From: Archivesica marissinica | Taxonomy: Eukaryota > Mollusca > Bivalvia > Venerida > Vesicomyidae | Direction of reading: 5' to 3' | NCBI GenBank assembly: GCA_014843695.1 | Contig: CM026401.1 | Coordinates: 47,581,486 to 47,645,485, forward strand | Length of the DNA stretch: 64,000 nt | Shown here: in pieces, positions 1 through 64,000 of the stretch | How positions within the stretch are numbered: the stretch's first letter is position 1 | Layout: every line of letters starts with the position of its first letter | The notes under the pieces: model-generated | Database searches by the model: none | What the model was told of the DNA's origin: nothing | Seen by the model: only the letters and a program-made list of their open reading frames with translations | Made by a program: the position numbers and the translations under genes

Positions 1-35
1 GGGTAACTGGTAGCGACGATAAATAAACGTAAACA
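1..35 (+). repeat. 3' end fragment of Thr-like tRNA SINE (family D)
   Basis: The first bases match the 3' tail of the SINE seen full length at 11939-12212 and as tails at 5461-5541 and 21780-21858 (GGTAGCGACGATAAATAAAC core). The rest lies outside the window. Confidence 0.7.
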
Positions 36-523
36 CATACTCAAGAAAAGTCAAATTTGAAGTTCATATGGACATTAAGTACTTTCCATAGTTACATGAT
101 GTCAGTGAATGTGATGTTGCCACAAATAGAGGATTTATTTGTTTATATGTATTTTATGTATTTGCATACTTGCAAAGTAGTTCCAGTTTGCAAAGTAGTT
201 CCAGTTTGAATGTAATATGGAATTTTTGGGTTAACGGGTGTATCATATATATATCTATCGGATACATGCAGGCACCCATTCTGAGACTGTGTTTAACCAT
301 ATTGCTCTGACCTTCTACAAGACTGGTTCTAAAATTATTCCCAGAAATGGTTCCAAAATTGTAAAATTATTTTCATATTGACTGGTTGAAAATGTGTATA
401 ATGACATGAATTAGTAGCTACTGTGCTACGTCTTGTTAGGAAGTAGACACCTGCATTTCGAGTCAATATATTCGAGAAAATATTATAGCTGCATATAAGA
501 TGACTAACTGATGATGTAATTTG

Positions 524-860
524 GGTTCATTTATGTAAATTATGGTGACATCTATGCAAATTAGACATGTATGCAAATTGGGGTTCATTTATGTAAGTTA
601 GCTTGACATCTATGTAAATTAGAGTCACATTTATGTAAATTATGGTGACATCTATGCAAATTAGACATGGATGCAAATTGGGGTTCATTTATGTAAGTTA
701 GCTTGACATCTATGTAAATTAGAGCCACATTTATGTAAATTGGGATTCCTTTTCAATGAAGGGTTATATTAATTTATGTAAGTTATGGTGACATATATGT
801 AAATTGAAGGATATTCTTGTAAGTTTGGGTTAAATTTATGTGTATTTGTGTTCATTCATG
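524..860. repeat. AT-rich tandem repeat, unit about 112 bp
   Basis: Two long copies of a block alternating GGGTTCATTTATGTAAGTTA, GACATCTATGTAAATTAG and ATGCAAATTAGACATG are followed by degenerate copies. I see no coding potential. Positions 36-523 hold no recognisable feature. Confidence 0.75.
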
Positions 861-949
861 CAAATTAGCATGAAACTCTTGTACATTCGGTCAAATAAGT
901 TTTAAAAAATAGACAAATCCAAAGAGATAAATTGATGTCATTTATGAAG

Positions 950-1515
950 ATTAGGGTTCATTTATGCAAATTATGGTGATATTTTTATAAATTTGGGTGA
1001 TAGCTTTGTAAATTAGGGTGATATTTTTATAGATTTGGGTGATAGCTTTGTAAATTACGGTGATATTTTTTATAAATTAGGGTGATAGCTTTGTAAATTA
1101 GGGTGATATTTTTTATAAATTTGGATGATAGCTTTGTAAATTATGGTGATATTTTTATAAATTAGGGTGATAGCTTTGTAAATTAGGGTGATATTTTTTA
1201 TAAATTTGGGTGATAGCTTTGTAAATTATGGTGATATTTTTATAAATTAGGGTGATAGCTTTGTAAATTAGGGTGATATTTTTTATAAATTTGGGTGATA
1301 GCTTTGTAAATTATGGTGATATTTTTATAAATTAGCGTGATAGCTTTGTAAATCAGGGTAATATTTTTATAAATTAGGGTGATAGCTTTGTAAATCAGGG
1401 TGATATTTTTATAAATTAGGGTGATAGCTTTGTAAATTGTTTTGGAAATGGGTGTGATAGCTTTGTAAATTGTTTTGGAAATGGGTGTGATAGCTTTGTA
1501 AATTAGGGTGATAAT
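950..1515. repeat. Tandem repeat, about 40-bp unit (GGTGATAGCTTTGTAAATTA)
   Basis: Alternating blocks of GGTGATAGCTTTGTAAATTA and GGTGATATTTTTATAAATTA give about 13 units. TTAGGG occurs inside units but is never tandem, so this is not telomeric. A 100-residue open frame on the - strand (1240-1542) is a by-product of the repeat. Confidence 0.85.
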
Positions 1516-1959
1516 TACGTATAAATTACGTGACTTGTACAATAACCAGATAGTCGGGCTGGCAAGTAAAGGGACAGAAACTGCTTCATACCTTAATTGC
1601 TTTCATACTCGAAGGGTGGTACAGTTAATACATGTATCAGTCTAGTCTCATCATTTATAATATTTGTAGATTTTGGTCGGACCGTTATGAAGAGGCCCAG
1701 GCGTTAATTCGCGAGTTATTAGGGTATAATGGCCGTCTAATTTGTAGACTGTCTTTGATCTAGAAAATTAGATCTTTGGTTATTATTAAATGGTTTGAAA
1801 CTGTGTTTGCTCTCAGCCAAGCTCATTACATTCTTAGAATTGTTTGCTTCGGCAGAAAGTATAGTGGATTTTAGCCATTTATTCCATTCCATTGTGTCGT
1901 TACGACAATTCTAATGAAATTCCATGACATATATGACTGCTGATACTTTTCACTGCGAG

Positions 1960-2046
1960 TACAATTGTAACGGCTCCAGCGGGGCTCGAACTCCGGGTCT
2001 CTCGCACCTGAAGCGAACACTACCACTGCGCTATCACGACTTCCAC
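1960..2046 (-). repeat. SINE family A, tRNA-like head fragment
   Basis: On the - strand the segment reads GGAAGTCGTGATAGCGCAGT and continues to a B-box-like region and GCTGGAGCCGT, as in the full copies at 12522-12752 and 27034-27267. The tail half is missing. The left flank (1893-1950) resembles the dispersed sequence at 59690-59750. Confidence 0.75.
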
Positions 2047-2160
2047 TTATTCAAGTTTGACAATCAGTTAGCACATTGGAATCGTTGCTGTCCTCCATTA
2101 TCTGGATGTTTAGTGATTCTTAAAAAGAATTCTTTTGTGTATTTTTCAAATTGAATTAAA

Positions 2161-2411
2161 TTAACCCATTTCATTCTGGCTACCGTTCAAACAGTATTTG
2201 CAAAGAACATAGAGCCAGATCAGCCGCCACGGAATGTGCCGTCTGATCAGGGTCTATGCTGTTTGCTATTCAGATGTTCTTGCTAAGACACTTGGCTATG
2301 TAGCAAGCAAACAACATAGATCCTGATCAGCACGCAGCATTACACTGCGGCTGATCTGGATCTATGTTGTTTGCAAAAGCCTTTAAATCTATCCAGAATG
2401 AAATGGGTTAA
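2161..2411. mobile_element. MITE with 19-bp terminal inverted repeats and TTAA ends
   Basis: The ends are TTAACCCATTTCATTCTGG and its exact reverse complement CCAGAATGAAATGGGTTAA. The interior contains inverted copies of GATCTATGTTGTTTGC-like sequence. No transposase is present, so it is non-autonomous. TTAA at both ends suggests piggyBac-type mobilisation (inference). Related sequence lies at 55320-55380 and 62400-62635. Confidence 0.85.
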
Positions 2412-2817
2412 TACTTTGTAGTTTATGCTAAGATGAGCTTGGTTGATTATTTCTACATGGTAAGCCTCAAAAATCAATCTTAGATTTACCTGGAAATCTG
2501 TAACGTACACGTTGATGGTTTATCGTGAAAATGCTGTTTTTCTTTCTATATTTATATGCAGATACATTGGTTTCGCGATGAACCGTCAATGAAGTTTGGA
2601 TTATGTTTCTTGTTTACTTGTACTCGACGTTCGGATACCCCGAAAGCAATGCCAAATTAACGTCTGGGCCTTACCATGTCTTGTGTAGAGAGTTCTGTAT
2701 TTGAATGTTTTACAGTAATCAACAGTGATTTTGCATTTAACATGTCTGCTTTGTACAATGTAATAGATGTAATGTTTTATAACTGAAGGTAGAATTAAAT
2801 ATACTACAAAATAGTGA

Positions 2818-3050
2818 TGTCCGCCTCCGTGGTCGAGGTCGCTGACGTATACCACTCTAACCTATCATCATTGATGGTCACGGGTTCGATGCCCTGCTTA
2901 TATGAAAAAGTTGGCTGTTTCTTTGGAGTACACCAAGTACTGGTTAACCGCTGGAGTCTGCCCAGGAAAGGTGTTGTTAGGTAAACTGCCTGCGGCGATA
3001 TAGCCCAAAATGGTGCTGATGCAGGCATAAAACCCGAAATATATATATAA
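2818..3050 (+). mobile_element. tRNA-derived SINE (family B), source of the adjacent array
   Basis: The tRNA-like head has CCGTGGTCGAGGTCGC and the B-box-like CACGGGTTCGATGCC. It is followed by the family body (GTACTGGTTAACCGCTGGAG, then GATATAGCCCAAAATGGTGC) and an ATATAT tail. The same family lies at 54668-54935 (+) and 47968-48231 (-). The head matches a tRNA with A and B boxes, but the acceptor stem is not intact. Confidence 0.85.
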
Positions 3051-3795
3051 TATAGTACACCAAGTACTGGTTAACTGCTGGAGTCTGCCCAGGAAAGGTG
3101 TTGTTAGGTAAACTGCCTGCGGCGATATAGCCCAAAATGGTGCTGATGCAGGCGTAAAACCCGAAATATATATATAATATAGTACACCAAGTACTGGTTA
3201 ACCGCTGGAGTCTGCCCAGGAAAGGTGTTGTTAGGTAAACTGCCCACCTGCGATATAGCCAGAAATGGTGCTGATGCAGGCGTAAAACCCGAAATATATA
3301 TATAATATAGTACACCAAGTACTGGTTAACCGCTGGAGTCTGCCCAGGAAAGGTGTTGTTAGGTAAACTGCCTGCGGCGATATAGCCCAAAATGGTGCTG
3401 ATGCAGGCATAAAACCCGAAATATATATATAATATAGTACACCAAGTACTGGTTAACCGCTGGAGTCTGCCCAGGAAAGGTGTTGTTAGGTAAACTGCCC
3501 ACCTGCGATATAGCCAGAAATGGTGCTGATGCAGGCGTAAAACCCGAAATATATATATAATATAGTACACCAAGTACTGGTTAACCGCTGGAGTCTGCCC
3601 AGGAAAGGTGTTGTTAGGTAAACTGCCCGCCTGCGATATAGCCCGAAATGGTGCTGATGCAGGCGTAAAACCCGAAATATATATATAATATAGTACACCA
3701 AGTACTGGTTAACCGCTGGAGTCTGCCCAGGAAAGGTGTTGTTAGGTAAACTGCCCGCCTGCGATATAGCCCAAAATGGTGCTGATGCAGGCATA
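2926..3795 (+). repeat. SINE-body tandem array, about 7 units of about 126 bp
   Basis: Each unit begins AGTACACCAAGTACTGGTTA and ends with CGAAATATATATATAATAT. It repeats only the 3' half of the family B SINE; the tRNA head occurs once, at the left. Two unit types differ at the CTGCCTGCGGCGATATAG / CTGCCCACCTGCGATATAG site and alternate. The - strand open frames here are translations of the array. Confidence 0.92.
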
Positions 3796-4612
3796 GATCT
3801 AGAAAAAAACAACACAATAAATTCCCAAAACATACAAAACAGAATTAATTCGAAACGAGCAAAGTTCTAAATGGTATGACATAACATGTGTACGAGTTTT
3901 GTTGTATGCAAATTAGGGAGAGCATCTTACAAGCCAAGTAAGTCATGTACTACACAGGTGATTGTTAAGCTCTAGGTTCTAAGCTCTGGGTCTACCTTCT
4001 ATGAACATTTTGGGCTCTTTTATTTATCAACCGTCCAATAATAAATTTCTGTCGCAAATCTACAAGTGTCACAATACATCACACTGAATTGATCTGTCTT
4101 GGTGACTTACTCTAATCTGTTACCCGATACAAGTGTGGAGGATGTGTGGCGGCTGGGCGGGAATGGGTTAATGCTGCTAACGTGTTTATTGTCTGTTGAT
4201 ATTTTGAATTTTGCTGTGATGGAAATAAAGGTTCTTGAACGACTTTTGATTTGTGTGTGTACCTGTTAACAAAATTGACATTAATTCTCAGGTCAAGGCC
4301 GTTTGACGAACTGTGCTGTATTTCTTTGCATAATTTTATGCACTTCGTAATCTATGCATGCTGATGGTTCACTTTCCTTTAAGTTTAGCTCATTGTTTAA
4401 TATAGAGTTTGAATGCAAACGACCTGTCTCATCTTTGTTATAAAAGCACATAGGTTATAAAAAAATTGTTTATTCATTTTACCGAATGCAATATACATGT
4501 ATACAGAATTGTGAAGCATGGGACTATTTTGCCATTGTAAAGAATTATACTGCGTAATGATACTGTATTGCACTCAACTGAATTGCACTAATTTTGGTTA
4601 CCATGGTTACAG
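3796..4612. other. Presumed rootletin intron, no recognised feature
   Basis: AT-rich unique-looking sequence between the SINE array and the first rootletin exon in the window. I found no further coiled-coil exon here. Confidence 0.5.
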
Positions 4613-4754
4613 GTTGATAGATCTGACCACACGTCACCGGGCAGAGACGGAGATGGAGACAGACCGTCTACGTCAGGCGCAGATCCAGGCCGAGCGCCTC
4701 CTCGAGTCCAGGGAACGAGCCAATAGGCAGAAGGTGAAAGGAATGGAAGAAACG
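4613..4754 (+). CDS. CROCC: Rootletin penultimate exon
   Basis: The exon is preceded by CCATGGTTACAG and followed by GTAAAG. It opens with the third base of a split codon, then LIDLTTRHRAETEMETDRLR and further heptad-rich helix, ending at ...GMEET in phase 0. It is strongly charged and free of Pro and Gly apart from one Gly near the end, as expected for a continuous coiled coil. A longer open frame from 4518 includes intron sequence upstream of the acceptor. Confidence 0.82.
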
Positions 4755-5907
4755 GTAAAGTTCACAACTGATTTAAAACAGAAACTTGACTTAAGTCAAC
4801 TTGACTCATTAATTGAAGAAGTTATCCAGTTTATACAAATTTATTTTGGATCAATTGCGAAACAACTTATATTAATCACTCTCGAGACCTCATTTCTGAT
4901 GGACTCCATCGCCACAAGGGAGAGAGAAGAGGCAACGTGGAATTTAAATGCCGAGTCGTAACGGCTCCAGCGGGACTCGAACTCTGGACCGTTTGGATCT
5001 GAAGTGAACGTGTTACCACTGCGCTATCACGACTTCCAGTGTGCTTATGCCTGTGATTCAAGGTTGTATTTCATATATGTGAAGTATCGTCCACCTTCAG
5101 AGGGAACTGTCCTACTTCAGGGGGTCCAAATGTCTATGAAATGAGGTGTGTTTTCTCAAAAATGCAAAAAATAATTCTCCTTGAGAACACCCGACTTTTA
5201 CCAGTACTAGTTTGTTATGTATAAATAACTCTTTGTATGCTAGCGGTGATCTTAACAGACAAACATGTTATTTAATTAGTGAAATTCCAGGACATATTTC
5301 CAGAGTTTTCAGTTACAAATAAGCAAAACACATTAATGAATTGACGTCTGCTACTTTTATTTTTAACTATTTATAGCCTTTATTTTACCCAGCATGCAAA
5401 GAGTTAATTGTTCCACTTTGGAAAGACAGGTGTTCCCCTGTAGGGTTCCAGGATTGAAAATCTAAAATGACTAATCTCTTCAGGAGGCGTCGCTCATATG
5501 GGAACCGGTAGCGACGATAAATAAACGTAAAACACACACACAGGATTGGTTCACATGTATGCTGGTCTATTTTTCAGATTTCCACATTGAAGGATCAGTT
5601 GTCCACGGAGATGCGCAAGCGTCAGCAGTACATCCAACGCAGCACACGTACCGGAGAAGAAATCAACGACATCCGTTCAATGCTAGACAACTCTCTCAAC
5701 ACCGTAGCTCGCGATCCGAGCCTCGACAGGCAACTGCTGGAAATTGAGACCCGTAAACTGGACGATTCTCTCGACGTGCATGGTTATCAAGCGAGAATAC
5801 CCATCCGTCGAAGATCACCACTGCGCACGCCACCAACCCGCCTTGGGTCTCAATCCCCATTTAGACGCAGCATTAGTCCAATGTCTCAGCGTAAATTGAA
5901 AAAGTAG
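4613..5907 (+). CDS. CROCC: Rootletin (ciliary rootlet coiled-coil protein), C-terminal part, two exons
   Basis: The join 4613-4754 plus 5578-5907 encodes the last about 156 residues of a long coiled-coil protein whose 5' part lies left of the window. The joined segment reads ESRERANRQKVKGMEE then TISTLKDQLSTEMRK. As I recall it, the human rootletin C-terminus has a closely similar ERAHRQRVRGLEEQVSTLKGQL-type stretch, and this is the basis of the call. Rootletin builds the striated rootlet fibre below basal bodies and the linker between centrioles. After the coiled coil there is a tail of about 95 residues, rich in Arg, Ser and Pro near the end (RRRSPLRTPPTRLGSQSP), longer than the short tail I recall for the human protein. 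The intron (4755-5577) begins GTAAAG and ends TTTTTCAG. Another long coiled-coil centrosomal protein cannot be fully excluded. Confidence 0.82.
4828..5037 (-). mobile_element. tRNA-derived SINE (family A)
   Basis: The - strand runs from GGAAGTCGTGATAGCGCAGT (A-box region) through the B-box region and GCTGGAGCCGTTACGA to the conserved tail with GCAATTGATCC-like sequence and ATAAATTTGTATAAAC. It lies in the rootletin intron. Confidence 0.88.
5250..5412 (-). mobile_element. Dispersed element fragment ending ACCCAGCATGCAAAGAGTTAA
   Basis: The same sequence occurs at 8325-8455, 33490-33600 (other orientation) and 59142-59260 (other orientation), including CAGAGTTTTCAGTT and GTCTGCTAC blocks. No coding capacity is visible; probably a MITE. 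Confidence 0.7.
5461..5541 (+). repeat. SINE family D tail fragment just upstream of an acceptor
   Basis: TCTAAAATGACTAATCTCTT then CAGGAGGCGTCGCTCATATG and the ATAAATAAACG tail. It lies 36 bases upstream of the last rootletin exon. Confidence 0.8.
5578..5907 (+). CDS. CROCC: Rootletin last coding exon
   Basis: The acceptor is CTATTTTTCAG and the frame continues in phase 0 with ISTLKDQLSTEMRKRQQYIQ. The coiled coil ends at about residue 45 of the exon; then comes an acidic stretch (LLEIETRKLDDSLD) and a basic Ser/Pro-rich tail ending SQRKLKK with TAG at 5905-5907. The tail contains SP/TP pairs that could be kinase sites (inference). Confidence 0.82.
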   Translation: MSTLKDQLSTEMRKRQQYIQRSTRTGEEINDIRSMLDNSLNTVARDPSLDRQLLEIETRKLDDSLDVHGYQARIPIRRRSPLRTPPTRLGSQSPFRRSISPMSQRKLKK

Positions 5908-6479
5908 TGCCTAAAATTAATATAGTTATATAATACGAGGGGCGATTGTCAAAACTGTTTTATCTCGTTACACATTCCATGAAGGATAATACAGTTTCGC
6001 AGCATCCCTCCTACATAGTCTACCATTTCAAATGCAACTTTTATCTATAGAAGTGACGAATGTTTATATACGGAACATTTAATCAAAGACTGCCCATTAC
6101 ACATTGTGAAGAGTTTTTACTAAGTCACATTACCGAATAATCAAAAGAGGCCATTGCAGTATAAATGATATACTCCCAGTATATGAATACGTACAATATA
6201 TATAATCAATAGGGCGTGTCCAAATGTGTGCACATTTTTGAATTATATAGGCATCAACCAGATGCTGAACCCAGTACCGCTCCGAACCAACGTTGCTCCG
6301 AACCAGCATTGCATTGCTCCGGTGATGTTGTTGCGGTCGTGTCGCTCCGGTGATGTTGTTACGGTGGTGTCGCTCCGGTGATGTTGCTCTGGTTATGTCA
6401 CCTATCAATAACAAATCAGACCACAGTCCCACTTTTGTAAATCTAATTTAGCAAATCTTGTGCTAACTATTCACATTCC
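5908..6479. other. Rootletin 3' region, no clear gene
   Basis: I saw no canonical AATAAA close to the stop. A short repeat of GCTCCGGTGATGTTGTT-type sequence lies at about 6280-6400. Confidence 0.5.
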
Positions 6480-6705
6480 ATTTACAAAATTTAATGTACT
6501 TGCATGTAAATTCCAAACAAGTTTATAACTATCTATGTAAATTCCAAACAGGTTTATAAATATCTATGTAAATTCCAAACAGGTTTATAACTATCTATGT
6601 AAATTCCAAACAAGTTTATAACTATCTATGTAAATTCCAAACAAGTTTATAACTATCTATGTAAATTCCAAACACGTTTATAACTATCTATGTAAATTCC
6701 ATATA
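6480..6705. repeat. 31-bp tandem repeat, about 7 copies
   Basis: The unit is TATGTAAATTCCAAACA followed by GGTTTATAACTATC. Copies are nearly identical. Confidence 0.93.
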
Positions 6706-7304
6706 TGTACCCTAGTACAATGTACATGTTGCTTATCAGCAGTATGGAAGATACAATGAGTAATTGGCCCCTTTTGCTGTCGAGTAAAGGGTTAATTGGC
6801 TTCGTTACGTTTCATTTGCACCAATAATTACGTTACTACGTTAGCTACACATTATTATCTTCACCAGAAATAATTCGAGTTCTATATTGAGCTCTGTATT
6901 GAGCTCTTGATTCGAAAATCCAAGCTCCCTTTTTAGACCTGCCAGAAAGGACACAACATTGTTTATTCCTGACATTTGGTGTTACTCTCTGTGGCGTGAA
7001 CGTATCTGTGATTATATAGCATATTTAGTCAGAAAAACAAATTTGTTTTTTCTTTGAATTGGCATAGATGCAATTTAGCTAACAGTTGTTGTTTTAAATA
7101 TTTTACAAGCATATATGTGATAACGATTTTGTTTTTGATGTTGTTGTATTGACACGAATGTAGTTAGATTTTTTAGTTTGTTTCGACCAAAGATCGCTGT
7201 TACCTATAATAAACTTGGGTGAATAGCAGAGCTCCGCCTAGATAAACCTACGACCACGATTTCTTCATGTATCAAACTACAAGATGTTACTGTACATGTA
7301 TATA

Positions 7305-7457
7305 CAGTCAAACCCATCTTAAGCAGCCGACCAAGGGCATCACAGAAAGTGGTTGCTTAGCACAGGTGGCTGCTTAATAGAGGTCAAATATATAATAACA
7401 TATTAGGAAACTGACTGCTTAATACAGGTTGGCTGCTACACACAGGTTTGACTGTAA
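7305..7457. mobile_element. MITE with CAGTCAAACC...GGTTTGACTG ends and TA flanks (pogo/Tc1-like)
   Basis: Begins TACAGTCAAACCCATCTTAA and ends ACACAGGTTTGACTGTA. The interior has TGGCTGCTTAATAGAGGTCA. Other copies are at 40900-41078, 56660-56821 and 62643-62775, with partial ones at 32093-32285 and 51876-52016. CAGT termini and a flanking TA are typical of the pogo/Tc1-mariner group (family knowledge). No transposase is present. Confidence 0.85.
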
Positions 7458-7840
7458 CATCGATGTCGATTTAAAGGTCAAATATATAATAACATATTGG
7501 GGAAACTGACTGCTTAATACAGGTTGGCTGCTACCACAGGTTTGACTGTAACATCGATGTCGATTTCAAGGTCAAATATATAATAACATATTGGGGAAAC
7601 TGACTGCTTAATACAGGTTGGCTGCTACCACAGGTTTGACTGTAACATCGATGTCGATTTAAAGGTCAAATATATAATAACATATTGGTAAACTGACTGC
7701 CTAATACAGATTGGCTGCTACCACAGGTTTGACTGTAACATCGATGTCGATTTTAAAGGTCAAATATATAATAACATATTGGGGAAACTGACTGCTTAAT
7801 ACAGGTTGGCTGCTAACACAGGTTTGACTGTAATATCGAT
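7458..7840 (+). repeat. Tandem array of the MITE's 3' half, about 104-bp unit, 4 copies
   Basis: Each unit runs ATCGATGTCGATTTAAAGGT, CAAATATATAATAACATATT and ends ACAGGTTTGACTGTAAC. The array continues directly from the complete MITE at 7305-7457. Confidence 0.9.
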
Positions 7841-8081
7841 TTAAAAAATGACGTTAAGTAACTGTGTCACCATTTTGCGTCATATTTATTTGTTGACACG
7901 CGTCTTATTTATATATAGACCAGGGTCTAGCGACTACAAATGAATGTTGCACAGGTAGATTTACATTTACTGTATCGTTTATACAGGACAGTAGTAGTAA
8001 CAAACACTGTGATATAAACCCATTAATAACTATGAATGTTTTGTTTTGTCTGTATTGCTAAATTTAACTCTTTACACACTG

Positions 8082-8304
8082 TGGAAGTCGTGATAGCGCA
8101 TTCATTTCAGGTGCATATGGCCAGGGGTTCTAGCCCCGCTGGAGCTGTTAGGATTGTGCCTTTAGGTAAGGCATTTAAATTTCACATGCCTCTTCTCTCT
8201 CCCTTGTGGAGATGCGATTCCATCAGGAATGAGTACTCGAGAGGGATTAATACAAGTTGTAAGAACTTGTTTCGCAATCGAGCTAAAATAAATTTGTATA
8301 TATA
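8082..8304 (+). mobile_element. tRNA-derived SINE (family A), full length
   Basis: The head is GTGATAGCGCATTCATTTCAG, with GTTCTAGCCCCGCTGGAG in the B-box region; the body has ATTTAAATTTCACATGCC and the tail TTTCGCAATCGAGCTAAAAT. A copy of the ACCCAGCATGCAAAGAGTTAA element flanks it (8325-8455). Confidence 0.88.
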
Positions 8305-8535
8305 AACTAAATAACAGTCAAATATGTCATAATGCTAGTTAAATTCCAGAGTTTTCAGTTCCAAATACTAAAAAACATGTAAATGAATTGTCGTCTGCTA
8401 CAATTATTTGAACTATCGATAGCCTATATTTTACCCAGCATGCAAAGAGTTAACTTCTGGCATTAGCACTGTTACTTTATTGCATAGATCTTGCAATACA
8501 GAGAGATTGGTCTGAGCATAATATTGCCATTCTTG

Positions 8536-9203
8536 TAAATAGTAAACTTGTGCACACAACAATCTAGTGCACACAACAAACTTGTGCACACAACAATCTA
8601 GTGCACACAACAATCTAGTGCACACAACAATCTCGTGCACACAACAATCTAGTGCACACAACAATCTAGTGCACACAACAGTCCAGTGCACACAACAATC
8701 TAGTGCACACAATAGACTCAACAAACTTGTGCACACAACAATCTAGTGCACACAACAATCTAGTGCACACAACAGACTCAACAAACTCGTGCACACAACA
8801 ATCTAGTGCACACAACAGACTCAACAAACTCGTGCACACAACAATCTAGTGCACACAACAATCTAGTGCACACAGCAACCTTGTGCACACAACAAACTTG
8901 TGCACACAACAGACTCAACAAACTCGTGCACACACCAATCTAGTGCACACAGCAACCTTGTGCACTCAACAAACTTGTGCACACAACAAACTCGTGCACA
9001 CAACAACCTTGTGCACACAACATACTCAACAAACTCGTGCACACAACAACCTTGTGCACACAACAGACTCAACAAACGTGTGCACACAACAAACTCGTGC
9101 ACGCAACAACCATGTGCACACAACATACTCAACAAACTTGTGCACACAACAAACTCGTGCACACATCAAATTATTGCACACAACTACCTCGTGCACACAA
9201 GTT
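8536..9203. repeat. 17-bp minisatellite (CACACAACAATCTAGTG) with longer interspersed units
   Basis: About 38 units. CACACAACAATCTAGTG dominates on the left and CACACAACAAACTCGTG on the right, broken by CAGACTCAACAAACTCGTG units. Overlapping open frames on both strands (for example 8883-9212 + and 8863-9162 -) are products of the period and are not genes. Confidence 0.93.
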
Positions 9204-9539
9204 GAAGCATAAATTAATTTTTGTTGGCTGGTTGCCAGATATGGACACGGCTGTCAGTTTCACTGTACTTGCATCATCTCAACCCATGTGCTGGTACCGA
9301 GCCTGAAATGTTTCACTGTCTCAACCCATGTGCTGGTACTGAGCCTGAAATGGTTCTGCCGTTAGCTCTGTAAGATAGACCATCTTTCTGTATTTTGGAG
9401 GTCGCTCCCTTAAGATGTGTTTATTAAGTGGATGTAGATATATTTTTCATATTAGAAATGTGTAGCTTAAAAGCTTTTATGCAATATGATGTCAAACTCC
9501 TGCTGAGGTCAGTTGCTTTTCCGGAAATGATGCGCTTTA

Positions 9540-9690
9540 GGACAGACAGCAGTAATTTAAGGCCGCCTGTCCGGACATGATGTGCTTTAGGGCCCACAGG
9601 CCTGTCCAGACAGCAGTACTTTAGGGCCCGCAGGCCTGTCCGGACAGCAGTACTTTAGGACCCGGAGGCCTGTCTGTACAGCATGCGTTG
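9540..9690. repeat. Short GC-rich tandem repeat, about 3 units
   Basis: GGCCTGTCCGGACAGCAGTA / CTTTAGGGCCCGCAGG repeated. The core CTGTCCGGACAG is a perfect palindrome. Confidence 0.8.
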
Positions 9691-10027
9691 TATAGCTTAT
9701 TCACATACTTATCCCGGCACAACATTATTTAGGTCGTTACGATGACCCCTCAGTATTTCATTGAAGGCAGCAAGCATCTCATTAACTCAGACTTTTTACC
9801 ATCACCGTTCATTCCATCTGAATGACCTGAGAAATATCTCATGCTGATTCCGTCCAAGTATTGGCTGCTATGGTTACAAAAGGGAACAAATCAAGCGAAT
9901 TTGTCGCTTTATATATATGTGTGTAACAGGGAATATGGTGTGTGTATAAAAGAGGCTTGCTCTAAAAAAAAGAAATAATATTTATTTTTTTAAACATTGT
10001 ATTGTTATAGCAAATACGATTCTGTAG

Positions 10028-10240
10028 CGTTGTGTATGTGGCGATCGTGTATCGATCGTGTATGCATTGATCATGTATGCATCGATTATATATGAAACGA
10101 TCGTGTATGTATCAATCGTGTATGCATCGATTATATATGAAACGATCGTGTATGTATCAATCATGTATGCATCGATCGTGTATGCATTGATCGTGTATGC
10201 ATCGATTATATATGAAACGATCGTGTAAGGTGGCGATCGT
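10028..10240. repeat. Tandem repeat GATCGTGTATGCATCGAT/TATATATGAAAC
   Basis: Units combine GATCGTGTATGCATCGAT with TATATATGAAAC and variants. The - strand frame at 9982-10278 is repeat translation. Confidence 0.88.
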
Positions 10241-11350
10241 GTATGTATAAATAGAAGCTTGAATTCGGTATAGTACATCTACCATCTATCATGTATGTTG
10301 TGTTGTTATAGGTCATCAACTTGTTTATAATGGCCAGGTTGGTATGGTGAAACATGTTGATTATGCTGCAATTTCAGACGATCGATACAGCTTCTGTCGT
10401 CTGCTGCGATTAACGACTGCCTGCTGTGATTAACGACTGACCATTATGAATAAAGTATAGATGTAATAAAATTTGATAGATGTGAATGCATCTGATTTAG
10501 ATGTCATAGTTATTTACTGATTACTTCATATGCATTTCACAGACTGCTTAGAAATCTCGAGTTAATTTATGGAATAAATTGTAACTGTAGAACAGCGATT
10601 GGTCAGTTTGTCTCGATAGACGAATTTAACCAAGTTCTATATCAACTTGAAAACTCATTTTACGGTTTGTTTACCGGTAATGTAGTCAAAATATTTTATA
10701 TTTTAATAAAAAAAATGTTTTCCACCAATTACGGTACATACGGTAATAAATGGGAAAAAATGTTTGACTGTGCAATAGTGGCACAAAGTAGAGGGTTATT
10801 TTATATTACCGGTAAATATGATCATATTTGGTGAATTAGTTAGAAGGTGGATTTGATCAAATGTCAATGAAGTATTCTTGAATATTTTTGGTATCTGTGT
10901 ATAAGCATCCCATTACCCCACCCACTATATTAGTATTATTACACAGTTTGGAGTGCGTTAGTTTGAATCACGAAGCAGCCGTCTCTATAGATTATTCTCA
11001 GTTTTTTTTAAAATTCTCTTCTTTTTAGTTTATAATATATTTATCTGTGTTTTGGAAGGATTCCGTTTTTATTGTTGTTATTCTGGAAGGTTTTACAGCC
11101 TATTGTTTTAATATTAGTTTGTCTCGTAGAAAATTTGAGAATTTTTGCTTATTTTATATTTTTTTATCTACTTTGAAGTCATTGAAAATCCGTCCGTATG
11201 TGTTTTTTCTGTTAAAGAGTTTTTTTTGTTAGCTTCCTATATCCGTATGAGTTAGTGTATGTAATATTCACTTCAATTAAAGTGTGTTTAATATAGAACA
11301 TGACTTGTTGTTATATAATTACTGATTCGTGTACTTGTTGCAAAATCAGC
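10241..11350. other. AT-rich intergenic sequence, no gene seen
   Basis: No exon-like open frame, tRNA or array recognised. A 61-residue frame at 11047-11232 is low-complexity Phe-rich and unsupported. Confidence 0.5.
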
Positions 11351-11351
11351 A

Positions 11352-11565
11352 GTAAATGCCGAGTGGTTACCGTTTCAAATCCCTTCCGCTCAGGTTCGAT
11401 TCCCACTGAGGGCGTTGAATTCTTTCAAGTGAGAAAGCTTCCCCTCCGACTGGCTTGCGGTAGGTCGGTGGTTCTACTCAGGAGTCTGTCTGTGCCGGCA
11501 GTACTGCTCGGAGGGGGGTCTTCCTCCACCAATAATAGCTGGAGAATTGCAATACAAGAGTAGCC
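11352..11565 (+). mobile_element. tRNA-derived SINE (family F)
   Basis: The head has GCCGAGTGGTTACCGTTTC and the B box AGGTTCGATTCCCACTGAGG. The body has CTGGCTTGCGGTAGGTCGGT, then CTTCCTCCACCAATAATAGC. An inverted copy is at 25890-26105. Confidence 0.85.
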
Positions 11566-11938
11566 CGTTTATGTTTTCATACTATAATTAACAGATACAT
11601 ACTGTCCTGGAAAGATAAAGAAAATATTAGACATAAGTCCACATAAGATAATTTAGGTGGGTCGTTTATCATGTCGAGTTATCTAGACCTTTTAATCGTA
11701 TAATATACGATATATTATGTAGCATAGAAAAACAGGTATACTGGTACGTATCGTCTTTATGGGAAAAAATTACGAATCCAGCGAGTATCGAACCAATGGC
11801 CTACGGTATATACTGACATCGGACCTGACAACTGAGCTATGTAAACTTACCTATCCAGGTAAATATGGTCGAATGCATATGCTTACATTTATCAAATTAT
11901 CATTCGACACTATAAATGCGATATTGAGGACGATACCA

Positions 11939-12212
11939 ACAGACGGATCTGTAGTCCAGTGGTAACACGCTGGACTGGTAATACAGGGATCGCAGGTTCG
12001 ATCTACCGTCTGACCATAATAAAATTAACAGTCTTTCAGATGGGACGTTAAACCGAGGTCTCGTGTTGGTGCTTTACACCGTGCACGTAAAAGAACCAGA
12101 AGAGATTCTGGAATTGGTCTCTGTCTGTATCATTGTACTATCCTCCAACAATCTAAAATAACTAATCTCTTCAGGAGGCGTCGATAAATAAACATTAAAA
12201 CACACACAGGAC
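11939..12212 (+). mobile_element. tRNA-Thr-like SINE (family D), full length
   Basis: The head folds like a tRNA: acceptor arms CAGACGG / CCGTCTG, A-box region GTAGTCCAGTGGTAACACG, a CTGGTAA loop consistent with a GGT anticodon, and B box GCAGGTTCGATCTACC. The body follows (TTTCAGATGGGACGTTAAAC, CCGTGCACGTAAAAGAACC), then a tail with TCTAAAATAACTAATCTCTT and ATAAATAAAC. It is a SINE and not a working tRNA gene, because the same body recurs at 32300-32576. Confidence 0.87.
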
Positions 12213-12521
12213 GATACCATTACACTAAAATAACAAGCTTTTATTTTCACTAAGTGATTGTATCTCATTATACCTGGTCGATACCAACTACCTGGATCAC
12301 CTATATTGAGTTTATTTTATTGGATTTCTGTTTATATACATATTTCACGTTCATGTCGCGTTGGACCAATACATCCTATTATAGTATATATACATGTATA
12401 CAAATATATTTATTAATTTTTATATAGAGAAGGAATTGGGTTTGAAAGCAAGAGAGCAAAAGAAGATATGAATACTTCTCGTGTAGTTTACAAATATTAG
12501 GACCAACAATAATGACGCCAT

Positions 12522-12752
12522 TGTGGAAGTCGTGATAGCGCAGTGGATGCGCGTTCCCTTCAGGTGCATAAGGACTGGAGTTCGAGCCCCGCTGGAGCCA
12601 TTACGATTGTTCCCTTAGGCAAGGCATTTAAATTCCACATTGCCTCTTCTCTCTTTCATGTCGATGGATTCCATCCGGAATGAGGTCTCGAGAGTGATTA
12701 ATACAAGTTGAAAGAACTTGTTTCGCAATCGAGCTCAAATAAATTTGTATAA
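12522..12752 (+). mobile_element. SINE family A with 14-bp target-site duplication
   Basis: The complete copy is flanked by AATAATGACGCCAT at 12508-12521 and again at 12753-12766. The head GTGGAAGTCGTGATAGCGCA and tail AAATAAATTTGTAT define the family ends. Confidence 0.93.
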
Positions 12753-12920
12753 AATAATGACGCCATAAATTATACTTTTTACAAATTGTCATGATTTTAT
12801 TTCTTGCAAAGTTTGCATAATTGTAAACATACAAACAATCGACACTTGTACTATCTTGTCTACAATATGGTCACAATGAGCCGTGGCGCCTGAGCCATTA
12901 TTCCACACCCCCAGTGCCCT

Positions 12921-13038
12921 TTGCCTCTTCTCTCTCCCTCGTGGCAATGGATTCCATCAGGAATGAAGTCTCGCGAGTGATTAATATAAGTTGTAATAAC
13001 TTGTTTTGCAATCAAGCTAAAATAAATGTGTATAAACT
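12921..13038 (+). repeat. SINE family A 3' half
   Basis: From GCCTCTTCTCTCTCCCTCGT to AAAATAAATGTGTATAAACT. It is followed without a gap by the array at 13040. Confidence 0.85.
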
Positions 13039-13039
13039 A

Positions 13040-13770
13040 CAACCCCAGTGGGTTTCTAACCTACAGCAGTGTTCCACACCCCCAGTGGGTTTAGAACCTA
13101 CAGCAGTGTTCCACAACCCCAGTGGGTTTCGAACCTACATCAGTGTTCCACACCCCCAATGGGTTTCGAACCTACATCAGTGTTCCACAACCCCAGTGGG
13201 TTTTGAACCTACATCAGTGTTCCACCCACCCAGTGGGTTTTGAACCTACATCAGTGTTCCACAACCCCAGTGGGTTTCGAACCTCCATCAGTGTTCCACA
13301 CCCCCAGTGGGTTTTGAACCTACATCAGTGTTCCACACCCCCAGTGGGTTTTGAACCTACATCAGTGTTCCACACCCCCAGTGGGTTTCGAACCTACATC
13401 AGTGTTCCACACCCCCAGTGGGTTTTGAACCTACATCAGTGTTCCACAACCCCAGTGGGTTTCGAACCTACATCAGTTTTCCACACCTCCAGTGGGTTTT
13501 GAAACGACAGCAGTGTTCCACACCTCCAGTGGGTTTTGAAACGACAGCAGTGTTCCACACCCCCAGTGGGTTTTGAACCTACATCAGTGTTCCACCCACC
13601 CAGTGGGTTTCGAACCTACAGCAGTGTTCCACACCTCCAGTGGGTTTTGAACCTACAGCAGTGTTCCACACCTCCAGTGGGTTTCGAACCTACAGCAGTG
13701 TTCCACACCTCCAGTGGGTTTTGAACCTACAGCAGTGTTCCACACCCCCAGTGGGATTCAAACTTACAGT
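13040..13770 (-). repeat. 36-37 bp minisatellite carrying a tRNA B-box, about 20 copies
   Basis: The + strand unit is CACCCCCAGTGGGTTTCGAA then CCTACATCAGTGTTC. On the - strand each copy has GGTTCGAAACCCACTGG, a near-perfect Pol III B box. The right end (13740-13815) continues into the family F SINE head (GACCATTACTACTCGGCCAA), so the array arose from that SINE's B-box region. The + strand frames are translations of the repeat. Confidence 0.93.
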
Positions 13771-13932
13771 GATTTGAAGACAACGACCATTACTACTCGG
13801 CCAAGGAGGCCTTACAGCGGTGACGGGCAAGTGGTTTGAAAGGAATTATGTTTGAAAGGAAGAGAGCAAAATAAGATGTGGATAATTCTTGTGTAGTTTA
13901 CAAATTTTAGAGCCAACAATAATGACACCATT

Positions 13933-16900
13933 TACGATAGAATTGGAACGTAGTTCCAATTCTATCGTAGTTCCAATTCTATCGTAGGTCCAATTCTATC
14001 GTAGGTCCAATTCTATCGTAGTTCCAATTCTATCGCAGCTCCAAGGTCCAATTCTATAGTAGTTCCAATTCTATCGCAGCTCCAATTCTATGGTAGTTCC
14101 AATTCTATGGTAGCTCCAATTCTATGGTAGCTCCAATTCTGTGGTAGCTCCAATTCTATCGTAGCTCCAATTCTATCGTATGTCCAATTCTATCATAGCT
14201 CCAAGGTCCAATTCTATCGTAGCTCCAAGGTCCAATTCTATCGTAGCTCCAATTCTATCGTAGCTCCAAGGTCCAATTCTATCGTAGGTCCAAGGTCCAA
14301 TTCTATCGTAGGTCCAATTCTATCGTAGCTCCAAGGTCCAATTCTATCGTAGGTCCAATTCTATCGTAGCTCCAATTCTATGGTAGCTCCAATTCTATCG
14401 TAGCTCCAAGGTCCAATTCTATGGTAGCTCCAATTCTATGGTAGCTCCAATTCTATGGTAGCTCCAATTCTATGGTAGGTCCAATTCTATGGTAGCTCCA
14501 ATTCTATGGTAGCTCCAATTCTATCATAGGTCCAATTCTATCGTAGCTCCAATTCTATCGTAGCTCCAAGGTCCAATTCTATCGTAGGTCCAATTCTGTC
14601 GTAGCTCCAATTCTATGGTAGTTCCAATTCTATCGTAGGTCCATTTCTATCGTAGTTCCAATTCTATCGTAGGTCCGATTCTATCGTAGGTCCAATTCTA
14701 TCGTAGGTCCAATTCTATCGTAGGTCCAATTCTATCGTAGTTCCAATTCTATCGCAGCTCCAAGGTCCAATTCTATGGTAGCTCCAATTCTATGGTAGTT
14801 CCAATTCTATCGCAGCTCCAATTCTATGGTAGTTCCAATTCTATGGTAGCTCCAATTCTATGGTAGCTCCAATTCTGTGGTAGCTCCAATTCTATCGTAG
14901 CTCCAAGTTCCAATTCTATCGTATGTCCAATTCTATCATAGCTCCAAGGTCCAATTCTATCGTATGTCCAATTCTATCATAGCTCCAATTCTATCGTATG
15001 TCCAATTCTATCATAGCTCCAATTATATCATAGCTCCAAGGTCCAATTCTATCGTAGGTCCAATTCTATCGTAGGTCCAATTCTATCGTAGCTCCAATTC
15101 TATGGTAGCTCCAATTCTGTGGTAGCTCCAATTCTATCGTAGCTCCAAGTTCCAATTCTATCGTATGTCCAATTCTATCATAGCTCCAAGGTCCAATTCT
15201 ATCGTAGCTCCAAGGTCCAATTCTATCGTAGCTCCAAGGTCCAATTCTATGGTAGTTCCAATTCTATCGTAGGTCCAATTCTATGGTAGCTCCAATTCTA
15301 TGGTAGCTCCAATTCTATCGTAGCTCCAAGGTCCAATTCTATGGTAGCTCCAATTCTATGGTAGCTCCAATTCTATGGTAGGTCCAATTCTATGGTAGCT
15401 CCAATTCTATGGTAGCTCCAATTCTATGGTAGCTCCAATTCTATCATAGGTCCAATTCTATCGTAGCTCCAATTCTATCGTAGGTCCAATTCTATCGTAG
15501 GTCCAATTCTGTCGTAGCTCCAATTCTATGGTAGTTCCAATTCTATTGTAGGTCCAATTCTATCGTAGTTCCAATTCTATCGCAGCTCCAAGGTCCAATT
15601 CTATGGTAGCTCCAATTCTATTGTAGCTCCAATTCTATGGTAGGTCCAATTCTATGGTAGCTCCAATTCTATGGTAGCTCCAATTCTATGGTAGCTCCAA
15701 GGTCCAATTCTATCATAGGTCCAATTCTATCGTAGCTCCAATTCTATCGTAGCTCCAATTCTATCGTAGGTCCAATTCTGTCGTAGCTCCAATTCTATGG
15801 TAGTTCCAATTCTATCGTAGGTCCAATTCTATCGTAGTTCCAATTCTATCGTAGGTCCGATTCTATCGTAGGTCCAATTCTATCGTATGTCCAATTCTAT
15901 CATAGCTCCAATTATATCATAGCTCCAAGGTCCAATTCTATCGTAGGTCCAATTCTATCGTAGGTCCAATTCTATCGTAGCTCCAATTCTGTGGTAGCTC
16001 CAATTCTATCGTAGCTCCAAGTTCCAATTCTATCGTATGTCCAATTCTATCATAGCTCCAAGGTCCAATTCTATCGTAGCTCCAATTCTATCGTAGCTCC
16101 AAGGTCCAATTCTATGGTAGTTCCAATTCTATCGTAGGTCCAATTCTATGGTAGCTCCAATTCTATGGTAGCTCCAATTCTATCGTAGCTCCAAGGTCCA
16201 ATTCTATGGTAGCTCCAATTCTATGGTAGCTCCAATTCTATGGTAGGTCCAATTCTATGGTAGCTCCAATTCTATGGTAGCTCCAATTCTATGGTAGCTC
16301 CAATTCTATCATAGGTCCAATTCTATCGTAGCTCCAATTCTATCGTAGGTCCAATTCTATCGTAGGTCCAATTCTGTCGTAGCTCCAATTCTATGGTAGT
16401 TCCAATTCTATTGTAGGTCCAATTCTATCGTAGTTCCAATTCTATCGCAGCTCCAAGGTCCAATTCTATGGTAGCTCCAATTCTATTGTAGCTCCAATTC
16501 TATGGTAGGTCCAATTCTATGGTAGCTCCAATTCTATGGTAGCTCCAATTCTATGGTAGCTCCAAGGTCCAATTCTATCATAGGTCCAATTCTATCGTAG
16601 CTCCAATTCTATCGTAGCTCCAAGGTCCAATTCTATCGTAGGTCCAATTCTGTCGTAGCTCCAATTCTATGGTAGTTCCAATTCTATCGTAGGTCCAATT
16701 CTATCGTAGTTCCAATTCTATCGTAGGTCCGATTCTATCGTAGGTCCAATTCTATCGTAGGTCCAATTCTATCGTAGGTCCAATTCTATGGTAGTTCCAA
16801 TTCTATCGCAGCTCCAAGGTCCAATTCTATGGTAGCTCCAATTCTATGGTAGTTCCAATTCTATCGCAGCTCCAATTCTATGGTAGTTCCAATTCTATGG

Positions 16901-19900
16901 TAGCTCCAATTCTATGGTAGCTCCAATTCTGTGGTAGCTCCAATTCTATCGTAGCTCCAAGTTCCAATTCTATCGTATGTCCAATTCTATCATAGCTCCA
17001 AGGTCCAATTCTATCGTAGGTCCAATTCTATCGTAGTTCCAATTCTATCGTAGGTCCAATTCTATCGTAGTTCCAATTCTATCGCAGCTCCAAGGTCCAA
17101 TTCTATGGTAGCTCCAATTCTATCGTAGCTCCAATTCTATGGTAGGTCCAATTCTATGGTAGGTCCAATTCTATGGTAGCTCCAAGGTCCAATTCTATCA
17201 TAGGTCCAATTCTATCGTAGCTCCAATTCTATCGTAGCTCCAAGGTCCAATTCTATCGTAGGTCCAATTCTGTCGTAGCTCCAATTCTATGGTAGTTCCA
17301 ATTCTATCGTAGGTCCAATTCTATCGTAGTTCCAATTCTATCGTAGGTCCGATTCTATCGTAGGTCCAATTCTATCGTAGGTCCAATTCTATCGTAGGTC
17401 CAATTCTATCGTAGTTCCAATTCTATCACAGCTCCAATTCTATGGTAGTTCCAATTCTATCGCAGCTCCAAGGTCCAATTCTATGGTAGTTCCAATTCTA
17501 TGGTAGCTCCAATTCTATGGTAGCTCCAATTCTGTGGTAGCTCCAATTCTATCGTAGCTCCAAGTTCCAATTCTATCGTATGTCCAATTCTATCATAGCT
17601 CCAAGGTCCAATTCTATCGTATGTCCAATTCTATCATAGCTCCAAGTTCCAATTCTATCGTATGTCCAATTCTATAATAGCTCCAAGGTCCAATTCTATC
17701 ATAGCTCCAAGGTCCAATTCTATCGTAGGTCCAAGGTCCAATTCTATCGTAGGTCCAATTCTATCGTAGGTCCAATTCTATGGTAGCTCCAATTCTGTGG
17801 TAGCTCCAATTCTATCGTAGCTCCAAGTTCCAATTCTATCGTATGTCCAATTCTATCATAGCTCCAATTCTATCGTAGCTCCAATTCTATCGTAGCTCCA
17901 AGGTCCAATTCTATGGTAGTTCCAATTCTATCGTAGCTCCAAGGTCCAATTCTATCGTAGGTCCAATTCTATCGTAGCTCCAATTCTATGGTAGCTCCAA
18001 TTCTATCGTAGCTCCAAGGTCCAATTCTATGGTAGCTCCAATTCTATGGTAGCTCCAATTCTATGGTAGCTCCAATTCTATGGTAGCTCCAAGGTCCAAT
18101 TCTATCATAGGTCCAATTCTATCGTAGCTCCAATTCTATCGTAGCTCCAATTCTATCATAGGTCCAATTCTGTCGTAGCTCCAATTCTATGGTAGTTCCA
18201 ATTCTATTGTAGGTCCAATTCTATCGTAGTTCCAATTCTATCGTAGGTCCGATTCTATCGTAGGTCCAATTCTATGGTAGCTCCAATTCTATGGTAGGTC
18301 CAATTCTATCGTAGTTCCAATTCTATCGTAGCTCCAATTCTATGGTAGGTCCAATTCTATGGTAGCTCCAATTCTATCATAGGTCCAATTCTATCGTAGT
18401 TCCAATTCTATCGTAGGTCCAATTCTATCGTAGTTCCAATTCTATCGTAGGTCCAATTCTATCGTAGGTCCAATTCTATCGTAGTTCCAATTCTATCGTA
18501 GGTCCAATTCTATGGTAGGTCCAATTCTATGGTAGGTCCAATTCTATGGTAGGTCCAATTCTATCGTAGGTCCAATTCTATCGTAGTTCCAATTCTATCG
18601 TAGGTCCAATTCTATCGTAGTTCCAATTCTATCATAGGTCCAATTCTATCGTAGGTCTAATTCTATCGTAGGTCCAATTATATCGTAGCTCCAATTCTAT
18701 CGTAGGTCCAATTCTATCGTAGGTCCAATTCTATCGTAGCTCCAATTTTATCGTAGCTCCAATTCTATCGTAGCTCCAAGTTCCAATTCTATCGTATGTC
18801 CAATTCTATCATAGCTCCAAGGTCCAATTCTATCGTAGTTCCAATTCTATCGTAGGTCCAATTCTATCGTAGGTCCAATTCTATCGTAGTTCCAATTCTA
18901 TCGTAGGTCCAATTCTATGGTAGGTCCAATTCTATGGTAGGTCCAATTCTATGGTAGGTCCAATTCTATCGTAGGTCCAATTCTATCGTAGTTCCAATTC
19001 TATCGTAGGTCCAATTCTATCGTAGTTCCAATTCTATCATAGGTCCAATTCTATCGTAGGTCTAATTCTATCGTAGGTCCAATTATATCGTAGCTCCAAT
19101 TCTATCGTAGGTCCAATTCTATCGTAGGTCCAATTCTATCGTAGCTCCAATTTTATCGTAGCTCCAATTCTATCGTAGCTCCAAGTTCCAATTCTATCGT
19201 ATGTCCAATTCTATCATAGCTCCAAGGTCCAATTCTATCGTAGCTCCAAGGTCCAATTCTATCGTAGCTCCAAGGTCCAATTCTATCGTAGCTCCAAGGT
19301 CCAATTCTATCGTAGGTCCAATTCTATCTTAGTTCCAATTCTATCGTAGGTCCGATTCTATCGTAGCTCCAATTCTATCGTAGCTCCAATTCTGTCGTAG
19401 CTCCAATTCTATCGTAGGTCCAATTCTATGGTAGTTCCAATTCTATGGTAGTTCCAATTCTATCGTAGCTCCAATTCTATCGTAGCTCCAAGGTCCAATT
19501 CTGTCGTAGCTCCAATTCTATCGTAGCTCCAATTCTATCGTAGTTCCAATTCTATGGTAGTTCCAATTCTATCGTAGTTCCAATTCTATCGTAGGTCCAA
19601 TTCTATCATAGCTCCAAGTTCCAATTCTATCGTAGCTCCAATTCTATCGTAGCTCCAATTCTATCGTAGTTCCAATTCTATCGTAGCTCCAAGGTCCAAT
19701 TCTATCGTAGTTCCAATTCTATCGTAGGTCCAATTCTATCGTAGCTCCAAGTTCCAATTCTATCATAGGTCCAATTCTATCGTAGCTCCAATTCTATCGT
19801 AGTTCCAATTCTATCGTAGCTCCAAGGTCCAATTCTATCGTAGTTCCAATTCTATCGTAGGTCCAATTCTATCGTAGCTCCAAGTTCCAATTCTATCATA

Positions 19901-20370
19901 GGTCCAATTCTATCGTAGCTCCAATTCTATCGTAGTTCCAATTCTATCGTAGCTCCAAGGTCCAATTCTATCGTAGTTCCAATTCTATCGTAGGTCCAAT
20001 TCTATCGTAGCTCCAAGTTCCAATTCTATCATAGGTCCAATTCTATCGTAGTTCCAATTCTATCGTAGGTCCAATTCTATCGTAGTTCCAATTCTATCGT
20101 AGGTCCAATTCTATCGTAGGTCCAATTCTATCGTAGTTCCAATTCTATGGTAGTTCCAATTTTATGGTAGGTCCAATTCTATGGTAGCTCCAATTCTATC
20201 GTAGGTCCAATTCTATCGTAGGGCCAATTCTATCGTAGTTCCAATTCTATCGTAGGTCCAATTCTATCGTAGTTCCAATTCTATCATAGCTCCAATTCTA
20301 TCGTAGGTCCAATTCTATCGTAGGTCCAATTCTATCGTAGCTCCAAGTTCCAATTCTATCGTAGCTCCAA
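13933..20370. repeat. 6.4-kb 17-bp minisatellite (TCCAATTCTATCGTAGC)
   Basis: The unit is TCCAATTCTATCGTAG plus C, G or T; TCGT alternates with TGGT and TCAT. Seven-base remnants TCCAAGG occur at irregular spacing. Longer blocks of several hundred bases recur nearly unchanged (for example around 15040-15480 and 15960-16400). The left edge is a hairpin, TACGATAGAATTGGAAC GTA GTTCCAATTCTATCGTA. No frame of gene-like composition exists. Confidence 0.95.
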
Positions 20371-20465
20371 TTCTCCGTAACAGATCATAACCGCAATGAA
20401 ATTAATGGGCATACATCAACTTTAACATGTTTATACAAATTTTAGGGCCAACAATAATGACACCA

Positions 20466-20780
20466 GTTACGATAGAATTGGAACGTAGTTCCAATTCTAT
20501 CGTAGGTCCAATTCTATCGTAGTTCCAATTCTATCGTAGGTCCAATTCTATCGTAGTTCCAATTCTATGGTAGCTCCAATTCTATCGTAGGTCCAATTCT
20601 ATCGTAGTTCCAATTCTATGGTAGCTCCAATTCTATCGTAGGTCCAATTCTATCGTAGTTCCAATTCTATGGTAGCTCCAATTCTATCGTAGGTCCAATT
20701 CTATCGTAGTTCCAATTCTATCGTAGGTCCAATTCTATCGTAGCTCCAAGTTCCAATTCTATCGTAGCTCCAATTCTCCG
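20466..20780. repeat. Second, short copy of the 17-bp array with duplicated flanks
   Basis: It starts with the same hairpin, preceded by GCCAACAATAATGACACCA as at 13912-13930. It ends with the same right flank (TCCGTAACAGATCATAACCG, then ATGAAATTAATGGGCATACA) found at 20368-20410. This is a duplicated array-plus-flank unit. Confidence 0.92.
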
Positions 20781-20869
20781 TAACAGATCATAACCGCAAT
20801 GAAATTAATGGGCATACATCAACTTTAACATGTTTATACGTATCTGAATTCAGTATTATATACCAGTCC

Positions 20870-21465
20870 CTTAAAGCGACACTACATCATAGAAAATGAA
20901 ATTTCTACAGAATGTATTTTCCTATATATGGTATAATTTTTTTCCAAATATTTGCCTCAAAAAAAGTATTTCATCTAATAAACAAGCGTCGTATACGCGA
21001 TTTGTTGACATAACAAAATAATGTAAACAGGATCGACATCCACGCGTAATACAATATATATAACACATGATTTATGGTACAGATTTACCGTTATATCTCA
21101 CATTTGTATCTGTGGATATTTATTTGTAGACTAATCTTAGTTAAATTACCTCTAAGCGGCATTATTCTCGCGTTTAGTATTGACCCAGATGACAAACACA
21201 CGTCAATTCAGGAACATGGATGACCGTTATATGAAATCCTACTTTCAATTTTGAAAGTTTATAGACCACAAAAAACACTGTTTATTGATTCAATGATAGT
21301 GTTTGAATGTATTGGGAAGAATTTGTAGTAGCAGTGCATTTATGTGAAAACATGCATTGTATTTGCTTTTAGCGCTTTAATAAACATCATTGTTACCATA
21401 GTTACAAAATGCATTTTTTTTGTCATTCCGACATATAATGATGAGTCTCTCCGTTTACATTAAAG
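20870..21465. mobile_element. About 0.55-kb TIR element (TTAAAGCGACACTA ends)
   Basis: Co-linear with the copy at 34655-35190 over most of its length (TAATAAACAAGCGTCGTATA, GTTGACATAACAAAATAATG, AACACTGTTTATTGATTCAA). The right end has drifted. No transposase frame was seen. Confidence 0.85.
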
Positions 21466-21779
21466 TCCCTAAATGTGCTTACTTTCTGCACATTCTGCAC
21501 AAGATTAATGTGTTTACGTAGAACATTCTGCACAACGAGATTTTCTAGGGAGCCTGTGATTAGAAATCGTGAATTATGGTCTCATATTTCCATCTCACAT
21601 TAATAATTAATTCAGATTTTTAACGAATATTTTGAAGATGTGCCCACAGATGAAGCGGTTTTAGCTAAATTGATATGTATCAATTACTTCCCTTTATGAA
21701 AATTTACTTACAAAATAATCAATAACTTTGCAATAACGGGGGCATTACTAAAGTAAAAAATCGGGGTAAATTTGCGTAA

Positions 21780-21858
21780 ATCTAAAATGACTAATCTCTT
21801 CAGGAGGCGTCGCTCATATGGGCAACCGGTAGCGACGATAAATAAACGTAAAACACAA
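21780..21858 (+). repeat. SINE family D tail fragment
   Basis: TCTAAAATGACTAATCTCTT to AATAAACGTAAAACAC, as at 5461-5541. Confidence 0.8.
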
Positions 21859-21919
21859 ATTTGCGTATGAATTACTGTTTTGTTTTTCCAAATTGAAGAA
21901 AAGAAATAAATTAAGGGAC

Positions 21920-21925
21920 TTTAAT
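21920..21925 (-). promoter_or_regulatory. Possible caspase poly(A) signal (ATTAAA)
   Basis: ATTAAA on the - strand about 175 bases after the caspase stop. It is the first plausible hexamer I saw; no transcript end can be proven from sequence. Confidence 0.35.
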
Positions 21926-22100
21926 GAAACCTACAGTCACCAATTACACATCTCGTGGACTTGGTGCAAAACTGTTCTGCCTTCTTTAGATATTTGCACA
22001 AACAACAATTTCGTGCTGAACCCTCAAATTTTACAATTTTGTATTCCTCCGGCAATTGGTAACCAGCACTGCAATTAAAATGTTACAGCTGGTTTCCGAG

Positions 22101-22226
22101 TCACCATTGTGACTGTATACGTGGTCGTACGATTGGATTCAGGAACCAGGTCTTGGTGAGCATGACTTGAGGGGCAGGGATCTGGACACCTTGGTGACTG
22201 ATGTTCCTAGACACCTGGTCATTAAC
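22101..22226 (-). CDS. Caspase coding exon 10 (end of p10, stop)
   Basis: The acceptor TCTGATTCAG is followed in phase 0 by VNDQVSRNISHQ, then VQIPAPQVMLTKTWFLNP and TGA at 22103-22101. This is the usual last p10 strand region (residues 436-476). The longer tail after WFLNP has no family match that I recall. Confidence 0.93.
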   Translation of the reverse strand, partial: VNDQVSRNISHQGVQIPAPQVMLTKTWFLNPIVRPRIQSQW

Positions 22227-25200
22227 CTGAATCAGAGAAAAATTCAAACTTCAAGTGGGTCATTTATTCATATGATCAAAACTGACAAAATTAAGGTACT
22301 GTTTAACACATCTGCAGTAACAAGCCCCGCATCTGATGGGTCTTGAACCATAGACATCGTGAAAACTGACAAAATTACTGTTTATCACCACTTCAGTAAC
22401 AAGCCCCGCATCTGATGGGTCTCGAACCATTGACGTCATGTGACAAAATTACTGTTTATCACCACTTCAGTAACAAGCCCCGCATCTGATGGGTCTCGAA
22501 CCATTGACGTCATGTGACAAAATTACTGTTTATCACCACTTCAGTAACAAGCCCCGCCTCTGATGGGTCTCGAACCATTGACGTCATGTGACAAAATTAC
22601 TGTTTATCACCACTTCAGTAACAAGCCCCGCCTCTGATGGGTCTCGAACCATTGACGTCATGTGACAAAATTACTGTTTATCACCACTTCAGTAACAAGC
22701 CCCGCCTCTGATGGGTCTCGAACCATTGACGTCATGTGACAAAATTACTGTTTATCACCACTTCAGTAACAAGCCCCGCCTCTGATGGGTCTCGAACCAT
22801 TGACGTCATGTGACAAAATTACTGTTTATCACCACTTCAGTAACAAGCCCCGCATCTGATGGGTCTCGAACCATTGACGTCATGTGACAAAATTACTGTT
22901 TATCACCACTTCAGTAACAAGCCCCGCCTCTGATGGGTCTCGAACCATTGACGTCATGTGACAAAATTACTGTTTATCACCACTTCAGTAACAAGCCCCG
23001 CATCTGATGGGTCTCGAACCATTGACGTCATGTGACAAAATTACTGTTTATCACCACTTCAGTAACAAGCCCCGCCTCTGATGGGTCTCGAACCATTGAC
23101 GTCATGTGACAAAATTACTGTTTATCACCACTTCAGTAACAAGCCCCGCCTCTGATGGGTCTCGAACCATTGACGTCATGTGACAAAATTACTGTTTATC
23201 ACCACTTCAGTAACAAGCCGCATCTGATGGGCTCGAACCATTGACGTCATGTGACAAAATTACTGTTTATCACCACTTCAGTAACAAGCCCCGCCTCTGA
23301 TGGGTCTCGAACCATTGACGTCATGTGACAAAATTACTGTTTATCACCACTTCAGTAACAAGCCCCGCCTCTGATGGGTCTCGAACCATTGACGTCATGT
23401 GACAAAATTACTGTTTATCACCACTTCAGTAACAAGCCCCGCCTCTGATGGGTCTCGAACCATTGACGTCATGTGACAAAATTACTGTTTATCACCACTT
23501 CAGTAACAAGCCCCGCCTCTGATGGGTCTCGAACCATTGACGTCATGTGACAAAATTACTGTTTATCACCACTTCAGTAACAAGCCCCGCATCTGATGGG
23601 TCTCGAACCATTGACGTCATGTGACAAAATTACTGTTTATCACCACTTCAGTAACAAGCCCAGCATCTGATGGGTCTCGAACCATTGACGTCATGTGACA
23701 AAATTACTGTTTATCACCACTTCAGTAACAAGCCCCGCATCTGATGGGTCTCGAACCATTGACGTCATGTGACAAAATTACTGTTTATCACCACTTCAGT
23801 AACAAGCCCCGCATCTGATGGGTCTCGAACCATTGACGTCATGTGACAAAATTACTGTTTATCACCACTTCAGTAACAAGCCCCGCATCTGATGGGTCTC
23901 GAACCATTGACGTCATGTGACAAAATTACTGTTTATCACCACTTCAGTAACAAGCCCCGCCTCTGATGGGTCTCGAACCATTGACGTCATGTGACAAAAT
24001 TACTGTTTATCACCACTTCAGTAACAAGCCCCGCATCTGATGGGTCTCGAACCATTGACGTCATGTGACAAAATTACTGTTTATCACCACTTCAGTAACA
24101 AGCCCCGCCTCTGATGGGTCTCGAACCATTGACGTCATGTGACAAAATTACTGTTTATCACCACTTCAGTAACAAGCCCCGCCTCTGATGGGTCTCGAAC
24201 CATTGACGTCATGTGACAAAATTACTGTTTATCACCACTTCAGTAACAAGCCCCGCCTCTGATGGGTCTCGAACCATTGACGTCATGTGACAAAATTACT
24301 GTTTATCACCACTTCAGTAACAAGCCCCGCCTCTGATGGGTCTCGAACCATTGACGTCATGTGACAAAATTACTGTTTATCACCACTTCAGTAACAAGCC
24401 CCGCATCTGATGGGTCTCGAACCATTGACGTCATGTGACAAAATTACTGTTTATCACCACTTCAGTAACAAGCCCAGCATCTGATGGGTCTCGAACCATT
24501 GACGTCATGTGACAAAATTACTGTTTATCACCACTTCAGTAACAAGCCCCGCATCTGATGGGTCTCGAACCATTGACGTCATGTGACAAAATTACTGTTT
24601 ATCACCACTTCAGTAACAAGCCCCGCATCTGATGGGTCTCGAACCATTGACGTCATGTGACAAAATTACTGTTTATCACCACTTCAGTAACAAGCCCCGC
24701 ATCTGATGGGTCTCGAACCATTGACGTCATGTGACAAAATTACTGTTTATCACCACTTCAGTAACAAGCCCCGCATCTGATGGGTCTCAAACCATTGACG
24801 TCATGTGACAAAATTACTGTTTATCACCACTTCAGTAACAAGCCCCGCATCTGATGGGTCTCGAACCATTGACGTCATGTGACAAAATTACTGTTTATCA
24901 CCACTTCAGTAACAAGCCCCGCCTCTGATGGGTCTCGAACCATTGACGTCATGTGACAAAATTACTGTTTATCACCACTTCAGTAACAAGCCCCGCCTCT
25001 GATGGGTCTCGAACCATTGACGTCATGTGACAAAATTACTGTTTATCACCACTTCAGTAACAAGCCCCGCATCTGATGGGTCTCGAACCATTGACGTCAT
25101 GTGACAAAATTACTGTTTATCACCACTTCAGTAACAAGCCCCGCCTCTGATGGGTCTCGAACCATTGACGTCATGTGACAAAATTACTGTTTATCACCAC

Positions 25201-28200
25201 TTCAGTAACAAGCCCCGCCTCTGATGGGTCTCGAACCATTGACGTCATGTGACAAAATTACTGTTTATCACCACTTCAGTAACAAGCCCCGCCTCTGATG
25301 GGTCTCGAACCATTGACGTCATGTGACAAAATTACTGTTTATCACCACTTCAGTAACAAGCCCCGCCTCTGATGGGTCTCGAACCATTGACGTCATGTGA
25401 CAAAATTACTGTTTATCACCACTTCAGTAACAAGCCCCGCATCTGATCATGGATCCTGAACCTTCACCGTCCCAATTGCCATGCCGACACCGAAATCACA
25501 AATGAAAAAAATACTTACCTCCCCTTCTTGCATTAATAATGAAATACTTAGGGAGCGGAGCATATGTTATACACATTTATTTCAGCTAGAATGTGAAAGA
25601 AACAAAATCTTTCAACATTAGACTACATTAATCGCTCTCGTGGAATCCATCGTGATGCGGGAGAGAGAAGAGTCAACGTGGACCTAAAGTGGCTTACGGT
25701 GCCTTACTAGTAACCTATTTCTAATGTGGTCATTCGTGTGGGAGGAAACCGGAGTACTCGGAGAAAACCCACCTGTTCGATCTGGTACCATCTCACATAC
25801 TTCCCGGTCCGAGGATCGAACCCGGGTTGCATTGGTGAGAAGTGCGCGCGCTAATGAAATATAGAAACTCATCAGTGTAATAATATGCTTTGTTGATTTT
25901 GGGGTCGCACCGACAGCTTCGGTCATACGGCAACTCTCTCCGGCTATTATTTATGGAGGAAGACCATGGGTAGAACCACAGACCTACTGCAAGCCAGCTA
26001 AATAGCTTCCTCGCATGAAATGATTTAACACCCCCAGCGGGATTCGAACCTCCACCGGTGAGGGGCAAGTGATTTGAAGTAAACGACCGCAACCACTCGA
26101 CCATGCAATAAAATTCATTATTCCATTGGTTGAAAACAGTGCAATGGTTTCCAGCAACTGCAGTTTGAAATATTAGCTGTCAATCACGTCATTTATTGCA
26201 TCATCTAATTGCGACGTTCTAGCATCATTTAGCGCACAGTTGCACCGTTCACTGCAGTTTGAAATATTAGCTGTCAATCACGTCATTTATTGCACCATCT
26301 AATTGCGACGTTCTAGCACCATTTAGCGCACAGTTGCACCATTTTCTATCGCAAAAACACTTCATTTTAAAATAAAAAGAACATTTGCTTGTATAAGTGA
26401 CTGATTCAATTGCATGTATATATCACCCATGAACGCAGAAAGCTATTATTATCACTCTATGCTGGTAATACGTCTTATATAATAATGCTTTCAGTGTTCA
26501 ATCGGTGGAATATACTAGTAAAAAAAAGTAAAGTGTTTATTTATTATAGTGTCGCCCCTATTGAAAGGGCCAGCCATTTCTGACTTATGAGACACCTCTT
26601 TTTATGAACATCAGTACTTCCCGAATCCTATGCTTGTATGCCAGGCTGGTAGGCAATCTATAACCATTATTTAACTAGCTGGCGCCTCACCAACCAACTG
26701 GCCATATCAGGACGAACCCCCGACCTTAACCACTAGGCCACGGAGACTAGTAATTCGACCATTCACTGTAACCAACAAATATTCTCTCTCTATACAATTT
26801 AGGTGTGACATACCTTTACAAGCATCTTCAACACATCAGTCATGCTTGCATATTCCCGGAAAATCTTCACAAAGCCTTGAATGAAGAAACTGCCATCATT
26901 CAAGTGACGCCAGCTAACATGACCTGTGTAGAGTGGAAAATTGTATGAATACGTTTTCAACTATATCACTTACAGGTTGCTCTAAATATTTCAATTTTCT
27001 ACAGCCAAATATGAAATCACCAGGGTTTAACTGAGATGGTCGTGATAGCGCAGTGGATGAGCGTTCGCTTCAGGTGCGAAAGGACCGGAGTTCGAACCCC
27101 GCTGGAGCCGTTACGATTGTGCCCTTAGGCAAGGCATTTAAATTCCACATTGCCTCTTCTCTCCCCTTCATGGCGATGGATTCCATCAGGAATGAGGTCT
27201 CGAGAGTGATTAATATAAGTTGAAAGAACTTGTTTCGCAATCAAGCTAAAATAAATTTGTATAAACTAACCGAGAAGGTGATTTCAGAGAGTCTCCTTGG
27301 GCTATTTTCAGCTAAGAGAGAAATGTTTTCATAAAGAATACATAGAGGATATATAGAGGATACATAAAGAATACATAGAGGATACATAATGAATACATAG
27401 AGGATACATAGAGAATATATAGAGGATACATTAAGAATACATAGAGGATACATAGATGACAGTTTACGAAATCAGTAATCATCTCCTTTGTATTATTAAA
27501 GTGACACTATAAAAACTTTTTTCTTTTGCAACATGAACTGAAAGTGAAAGTAGGGTTTTCCTGAATCTGTTTGTCACGCTCTGGCGTACATTCGGAAGGC
27601 ATTGCTCTCCATCGGTAATAGGAATAAACATCTAAGACAGCTGATTCAACCTCCTTTGTTGCTGTTGCATCCAAAAACTCATTTAAGCATTGTTTGCAGA
27701 CATTTGTTGATAAACAAATTTGCGTTTACAGCGGTGCTATATTTATTTGATTTTTCTCTCTCGATTATTTGTGAATACTTGGGATTTTTTTAAAAACACA
27801 TTCATTGGAAATTATATTCTTAAATGTCCGGGACATCAAAACATCTTTATTCCAATATAGTGTCACTTTAAGCTTCTCCATTTTTTAAATGTATGGCTTA
27901 AGCCGGATCCCTAATATTATTATCGATAGATGGGTGCAGAAATTAGGATAAATACTTCAGTGAGTAATACCAGGTGATCTAATTAGGATAAATACTTCAG
28001 TTTAGAATACCAGGTGATCTAATTAGGATAAATACTTCAGTGTATAATACCAGGTGATCTAATTAGGATAAATACTTCGGTTTAGAATACCAGGTGGTCT
28101 AATTAGGATAAATACTTCAATATATAATACCAGGTGATCTAATTAGGATAAATACATCAGTGTATAATACCAGGTGGTCTAATTAGGATAAATACATCAG

Positions 28201-31200
28201 TATAGACTACCAGGTGATCTAATTAGGATAAATACTTCAATATATAATACCAGATGATCTAATTAGGATAAATACATCAGTGTATAATACCAGGTGGTCT
28301 AATTAGGATAAATACATCAATGTATAATACCAGGTGATCTAATTAGGATAAATACTTCAGTGTATAATACCAGGTGGTCTAATTAGGATAAATACATCAG
28401 TATAGACTACCAGGTGATCTAATTAGGATAAATACTTCAATATATAATACCAGATGATCTAATTAGGATAAATACATCAGTATAGACTACCAGGTGGTCT
28501 AATTAGGATAAATACATCAATGTATAATACCAGGTGATCTAATTAGGATAAATACATCAATGTATAATACCAGGTGATCTAATTAGGATAAATACATCAA
28601 TGTATAATACCAGGTGATCTAATTAGGATAAATACATCAATGTATAATACCAGGTGATCTAATTAGGATAAATACTTCAGTGTATAATACCAGGTGATCT
28701 AATTAGGATAAATACTTCAGTGTATAATACCAGGTGATCTAATTAGGATAAATACATCAATGTATAATACCAGGTGGTCTAATTAGGATAAATACATCAG
28801 TATAGACTACCAGGTGATCTAATTAGGATAAATACTTCAATATATAATACCAGATGATCTAATTAGGATAAATACATCAGTATAGACTACCAGGTGATCT
28901 AATTAGGATAAATACTTCAATATATAATACCAGATGATCTAATTAGGATAAATACATCAGTATAGACTACCAGGTGGTCTAATTAGGATAAATACATCAA
29001 TGTATAATACCAGGTGATCTAATTAGGATAAATACATCAATGTATAATACCAGGTGATCTAATTAGGATAAATACATCAATGTATAATACCAGGTGATCT
29101 AATTAGGATAAATACATCAATGTATAATACCAGGTGATCTAATTAGGATAAATACATCAATGTATAATACCAGGTGGTCTAATTAGGATAAATACATCAA
29201 TGTATAATACCAGGTGATCTAATTAGGAGAAATACATCAATGTATAATACCAGGTGATCTAATTAGGATAAATACTTCAGTGTATAATACCAGGTGATCT
29301 AATTAGGATAAATACATCAATGTATAATACCAGGTGATCTAATTAGGATAAATACTTCAGTGTATAATACCAGGTGATCTAATTAGGATAAATACATCAA
29401 TGTATAATTCCAGGTGATCTAATTAGGATAAATACATCAATGTATAATACCAGGTGATCTAATTAGGATAAATACTTCAGTGTATAATACCAGGTGATCT
29501 AATTAGGATAAATACATCAATGTATAATTCCAGGTGATCTAATTAGGATAAATACATCAATGTATAATACCAGGTGATCTAATTAGGATAAATACTTCAG
29601 TGTATAATACCAGGTGATCTAATTAGGATAAATACATCAATGTATAATTCCAGGTGATCTAATTAGGATAAATACATCAATGTATAATACCAGGTGATCT
29701 AATTAGGATAAATACTTCAGTGTATAATACCAGGTGATCTAATTAGGATAAATACATCAATGTATAATTCCAGGTGATCTAATTAGGATAAATACATCAA
29801 TGTATAATACCAGGTGATCTAATTAGGATAAATACTTCAGTGTATAATACCAGGTGGTCTAATTAGGATAAATACATCAATATATAATACCAGGTGGTCT
29901 AATTAGGATAAATATATCAATATATAATACCAGGTGATCTAATTAGGATAAATACATCAATATATAATACCAGCTGATGTAATTCGGATAAATGCATCAG
30001 TGTATAATACCAGGTGATCTAATTAGGATAAATGCATCAGTGTATAATACCAGGTGGTCTAATTAGGATAAATACTTCAATATATAATACCAGCTGATGT
30101 AATTCGGATAAATGCATCAGTGTATAATACCAGGTGATCTAATTAGGATAAATGCATCAGTGTATAATACCAGGTGATCTAATTAGGATAAATACTTCAG
30201 TGTATAATACCATGTGGTCTAATTAGGATAAATACTTCAGTGTATAATACCAGGTATTGTAGAGTAGGCAACCAAAAAGTCTTTCATGTTTGGAATTCGA
30301 CTACTGCTCCTAGGTTCTGGAGGAATGCTTCTCACGTCGTGGGATACGCTAACGGTCTCGTGCTCCCCGCGGGTCATGCTACCCTTGTCTTCAAGATCTA
30401 AATGGCAAATGATTCAATTCAGGCTATGCATATGGATACAACAAATGACATTTACTTTGAAAAGTTTGTACAAAGAGGCAGGTATATCGACTTAGATAGA
30501 TGATAAAAACATTTACTTATGTCCCAGCAAATAATGATAATGAAACACTTACTTTTACCTTCTTGCATTGATAATAAAATACTTACTTACCTCCCATGCA
30601 TGATAATGAAATACTTGCTTATCTCCCCTTACATGCATTGAAAATTACCTCCTGTGCATTGACACTTACTTATCTCCCTGCATTGATAATAAAACACTTA
30701 TCTCCCCTGCATTGATAATGAAACACTTACTTACTTATCTCCCCTGCATTGATAATGAAACACTTACTTACTTATCTCCCCTGCATTGATAATGAAACAC
30801 TTATCTCCCCTGCATTGATAATGAAAACTTACTTACTTATCTCCCCTGCATTGATAATGAAACACTTACTTGTCTCCCCTGCATTGATAATGAAACACTT
30901 ACTTATCTCCCCTGCATTGCTAATGAAACACTTACTTACTTATCTCCCCTGCATTGATAATGAAACACTTACTTATCTCCCCTGCATTGCTAATGAAACA
31001 CTTACTTATCTCCCCTGCATTAATAGTAAAACACTTACTTATCTCCCCTGCATTGATAATGAAACACTTCCTTACTTACCTCCCCTACATGCATTGATAA
31101 TGAAAAACTTTGGTTTATGATGTAATGCTGGACATCTCTCTGCAGTAAAAGACTCAAATGCTTCATTGACCTACAAAGATTTTTTCATTTAAAAAACAAC

Positions 31201-34200
31201 CAATCAGTTTACAGGAAACAAACGATAAAATTCACAAATGATATTGACGTGATGCACAAAAGTTATTGAAGTGATGCACAAATGTTATTGACGTGATGCA
31301 CAAATGTTATTGACATGATGCACAAATGTTATTGACATGATGCACAAATGTTATTGACGTGCTGCACAAATGTTATTGACATGATGCACAAATGTTATTG
31401 ACATGATGCACAAATGTTATTGATGTGATGCACAAATGTTATTGATGATGCACAAATGTTATTGATGATGCACAAATGTTATTGATGTGATGCACAAATG
31501 TTATTGACATGATGCACAAATGTTATTGATGTGATGCACAAATGTTATTGACGTGATGCACAAATGTTATTGATGTGATGCACAAATGTTATTGATGATG
31601 CACAAATGTTATTGATGTGATGCACAAATGTTATTGACATGATGCACAAATGTTATTGATGTGATGCACAAATGTTATTGACATGATGCACAAATGTTAT
31701 TGATGTGATGCACAAATGTTATTGATGATGCACAAATGTTATTGATGATGCACAAATGTTATTGATGTGATGCACAAATGTTATTGACGTGATGCACAAA
31801 TGTTATTGATGTGATGCACAAATGTTATTGACGTGATGCACAAATGTTATTGATGTGATGCACAAATGTTATTGATGATGCACAAATGTTATTGATGTGA
31901 TGCACAAATGTTATTGACATGATGCACAAATGTTATTGATGTGATGCACAAATGTTATTGACATGATGCACAAATGTTATTGATGTGATGCACAAATGTT
32001 ATTGACATGATGCACAAATGTTATTGATGTGATGCACAAATGTTATTGACGTGATGCACAAATGTTATTGATGATGCACAAATGTTATTGACAATGGCTG
32101 CTTAATGCAGGTTGGCTGCTTAATAGAGGTCAAATGTATAACAAAGTAACATATTTGTAATCTGAAAACTGGCTGCTTAATGCAGGTTGGCTGCTTAATA
32201 GAGGTCAAATGTATAATACAACAGATTGGGAATCTGGAAACTGGCTGCTTAATAGATGTGACCGCTAACACAGGTTTGACTGTAATGGATTTCATCATGT
32301 GTGTGTGTGTTTTACGTTTATTTATCATCGCTACCGGTTGCCCATATGAACGACGCCGCCTGATGAGATTAGTCATTTTAGATTTTTGGAGGATAGTGCA
32401 ATGATACAGACAGAGACCCATTCCAGAGTCTCCTCTGGTTCTTTTACGTGCACGGTGTAAAGCACCGACACAAGACCTTGGTTTAAAGTCCCATCTGAAA
32501 GACGGTTAATTTTATTAGGGTCAGACGGGGGATTGAACCTGCGATCCCTGGTTTACCAGTCCAGCGTATAACACTTACATTTATGTATCTTCCATCTACT
32601 CCATAGAGATAGTCCTCCGTGCCATGAGTCAGCAAGGCCACAGCCAAGCAATCAACATGCTTTAACTGCTGGTGTTGGGATAGGTTGTGTAAATTCTCCT
32701 TAATTTCCTACAATAACATGGTGAGCGAGCCGCTGTTAACATATAGAATGCAATATTGTTATAAACATACCCCCAACAAAAGCATCTCAGTAATGCAACC
32801 CGGGTTCGATCCTCCGACCGGGAAGTATGTGAGAGGGTACAGTGGTCGCCAGATCGGACAGGTGGGGTTTCTCTGGGTACTCTGGTTTCCTCCCACATGA
32901 ATGACCACATATACGCTTTCAACCGCGCCAACGAGAGTGATTAATATAAGTTGTTAGAACTTGCTTCTCACAAAAAAAAGCATGTGATCACAGGCCAAGT
33001 ATGGGATCAAATACTGGTGAATGGTCACAGGGGGAGGGGCATATAAATTATCATCATCATATGTTCATTAGTGGAGGAGCATACACTGGTCTTATGATCA
33101 CAGGGGGTGGGGCATACACTGGTCATGTGATCACAGGGGGCAGGGCATACACTCGACTTATGATCACAGGGGGCGGTGCATACACTGGTCATGTGATCAC
33201 GGGGGGAGGAGCATATACTTGTCCTATGATTACAGAAGGTGGGGCATGCACTGGACATGTGATTACAGGGGTAGGGCATGCACTGGTCATGGTCTGGGCA
33301 TACACTGGTCATGTGATCACAGGGTCAAGGCATACACTGGTCATGTGATCACAGGGGGCGGGGCATACACTGGTCATGTGATCATTTTGTGACGGGTAGC
33401 AATTATCACTGAATTGGGGACATTTTCACATAAATGTTCTCAAATATGGAAATTTGTGATGTTAAATTGCCAAATACATGAATACGTAACCTAAAGTAAA
33501 TTGCATATATTGCATGCTGGGTAAAATAAAGGCTAGATATAGTTTAAATAATTGCAGCAGACGACAATTCATTAATGTGTTTTTCTTCAAACATGCATAG
33601 GTCCCCGCAGGGGTTTGACATAAATGGAATATACATACATACATACATACAGTTAAACATATGATTCGCCGGAGGCGAGGCTAAATAAGCTCAATCATCA
33701 TCACAGTTAAACACTTACAAATGCTGTTAAATTATGCCGCACGTCCACGCCAAAGCCAAGCGACATAAACAGTGTCTTTAAGCTATCACAATCTATGTCT
33801 GTTCCAAGCCTTTCACTAAGGTCACCTCGGAACTTTCTGTTGTTAATTATCAGTAGCAGCCCTCGTGGATCTGTTTCCATTTTATACTCCTGCAAAAAGA
33901 ATCGTCAGTATTAGCTGCAACCTGACCGAGTATCAAACCCGGACCGTTCTATTCCAAATCCAATGCTCTACATGTACCACTGGACCACGGATGCCACAAA
34001 GTAACATGACATTTAAATACTTGTAAGGTTCTAAACCCAAATGCAAAGCTCAGCAAACTAGTCACTTTTTTTCTCTAATTATGATAACAAAATTACTGGT
34101 TGCACCCAAGACACACATTTGAGTTATTATATGGTCGGGAAAAGGTTATCTGTACGGAAAGTATCAATATGCATATTGACTCTTGAAAAATCCAGCTTGA

Positions 34201-37200
34201 CTCTTGAAAAATCCAGCTTGACTCTTGACATTCAAAGTCTAGTGAATGCCCTGAACCATTCTATGCATCACCATACAACAACTTGTCTTTAGTGTGAACA
34301 GTTAGTATATACAAATATATTTTAGCTCGATTGCAAAACATATAAAATGCATCTAAAATATATAATCACCTTCGAGACCTCGAGATGGAATCCATCGCCA
34401 CGAGCGAGAGAGACGAGGCATGTGGGATTTTAATGCCTTGTCTAAGGGCACAATCGTAATGGCTCCAGTGGGGCTTGAACTCTGGTGTTTCGCACCTGAA
34501 GCGAACGTGCTACAACCGCGCTATCACGAAGAAGCACAAACTAATGGATTGGAATACCTGAAGGTGAATTACGGCTGAATCATCCAATTTTCTTGCATGG
34601 TTGTATCTATTTTTCACTGTAATTACTAATACCTAAACATTTTACTATAATTGTTTAAAGCGACACTATATCCGTGAAAACGCAAATGTCTGCAGAATGT
34701 AATTTGCTATTATATGGTATTATTTTCCCCCAAATATTTGCCTCAAAAATTGAGTATTTCAACTAATAAACAAACGTCGTATACACGGTTTGTTGACATA
34801 ACAAAATAATGTAAATAGGGCTGATATTCATGCGTAATACAACGCATTTATCCTGAATAACACGAGGTATGATACATATTTACCGTGATATCTCACATGT
34901 GTGCCTATGCATATTTATTCGTTGACTAATCTTAGTAAAATTATCTCTAAACGAAAGTATCGCGTGTTTAGTATTGACCCCAATGACAAACAAAAGTCAA
35001 TTCAGGAGCGCGGATGACCGTTATATGAAATTCTACTTTCACTTTTGAAAGTTTGTATGCCACAAAAAAAACACTGTTTATTGATTCAATGTTAGTGTTC
35101 GAATGTATTTGGAAGAATGTGTAGTAGCAACGCATTTATACGTGACAAAATGCATTTTATTTGCTTTTTGCGATGTAATGTCGCTTTAAACATTTATTTG
35201 CTGTTTGCGATGTAATGTCGCTTTAATGAATGTGATGAGGATTATCTATGATTGCTGGCCGACGCTAATGTTTTGTATTGATCCATCAGAAACAAGATCA
35301 TATCAGTTCAAACTGCTGCCACATAGTACAAGTCTATGTTACTGTTTGAGAGATGAACCAACATTGGCCCAAAGCTATGTTACTGTTTGAGAGATGGACC
35401 AACACTGGCCCAACTCTATGTTACTGTTTGAGAGATGGACCAACATTGGCCCAACTCTATGTTACTGTTTGGGAGATGGACCAACATTGGCCCAACTCTA
35501 TGTTACTGATTGGGAGATGAACCAACATTGGCCCAACTCTATGTTACTGTCTGAGAGATGGACCAACATTGGCCCAACTCTATGTTACTGTTTGAGAGAT
35601 GGACCAACATTGGCCCAACTCTATGTTACTGTCTGGGAGATGAACCAACATTGGCCCAACTCTATGTTACTGTTTGAGAGATGGACCAACATTGGCCCAA
35701 CTCTATGTTACTGTCTGGGAGATGGACCAACATTGGCCCAACTCTATGTTACTGTTTGAGAGATGGACCAACATTGGCCCAACTCTATGTTACTGTTTGG
35801 GAGATTGACCAACATTGGCCCAACTCTATGTTACTGTCTGGGAGATGGACCAACATTGGCCCAACTCTAAGTTACTGTCTGGGAGATGGACCAACATTGG
35901 CCCAACTCTATGTTACTGTCTGGGAGATGGACCAACATTGGCCCAACTCTATGTTACTGTTTGGGAGATGGACCAACATTGGCCCAACTCTATGTTACTG
36001 TTTGAGAGATGGACCAACTTTGGCTCAACTCTATGTTACTGTTTGGGAGATGGACCAACATTGGCCCAACACTATGTTACTGTCTGGGAGATGGACCAAC
36101 ATTGGCCCAACTCTATGTTACTGTTTGAGAGATGAACCAACATTGGCCCAACTCTATGTTACTGTTTGGGAGATGGACCAACATTGGCCCAACACTATGT
36201 TACTGTCTGGGAGATGGACCAACATTGGCCCAACTCTATGTTACTGTTTGGGAGATGGACCAACATTGGCCCAACTCTATGTTACTGTCTGGGAGATGGA
36301 CCACCATTGGCCCAACTTTATGTTACTGTTTGGGAGATGGACCAACATTGGCCCAACTCTATGTTACTGTCTGGGAGATGGACCACCATTGGCCCAACTC
36401 TATGTTACTGTTTGGGAGATGGACCAACATTGGCCCAACTCTATGTTACTGTCTGGGAGATGGACCAACATTGGCCCAACTCTATGTTACTGTTTGGGAG
36501 ATGGACCAACATTGGCCCAACTTTATATTACTGTTTGGGAGATGGACCAACATTGGCCCAACTCTATGTTACTGTCTGGGAGATGGACCACATTGGCCCA
36601 ACTCTATGTTACTGTTTGGGAGATGGACCAACATTGGCCCAACTCTATGTTACTGTTTGAGAGATGGACCAACTTTGGCTCAACTCTATGTTACTGTCTG
36701 GGAGATGGACCAACATTGGCCCAACTCTATGTTACTGTTTGGGAGATGGACCAACATTGGCCCAACTCTATGTTACTGTCTGGGAGATGGACCACCATTG
36801 GCCCAACTCTATGTTACTGTTTGGGAGATGGACCAACATTGGCCCAACTCTATGTTACTGTCTGGGAGATGGACCAACATTGGCCCAACTCTATGTTACT
36901 GTTTGGGAGATGGACCAACATTGGCCCAACTTTATATTACTGTTTGGGAGATGGACCAACATTGGCCCAACTCTATGTTACTGTTTGGGAGATGGACCAA
37001 CATTGGCCCAACTTTATATTACTGTTTGGGAGATGGACCAACATTGGCCCAACTCTATGTTACTGTTTGAGAGATTGACCAACATTGGCACAACTCTATG
37101 TTACTGTTTGGGAGATGGACCAACATTGGCCCAACTCTATGTTACTGTTTGGGAGATGGACCAACATTGGCCCAACTCTATGTTACTGTTTGAGAGATTG

Positions 37201-40200
37201 ACCAACTTTGGCCCAACTCCCAACTTTGAGAGATGGACCATTATTGGCCCAACTCTTTGTGTCTGTTTGAGAGATGGACCAACTTTGACCCAACAGTATG
37301 ATGTATTTATTTTGTGCTCTTTCTAGTTTTTGAGAGTTTACAGACCTCTAACGAGTTGCCAGTGTATCCGATTCTTCCCATTAAGGAGGCTTGCAGAGAC
37401 AATGAGCTTATATGTAGGCTTGATTGTGGTCCAGATGTCGAGGAACATGTTCCTTGAGAAGTTGAGCCTGGTATGCTTGATTGACTCTCTTGAACACTGG
37501 ACTGAGGGGGCTCATCCACCATTATAGCATCTGAAAGAAGGAAGAATTAAAATGCATTAGCTCAGGGTTCATTCTAGGTCTGAATTTTTTGGAGAAGTGA
37601 GAAAGCGTGTGATCGCTTCCTTAAATGGTGTTCTTTAATATACGTCTGCAAAATAGGGTTAAAATGCACAGTACAACCATTAAATACAACATTTGAATAG
37701 AAGGAGTGCTTTATAATGGGCCAGTGTATCTTACTAGACAAAATTTTGTTTGAAAATCGTAAAAACCAAAAAATATATACATGTATATTTATTTTTTTAT
37801 TTAGGGGGAAGTGGGGCCCCCAGAGGGCGAAGTCAGGGTCCCTAGGGTGACAATTTCGCCCACATCGCCCTCTAGAATGATCCCTGCATATCACCTCTCA
37901 ACAGCCAATACACTTAAAACTATAAACGCTTACCTACTTCTTAAATTGCCACATTTTATTAATCAACTTTTTAAAACAGAATTTTAATTTTGAAAACTCG
38001 GCCCCACAAATGACTCCATCTCCGCCACACATCCAAACATTTCTAAACAATGCTTAAACATTCACACCTTGGACAACAATAACATATTACTTACATATAT
38101 ATTAATTTAATGCTACCATAAAAGTAAATCTTTGGACTTTAAATACTTGTCCAATTCAGCTCATTTACGGAAGATAAAAGACAGGTGGTTCTGCATTTCC
38201 CACATCGCCCTCTAGAATGATCGCTGTTAGCCGCACAAAATGTCTCCTTCCACTGACAAAAGCATTACTCTCTTCCTTTTTTAAACATTTATTTTTTAAT
38301 TTATCATGACACCAAAAATTTCAGGACGTCTCCTCAAAAGCATGTTAAGTCGTTTATTTTCGGTGGATATTGCGAGTATTAGAAAATGCTCCAATTCCAG
38401 AAACATTTCTGGTTCTTGCACATACAGTATAACCTCTACTAACGGTCGACTCTAATAAGCGGTCACCTCCAGTAAATGAGCCAGTTCATGTCCTACCAAG
38501 AGATTTTCCTATATATTTGACCTCTATTTGACGGTCACCTCTCTGACCCGGTCAACTGTGAGTCGAAACGGCCAAAATACGATAAATATATCTCTGAGAA
38601 ACGGTACATTTTATCATCTGGCAAACTGTTAATACAGTAAAACACCTCCAACCCAGGCTTCTTCCGGACCGGTCAAAAAGTCCGGTTTAGAGGCGGTTCC
38701 GGCTTAAATATGTTTTTATATTTAATACATGTACAACATACTACGGTATGATGTACAGTAAAACATATGAACACTGTTCACTGTGTTACCTACTGGACAA
38801 CTAATCTGCAAACATCCTAAACAAAATGTTGAAAACAGGAAATCAACTAACCTCCCTGGTTATCCTCTAGAATAATGTTTTCCCTCATTTCTGTATCACC
38901 TGACCCCTGCGATTCCTCAACTGACCTTGACACTTGACCTTGGCTTGACCTCTGTGTTTCCTGGGTCAAATAAACGTTGTTTGACATTGATACGGCTGGC
39001 GTGTGCGAATTATTGACACCATTCTGTGTCAAGCTATCTCTTTGTGAAATATATTCCTACAAGAATATATTATAATATTAACTGTGAGTGTTCATCAGTC
39101 ACTCTTGCCTATTGTTAAATACCTATGGTCAGTATCTCTTACCTGTAAAACATAAATTGCTACAAAGCTATGGTCAGTATCTCTTACCTGTAAAACATAA
39201 ATAGCTACAAAGCTATGGTCAGTATCTCTTACCTGTAAAACATAACTTGCTACAAAGCTATGGTCAGCCTCTCTTACATGTACAATAACATGCTACAAAG
39301 CTATGGTCAGCCTCTCTTACATGTACAATATAACATGCTACAAAGCTATGGTCAGTATCTCTTACCTGTAAAACATAACATGCTACAAAGCTATGGTCAG
39401 CCTCTCTTACCTGTAAAACATAACTTGCTACAAAGCTATGGTCAGCCTCTCTTACCTGTAAAACATAACTTGCTATAAAGCTATGGCCAGTCTCTCTTAC
39501 CTGTAAAACATAACTTGCTACAAAGCTATGGTCAGCCTCTCTTACATGTAAAACATAACTTGCTACAAAGCTATGGTCAGTCTCTCTTACCTGTAAAACA
39601 TAACTTGCTACAAGGCTATGGTCAGCATCTCTTACCTGTAAAACATAACTTGCTACAAAGCTATGGTCAGTCTCTCTTACCTGTAAAACATAACTTGCTA
39701 CAAAGCTATGGTCAGCCTCTCTTACCTGTAAAACATAACATGCTACAAAGCTATGGTCAGCCTCTCTTACCTGTAAAACATAACTTGCTATAAAGCTATG
39801 GCCAGTCTCTCTTACCTGTAAAACATAACTTGCTACAAGGCTATGGTCAGCCTCTTACCTGTAAAACATAACTTGCTACAAAGCTATGGTCAGCCTCTCT
39901 TACATGTAAAACATAACTTGCTACAAAGCTATGGTCAGTCTCTCTTACCTGTAAAACATAACTTGCTACAAGGCTATGGTCAGCATCTCTTACCTGTAAA
40001 ACATAACTTGCTACAAGACTATGGTCAGCCTCTCTTACATGTACAATAACATGCTACAAAGCTATGGTCAGCCTCTCTTACATGTACAATAACATGCTAC
40101 AAAGCTATGGTCAGCCTCTCTTACATGTACAATATAACATGCTAGAAAGCTATGGTCAGCATCTCTTACCTGTAAAACATAACTTGCTACAAAGTTGTGG

Positions 40201-43200
40201 TCACTCTCTCTCAAACACTGGATAAACTGGTCAAATGCTCCCGGTCCTCTACGTTGAAGATAATCCAGGAATGTCCGAACCCTCTCTGGACGTGACTCTT
40301 TAGCCTGTATATGTGAAATGCTGTTCCATTAATTGAAACAAAACGACGACGACGACGACAACAACAACAACAACAACATTTATTCAACATTTATTCAACA
40401 TTAAGCAAAATTACAGTGCTTCTTTACATGTAATGTAATGACAACATGAAACATGAGTCCTACACGTGGTATCTTAAGCAAAGTGAAGATTATCATAATT
40501 ATCATATTTTATTAATTTTTAAAAAAAAATTTTTTTTATAAATAGATAAAGGTTAAACACAACTTGTATACCATTTATGATCATTTACTAGTCTATCTTA
40601 TACACATTTATTTTAGCTCGATTGCGAAACAAGTTCTTGCAACTTATATTAATCACTCTCGAGACCTCATTCCTGATGGATTCCATCGCCACGAGGGAGA
40701 GAGAAGAGGCAACGTGGACATTAAATGCCTTGCCTAAGGGCACAATCGTAACGGCTCCAGCGGGGTTCAAACTCCGGACCTTTCGCATCTGAAGCGAACG
40801 CACATCCACTGCGCTATCACGACTTCCACGAAAACGTTTAGAAAATACATAGTAAATATAATGAATAAAATCAACCTGTGTTTCTTTTATTTGGGTATAC
40901 CGTCAAACTTGTCTTAAGCAGCCAGCCAAGGGAATCACAGAATGTGGCTGCTTATCACAGGTGGCTTCTTAATAGAGGTCAAATGTATATAAAACATTAT
41001 ATTGGGCATATGGGAACTGTCTGCTTAATACAGGTTGGCTGCTTAATAGAGATGACCACAAACACTGGTTTGAGTGTACATATACAATACAGTTGTGCTG
41101 CTTAAAGCGACAATACATCGCAAAAAGCAAAAAATGCATATTTTCACGTATAAATAGCATTGCTACATGTATTTCACATTCTTCCAAATTAGCTAATTAA
41201 TTTTCATAATAAACAAGGTTTATGCGATTTCCAAAATGGTTAACACAACACGGAAGTGATATTTGCATATTACTCAATCCTACTATACAGGGGAGGTAAT
41301 CGTGTGATACTCAATCCTACAATACAGGGGAGGTAAGTGCGAGATAGTCAATCCTACTACACAGGGGAGGTAATCGTGTGATACTCAATCCTACTATACA
41401 GGGGAGGTAATCGTGTGATACTCAATCCTACTATACAGGGGAGGTAATCGTGTGATACTCAATCCTACTATACAGGGGAGGTAATTGCGTGATACTCAAT
41501 CCTACTATACAGGGGAGGTAAGTGCGAGATAGTCAATCCTACTATACAGGGGAGGTAATTGCGTGATACTCAATCCTACTATACAGGGGAGGTAATCGTG
41601 TGATATTCAATCCTACTATACAGGGGAGGTAATTGCATGATACTCAATCCTACAATACAGGGGAGGTAATCGAGTGATACTCAATCCTACAATACAGGGG
41701 AGGTAATAGTGTGATACTCAATCCTACTATACAGGGGAGGTAATCGCGTGATACACAATCCTACTATACAGGGGAGGTAATCGCGTGATAGTCAATCCTA
41801 CTACACAGGGGAGGTAATCGTGTGATACTCAATCCTACTATATAGGGGAGGTAATCGCGTGATACTCAATCCTACTATACAGGGGAGGTAATCGTGTGAT
41901 ACTCAATCCTACTATACAGGGGAGATAATCGCATGATACTCAATCCTACTATACAGGGGAGGTAATAGCGTGATACTCAATCCTACTATACAGGGGAGGT
42001 AATCGTGTGATATTCAATCCTACTATACAGGGGAGGTAATTGCGTGATACTCAATCCTACTATACAGGGGAGGTAATCGCATGATACTCAATCCTACAAT
42101 ACAGGGGAAGTAAGTGCGAGATAGTCAATCCTACTACACAGGGGAGGTAATTGTGTGATACTCAATCCTACTATACAGGGGAGGTAATCGAGTGATACTC
42201 AATCCTACTATACAGGGGAGGTAATCGCGTGATACTCAATCCTACTATACAGGGGAGATAATCGTGTGATACTCAATCCTACTATACAGGGGAGGTAATT
42301 GCGTGATACTCAATCCTACAATACAGGGGAGGTAATCGAGTGATACTCAATCCTACAATACAGGGGAGGTAATCGTGTGATACTCAATCCTACAATACAG
42401 GGGAGGTAATCGAGTGATACTCAATCCTACTATACAGGGGAGGTAAGTGCGAGATAGTCAATCCTACTATACAGGGGAGATAATTGCATGATACTCAATC
42501 CTACTATACAGGGGAGGTAATCGCATGATACTCAATCCTACAATACAGGGGAGGTAATCGAGTGATACTCAATCCTACAATACAGGGGAGATAATCGTGT
42601 GATACTCAATCCTACCATACAGGGGAGGTAATAGCGTGATACTCAATCCTACTATACAGGGGAGGTAATCGTGTGATACTCAATCCTACTATACAGGGGA
42701 GGTAATCGCGTGATACTCAATCCTACTATACAGGGGAGGTAATCGCATGATACTCAATCCTACTATACAGGGGAGATAATCGCATGATACTCAATCCTAC
42801 TATACAGGGGAGGTAATCGTGTGATACTCAATCCTACAATACAGGGGAGGTAATCGCATGATACTCAATCCTACTATACAGGGGAGGTAATCGCATGATA
42901 CTCAATCCTACAATACAGGGGAGGTAATCGCATGATACTCAATCCTACCATACAGGGGAGGTAAGTGCGAGATAGTCAATCCTACTATACAGGGGAGATA
43001 ATTGCATGATACTCAATCCTACTATACAGGGGAGGTAATCGCGTGATACTCAATCCTACTATACAGGGGAGGTAATAGCGTGATACTCAATCCTACTATA
43101 CAGGGGAGGTAATCGCGTGATACTCAATCCTACAATACAGGGGAGATAATCGTGTGATACTCAATCCTACCATACAGGGGAGGTAATCGCATGATACTCA

Positions 43201-46200
43201 ATCCTACTATACAGGGGAGGTAATTGCGTGATACTCAATCCTACTATACAGGGGAGGTAATCGTGTGATACTCAATCCTACAATACAGGGGAGGTAATAG
43301 CGTGATACACAATCCTACTATACAGGGGAGGTAATCGTGTGATACTCAATCCTACTATACAGGGGAGGTAATCGTGTGATACTCAATCCTACTATACAGG
43401 GGAGGTAAGTGCGAGATAGTCAATCCTACTATACAGGGGAGATAATTGCATGATACTCAATCCTACTATACAGGGGAGGTAATAGCGTGATACTCAATCC
43501 TACTATACAGGGGAGGTAATCATGTGATACTCAATCCTACTATACAGGGGAGATAATTGCGTGATACTCAATCCTACTATACAGGGGAGGTAATAGTGTG
43601 ATACTCAATCCTACTATACAGGGGAGGTAATCGTGTGATACTCAATCCTACTATACAGGGGAGGTAATCGCATGATACTCAATCCTACTATACAGGGGAG
43701 GTAATCGCATGATACTCAATCCTACTATACAGGGGAGATAATCGCATGATACTCAATCCTACTATACAGGGGAGGTAATTGCATGATACTCAATCCTACT
43801 ATACAGGGGAGGTAATCGTGTGATACTCAATCCTACTATACAGGGGAGGTAATCGTCTGATACTCAATCCTACTATACAGGGGAGGTAATCGTGTGATAC
43901 ACAATCCTACTATACAGGGGAGGTAATCGTCTGATACTCAATCCTACTATACAGGGGAGGTAATCGTGTGATACACAATCCTACTATACAGGGGAGGTAA
44001 TCGTCTGATACTCAATCCTACTATACAGGGGAGGTAATCGTGTGATACACAATCCTACTATACAGGGGAGGTAATCGTCTGATACTCAATCCTACTATAC
44101 AGGGGAGGTAATCGTGTGATACACAATCCTACTATACAGGGGAGGTAATCGTCTGATACTCAATCCTACTATACAGGGGAGGTAATCGTGTGATACACAA
44201 TCCTACTATACAGGGGAGGTAATCGTCTGATACTCAATCCTACTATACAGGGGAGGTAATCGTGTGATACACAATCCTACTATACAGGGGAGGTAATCGT
44301 CTGATACTCAATCCTACTATACAGGGGAGGTAATCGTGTGATACACAATCCTACTATACAGGGGAGGTAATCGTCTGATACTCAATCCTACTATACAGGG
44401 GAGGTAATCGTGTGATACACAATCCTACTATACAGGGGAGGTAATCGTCTGATACTCAATCCTACTATACAGGGGAGGTAATCGTCTGATACTCAATCCT
44501 ACTATACAGGGGAGGTAGCATGATATTCAATCCTACAATACAGGGGAGATAAGTGCGAGATAGTCAATCCTACTATACAGGGGAGATAATTGCGTGATAC
44601 TTAATACTACTACCGGTATACAGGGGAGGTAATCGCATGATACTCAATCCTACAATATAGGGGAGGTAAGTGCGAGATAGTCAATCCTACTACACAGGGG
44701 AGGTAATCGCGTGATAGTGCCGTTTAGATGTAGGTTAATTCACTCCAAATTTAATTATGTGCCGATGTGAAGGGTGAGATATAATCATATAACGGTATAT
44801 TTCTACGAAAACTGTCTATACCGAAATAGGATAAGCACTGATGAAACACTACATATATGTAGGCCTATTGAGGAGGAAGCCACGGCTACCATACAGGGCT
44901 AGGTATTAAAGAATTGTGGGAGAAGTGAGAATAGGCGCGATTGCATCCTTAAATGTCAATAAAATAAGGTTAAAAAACACAATATGACCATTAAATACAA
45001 CATTTGAATAGAAGGAGTGATTTTTAATGGGCCAGTGTATCTTACCACAGGAACTTGAAATTTTATCCATAAACCACCAAAGGTCTTGTATCTCTATCCT
45101 AGGACACACCCCTCTATTAAAAAAAAAAGATATAGCGGGGTGTCCTAGGATAGTTACGAGACCTGTGGTGGCTTATGGATAAAATTTCAAGTTCCTGTGG
45201 TCTTACTGGACACAAATGTTTTCATAGGGTGAAGTGGGTCCCCCAAAGGTCGAAGTCAGGGTCCCTAGGGCGACTATTTCGCCCAAGTCGCCCTCTAGAA
45301 TGAGCCATCACATCATTGTATCGTATTTTCATTGTTATATATATATTATTCTCCTGCCTATTGTATATCAATCAATTGATACGGAGATGAACTATATACG
45401 TTTTCTTTTGTTCTAATCCCTTTCAGTCTACTGCGGTTAAATTATATGTAAAATGTTCATTTCTTGATTACATGAAAAGATACTGAAATAAATAAAATTT
45501 ACATTGATGCAATAAATTTGTATATTTACACCACCAGGCGCGTAACTGCCTATACGCAAGTACGCAGTGGCGTCCACACCATTTTCAAAACAAACAAAAA
45601 TCTTTAAAAAAACGGAAGACCGCACGTACGAGCGAGCGAAATGAGTTTCTACTATACAGACTAGCAGACTACCTGTGGTAATGTATATAGACTAGAGTAA
45701 AACTCTGACATCATCGTACACTGACTACACTCGCTGTAACGACAACATTTGCCTCCAGGAAGGAGAGAAAACTTGACTTTCTTTAAAGACCTTATGGCGT
45801 TCAACTGTCTGTATCTATGTAGGTCTACGGACTATTAAAATCTCAACCCTCATTTACCAGTACATTAATAATAACAGCGTAGATCTATTGCCTATACACT
45901 CCCTTTTCATACACATACCCAGCTAAAGATATGAAACTCAGACGATGCACTGATGTACAGTATAGTTCAGACATTTTTACAAATTGCCGCATAAAAAACA
46001 TACGTTTTCCAAGTGTATTTATCGGAATATAATTAGTTCTCAGAGTCGCCAGAGTGCACCAAATGACGTCCAGGTTTTAAAAAAATTCTGGAATTTTCCA
46101 TCACCATTCGCACCTTTGGTGCTCGTTTGGAGTCCACATCAAAATTGGCTGGGTACGCCCCTGACCACTATTGCATGTCCTTCGATGAACGTATGTGCCC

Positions 46201-47409
46201 TGCTTGAATACAAGTTCGTATGAGGGTTTCCAACTAATGATATGCAGCTGACATGCGCACTCGACGTTATGGGCATAAACATTTGCAGTGTTAGGCAGCA
46301 TTCGTCGTGAGAAAAGGCGTGTCTTACAGTTTATGCTGTTCAAAGGATGATCTAATTACTATTAATCCCTGCCACACGATAAGTCGCAAATTTGGAATAA
46401 ATAATTGGAATGTGTAATATAGTTTTCTTTGTCTCATTGAAAAGAATAATTAATGTAAATATAAGTAAAGAATCGCGAGTTAATAGTTTCCATTGGGGTA
46501 TGAACTACATTGAGTGTGTGTAAACCCCAATGGAAACTATTAACTTGCGATTCATTCCATAAATAAATATCTTACATTGATGCAATAAATTTGTATAAAT
46601 ATCTTACCTTGATGTGTTAAATTGTGTGGCGTCCGTGGCCAAGTGGTAGAGCGTCGGATTTGGAATCGAACAGTCCCGGGTTCGATACTCGGTCAGGCCA
46701 CATATGTAGTGTCATTGAGCAAGGCACCTCACACGCATTGCTTAGTACTGGTTAATCGCTTAGGTCGGCTAAGCCTGCCCAGGAAAACATGTCTAAGTCC
46801 CCGAGAGGGGTTTGACATTAAAGGGACATACATACATAAATTTGTATAAATATCTTACCTTGATGCAATAAATTTATATTTAGTTTAATCATATTTTATT
46901 GCTCGATTAGTTTTTTTACATATATACATGTGAATACAAACATGACAAATTATAGAAAAGCAAACGGGTCGGGCCACAAGTTCTAGCAACATTAGTTACG
47001 GCCCTTCCCGACAGATAGTGATTCAAGAGAAATAGCGACTAATGATTTCAAGCATAAATAATGAAAATTAATAAATTTGTATAAATATCTTACCTTAAAT
47101 TTGTATAAATATCTTACCTTGATGCAATAAATTTGTATAAATATCTTACCTTGATGCAATAAATTGATATAAATATCTTACCTTGATGCAATAAATTGGT
47201 ATAAATATCTTACCTTGATGCAATAAATTTGTATAAATATCTTACCTTGATGCAATAAATTGGTATAAATATCTTACCTTGATGCATTCAAGCATTATTG
47301 GTGTGAACAGAGAACGTGATTCTATGGAATCAAACATATCGTTTATCAATAGATCGTTCACCAAGCGCACACGGCACCGCCGTATCGCTGTTCTTTCAGA
47401 GGGATCCAT
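22101..47409 (-). CDS. CARD-containing initiator caspase (caspase-2/-9/CED-3-like), 10 coding exons
   Basis: Join on the - strand: 47409-47278, 40304-40170, 39056-38852, 37530-37346, 33889-33719, 32707-32579, 31170-31080, 30397-30251, 26923-26814, 22226-22101. All phases agree, giving 1431 nt and 476 residues. Layout: CARD (1-89), Ser/Gln-rich linker (90-219), p20 (220 to about 350), p10 (about 375-476). The catalytic His is in LLTHG (His304) and the nucleophile in NACRG (Cys347). The p10 SWR motif provides the S1-pocket Arg. As a cysteine protease cutting after Asp, it should start apoptosis after CARD-driven assembly. The active-site motif has Asn where caspases normally have Gln (QACxG). 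Most introns are filled by tandem arrays, several built from the gene's own splice donors. I cannot choose between the caspase-2 and caspase-9 orthology groups by eye. Confidence 0.95.
22275..25446. repeat. 74-bp satellite with B-box and CRE/E-box motifs, about 42 copies
   Basis: The unit starts GCATCTGATGGGTCTCGAAC, continues CATTGACGTCATGTGACAAA and ends CTTCAGTAACAAGCCCC. Copies are nearly identical, the main variants being GCATC/GCCTC and rare CCAGC. Each has a - strand B-box-like GGTTCGAGACCC, a perfect TGACGTCA palindrome, and GTCATGTGAC overlapping it. The array lies in caspase intron 9 and stops about 45 bases upstream of the exon 10 acceptor. Confidence 0.97.
25447..25571. other. Intron 9 sequence with one stray copy of the exon-7-end motif
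   Basis: At 25510-25555 the - strand has TTTCATTATTAATGCAAG then GGGGAGGTAAGT, like the end and donor of caspase exon 7 (31080) and its array at 30495-31079, about 5 kb away. Confidence 0.6.
25572..25690 (-). repeat. SINE family A fragment
   Basis: Tail and body only (CATTAATCGCTCTCGTGGAA, GGGAGAGAGAAGAGTCAACG). Confidence 0.7.
25700..25852 (-). mobile_element. SINE family G (tRNA-like), reverse orientation
   Basis: The - strand has the B box ACCCGGGTTCGATCCTCGGA and GGTTTTCTCCGAGTACTCCG. The same family is on the + strand at 32795-32935. Confidence 0.75.
25890..26105 (-). mobile_element. SINE family F, reverse orientation
   Basis: The - strand starts TGGTCGAGTGGTTGCGGTCG, with B box GGAGGTTCGAATCCCGCTGG and body CTGGCTTGCAGTAGGTCTGT. 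Its B-box segment matches the unit of the array at 13040-13770. Confidence 0.87.
26146..26345. repeat. Tandem duplication, about 95-bp unit, 2 copies
   Basis: CTGCAGTTTGAAATATTAGC ... GCGCACAGTTGCACC occurs twice in a row with two or three differences. Confidence 0.9.
26535..26755 (-). mobile_element. SINE family E, reverse orientation
   Basis: The - strand head is CTCCGTGGCCTAGTGGTTAA, with the body CCATTGAAAGGG-type sequence (GGCCCTTTCAATAGGGGCGA) and TTATAGTGTC tail. The + copy is at 51059-51404. It lies 58 bases beyond the exon 9 donor. Confidence 0.85.
26814..26923 (-). CDS. Caspase coding exon 9 (p10 substrate pocket)
   Basis: The acceptor CACTCTACACAG is followed by a split Gly, then HVSWRHLNDGSFFIQGFVKI and a helix ending DVLKMLVK; donor AAG-GTATGT. 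The Arg of SWR corresponds to the S1-pocket Arg of caspases (Arg207 in caspase-3). Residues 399-435. Confidence 0.95.
27034..27267 (+). mobile_element. tRNA-derived SINE (family A), full length
   Basis: TGGTCGTGATAGCGCAGTGG start, B box GGAGTTCGAACCCCGCTGGA, tail TTTCGCAATCAAGCTAAAAT. This is the cleanest copy of the family here. It lies in caspase intron 8. Confidence 0.92.
27300..27465. repeat. Short A-rich tandem repeat (GAATACATAGAGGATACATA)
   Basis: About seven GAATACATAGAGGATACATA-like units with small shifts. The - strand frame at 27241-27453 is its translation. Confidence 0.85.
27497..27871. mobile_element. MITE with TTAAAGTGACACTATA inverted ends
   Basis: The left end TTAAAGTGACACTATA and right end TATAGTGTCACTTTAA are exact inverted repeats 375 bp apart. 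The ends resemble those of the larger element at 34655-35190. Confidence 0.88.
27955..30250. repeat. 40-bp array seeded on the caspase exon 8 donor, about 57 copies
   Basis: The + unit is AATTAGGATAAATACATCAA then TGTATAATACCAGGTGATCT. On the - strand each copy has CACCTGGTATTATA, and the real junction at 30251/30250 reads ATACCTG-GTATTATACACTG. The array runs without a gap into the exon boundary, and the last copy is the boundary itself. Confidence 0.95.
30251..30397 (-). CDS. Caspase coding exon 8 (inter-subunit linker and p10 start)
   Basis: The acceptor GCCATTTAG is followed by LEDKGSMTRGEHETVSVSHD, then RIPNMKDFLVAYSTIP; donor CCTG-GTATTA, a weak 5' splice site. DFLVAYSTIPG is the typical first p10 strand. 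SVSHD is a possible inter-subunit processing site (inference). Residues 350-398. Confidence 0.94.
30495..31079. repeat. About 33-36 bp array built from the catalytic-exon end and donor, about 16 copies
   Basis: The - strand unit is GTGTTTCATTATCAATGCAG then GGGAGATAAGTAAGT. The real exon 7 end reads TTTCATTATCAATGCATGTA-GGGGAG followed by donor GTAAGTAAG. Copies lack the TGTA that carries the Cys codon, and most read GAGATAAGT where the donor has GAGGTAAGT. A few distal copies (about 30540-30600) keep GGTAAGT. The + strand frame 30749-31120 is repeat translation. Confidence 0.93.
31080..31170 (-). CDS. Caspase coding exon 7 (catalytic cysteine)
   Basis: The acceptor AATCTTTGTAG is followed in phase 0 by VNEAFESFTAERCPALHHKP, then KFFIINACRG and a strong donor GAG-GTAAGT. 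CP.L..KPK.FFI.ACRG is the caspase p20 signature; Cys347 is the nucleophile. Asn346 replaces the usual Gln of QACRG. The next exon completes the G-D of ACRGD. Confidence 0.96.
31227..32092. repeat. 19-22 bp array (TGCACAAATGTTATTGATGTGA), about 40 copies
   Basis: The unit ends vary (GATGTGA, GACATGA, GACGTGA, GATGA). The array fills caspase intron 6 from about 57 bases before the exon 7 acceptor to a MITE end at 32093. Confidence 0.95.
32093..32285 (+). mobile_element. 3' part of CAGTCAAACC MITE, partly duplicated
   Basis: Two copies of GGCTGCTTAATGCAGGTTGG, then AATAGAGGTCAAATGTATAA, ending ACACAGGTTTGACTGTAA. Confidence 0.8.
32300..32576 (-). mobile_element. SINE family D (tRNA-Thr-like), reverse, head truncated at a splice donor
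   Basis: The - strand has ACGCTGGACTGGTAAACCAG, a B box GCAGGTTCAATCCCCC, and the family body. The head begins within about 7 bases of the exon 6 donor GTAAGTG (32578). Confidence 0.85.
32579..32707 (-). CDS. Caspase coding exon 6 (catalytic histidine)
   Basis: The acceptor GTTATTGTAG is followed by EIKENLHNLSQHQQLKHV, then DCLAVALLTHGTEDYLYG and VDGRYIN; donor AAT-GTAAGTG. THG stands where most caspases have SHG; the His (304) forms the dyad with Cys347. Residues 277-319. Confidence 0.95.
32795..32935 (+). mobile_element. SINE family G fragment
   Basis: AACCCGGGTTCGATCCTCCG, then GGTGGGGTTTCTCTGGGTAC and TGGTTTCCTCCCAC, matching 25700-25852 in reverse. Confidence 0.75.
33000..33385. repeat. 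32-bp GC-rich tandem repeat, about 11 copies
   Basis: The unit is GGGGCATACACTGGTCATGT then GATCACAGGGGG. It lies in caspase intron 5. The frames on both strands here are repeat translation. Confidence 0.92.
33719..33889 (-). CDS. Caspase coding exon 5 (start of p20)
   Basis: The acceptor TCTTTTTGCAG is followed by EYKMETDPRGLLLIINN, then RLGTDIDCDSLKTLFMSLGF; donor TTT-GTAAGTG. PRG.LIINN and GTD.D...L are standard p20 motifs; the Arg of DPRG matches the S1-pocket Arg64 of caspase-3. Residues 220-276. Confidence 0.95.
34311..34529 (-). mobile_element. SINE family A, reverse
   Basis: Head TCGTGATAGCGCGGTTGTAG, B-box region and ATTTGTATATAC tail on the - strand, with an internal rearrangement at 34330-34365. 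It lies in caspase intron 4. Confidence 0.82.
34655..35190. mobile_element. About 0.54-kb TIR element (TTTAAAGCGACA ends)
   Basis: Left TTTAAAGCGACACTAT, right GTAATGTCGCTTTAAA. The right terminus is repeated once more at 35195-35226. Related copies: 20870-21465, 41102-41185 (one end), 50885-50985 (one end). No transposase. Confidence 0.87.
35335..37290. repeat. 41-bp array (GGAGATGGACCAACATTGGC), about 47 copies, caspase intron 4
   Basis: The unit is GTTACTGTTTGGGAGATGGA, CCAACATTGGCCCAACTCTA, T. Because 41 is not a multiple of three and no frame of the unit contains a stop, + strand frames up to 465 codons appear. They are antisense to the caspase and not genes. Confidence 0.96.
37346..37530 (-). 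CDS. Caspase coding exon 4 (CARD-p20 linker)
   Basis: The acceptor TTCCTTCTTTCAG is followed by a split Asp, AIMVDEPPQSSVQESQSS and a Ser/Gln/Gly-rich stretch ending YTGNSLE; donor GAG-GTCTGT, non-consensus but the only one fitting the phase-0 start of exon 5. It is low complexity, as is common in caspase prodomain linkers. Confidence 0.85.
37565..37885 (-). mobile_element. Dispersed element with CATTCTAG...GCCCTCTAGAATGA edges
   Basis: It contains CATTAAATACAACATTTGAA and ATGGGCCAGTGTATCTTACT. Copies lie at 44906-45305 (interrupted by a hairpin), 50228-50460 (opposite orientation) and 63790-64000 (opposite orientation). No coding capacity. Confidence 0.8.
38420..38720. mobile_element. Fragments of CAGT-ended TIR elements
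   Basis: ACAGTATAACCTCTACTAAC begins one unit and ACAGTAAAACACCTCCAACC another, in the style of pogo/Tigger ends. The boundaries are uncertain. Confidence 0.5.
38852..39056 (-). CDS. Caspase coding exon 3 (CARD-p20 linker)
   Basis: The acceptor ATATATTCTTGTAG is followed by EYISQRDSLTQNGVNNSH, then a Ser/Gln/Glu-rich segment ending ILEDNQG; donor GGAG-GTTAGT. It starts at phase 0 and ends one base into the Asp codon completed by exon 4. No domain is recognised; the call rests on phase and position. Confidence 0.85.
39120..40169. repeat. 45-bp array made of the CARD exon 2 end plus its 5' splice site, about 23 copies
   Basis: The - strand unit is GACCATAGCTTTGTAGCAAG, TTATGTTTTACAG, GTAAGAGAGACT. 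The real exon 2 end reads GACCACAACTTTGTAGCAAG, TTATGTTTTACAG, GTAAGA. About 36 exonic bases and 9 donor bases are therefore repeated, filling nearly all of intron 2. Most copies keep GTAAGAG; some are 43 bp and carry ACATGTACAATAACATGC variants. Confidence 0.95.
40170..40304 (-). CDS. Caspase coding exon 2 (second half of CARD)
   Basis: The acceptor CATATACAG is followed by AKESRPERVRTFLDYLQR, then RGPGAFDQFIQCL and SDHNFVASYVLQ; donor CAG-GTAAGA. RRGPGAFD.F...L is a CARD helix 4-5 signature seen in caspase-2 and related CARDs. Residues 45-89. Confidence 0.95.
40596..40828 (-). mobile_element. SINE family A, reverse, full length
   Basis: The - strand runs from GGAAGTCGTGATAGCGCAGT to the tail TTGCGCAATCG-like TTTCGCAATCGAGCTAAAAT. 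It lies in caspase intron 1. Confidence 0.9.
40900..41078. mobile_element. CAGTCAAACC MITE, full length
   Basis: TACCGTCAAACTTGTCTTAA at the left and ACACTGGTTTGAGTGTA at the right, both slightly decayed. The interior is as in 56660-56821. Confidence 0.85.
41255..44715. repeat. 37-bp array (ACTCAATCCTACTATACAGG), about 93 copies, caspase intron 1
   Basis: The + unit is GATACTCAATCCTACTATAC then AGGGGAGGTAATCGTGT. A subset reads GGGGAGGTAAGTGCGAG, a strong 5' splice-site match on the + strand. From about 43840 to 44460 two unit types (TCTGATACTCAAT and TGTGATACACAAT) alternate strictly as a 74-bp dimer. Confidence 0.96.
44906..45305 (-). mobile_element. Dispersed CTCTAGAATGA element, split by a hairpin insertion
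   Basis: The two halves match the uninterrupted copy at 37565-37885 on either side of the foldback at 45045-45200. Confidence 0.82.
45045..45200. mobile_element. Foldback element, about 70-bp arms, TSD TCTTA
   Basis: The outer arms are CCACAGGAACTTGAAATTTT and its inverse AAAATTTCAAGTTCCTGTGG, continuing inward through TATCCTAGGACAC / GTGTCCTAGGATA with an A-rich loop. TCTTA precedes (45040-45044) and follows (45201-45205). The empty site TATCTTACTAGAC is seen at about 37730. Confidence 0.93.
46471..46552. repeat. 29-bp inverted repeat with 24-base loop
   Basis: GAGTTAATAGTTTCCATTGG on the left arm faces CCAATGGAAACTATTAACTT on the right; one mismatch in 29. The loop contains TGAACTACATTGAGTG. 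Confidence 0.92.
46627..46845 (+). mobile_element. tRNA-derived SINE (family C), full length
   Basis: The head is GTCCGTGGCCAAGTGGTAGA, with B box CCCGGGTTCGATACTCGG; the body has ATTGAGCAAGGCACCTCACA, then CATGTCTAAGTCCCCGAGAG and an ACATACATAC tail. It is inserted inside the exon 1 donor repeat region. Confidence 0.9.
46846..47277. repeat. 32-33 bp copies of the caspase exon 1 donor, contiguous from about 47055
   Basis: The - strand unit is ATTGCATCAAG, GTAAGATATTTATACAAATT. The real junction reads AATGCATCAAG-GTAAGATATTTATA (47278/47277). About seven contiguous copies adjoin the exon, and others lie at 46560-46620 and 45499-45535, separated by a SINE and unrelated sequence. Confidence 0.92.
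47278..47409 (-). CDS. Caspase coding exon 1 (start codon, first half of CARD)
   Basis: ATG at 47409-47407 opens MDPSERTAIRRCRVRLVNDL, ending LFTPIMLECIK, with donor AAG-GTAAGA. An in-frame TAG lies upstream within the same exon, fixing this start. The exon probably begins at 47451 after TTCATTTCAG, giving a 42-base 5' UTR part. MDP...RR.RV.LV.DL is typical of a caspase CARD helix 1-2. Confidence 0.93.
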
Positions 47410-47603
47410 ACTACTCTGTCTTCTCTATATGCTCATGTTCAAACACTGCACCTGAAATGAAGTTTCACTTCTGCGTGAAATTGTGATCAGATTATCGATC
47501 TGGTTTATCATTTTGAAGAATTGTTGTTTTTTTATCGTTTATTTAGCATCGTTAATTGCGGCAACAAAATTATATTACTTATTCTAATTGTTTGGAAGAT
47601 AGT

Positions 47604-47803
47604 ATGGTGTTCATGATCCAGTGGAAGAGTGTCAGATTTGGAATCGAAGGGCCCCAAGTTCGATACTCGATCAGGGCATGTACGTTGGTGTCATTGAGCA
47701 AGGCATCTCACACACATTGCTTAGGTCGCCTAAGTACCCAGAAAAACATGTCTAGGACCCCGCCCCGCAAGGGGTTTAACATTAATGGAACATACATACA
47801 AGA
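47604..47803 (+). mobile_element. SINE family C, second copy
   Basis: TGGTGTTCATGATCCAGTGG head, GCCCCAAGTTCGATACTCGA B-box region, CATTGAGCAAGGCATCTCAC and TTTAACATTAATGGAACATA tail. More decayed than 46627-46845. Confidence 0.85.
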
Positions 47804-47967
47804 TACAGAAGACACTCCAATTCCAGAATCATCCATGGTTATTTTATCTGACACGATACATAGCACCTTGGTTTATAGTCGCATCTGAAAGACTGATAAC
47901 ATAATTGGGGTCAGATGTAAGACATTTCACCTTGTTGTCTCAGTGGCTGACAGAACGATTGTTATAT

Positions 47968-48231
47968 ATGTTATGTTATATTTCGGGTTTTACGCCTGCA
48001 TCAGCACCATTTTGGGCTATATCGCCAGTGGGCAGTTTACATAACAACACCTTTCCTGGGCAGGCTCCAGCGGTTAAACAGTACTTGGGTGCACCAACCT
48101 CCGTAATAAACTGCCAACTTTTTCATATAAATGAGACAAGGTCTGAGCGGGGCTCGAATCCGTGACCATCAGTGATGATAGGTTACAGTGGTATACAAGT
48201 CAGCGACCTTAACCACTCGACCACGGAACGA
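47968..48231 (-). mobile_element. SINE family B, reverse
   Basis: The - strand head CGTGGTCGAGTGGTTAAGGT, B box GTCACGGATTCGAGCCCCGC, body GTACTGTTTAACCGCTGGAG and tail CCCGAAATATAACATAACAT. Confidence 0.88.
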
Positions 48232-48499
48232 ACAGATAGCAAACCACGTAAACTCATCAAACAGCAGGTTGTTGGTTTGGCTGGACAAATGAAATGGAGG
48301 GTTGTTGATTACCGTAGTTAACCCAAAAAATGAATTTAATGCTTTGTTGCCGTAATAAACACAGATGCTTGTTGCAAAGAGGTACCTCACTAAAGTGAGT
48401 GCAACTTCGGTGCCATTAGACCAGTGTGTTGACTTTAACGACTTTGGCATGTTGTCGTCAGTACATTTTAGCAGTGTGACAGAAAAATAACTCAACAAA

Positions 48500-48870
48500 T
48501 TGGTGGCGCCCGTGGTAGAGCATCGGATTTGGAATCTAGGGTGCGATACTCTGTCATGGCTATCATGTACTATCATCAGTGAGCAAGGCACCTGATACAC
48601 ATTGCTTAGTTTATACAAATTTATATTAGTTCGATTGCGAAACAAGTTCTTACAACTTCTATTAATCAGGGTCGAGACCTCATTCCTGATGGAATCTATC
48701 GCCACGAGGGACAGAGAAGCGGCAATGTGGAATTTAAATGTTTTGCCTAAGGACACAATCATAGCGGGGATCAACACATTACTTAGTACTGGTTATGTTG
48801 GATAAGCCTAACCAGGAAAACAAATAGTGTTCCCCACAAGGTGTTTGACATAAATGGAGAATACAAAATG
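48500..48870. repeat. SINE C split by an inverted SINE A copy
   Basis: A family C head (48500-48606) and family C end (48773-48866) flank a reversed, head-truncated family A element (48610-48770). This reads as nested insertion; the frames here come from the SINEs. Confidence 0.78.
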
Positions 48871-49045
48871 TAGCATTGGCACCTATATCATACTAACACT
48901 AAGTATGAGACCTGATACTGATAGATGCAAAATGAAAGGTCTGCATGGCACAAGTTTGAAGTTACACACCATACCAGAGACACAGACTAATAAATGGCGT
49001 TTATTTCATGGAATTGTGATTTACAACAACAACAAAATATCTTAC

Positions 49046-49200
49046 AACTGACTCATGATAATTTTCAATAGATCTATTTGGTTTTTTCTCATCAGCAAGA
49101 TGTTTCATGGAAATACCCAAGTCTAAAATTAGAGATCTTCGGATAGCTACTGATATTTTGATAGACTTCTGTCCATTCAAAAACATTGCAACACGTACTT
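49046..49200 (-). other. Exon-like reading frame in the caspase-RER1 spacer, unidentified
   Basis: The - strand frame reads MFLNGQKSIKISVAIRRSL, later LGISMKHLADEKKPNRSIEN, ending HESV at a good donor GTT-GTAAGA (49045). Residue composition is gene-like and not repeat-like. If spliced to 47451 the frame would stop before the caspase ATG, so it could be a caspase 5' exon with an upstream frame, an exon of another gene, or chance. I recognise no family. Confidence 0.3.
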
Positions 49201-49674
49201 GACTGTACACCGAAATCTTTCCTTATACGTTCTAATAAATTGTAGCGGTTTGACGGTCCAGTCTATGATTTGCATTACCGGAAATACCGGTGGCGAACGA
49301 CGTGTAAAATAAATGTTTTTATAAAAATAACCACAAAGACAATGAATAGATGACAAAATCTAATGCTTATCGTATAAATGTGTTCTGGTCATTCAAAGAA
49401 ATTATTTATTTAGGTAGAAAATCACAGGTAACTTCGTTTTTTGGAATCTCCACCTTGTAGTTTGAGTGGGTGGGGTAAATAATATTAATAATGTTGTGCT
49501 ATACAATAAAACGCACAAAACTACTCCATATTGGACTATATATTGTATTGGATTTGGCGTGGCTAACGTTACAAGAAATGGACACATGATTTTTCTACCA
49601 TATTTGGCTGGATGCTGACGACTGTTTACTGTACCGTAATCCTATAGTGTATTCCGGCATGGGTAGCACATAGG

Positions 49675-49750
49675 ATGATCGGCTCAGTTGATAGAGCTGT
49701 CCGACTAGTAGTTCGGGAGGTCATGGGTTTGAGTCCCACATCGGGGCACT
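49675..49750 (+). repeat. tRNA-like SINE head (family H)
   Basis: CGGCTCAGTTGATAGAGCTG (A box) and CATGGGTTTGAGTCCCACAT (B box) with tRNA spacing. The acceptor stem is not convincing, so I call it a SINE head and not a tRNA gene. Confidence 0.6.
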
Positions 49751-49789
49751 AACTTTTTGGCTCTTTGCTTGATCACTTTTATGGCGACG

Positions 49790-49995
49790 AGGATCTATGT
49801 ATGGTTCCGGCAAAGTCATAGGGGTTTATCTCCCATGGATATCAGAGGGTGATATACATGAAGTAAATTCATGTATTTATCCCCCATGGATCTAGGAGGG
49901 TGATATAGAGATAATGTCCTGTTTTATCCCCCATAGATTTCGGAGGGTGATATACATGAAGTAATGTCGTGTTTTTATCCCCCATGGATCTCGGA
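49790..49995. repeat. Short tandem repeat (TTATCCCCCATGGATCTCGG), 4 units
   Basis: TTATCCCCCATGGATCTCGG then AGGGTGATATACATGAAGTA, repeated with 50-60 base spacing. The - strand frames are its translation. Confidence 0.85.
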
Positions 49996-50132
49996 GGGTG
50001 ATATAGATTTGTGCTATCCGTCCGTGTGTCCGTCCGTATGGAGACGTGTGTCCTTCCGTATAGAGACGGATCAGTATAACCAATTTGTGTAATTTCACGA
50101 AACTCCAATTAAATATATATCATCACAATGTG

Positions 50133-50228
50133 CAGGTGTTTTACGTTTATTTAACGTCGCTACCTGTTGCACATATGAGCGACGCCTCCTGAAGAGATTA
50201 GTCGGTTTAGATTTTTAGAGGATAGTCA
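50133..50228 (-). repeat. SINE family D tail, reverse
   Basis: TTTACGTTTATTTAACGTCG, ATGAGCGACGCCTCCTGAAG, TTAGTCGGTTTAGATTTTTAG on the + strand. Confidence 0.78.
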
Positions 50229-50460
50229 GAGATCATTTTAGAGGGCGATGTTGACTTCGCCCTCTGGGGGGCCCCACTTCTCCCTTACAATTTTCATACA
50301 AAATCTTGGCAATTAAGATACACTTGCCCACTCCTTCTATTATAATGTTGTATTTAATGGTCATACTGTGCATTTTAACCATATTTTGTTGAAATTTATT
50401 AAATAACACCATTTAAGGACGCGATCGCACGCTTTCTCACTTCTCCCAAAGTGAGAAGTG
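50228..50460 (+). mobile_element. Dispersed CTCTAGAATGA element copy
   Basis: TTTTAGAGGGCGATGTTGAC, TTCTATTATAATGTTGTATT and CGCACGCTTTCTCACTTCTC match 37565-37885 in reverse. It ends about 55 bases before the first RER1 coding exon. Confidence 0.8.
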
Positions 50461-50516
50461 AGAGCGCTAAGCACTGTGCTAATCGGACAGCCATGAATTT
50501 GCTTGTTTAATTTCAG

Positions 50517-50599
50517 TTTGAGATCTCATGATGGAGGATGGCATTTCACAGCCGTCGAGGCCCAACGTGGTCCAGCAGTTGTTCAAGAGGATAGGGGAG
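50517..50599 (+). CDS. RER1: RER1 coding exon 1 (11 nt 5' UTR plus residues 1-24)
   Basis: The acceptor TTTAATTTCAG precedes TTTGAGATCTC; ATG at 50528 opens [20 protein letters not shown]; donor GAG-GTAATT. Two adjacent Met codons exist; the first is taken. [11 protein letters not shown] parallels the human VYRFFTRLGQ segment. Confidence 0.93.
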
Positions 50600-53500
50600 G
50601 TAATTAGTCTTTACAAATTCATTTTAGCAATTGCGAAGCAAGTTCTTACAACATTCAATCGCTATCAAGACCTCGTTCCTTATGGAATCCATCGCTGTGA
50701 GTGTGAGTGAGAGATAAGAGGCAATGTGTCAACAGTGTATTGCCTTTGGAGAGGGGACAGAGATGTAGAAAGGCGTATATATGAAGCATAGAGTTAAGGA
50801 CACCACCATCATGGTTCAATTTCTGACTGAGCTCAAACTCACAAACCCTCGGTTACTAGGCCAACAGTATTTATTGCCTTTGCTTAAAGTGACACTATAT
50901 CAGTGAAGACATAAATGTCTGCAGAATGTAATTTCCTATTATATGGTATAATTTCCCCCCCCCCCCCCCCCAATATTTTTTCTTGATTGCTTAAACTTGG
51001 TGTACTTATTCAGGTATGATAATCATTCGTAGTGAAATGTTAATTGTTTGTCGACCACACACCGTCTCCGTGGCCTAGTGGTTAAGGCGTCCGCATACGG
51101 AGCGTCGAACCTCGTCGGGGATTCGTTCTGGTATGGTCGGTTGGTGAGTCACCAGCTAGTTAAATAATGGTTACCGATTAGTTTAAACATTGTTTATTTC
51201 AGTATTTTACATGTACATAACAGAATTAACATTTTACATATAAATTAACAGCAATAGACTGCAAGACTGGTTACCAATTGCCTACAAGCCCGGCGCCTGG
51301 CCTTCAAGCATATGATTCGGGAAGTACTGATGTTCTAAAAAAAGGTGTCTCATAAGTCAGCGATGGCTGGCCCTTTCAATAGGGGTGACACTACAATAAA
51401 CAAACAGTTTTATATAATGTTAGGTGGGAAAGAGAAATGTGTTTTACATACATATATGCGTTTTTGTTTTCAGATCCAGCGAGGGTTGTTAGATAAGGCA
51501 ACGCCGCACATGCCATTTCGATGGATTATGACCACTGTCATTTTTCTTCTATATTTCATTAGAGTTTATTTTCTACAGGTAAGGCTAAATGTCTATTTAT
51601 TGCCCGCTGGAATTTGCGGCGAGGGTATTTTGTTTCGAGTCAGCTGTGCGTCTTTCAAGGTTTGCTGAGTCAGTTGTTAGTGGCATTTTATGAAATTAGC
51701 TTGTTGACTTCAAATCACATGCGCGCTGTAGGTTCGAACTGAGGCTGGAAACGTACCATCATGAATCTGAGGCTGGAAGCGTACCATATAATCGTAGGTT
51801 ACATGTTGATCTGATGATAAATTAAAAAAGACAAACCAATAAAACATAGTCATGTATACAGACAAACCAAAGGAACCACCGAAAATTGCTGCTTAGCACA
51901 GGTGGCTGCTTAATAGAGGTCAATTATATAATAAAACAACATATTGGTAATCTGGAAACTGGCTGCTTAATACAAGTTGACTGCTTAATGAAGGTGACCA
52001 CTAACACAGGTTTAACTGCTTAATGAAGGTGACAGTTAACACAGGTTTGACTGCTTAATGAAGGTGACCACTAACACAGGTTTAACTGCTTAATGAAGGT
52101 GACTGCTAACACAGGTTTGACTACTTAATGAAGGTGACCACTAACACGGGTTTGACTGTACATGTTGACTGCTTAATGAAGGTGACCACTAACACAGGTT
52201 TGACTGCTTAATGAAGGTGACCACTAACACAGGTTTGACTGTACATGTTGACTGCTTAATGAAGGTGACCACTAACACAGGTTTGACTGCTTAATGAAGG
52301 TGACCACTAACACAGGTTTGACTGTACATGTTGACTGCTTAATGAAGGTGACCACTAACACAGGTTTGACTGCTTAATGAAGGTGACCACTAACACAGGT
52401 TTGACTGTACATGTTGACTGCTTAATGAAGGTGACCACTAACACAGGTTTGACTGCTTAATGAAGGTGACCACTAACACAGGTTTGACTGTACATGTTGA
52501 CTGCTTAATGAAGGTGACCACTAACACAGGTTTGACTGCTTAATGAAGGTGACCACTAACACAGGTTTGACTGTACATGTTGACTGCTTAATGAAGGTGA
52601 CCACTAACACAGGTTTGACTGCTTAATGAAGGTGACCACTAACACAGGTTTGACTGCTTAATGAAGGTGAACACTAACACCGGTTTGACTGCTTAATGAA
52701 GGTGACCACTAACACAGGTTTGACTGCTTAATGAAGGTGACCACTAACACAGGTTTGACTGCTTAATGAAGGTGACCACTAACACAGGTTTGACTGTACA
52801 TGTTGACTGCTTAATGAAGGTGACCACTAACACAGGTTTGACTGCTTAATGAAGGTGACCACTAACACAGGTTTGACTGTACATGTTGACTGCTTAATGA
52901 AGGTGACCACTAACACAGGTTTGACTGCTTAATGAAGGTGACCACTAACACAGGTTTGACTGTACATGTTGACTGCTTAATGAAGGTGACCACTAACACA
53001 GGTTTGACTGCTTAATGAAGGTGACCACTAACACAGGTTTGACTGTACATGTTGACTGCTTAATGAAGGTGACCACTAACACAGGTTTGACTGCTTAATG
53101 AAGGTGACCACTAACACAGGTTTGACTGTACATGTTGACTGCTTAATGAAGGTGACCACTAACACAGGTTTGACTGTACATGTTGACTGCTTAATGAAGG
53201 TGACCACTAACATGGGTTTGACTGCTTAATGAAGGTGACCACTAACACAGGTTTGACTGCTTAATGGCTTAATGAAGGTGACCACTAACACAGGTTTGAC
53301 TGTACATGTTGACTGCTTAATGAAGGTGACCACTAACACAGGTTTGACTGCTTAATGAAGGTGACCACTAACATGGGTTTGACTGCTTAATGAAGGTGAC
53401 CACTAACACAGGTTAGACTGCTTAATGAAGGTGACCACTAACACAGGTTTGACTGCTTAATGAAGGTGAACACTAACACCGGTTTGACTGCTTAATGAAG

Positions 53501-56500
53501 GTGACCACTAACACAGGTTTGACTGCTTAATGAAGGTGACCACTAACACAGCTTTGACTGCTTAATGAAGGTGACCACTAACACAGGTTTGACTGCTTAA
53601 TGAAGGTGACCACTAACACGGGTTTGACTGCTTAATGAAGGTGACCACTAACACAGGTTTGACTGCTTAATGAAGGTGACCACTAACACAGGTTTGACTG
53701 TTTAATGAAGGTGACCACTAACACAGGTTTGACTGCTTAATGAAGGTGACCACTAACACAGGTTTGACTGTTTAATGAAGGTGACCACTAACACATGTTT
53801 GACTGCTTAATGAAGGTGACCACTAACACAGGTTTGACTGCTTAATGAAGGTGACCACTAACACAGGTTTGACTGCTTAATGAAGGTGACCACTAACACA
53901 GGTTTGACTGCTTAATGAAGGTGACCACTAACACAGGTTTGGCTGCTTAATGAAGGTGAACACTAACACAGGTTTGACTGCTTAATGAAGGTGACCACTA
54001 ACACGGGTTTGACTACTTAATGAAGGTGACCACTAACACGGGTTTGACTGCTTAATGAAGGTGACCACTAACACGGGTTTGACTGCTTAATGAAGGTGAC
54101 CACTAACACAGGTTTGACTGCTTAATGAAGGTGACCACTAACACACGTTTATTTGTACTTATATTTGTCTTTCAGGGCTGGTATATTGTGACGTATGCAC
54201 TAGGAATTTATCTACTAAATTTATTTATTGGGTTTCTTACACCCAAAATTGACCCTACACTTAACTTGGACAGTGATGGTAAGTTGTGTTTAGAAATACC
54301 GTATTTACCCAACTATAAGATTGTCCCCAACTTAGGTCTTAAATCAGTGGTATTCAGGGGCTCCCGCTGTCGGTCGCCAATGGCGCCAATTGCAACAAAA
54401 AACAAATAATGGCGCTAAATTTTGTAAATTGGCGAAAATATTTTTTTGTGCACATGTTTTATCAAATACATGGCTTCAAATATTTATTTGTGAACTATAT
54501 GGCTCTTAGTTGGCTCCAAGTGTTATAAATTGGCTCCAGTAACAAACATTCAGACAGAGGGAACCCTGGTATTTTGTATAGACCCGCGTATAAGACGGTT
54601 TGATAATATGGAAACCACTTGAAAGTAACGATCAAACAAATAATTCAGCTCTGTAAATTATGTCATGTCCGCAGCCGTGGTCGAGTGGTTAAGGTCGCTA
54701 ACTTGTATACCACTGTAACCTATCATCACTGATGGTCACGGGTTCGGGCCCCGCTCAGGCCGTGTCTCATTTATATGAAAAAGTTGGCAGTTTCTTACGG
54801 AGGTTGGTGCACCCAAGTACTGGTTAACCGCTGGAGCCTGCCCAGGAAAGGTGTTGTTAGGTAAACTGCCTGCCGGCGATATAGCCCAAAATGGTGCTGA
54901 TGCAGGCGTAAACCCGAAATATAACATAACATATAAATGATGTCAAAAATGTACTGATGCACAACAATAAAAATGATTTGCGAAAATACTATTGACAAGT
55001 TCAGTTTACAGATAGAGCTGTGAAAGTCTATGTGTTTGTTACACGCTTTCAGTTATTTCAAATGTCCTCAATTATTGAGTTGGAACAAACTGATTTTTAA
55101 ACAAAATTGTAAAAAAAATGTTTATCACTCGCTTATGGGAAGCCACTTTGAGGCCATACTCTGGTGATAATAATCCCGTCTTATACGCAAGTAAGTACGG
55201 TATATAATATAAACAATATTATTCCAATCATAAGCCTGTGTATATATGATCTTACAGGAGTGGTGATTTCATACCATACGTTATTAAACAAGTTTTGGAA
55301 CTTAGCTATTTACCCATTTGATTCTGGATACCGTTCAAACAGTATTTGCAAAGAACATAGAGCCAGATCAGCCGCCATGGAGATGTAATAGTATATTAAC
55401 CTAAATCTCATGTAGTCCCAGTAATATCTATGGAGGTGTGATAGATATGGCGACTACTTATCAACTGCATGATAGCTAAATGGCTGTCGTTTGTATGGAG
55501 ATATAATAGTATATTAACCTAAATCTCATGTAGTCCCAGTAATATCTATGGAGGTGGGATAGATATGGCGACTACTTATCCACTGCATTATAGCTAAATG
55601 GCTGTCGTTTGTATGGAGATGTATAAATAGTATATTAACCTAAATCTCTATGTAGTCCCAGTAATATCTATGGAGGTGTGATAGATATGGCGACTACTTA
55701 TCCACTGCATGATAGCTAAATGGCTGTCGTTTGTATGGAGATATATAATAGTATATTAACCTAAATCTCTATGAAGGAAAGGGTTAAATGGCTGTCATTT
55801 GTATGGAGATGTAATAGTATATTAACCTAAATCTCTATGAAGGAAAGGGTTAAATGGCTGTCGTTTGTATGGAGATGTAATAGTATATTAACCTAAATCT
55901 CTATGAAGGAAAGGGTTAATATTGTGTGCTAAACTTATCACCATGGTTACAGATGATGGTCCAGAATTACCAACTAAATCTTCAGACGAATTCAAGCCTT
56001 TTATGAGACGATTACCTGAATTTAAATTTTGGTAAGTATTCAATTTGGATACAAGGATACAGGACAGGAGCTGGAGGGTGAATTTTGAGAGCCTCACTTC
56101 TCCCAATTTTGAAACTGAGCCGAGGGTGAAGTGTTTTCGTATTGAATACAAGGACATTTTCATTTGAGTCAACCAGCTCGTCCCTATTTTGATCTTGGGA
56201 GTTGTTGTTTCATATGGAAGTTATCATATATCAGGTTGCTATATTGCAAATTTCGCGTCGTGTCTGGTTTAATATTCGTGAATCTAATATTAGCTGTTTT
56301 AATATTCGTGAATCTAATATTAGCTGTTTTAATATTCGTGAATCTAATATTAGCTGTTTTAATATTCGTGAATCTAATATTAGCTGTTTTAATATTCGTG
56401 AATCTAATATTAGCGATTATTTAGCTTCAAAATGCATTTTTCGCATACTGCTGTTGAGAGAAAATCTCAATAAGCTTTCGATTAAATCCGTTTTCATTAT

Positions 56501-59500
56501 GTATGCAATTTATATGTACTGTATATTATGAATGAATAAATATGTTTAAACCAACATGGAGAATTTTACCTTGCCATCGGGCTGGCTCAGGATCAAATAT
56601 ATCGCCGGATTGTACTGTGAAACAAACTTGTGTACGGTATTAATTTAGGGCTTATTATACAGTCAGACCTGTCTTAAACAGCCAGCCAACGGAAGAACAG
56701 AAAGTTGCTGCTTAGCACAGGTGGCTGCTTAATAGAGGTCAAATGTATAATAAAACAACATATTGGGAATCTGGAAACTGGCTGCTTAATGGAGGCGACC
56801 ACTAACACAGGTTTGACTGTAATTACATACGCATATCTATGGAAACATTAATTACTATCAAAAGCTGAGAGCTGTATACCCAATTACAACACTCTGTGTA
56901 TTTTCAGGTACTCGGGCACAAAACCTGTCTCAGCAGCCTTACCTGTATACCCAATTACAACACTCCGTATATTTTCAGGTACTCTGCCCCAAAACCCGTC
57001 TCAGCAGACTTACCTATATATCCAATTACAACACTCCGTATATTTTCAGGTACTCTGCCCCAAAACCCGTCTCAGCAGACTTACCTATATATCCAATTAC
57101 AACACTCCGTATATTTTCAGGTACTCTGCCCCAAAACCCGTCTCAGCAGACTTACCTATATACCCAATTACAACACTGTATATTTTCAGGTACTCGGGCA
57201 CAAAACCCGTCTCAGCAGACTTACCTGTATACCCAATTACAACACTCCGTATATTTTCAGGTACTCGGCCACAAAACCCGTCTCGGCAGACTTACCTATA
57301 TACCCAATTACAACACTCCGTATATTTTCAGGTACTCTGCCACAAAACCCGTCTCAGCAGACTTACCTGTATACCCAATTACAACACTCTGTATATTTTC
57401 AGGTACTCGGCCACAAAACCCGTCTCAGCAGACTTACCTGTATACCCAATTACAACACTCCGTATATTTTCAGGTACTCGGCCACAAAACCCGTCTCGGC
57501 AGACTTACCTATATACCCAATTACAACACTCCGTATATTTTCAGGTACTCTGCCACAAAACCCGTCTCAGCAGACTTACCTGTATACCCAATTACAACAC
57601 TCCGTATATTTTCAGGTACTCGGCCACAAAACCCGTCTCAGCAGACTTACCTGTATACCCAATTACAACACTCCGTATATTTTCAGGTACTCTGCCACAA
57701 AACCCGTCTCAGCAGACTTACCTGTATACCCAATTACAACACTCCGTATATTTTCAGGTACTCGGCCACAAAACCCGTCTCAGCAGACTTACCTGTATAC
57801 CCAATTACAACACTCCGTATATTTTCAGGTACTCGGCCACAAAACCCGTCTCGGCAGACTTACCTATATACCCAATTACAACACTCCGTATATTTTCAGG
57901 TACTCTGCCCCAAAACCCGTCTCAGCAGACTTACCTATATATCCAATTACAACACTCCGTATATTTTCAGGTACTCTGCCCCAAAACCCGTCTCAGCAGA
58001 CTTACCTATATATCCAATTACAACACTCCGTATATTTTCAGGTACTCTGCCCCAAAACCCGTCTCAGCAGACTTACCTATATACCCAATTACAACACTCT
58101 GTATATTTTCAGGTACTCGGGCACAAAACCCGTCTCAGCAGACTTACCTGTATACCCAATTACAACACTCCGTATATTTTCAGGTACTCGGCCACAAAAC
58201 CCGTCTCAGCAGACTTACCTGTATACCCAATTACAACACTCCGTATATTTTCAGGTACTCGGCCACAAAACCCGTCTCAGCAGACTTACCTGTATACCCA
58301 ATTACAACACTCCGTATATTTTCAGGTACTCGGCCACAAAACCCGTCTCGGCAGACTTACCTATATACCCAATTACAACACTCCGTATATTTTCAGGTAC
58401 TCTGCCACAAAACCCGTCTCAGCAGACTTACCTGTATACCCAATTACAACACTCTGTATATTTTCAGGTACTCGGCCACAAAACCCGTCTCAGCAGACTT
58501 ACCTGTATACCCAATTACAACACTCCGTATATTTTCAGATACTCGGCCACAAAACCCGTCTCGGCAGACTTACCTATATACCCAATTACAACACTCCGTA
58601 TATTTTCAGGTACTCTGCCACAAAACCCGTCTCAGCAGACTTACCTGTATACCCAATTACAACACTCCGTATATTTTCAGGTACTCGGCCACAAAACCCG
58701 TCTCAGCAGACTTACCTGTATACCCAATTACAACACTCCGTATATTTTCAGGTACTCTGCCACAAAACCCGTCTCAGCAGACTTACCTGTATACCCAATT
58801 ACAACACTCCGTATATTTTCAGGTACTCGGCCACAAAACCCGTCTCAGCAGACTTACCTGTATACCCAATTACAACACTCCGTATATTTTCAGGTACTCG
58901 GCCACAAAACCCGTCTCGGCGAACTTACCTATATACCCAATTACAACACTCCGTGTATTTTCAGGTACTCGGGCACGAAGGCAGTGTTAGTGGCAATGTT
59001 CTGTACATTTTTTGAAGCATTTAATATACCCGTGTTCTGGCCTATACTAGTGATGTACTTTATCATTTTATTCGTCATAACTATGAAGAGACAAATAAAG
59101 GTAAGCGGTTGTAATCTTGTTAGTTTATGCAAATATATTTAACTCTTTGCATGCTGGGTAAAATAAAGGCTATAAATAGTTCAAATAATTGTAGCAGACA
59201 GCAGATGATTAATGTGTTTTTCTAATTATGTAACTGAAAACTCGGAAACTGGAAATATCAGGGCCGGCATGATTTAAATCGCCCAAAAAGTCTACTTTTT
59301 TGTTTTTCTAAAAACTCATTTAAAAAGACTTGTTACAATTAAATTGAAATAAACAAGTTATCTGAATTCAAATTTAAAGTTATTTGGTGCAAAAGGTTAA
59401 TCTTTTTTACCTGTGTGGGTTAGGGTTAGGCACAATGTTAGGTTTATTGCCAGGGGTGACAATGGGCAAGTTACATAATTAATAACACTTTGCAGTCTCG

Positions 59501-61315
59501 CTTGAAAACAACCCTGGCCATTGGGACGTTGACACCTCAGCATGGGTGCTAGCCAACTCACTCTTCCCCAAGAAGAAGAGAAACCACTGTTGACTTTTAT
59601 TGGTGATTTAAATCGATTTTTTTTTATTTAAATCAAAAAAGTCTTTTTTTAAAAAGTCATGACATTTGCCGGCCCTGGGAAATATGTCGTTACGACATAA
59701 TTAGAATGAAATTCCATGGCATATTTGACTTCTTATTTTCACCGCTAGCGTGCAGTGTTAAACTCGATTACGAAATAAGCCCGAGACTAATCGCTCTCAC
59801 GAGAGAGATTTCCTGTCTACGGTCACTTACGACCCTGGTTTTGGCAGTGCTCGAATGCACAACCCGAGATAGATTTCCTGTATACGGTCACTTACCACCC
59901 TGGTTTTGGCAGTGCTCGAATGCACAACCCGAGAGAGATTTCCTGTCTACCGTCACTTACCACCCTGGTTTTGGCAGTGCTGGAATGCACAACCCGAGAT
60001 AGATTTCCTGTCTACGGTCACTTACCACCCTGGTTTTGGCAGTGCTCGAATGCACAACCCGAGATAGATTTCCTGTATACGGTCACTTACCACCCTGGTT
60101 TTGGCAGTGCTCGAATGCACAACCCGAGATAGATTTCCTGTCTACGGTCACTTACCACCCTGGTTTTGGCAGTGCTCGGATTCACAACCCGAGATAGATT
60201 TCCTGTCTACGGTCACCACCACCCTGGTTTTGGCAGTGCTCGGATTCACAACCCGAGATAGATTTCCTGTCTACGGTCACCACCACCCTGGTTTTGGCAG
60301 TGCTCGAATGCACAACCCGAGATAGATTTCCTGTCTACGGTCACTTACCACCCTTGTTTTGGCAGTGCTCGGATGCACAACCCGAGATAGATTTCCTGCC
60401 TAAGGTCACTTACCACCCTTGTTTTGGCAGTGCTCGGATGCACAACCCGAGATATATTTCCTGCCTACGGTCACTTACCACCCTTGTTTTGGCAGTGCTC
60501 GGATGCACAACCCCTGTACATCTTATCCTCTTTTTTTCTTTCTTTTTTTAAAATTTTTATTTCCTGATCAACATACATCATAATTACACATATACATAAT
60601 AATTACACATATACATAATAATTAATAATTACACATATACATAATAATTACACATATACATCATAATTACACATACATAATAATTACACATATACATAAT
60701 AAATACACATATACATAATAAATACACATATACATAATAATTACACATATACATAATAATTACACATATACATCATAATTACACACGCTGTAGACTTTCC
60801 AGGCATGTACATGTATTGAAAACAAAGAACGTGTCAAAAAGTAATTGACAAGTGCTAACAGCCTGCAGTATTATCTATACGCATTATTCACAAATTATAT
60901 TTATATTAAGTTATACGTAATCGTGTGAAGCTACGTAAAGCGATGAAATAATAACCCGATGTATATTGGGAAGGAGGAGTAATTTTTTTAAGTAGAAGAG
61001 ATGGGATTAGCAAAAGAAAGTAAGAAGTTTCAGTGGAGATAAGTGTGGATGATTGTCTATATATAGCATGCATTTATTGACAAGTTAGTCGATAAGATCC
61101 AAGAACTGTCTCCATTTCATCTTATCCTATGTAAGCCCCATATTTATATACTTTATTAATTTTACAATGATTGCGAAACAAGCTTTAACAACATATGTTA
61201 ATCACAATGTTTTATTTTTTAGCATATGATCAGACACAAATACGTGCCCTGGTCAGGAGGTAAGACCCGATACAAAGGCAAGGAAGACACTGGCAAGGTG
61301 GTGTTATCCAAGTAA
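50517..61315 (+). CDS. RER1: RER1, Golgi retrieval receptor for ER membrane proteins, 6 coding exons
   Basis: Join 50528-50599, 51474-51578, 54176-54278, 55953-56031, 58965-59100, 61223-61315; all phases agree, giving 195 residues plus stop, against 196 in human. RER1 is a multi-spanning cis-Golgi membrane protein that returns escaped ER membrane proteins and unassembled subunits in COPI vesicles. Hallmarks: [20 protein letters not shown] (residues 60-79), RRLPEFKFW (112-120), [16 protein letters not shown] segment ([14 protein letters not shown]), [10 protein letters not shown] (159-168) and a basic tail with [10 protein letters not shown]. Four hydrophobic segments fall at about 41-58, 60-80, 126-141 and 142-160. 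A 5' noncoding exon is expected, because the first coding exon follows an acceptor (TTTAATTTCAG, 50516). Introns 2 and 4 are dominated by tandem arrays, the latter built from exon 5's own acceptor. Confidence 0.97.
50609..50735 (-). repeat. SINE family A 3' fragment in RER1 intron 1
   Basis: TTTACAAATTCATTTTAGCA then GCGAAGCAAGTTCTTACAAC and the GAGACCTCATTCC-like region, as in 40596-40828. It starts 10 bases after the donor. Confidence 0.78.
51059..51404 (+). mobile_element. SINE family E with internal insertion
   Basis: Head CCGTCTCCGTGGCCTAGTGG, B-box region GTCGGGGATTCGTTCTGGTA, body TGGCTGGCCCTTTCAATAGG, tail ACACTACAATAAACAAAC. About 80 bases (near 51180-51260) are absent from the copy at 26535-26755. 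It ends about 70 bases before RER1 exon 2. Confidence 0.83.
51474..51578 (+). CDS. RER1: RER1 coding exon 2 (first membrane segment)
   Basis: The acceptor TTTTTGTTTTCAG is followed by [20 protein letters not shown] and [14 protein letters not shown]; donor CAG-GTAAGG. LDK.TP....RW is conserved in the family (human LDKSTPYTAVRW). Confidence 0.96.
51876..54150. repeat. 35-bp array from MITE end, about 60 units, with 83-bp higher-order form
   Basis: The unit is GACTGCTTAATGAAGGTGAC then CACTAACACAGGTTT. In the left half it alternates with a 48-bp form containing GTACATGTTGACTGCTTAAT. The left edge is a decayed CAGTCAAACC MITE (51856-52016), so the array grew from its 3' end. It stops about 26 bases before the RER1 exon 3 acceptor. 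Confidence 0.95.
54176..54278 (+). CDS. RER1: RER1 coding exon 3 (second membrane segment)
   Basis: The acceptor ATATTTGTCTTTCAG is followed by [20 protein letters not shown] and [13 protein letters not shown], ending one base into the next codon; donor GATG-GTAAGT. Almost identical to the vertebrate [20 protein letters not shown]. Confidence 0.97.
54668..54935 (+). mobile_element. tRNA-derived SINE (family B), full length
   Basis: TCCGCAGCCGTGGTCGAGTG head, GTCACGGGTTCGGGCCCCGC B box, GGTTGGTGCACCCAAGTACT, and tail CGAAATATAACATAACATAT. This is the reference copy for the array at 2926-3795. Confidence 0.92.
55380..55915. repeat. Tandem repeat of a MITE part, 60-120 bp units
   Basis: TAGTATATTAACCTAAATCT and TAAATGGCTGTCGTTTGTAT recur about six times; early units also have GGTGTGATAGATATGGCGAC. 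The unit is the right part of the MITE at 62875-63114. It ends about 35 bases before the RER1 exon 4 acceptor. Confidence 0.9.
55953..56031 (+). CDS. RER1: RER1 coding exon 4 (cytoplasmic loop)
   Basis: The acceptor CCATGGTTACAG is followed by a split Asp, [13 protein letters not shown] and [12 protein letters not shown] with a split Trp; donor [20 protein letters not shown] is invariant in RER1 proteins that I know. Confidence 0.96.
56264..56415. repeat. 30-bp tandem repeat, 5 copies
   Basis: TTTTAATATTCGTGAATCTA then ATATTAGCTG, five identical copies. Because 30 is a multiple of 3, two frames show perfect decapeptide repeats; not a gene. Confidence 0.96.
56660..56821. mobile_element. CAGTCAAACC MITE, full length
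   Basis: TACAGTCAGACCTGTCTTAA at the left, CTAACACAGGTTTGACTGTA at the right, TA flanks. The interior has GGTGGCTGCTTAATAGAGGT and ATATTGGGAATCTGGAAACT. Confidence 0.92.
56885..58964 (+). repeat. 71-bp array of the RER1 exon 5 acceptor, about 29 copies
   Basis: The unit is ACACTCCGTATATTTTCAG, GTACTCGGCCACAAAACCCG, TCTCAGCAGACTTACCTGTA, TACCCAATTACA. The real junction reads ACACTCCGTGTATTTTCAG-GTACTCGGGCACGAA (58964/58965). Every unit thus carries a full copy of the acceptor and the first about 15 exon bases. All three frames are open, giving a 748-codon frame (56896-59142) that runs in frame into RER1 exon 5. It is intron sequence, not a protein repeat. Confidence 0.96.
58965..59100 (+). 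CDS. RER1: RER1 coding exon 5 (third and fourth membrane segments)
   Basis: One base completes Trp120, then [20 protein letters not shown] and [16 protein letters not shown], ending ITMKRQIK; donor AAG-GTAAGC. It corresponds to human LVAMVCTFFDAFNVPVFWPI. The YSGTKA start, where human has HAATKG, lies inside the repeated sequence. Confidence 0.97.
59142..59260 (+). mobile_element. Dispersed element fragment (TTAACTCTTTGCATGCTGGGT)
   Basis: Inverse of the fragments at 5250-5412 and 8325-8455. A possible second half lies at 59690-59760 (GTCGTTACGACATAATTAGA). Confidence 0.7.
59790..60515. repeat. 65-bp tandem repeat, about 11 copies, RER1 intron 5
   Basis: The unit is CACAACCCGAGATAGATTTC, CTGTCTACGGTCACTTACCA, CCCTGGTTTTGGCAGTGCTC, GAATG. 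Overlapping short + frames are repeat translation. Confidence 0.94.
60565..60785. repeat. AT-rich repeat (ATAATTACACATATACAT)
   Basis: About 12 copies of ATAATTACACATATACAT with small variants. Confidence 0.9.
61223..61315 (+). CDS. RER1: RER1 coding exon 6 (C-terminus, stop)
   Basis: The acceptor TTTTATTTTTTAG is followed by [20 protein letters not shown] and [10 protein letters not shown] with TAA at 61313-61315. Compares with human HMIKYRYIPF and RYRGKEDAGK. Confidence 0.96.
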   Translation, partial: HMIRHKYVPWSGGKTRYKGKEDTGKVVLSK

Positions 61316-61616
61316 CTGTTACCATGGAAACATTGTCTGCATGAAGTGTGTTCACTGTGTGTAGGCAGGGATGGAAATGATGTGACCTCTATGTGTGAAG
61401 TTGATAGTCGGGACATATACACAGGAGCATGTTGCAGGGTAATTTCCTGGAGAAGTAGTTTCCATAAAGGGAGAAACTTCTCCCTAGTTTGAACTCAGGG
61501 TGAAAGTTATTTTCCCTGTACAATACACAAAGTAGTATGGATATGCCTGAATGAAACTTCTGTCTTAATTCTCCCTTCTCCCTTTTTCAAGTTTTACTTG
61601 ATCCCTAATAAATGCT

Positions 61617-61622
61617 CAACTT
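61617..61622 (+). promoter_or_regulatory. Candidate RER1 poly(A) signal AATAAA
   Basis: First AATAAA after the stop, about 300 bases downstream. A second lies at 61769-61774. Which is used cannot be told. Confidence 0.4.
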
Positions 61623-62119
61623 GAGGATCAAGGAATATTGTTCGACTTATTTGTTCGACCTAAATTGACGTATCCTTATTGTTCTTATTTTCATGAAATG
61701 AAAGAATTAAAAACCGTGATTCGGATGAGTTAACTGTAGTAATTTACAAAGTTACAATTGATTTTGTAAATAAATATCTATATATAAACAGTAATTTGAT
61801 ATAAAATTTAAAGAATTTCTCGGAAGATTTTCAAAATTGTATTCTATCAATAAGGCACGGCATTTCATTTACGCACTCTAAAAAAATGACACCGAATATG
61901 TTTTGTGCTCTTTTAGATATTTTGGTCTTGCTAGAATCGAAATTGTAATTGTGTAATTTGTAGTCGAAGAAAACATGGTTTGTCGTTCTGAACGCCGGAT
62001 TTAACCACTTAGGCATGCGTGGTTAATTACTATGCGGCAGAACTTCAAACCATGTTTTATTTGCCAATAAATAACTGATAAACAAATATTATTTTTATAA
62101 TTAAAAATTTCTAATTATC

Positions 62120-62285
62120 TGCTCCTTGGAATATCTCAGTGTGTAGCACATTCTAAGTAAACGCTCCTTCAAATATCTCAGCGTGCAGCACATTCTAAGT
62201 AAACGCTCCTTTGAATATCTCAGCGTGCAGCACATTCTAAGTAAACGCTCCTTCAAATATCTCAGCATACAGCACAGTCTAAGTA
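62120..62285. repeat. 42-bp tandem repeat, 4 copies
   Basis: CTCCTTCAAATATCTCAGCG then TGCAGCACATTCTAAGTAAACG. Confidence 0.92.
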
Positions 62286-62399
62286 AAATACATACTGGGG
62301 CTTTAAACTACTGTATTGAATGTACTCAAGAATATGTAACAGGATGTCTGTAATGAGACTGCTGCACTTAGTGTAGAGTTATATGCACATGTTTAACTC

Positions 62400-62635
62400 T
62401 TTGCCTGCTGAGTAAATAAAATCACTTTTGCAAACAACATAGATCCAGATCAGCTGCGCCGTAATGCCGCATCTGATCAGGATCTATGCTGTTTGCTATT
62501 CAGCCAAGTGCATTAGCTCCACTATCCGAATAGCAAACAGCATAGACCATGATCAGACGGAACATTCTGTACGGGTTGATCTGGCTCTATGATGTTTACA
62601 AAGGTGATTTTATTACCCGTTAGATACATGAATGT
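62400..62635. mobile_element. MITE related to 2161-2411
   Basis: Contains GCAAACAACATAGATCCAGA and inverse-related GGATCTATGCTGTTTGCTAT. The ends are more degraded than in the first copy. Confidence 0.75.
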
Positions 62636-62642
62636 CTGCAGT

Positions 62643-62775
62643 ACAGTCAAACCTGTCTTTAAGCAGCCAGCCAAGGGAGTGACAGGTGGTTGCTTAATAG
62701 AGTGGTTACTTTTTGAACAAATTGCCTCACTAGGAATCGGTGGGTAATGGCTGCTTAACACAGGATTGACTGCTT
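62643..62775. mobile_element. CAGTCAAACC MITE, internally deleted
   Basis: TACAGTCAAACCTGTCTTTA left, AACACAGGATTGACTGCTTA right. The interior is shorter than in 56660-56821. Confidence 0.82.
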
Positions 62776-62874
62776 AATAGATTTTTGCTTCTTTTATAGT
62801 TTGCATAAGGCATTAAATGTAAATGGCGTTATGACTATTTGTAGGAAGTTGCTTAAAAAGTGACCATTTATACC

Positions 62875-63114
62875 TTAATCCTTTCCCTCATAGAAGCACC
62901 TCTTGACGCCATTACCAATATGGCATCCATTGACACTGTAGTAGCCAAACCAATGTTAATAATTAAGGCCAGAATCTCATATAGTGCCAGTAATATCTAT
63001 GGAGGTGGGATAGATATGGCCACTACTTATCCACTGCATGATAACTAAATGGCTGTCGTTTATATGGAGATATAATAGTGTATTAACCTAAATCTCTATG
63101 AAGGAAAGGGTTAA
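62875..63114. mobile_element. MITE with TTAA ends (TTAATCCTTTCCCTCATAGA)
   Basis: The left TTAATCCTTTCCCTCATAGA pairs with the right TCTATGAAGGAAAGGGTTAA with few mismatches; 240 bp. The right half is the unit of the array at 55380-55915. TTAA ends suggest piggyBac-type mobilisation (inference). Confidence 0.87.
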
Positions 63115-63444
63115 GGAGAAACGTGGTTTTATTTTCGCAAACATGAAACAGTTATTGGAATGAATGTTATGTGTTCTCGTCCGGCTGTGTCCGGAGTGGA
63201 CCTTTGTACACAATGTTATTTATAACTTACGGCAAAATATATACCAAAGTATGACTTAGATCAATAAAATGATTATTGCCAGTTATTCTACTGTGAAATC
63301 AGATGTTTCCACAAGGATGTTGCATTTGTCATGTTCGTTAGATGGGCATTTTCGAAAATCGAGCGAATACAACCGCAATTTTAATCTTTCAAACCTAAAT
63401 TTGGATTATGTAAACCAGCTCGAAATGCTTATTGTTTTGTGTAT

Positions 63445-63645
63445 TCCAATTTATTTTTGCTTGCTTGCGAAACAAGTTCTTACAACATTAGTTTAATCTC
63501 TCTTTGAGACATCATTCCTGATGAAATCCATCACCATGTGGGGAGAGGGAAGAGGTACTGTTGGAATTTAAGTCCCGCACACTGATAACTATGGGCCTTT
63601 AACACCTGAAGTGAACGCGCTACCACTGCACTATCACAACTTCCA
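63445..63645 (-). mobile_element. SINE family A, reverse, degraded
   Basis: The - strand GGAAGTTGTGATAGTGCAGT head and the GCAAACAAGTTC-like tail region (TGCGAAACAAGTTCTTACAA on +). Confidence 0.8.
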
Positions 63646-63789
63646 TAAATGCATGGATCTCTTTGTCTGTAATAAATATTCTAGCTTGTTGGGATTTCAA
63701 AACTCACATATAACTTGAACCTGGCTAAAAACCGTAGATACCCGAAATAATTAGCCCAGCAAATTGACCTGATTTTACAGTAACCAGGG

Positions 63790-64000
63790 CTTATTATATA
63801 GGGTGACTGTGGCGAAATAGTCTTCACCCCCTGGGGACCTCACTTCTCCCTAAAAACATAATTTTCATACAAAATATTGTCTAGTAAGATACACTGGCCC
63901 AGTACACACTCCTATTCAAAATGGTCAAATTGCGACTTTTAACCTTATTTTGTTGAAATTTATTGAATAGCACAATTTAATGGTGCAATCGTGCACTGTC
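63790..64000 (+). mobile_element. Dispersed CTCTAGAATGA element, truncated by window end
   Basis: GGGTGACTGTGGCGAAATAG, TCTAGTAAGATACACTGGCC and CTCCTATTCAAAATGG match 37565-37885 in reverse. Confidence 0.78.

Follow-up and report, generated by a model that had tools for sequence, protein, structure and literature searches.

Mirage-type minisatellites across exon-intron boundaries in the genome of a bivalve, Archivesica marissinica

Introduction

Why should tandem arrays lie exactly across exon edges in two neighbouring genes, and is this peculiar to one locus? The preliminary description of this DNA from Archivesica marissinica knew of no described class of such arrays, but one exists. According to the available portions of two papers on amphioxus (PMC3087553, PMC3902484), tandem repeats named mirages span exon-intron boundaries in the Adh3, globin, troponin C and PGBD5 genes, lie at either end of introns and carry AG/GT signals in many, though not all, copies. 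Their units measure 10-72 bp in Adh3 and 150-160 bp in globins in what is available of PMC3087553. The same partial sources name BflGb6 and BflGb9 as globins with mirages, with BflGb6 haplotypes of 6 and 3 units, and give as marks of a mirage that homogenisation spares the copies at the ends of the cluster, that regular splicing is undisturbed and that length, as known for Adh3, is unstable between alleles or cells.

Results

Tandem arrays span five exon edges in two adjacent genes. The window, the whole 64,000-nucleotide stretch analysed, contains a CARD-caspase gene on the minus strand (10 exons, 9 introns) and an RER1 gene on the plus strand (6 exons, 5 introns), which together have 28 internal exon edges. 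Edges were set by hand and backed by tblastn with six bivalve homologues, by Pfam (Peptidase_C14, 3e-49; CARD, 1e-14; Rer1, 4e-75) and by homologue searches. Exons 1 to 10 of the caspase lie at 47278..47409 (start codon and CARD), 40170..40304 (end of the CARD), 38852..39056, 37346..37530, 33719..33889, 32579..32707, 31080..31170 (terminating at the active-site ACRG codons), 30251..30397, 26814..26923 and 22101..22226 (including the stop codon), and exons 1 to 6 of RER1 at 50531..50599, 51474..51578, 54176..54278, 55953..56031, 58965..59100 and 61223..61315 (including the stop codon). An Rfam scan of the window gave no matches at gathering scores.

Arrays lay over caspase donors 1, 2, 7 and 8 and RER1 acceptor 5, that is, over 4 of the 14 donors and 1 of the 14 acceptors, and four of the five included exon sequence of 9 to about 42 nt. 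At caspase donor 1 (47070..47286, minus strand), a 32-bp unit, given here in its two parts as TGCATCAAG/GTAAGATATTTATACAAATTTAT, is present in about 7 copies and includes 9 exon nt. The donor 2 array (39123..40211, minus strand) has about 24 copies of a 45-bp unit with up to 42 exon nt, and 39 of its 45 positions are identical to the last 45 nt of exon 2. The donor 7 array (about 30535..31110, minus strand) has about 17 copies of a 33-bp unit, TTTCATTATCAATGCAGGGGAG/ATAAGTAAGTG, with 22-26 exon nt; in this case the TRF call ends about 5 nt before the edge, and the link was made by wrap-around alignment. The donor 8 array (27941..30255, minus strand) begins at the donor and consists of about 58 copies of a 40-bp unit, AGATCACCTG/GTATTATACATTGATGTATTTATCCTAATT, with 5 exon nt only. 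On the plus strand, the RER1 acceptor 5 array (56872..58979) has about 30 copies of a 71-bp unit with 12-26 exon nt, in which 36 intron nt with a terminal TTTTCAG are followed by sequence beginning GTACTCGG. A sensitive scan separated the five array edges (23-30 of 30 positions matching) from the remaining 23 (at most 19 of 30); of 300 control positions lying outside arrays, 2.7% scored 22 or more.

When units were compared with 500 shuffles, the exon match was clear at donor 2 (score 34 over 42 nt, null maximum 10), donor 7 (17, null maximum 7) and RER1 acceptor 5 (12, null maximum 8), marginal at donor 1 (10, null maximum 9) and not significant at donor 8 (7, null maximum 9). The exon part of the units originates from the adjoining exon. 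The units match local exon sequence rather than a shared repeat, which supports an origin by duplication in place. As the preliminary description had stated, the five units are unrelated to one another. No other copies of the units at donors 2 and 8 and acceptor 5 were detected within the window at E 0.05, and a shared mobile unit was rejected as the source of these three arrays. Scattered further copies of the donor 1 unit occur within caspase intron 1, and a single donor-7-like unit occurs in caspase intron 9.

Junction-spanning arrays recur elsewhere in the genome. In total, 39 arrays make up 50.1% of the window, and 55% of the noncoding positions in the gene span fall within arrays. A coverage-based null, under which exon edges (5/28) are if anything depleted of arrays by length, was set aside because array expansion inflates it, and was replaced by collapsed sequence (one unit per array) and a first-array-from-the-edge hazard. 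For a pattern that was chosen post hoc, the collapsed null predicted 1.05 edge-spanning arrays against the 5 observed (P 0.003; P 0.003-0.010 for five at other score cut-offs; P 0.018 for four or more). An uncollapsed null (0.58 expected, P 0.003, likewise post hoc) counted only the four TRF-called edge arrays and was superseded. The earlier argument that chance placement is unlikely was overstated, since tandem arrays occupy half of the window.

The genome-wide enrichment that had been proposed as a check was assessed on 126 usable exon edges from 38 genes for chaperonins, adaptins and kinesins elsewhere in this genome. No splice site was found at three of the 168 possible edges, and 39 of the other 165 were dropped (score below 0, or second copies L038, L043 and L057); caspase paralogues (L001-L028) and L098, which was noticed in a listing, stood outside the rate. 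Strict junction-spanning arrays were found at 8 of the 126 edges (6%), so that such arrays are general in this genome. For all edges together, this was no clear excess over the 4.5 expected from local array density (P about 0.1). The sample had been enlarged by 15 loci after a first look, when 7 cases stood against 3.65 expected over 107 edges (P 0.08). A stricter splice-site cut-off left 100 edges, with 8 against 3.9 (P 0.04), a count that includes L102 and in which L107 had not yet been moved to intronic.

Junction-spanning arrays were identified in two caspase paralogues (L010, at a donor and an acceptor, with up to 81 copies; L015, at a donor), two chaperonin loci (L035 and L053), five adaptin loci (L062, L063, L072, L075 and L076) and two kinesin loci (L098 and L111), with acceptor arrays outside the window at L010, L062 and L098 and unit lengths of 15-113 bp across the window and these loci. 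Given this recurrence, the arrays are not peculiar to one locus and most probably did not arise through faulty assembly. Arrays account for 30% of the sequence at 30 chaperonin loci. Several candidates were rejected: two arrays near coding segments at L014 are intronic, the repeat at L026 lies within the reading frame, arrays near coding segments at L081, L085, L088 and L089 span no junction, and the apparent crossing at L107 rested on a wrong donor and was counted as intronic. Overlaps of 2 nt (L058) and 4 nt (L102) were treated as borderline and not as strict cases.

Discussion

Frequent tandem duplication probably accounts for the arrays. We think it likely that these are mirage minisatellites that arose because short tandem duplications are frequent and expand, copies carrying a junction being tolerated. 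Short segments of roughly 15-110 bp would often be duplicated in tandem in this genome and then expand, and where the first duplicated segment lay over an exon edge, later copies would comprise an exon end and an intron start, or an intron end and an exon start. Splicing at the copy adjoining the intact exon would give a normal mRNA and keep gene function, and junction-spanning copies would persist since the outermost junction remains able to splice; the remaining copies, being intronic, would be free to drift, expand and homogenise. Selection would mostly purge duplications lying wholly within coding exons, thus leaving edge-spanning arrays as the visible remnant of exon duplication. We count in favour of this reading that arrays containing no exon sequence are dense, that the overall frequency at edges fits local array density, and that splice sites in the copies are not generally protected, as is evident from the loss of GT from most donor 7 copies and the mid-rank site at donor 8. 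We count against it the excess at donors together with the 5 arrays in the window where about 1 was expected, which suggest that uniform duplication may be incomplete as an account, the clustering of cases by gene, which would not be expected from uniform duplication alone, and the fully intact splice sites at donors 1 and 2 and acceptor 5, which leave room for function.

The excess at donors could instead reflect a mutational hot spot, in which duplication is preferentially seeded at 5′ splice sites and raises junction arrays above background. Examples of a cause would be R-loops, U1-bound nascent RNA or breaks linked to transcription. Among the out-of-sample edges, 7 of 68 donors carried arrays against 1.7-2.3 expected (P 0.005-0.009), and 7 of 58 against 1.4 under the stricter cut-off (P 0.0006), whereas acceptors showed no excess (1 of 58 against 2.1-2.8); the window likewise favours donors. 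These donor P values are too small, however, because edges were treated as independent and the 7 cases come from only 4 of the 38 genes. Four of them are adaptin exons, and removal of that family leaves 3 against 1.3 (P 0.19). The direct comparison of donors with acceptors gives a Fisher P of 0.07, and acceptor cases may be scarcer through selective removal rather than rarer origin. Of 13 donor cases, 8 have units that include just 3-11 intron nt, where uniform breakpoints would give 3.8 (post hoc P 0.009), but these 13 mix in the window and the caspase paralogues, and several of their units were partitioned by eye. Four same-gene pairs among the 8 strict cases (permutation P 0.02) would suit a transcription-linked cause. 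A donor-linked bias on top of plain duplication is therefore live but unproven, and we regard a hot spot as an unlikely explanation of the arrays. Slightly less likely still is its fullest form, in which breakpoints would lie at most about 10 nt downstream from the donor, the exon end and the U1-pairing stretch would be copied head to tail, repeatedly in certain genes, and an array at about 1 in 10 donors would maintain a large reservoir of duplicated splice sites as possible sources of new introns or exons. Overall, the interpretation first offered for this locus is partly supported.

The copies themselves were also considered as functional elements. GT is kept in 7/7 copies at donor 1 and 24/24 at donor 2 and is present in 54/58 at donor 8, and AG is kept in 30/30 at RER1 acceptor 5. 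At donor 7, GT is found in 1 of 15 copies, with mostly AT in its position and a unit without TGTA, so that the exact junction is absent from some copies. The original observation, that each array contains the exact local junction, is thus partly confirmed: all five arrays lie over the edges named and four include exon sequence, but donor 8 contributes few exon nt and most copies at donor 7 lack the site. The intact sites at donors 1 and 2 and acceptor 5 might be taken to mean that copies are retained to act as splice-site decoys or reserves, or as sources of alternative exons, which we consider very unlikely. The 45-nt unit at donor 2 is in frame, and there alone the next two copies could be used, adding 15 or 30 residues, but a stop follows after 33 codons of read-through. 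At donor 1, splicing at the following copy would add 32 nt and shift the frame, and read-through beyond donors 7 and 8 reaches a stop ahead of the next copy's donor. Column conservation in the window arrays gave no consistent sign of selection on the splice site: that of donor 8 is mid-rank, and where the site is intact at least 15 other column pairs are equally conserved. The exon copy at donor 2 departs from the consensus, and the remaining end copies show no clear drop in match. Related bivalve proteins continue through the array edges in tblastn with no corresponding insert. Least probable of all is false expansion or collapse of haplotypes in the assembly, for although copy numbers come from one assembly and may be wrong, copies carry point differences (mean identity to consensus 0.88-0.98), the adjoining coding frames are intact and the structure was found again at unrelated genes with different units.

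Relation to known repeats. The clam arrays resemble amphioxus mirages in that they include the exon-intron boundary (marginally at donor 1, weakly at donor 8), occur at both 5′ and 3′ intron boundaries and have units within the minisatellite range. They differ in belonging to a bivalve, in the presence of five arrays in two adjacent genes and in their size, with up to 58 copies in the window or 81 at L010 against the two BflGb6 haplotypes in the portions of the source available. Our literature search found no report of mirage-type arrays in bivalves. The human gene 6-16 (IFI6/G1P3) reportedly has a minisatellite with multiple splice donor sites, an account said to date from NAR in 1995; it too would have repeated donors derived from a minisatellite, but in one gene, whereas the clam has long arrays in several. 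Rogers-type intron gain also involves a duplicated segment over an exon edge with splice signals; there, however, a single duplication yields a new intron, whereas what is seen in the clam is tandem copies over exon edges. Internal tandem repeats in human segmental duplications are likewise minisatellite expansions, some of them at exon-intron boundaries and tied there to novel introns, but in the available part of PMC2812944 they average four copies of a 30-bp unit, with half in coding sequence, unlike the edge arrays of the clam.

Mirage-type arrays are therefore present in a bivalve and common in its genome, in a class already known from lancelets, where the accessible parts of the literature describe them in a handful of genes. 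Mirages are also apt to mislead gene prediction, since a copy can include what looks like a genuine splice site together with a piece of genuine exon. If about 6% of this bivalve's exon edges carry them, its intron length and number of splice-site copies would turn over fast, and the old proposal that introns arise from tandem duplication of splice-site segments would become testable, given one well-annotated genome, RNA data and a close relative.

Tandem arrays lie over five exon edges of two neighbouring genes

The window spans 47,581,486-47,645,485 of contig C16 in a 1.54-Gb assembly, and half of it (32,070 of 64,000 bases) is tandem array, in 39 merged arrays. A caspase gene whose product combines a CARD and a Peptidase_C14 domain runs from 47409 down to 22101 on the minus strand in 10 exons, and RER1 runs from 50531 to 61315 on the plus strand in 6. 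Their exon edges were placed by splice sites and reading frame and are consistent with homologous proteins; the closest named relatives are from Mercenaria mercenaria (63% identity for the caspase, 89% for RER1), and transcripts without a species name give higher identity (66% and 90%). The largest array (13949-20773, 6.8 kb) holds about 377 copies of a 17-bp unit. A 35-bp repeat, TTGACTGCTTAATGAAGGTGACCACTAACACAGGT, forms a 2.2-kb array occupying much of RER1 intron 2 (51977-54150), with scattered partial copies at 7440-7830, 32245-32282, 41039-41073, 56782-56819 and 62756-62778, a pattern that resembles spread by a dispersed element. In two arrays (13039-13755 and 22297-25447) the units contain a stretch resembling a tRNA B box (GGTTCAAAACC, GGTTCGAGACC on the minus strand); Rfam gave no family within the window at gathering scores.

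The preliminary description placed arrays over the donors of caspase exons 1, 2, 7 and 8 and the acceptor of RER1 exon 5, and this observation is real: in a sensitive scan these edges matched at 23-30/30, against at most 19/30 at the remaining 23 window edges. Array ends and consensus units were taken from wrap-around alignment. The donor 2 array is the most telling of the five, with about 24 copies of a 45-bp unit that agrees along its whole length with the last 45 exon nucleotides at 39/45. The apparent intron start, GTAAGAGAGGCTGACCATAG, itself agrees with the exon at 14/20 (P 3e-5), and the simplest reading of the sequence is that the array would have begun with a single duplication of about 42 exon and 3 intron nucleotides. 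The array at RER1 acceptor 5 (71-bp unit, about 30 copies) takes in 12 exon nucleotides clearly and about 26 with mismatches. At donor 7 (33-bp unit, about 17 copies) the array copies the end of the exon encoding the active-site ACRG, and its consensus is without TGTA, including the cysteine codon. A lone copy of this unit, with a donor-like GTAAGTA, is located in caspase intron 9 (25520-25552), about 5.5 kb from exon 7. The donor 1 unit (32 bp, about 7 copies) includes 9 exon nucleotides, a marginal match relative to the shuffled exon (10 against 9). Copies dispersed in caspase intron 1 (45499-45524, 46563-46614 and 46836-46874) look like an older, longer array split by insertions. The donor 8 array (40-bp unit, about 58 copies) begins at the junction and takes in only 5 exon nucleotides, which does not exceed the shuffled-exon level.

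Conservation of the splice sites within the arrays gave no consistent sign of function. The splice dinucleotide is kept in every copy at donor 1 (7), donor 2 (24) and acceptor 5 (30), where at least 15 other column pairs are as conserved, and has decayed in the donor 7 copies, with AT in 12/15 and GT in 1/15 at the position of the functional site's GT.

With every array collapsed to a single unit as the null, 1.05 edge-spanning arrays were expected in the window and 5 were observed (P 0.003; P 0.018 for at least four). The same null on the two-gene span only gave 1.20 expected (P 0.004), and alternative cut-offs of the repeat caller TRF gave P 0.003-0.010 for five arrays. The window was chosen for its pattern, and a test elsewhere in the genome was therefore needed.

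Arrays cross exon edges elsewhere in the genome

We drew exons from three conserved families, following the order of the match listing, namely chaperonin (best 30 of 57 matches, 1,500 bp flank), adaptin (26 of 29 matches, without ranks 1, 11 and 28, 300 bp flank) and kinesin (28 among the best 34 of 125 matches, with ranks 6, 12, 13, 14, 23 and 27 omitted for internal stops or as a second copy). Splice sites were predicted by a simple weight matrix built on the metazoan consensus, and for each edge the start of the first array outward was noted. The 84 loci offered 168 possible edges, of which 165 were scored and 126 retained after dropping sites that scored below 0 and second copies of a gene. 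An initial 107 edges had given 7 crossings against 3.65 expected (P 0.08), and 15 loci joined the sample afterwards.

Eight of the 126 edges, a count that includes one by-eye correction, were crossed strictly (by at least 5 nt), and the pattern is a general one in this genome. Seven are donors, in chaperonin (L035, L053), adaptin (L063, L072, L075, L076) and kinesin (L111) exon loci, and one is an adaptin acceptor (L062); L058 (2 nt) and L102 (4 nt) are borderline. By eye, the units combine 52 exon nucleotides with GTAAGTAC in L072 (60 bp), 37 with GTGAGT in L111 (43 bp) and 35 with GTAACGT in L035 (42 bp).

The enrichment at junctions that had been proposed was seen at donors, with 7/68 crossed against 1.7 expected from their own array density (P 0.005) or 2.3 from pooled density (P 0.009), and not at acceptors, with 1/58 against 2.8 or 2.1. 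Overall, an excess over local array density was not clear among the 126 edges (8 against 4.5; P 0.11 conditional, 0.09 Poisson). Without adaptin, donor crossings were 3 against 1.3 (P 0.19). The comparison of donors with acceptors gave P 0.07 out of sample and 0.04 once the window's strict cases joined (Fisher). Under a stricter splice-site cut-off, with L102 counted, 8/100 edges were crossed against 3.9 (P 0.04) and 7/58 donors against 1.4 (P 0.0006).

Because the cases cluster by gene, the edges cannot be treated as independent, and the P values given above for donors are too small. The eight strict cases fall in 5/43 gene clusters, and those at the seven donors occupy 4/38 of the clusters with a usable donor edge; L063, L075 and L076 belong to one adaptin gene on contig C18, and L035 and L053 to one chaperonin gene on contig C8. 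Same-gene pairs numbered 4, above label shuffling (permutation P 0.02), and the window caspase, with four junction arrays, clusters likewise. We speculate that the clustering may reflect something acting at the level of the gene, for instance germline transcription or the local density of arrays. Separately, chaperonin exons at C11:21756032-21761265 and C11:21808243-21813196 lie inverted relative to each other, some 50 kb apart, and share their profile ranges with nearly equal scores; the gene was either recently duplicated or doubled in the assembly.

Caspase paralogues and the kinesin locus L098 were left out of the 126-edge count and hold further cases. In the caspase paralogue L010, 81 copies of a 15-bp unit contain the donor of the active-site exon (L010:7308-8524), and 7 copies of a 98-bp unit lie at an acceptor. 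Three copies lie at the donor of the paralogue L015, and an acceptor array in L098 (113-bp unit, 6 copies) was spotted in the match listing. Arrays with different units occupy the same exon end of two paralogues, at this donor of L010 and at donor 7 of the window, and therefore look like independent events. A 42-bp repeat of about 4 copies within the open reading frame of the paralogue L026 (L026:1788-1950) is likely a coding tandem repeat, not a junction repeat.

Relation to known mirages and possible origin

The preliminary description knew of no such class, but two papers describe repeats spanning exon-intron boundaries, or mirages, in amphioxus Adh3, globins, troponin C and PGBD5 (PMC3087553, PMC3902484). 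There, work on the amphioxus globins suggests mirages as a path to new introns, and splicing is described as undisturbed (PMC3087553, PMC3902484). Related accounts concern an intron gained in potato through duplication across an intron-exon boundary (PMC4974935) and, in duplicated genes of humans, repeats located where exons meet introns (PMC2812944). A bivalve report of mirages was not found in the open-licence literature, with relevance judged from titles. The arrays of A. marissinica are of the same kind as mirages, here in a phylum that is new as far as the literature was searched, and at high density. One human minisatellite reportedly supplies multiple splice donors.

Preferential seeding at splice sites is plausible at donors and is not seen at acceptors. 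The acceptor shortage may be due to selection, because splicing tends to prefer the upstream AG, or there may genuinely be no excess. A hint of a donor-specific process comes from the intron part of the unit, only 3-11 nt in 8/13 donor cases against 3.8 expected (P 0.009), a post hoc pattern in which the 13 include the window and caspase paralogues and some partitions were made by eye. Most likely, short segments would be tandemly duplicated often in the A. marissinica genome, and selection would clear the duplications lying inside exons. Those crossing an edge would persist because the outermost junction still connects to an intact exon, and the inner copies would afterwards act as an ordinary intronic minisatellite.
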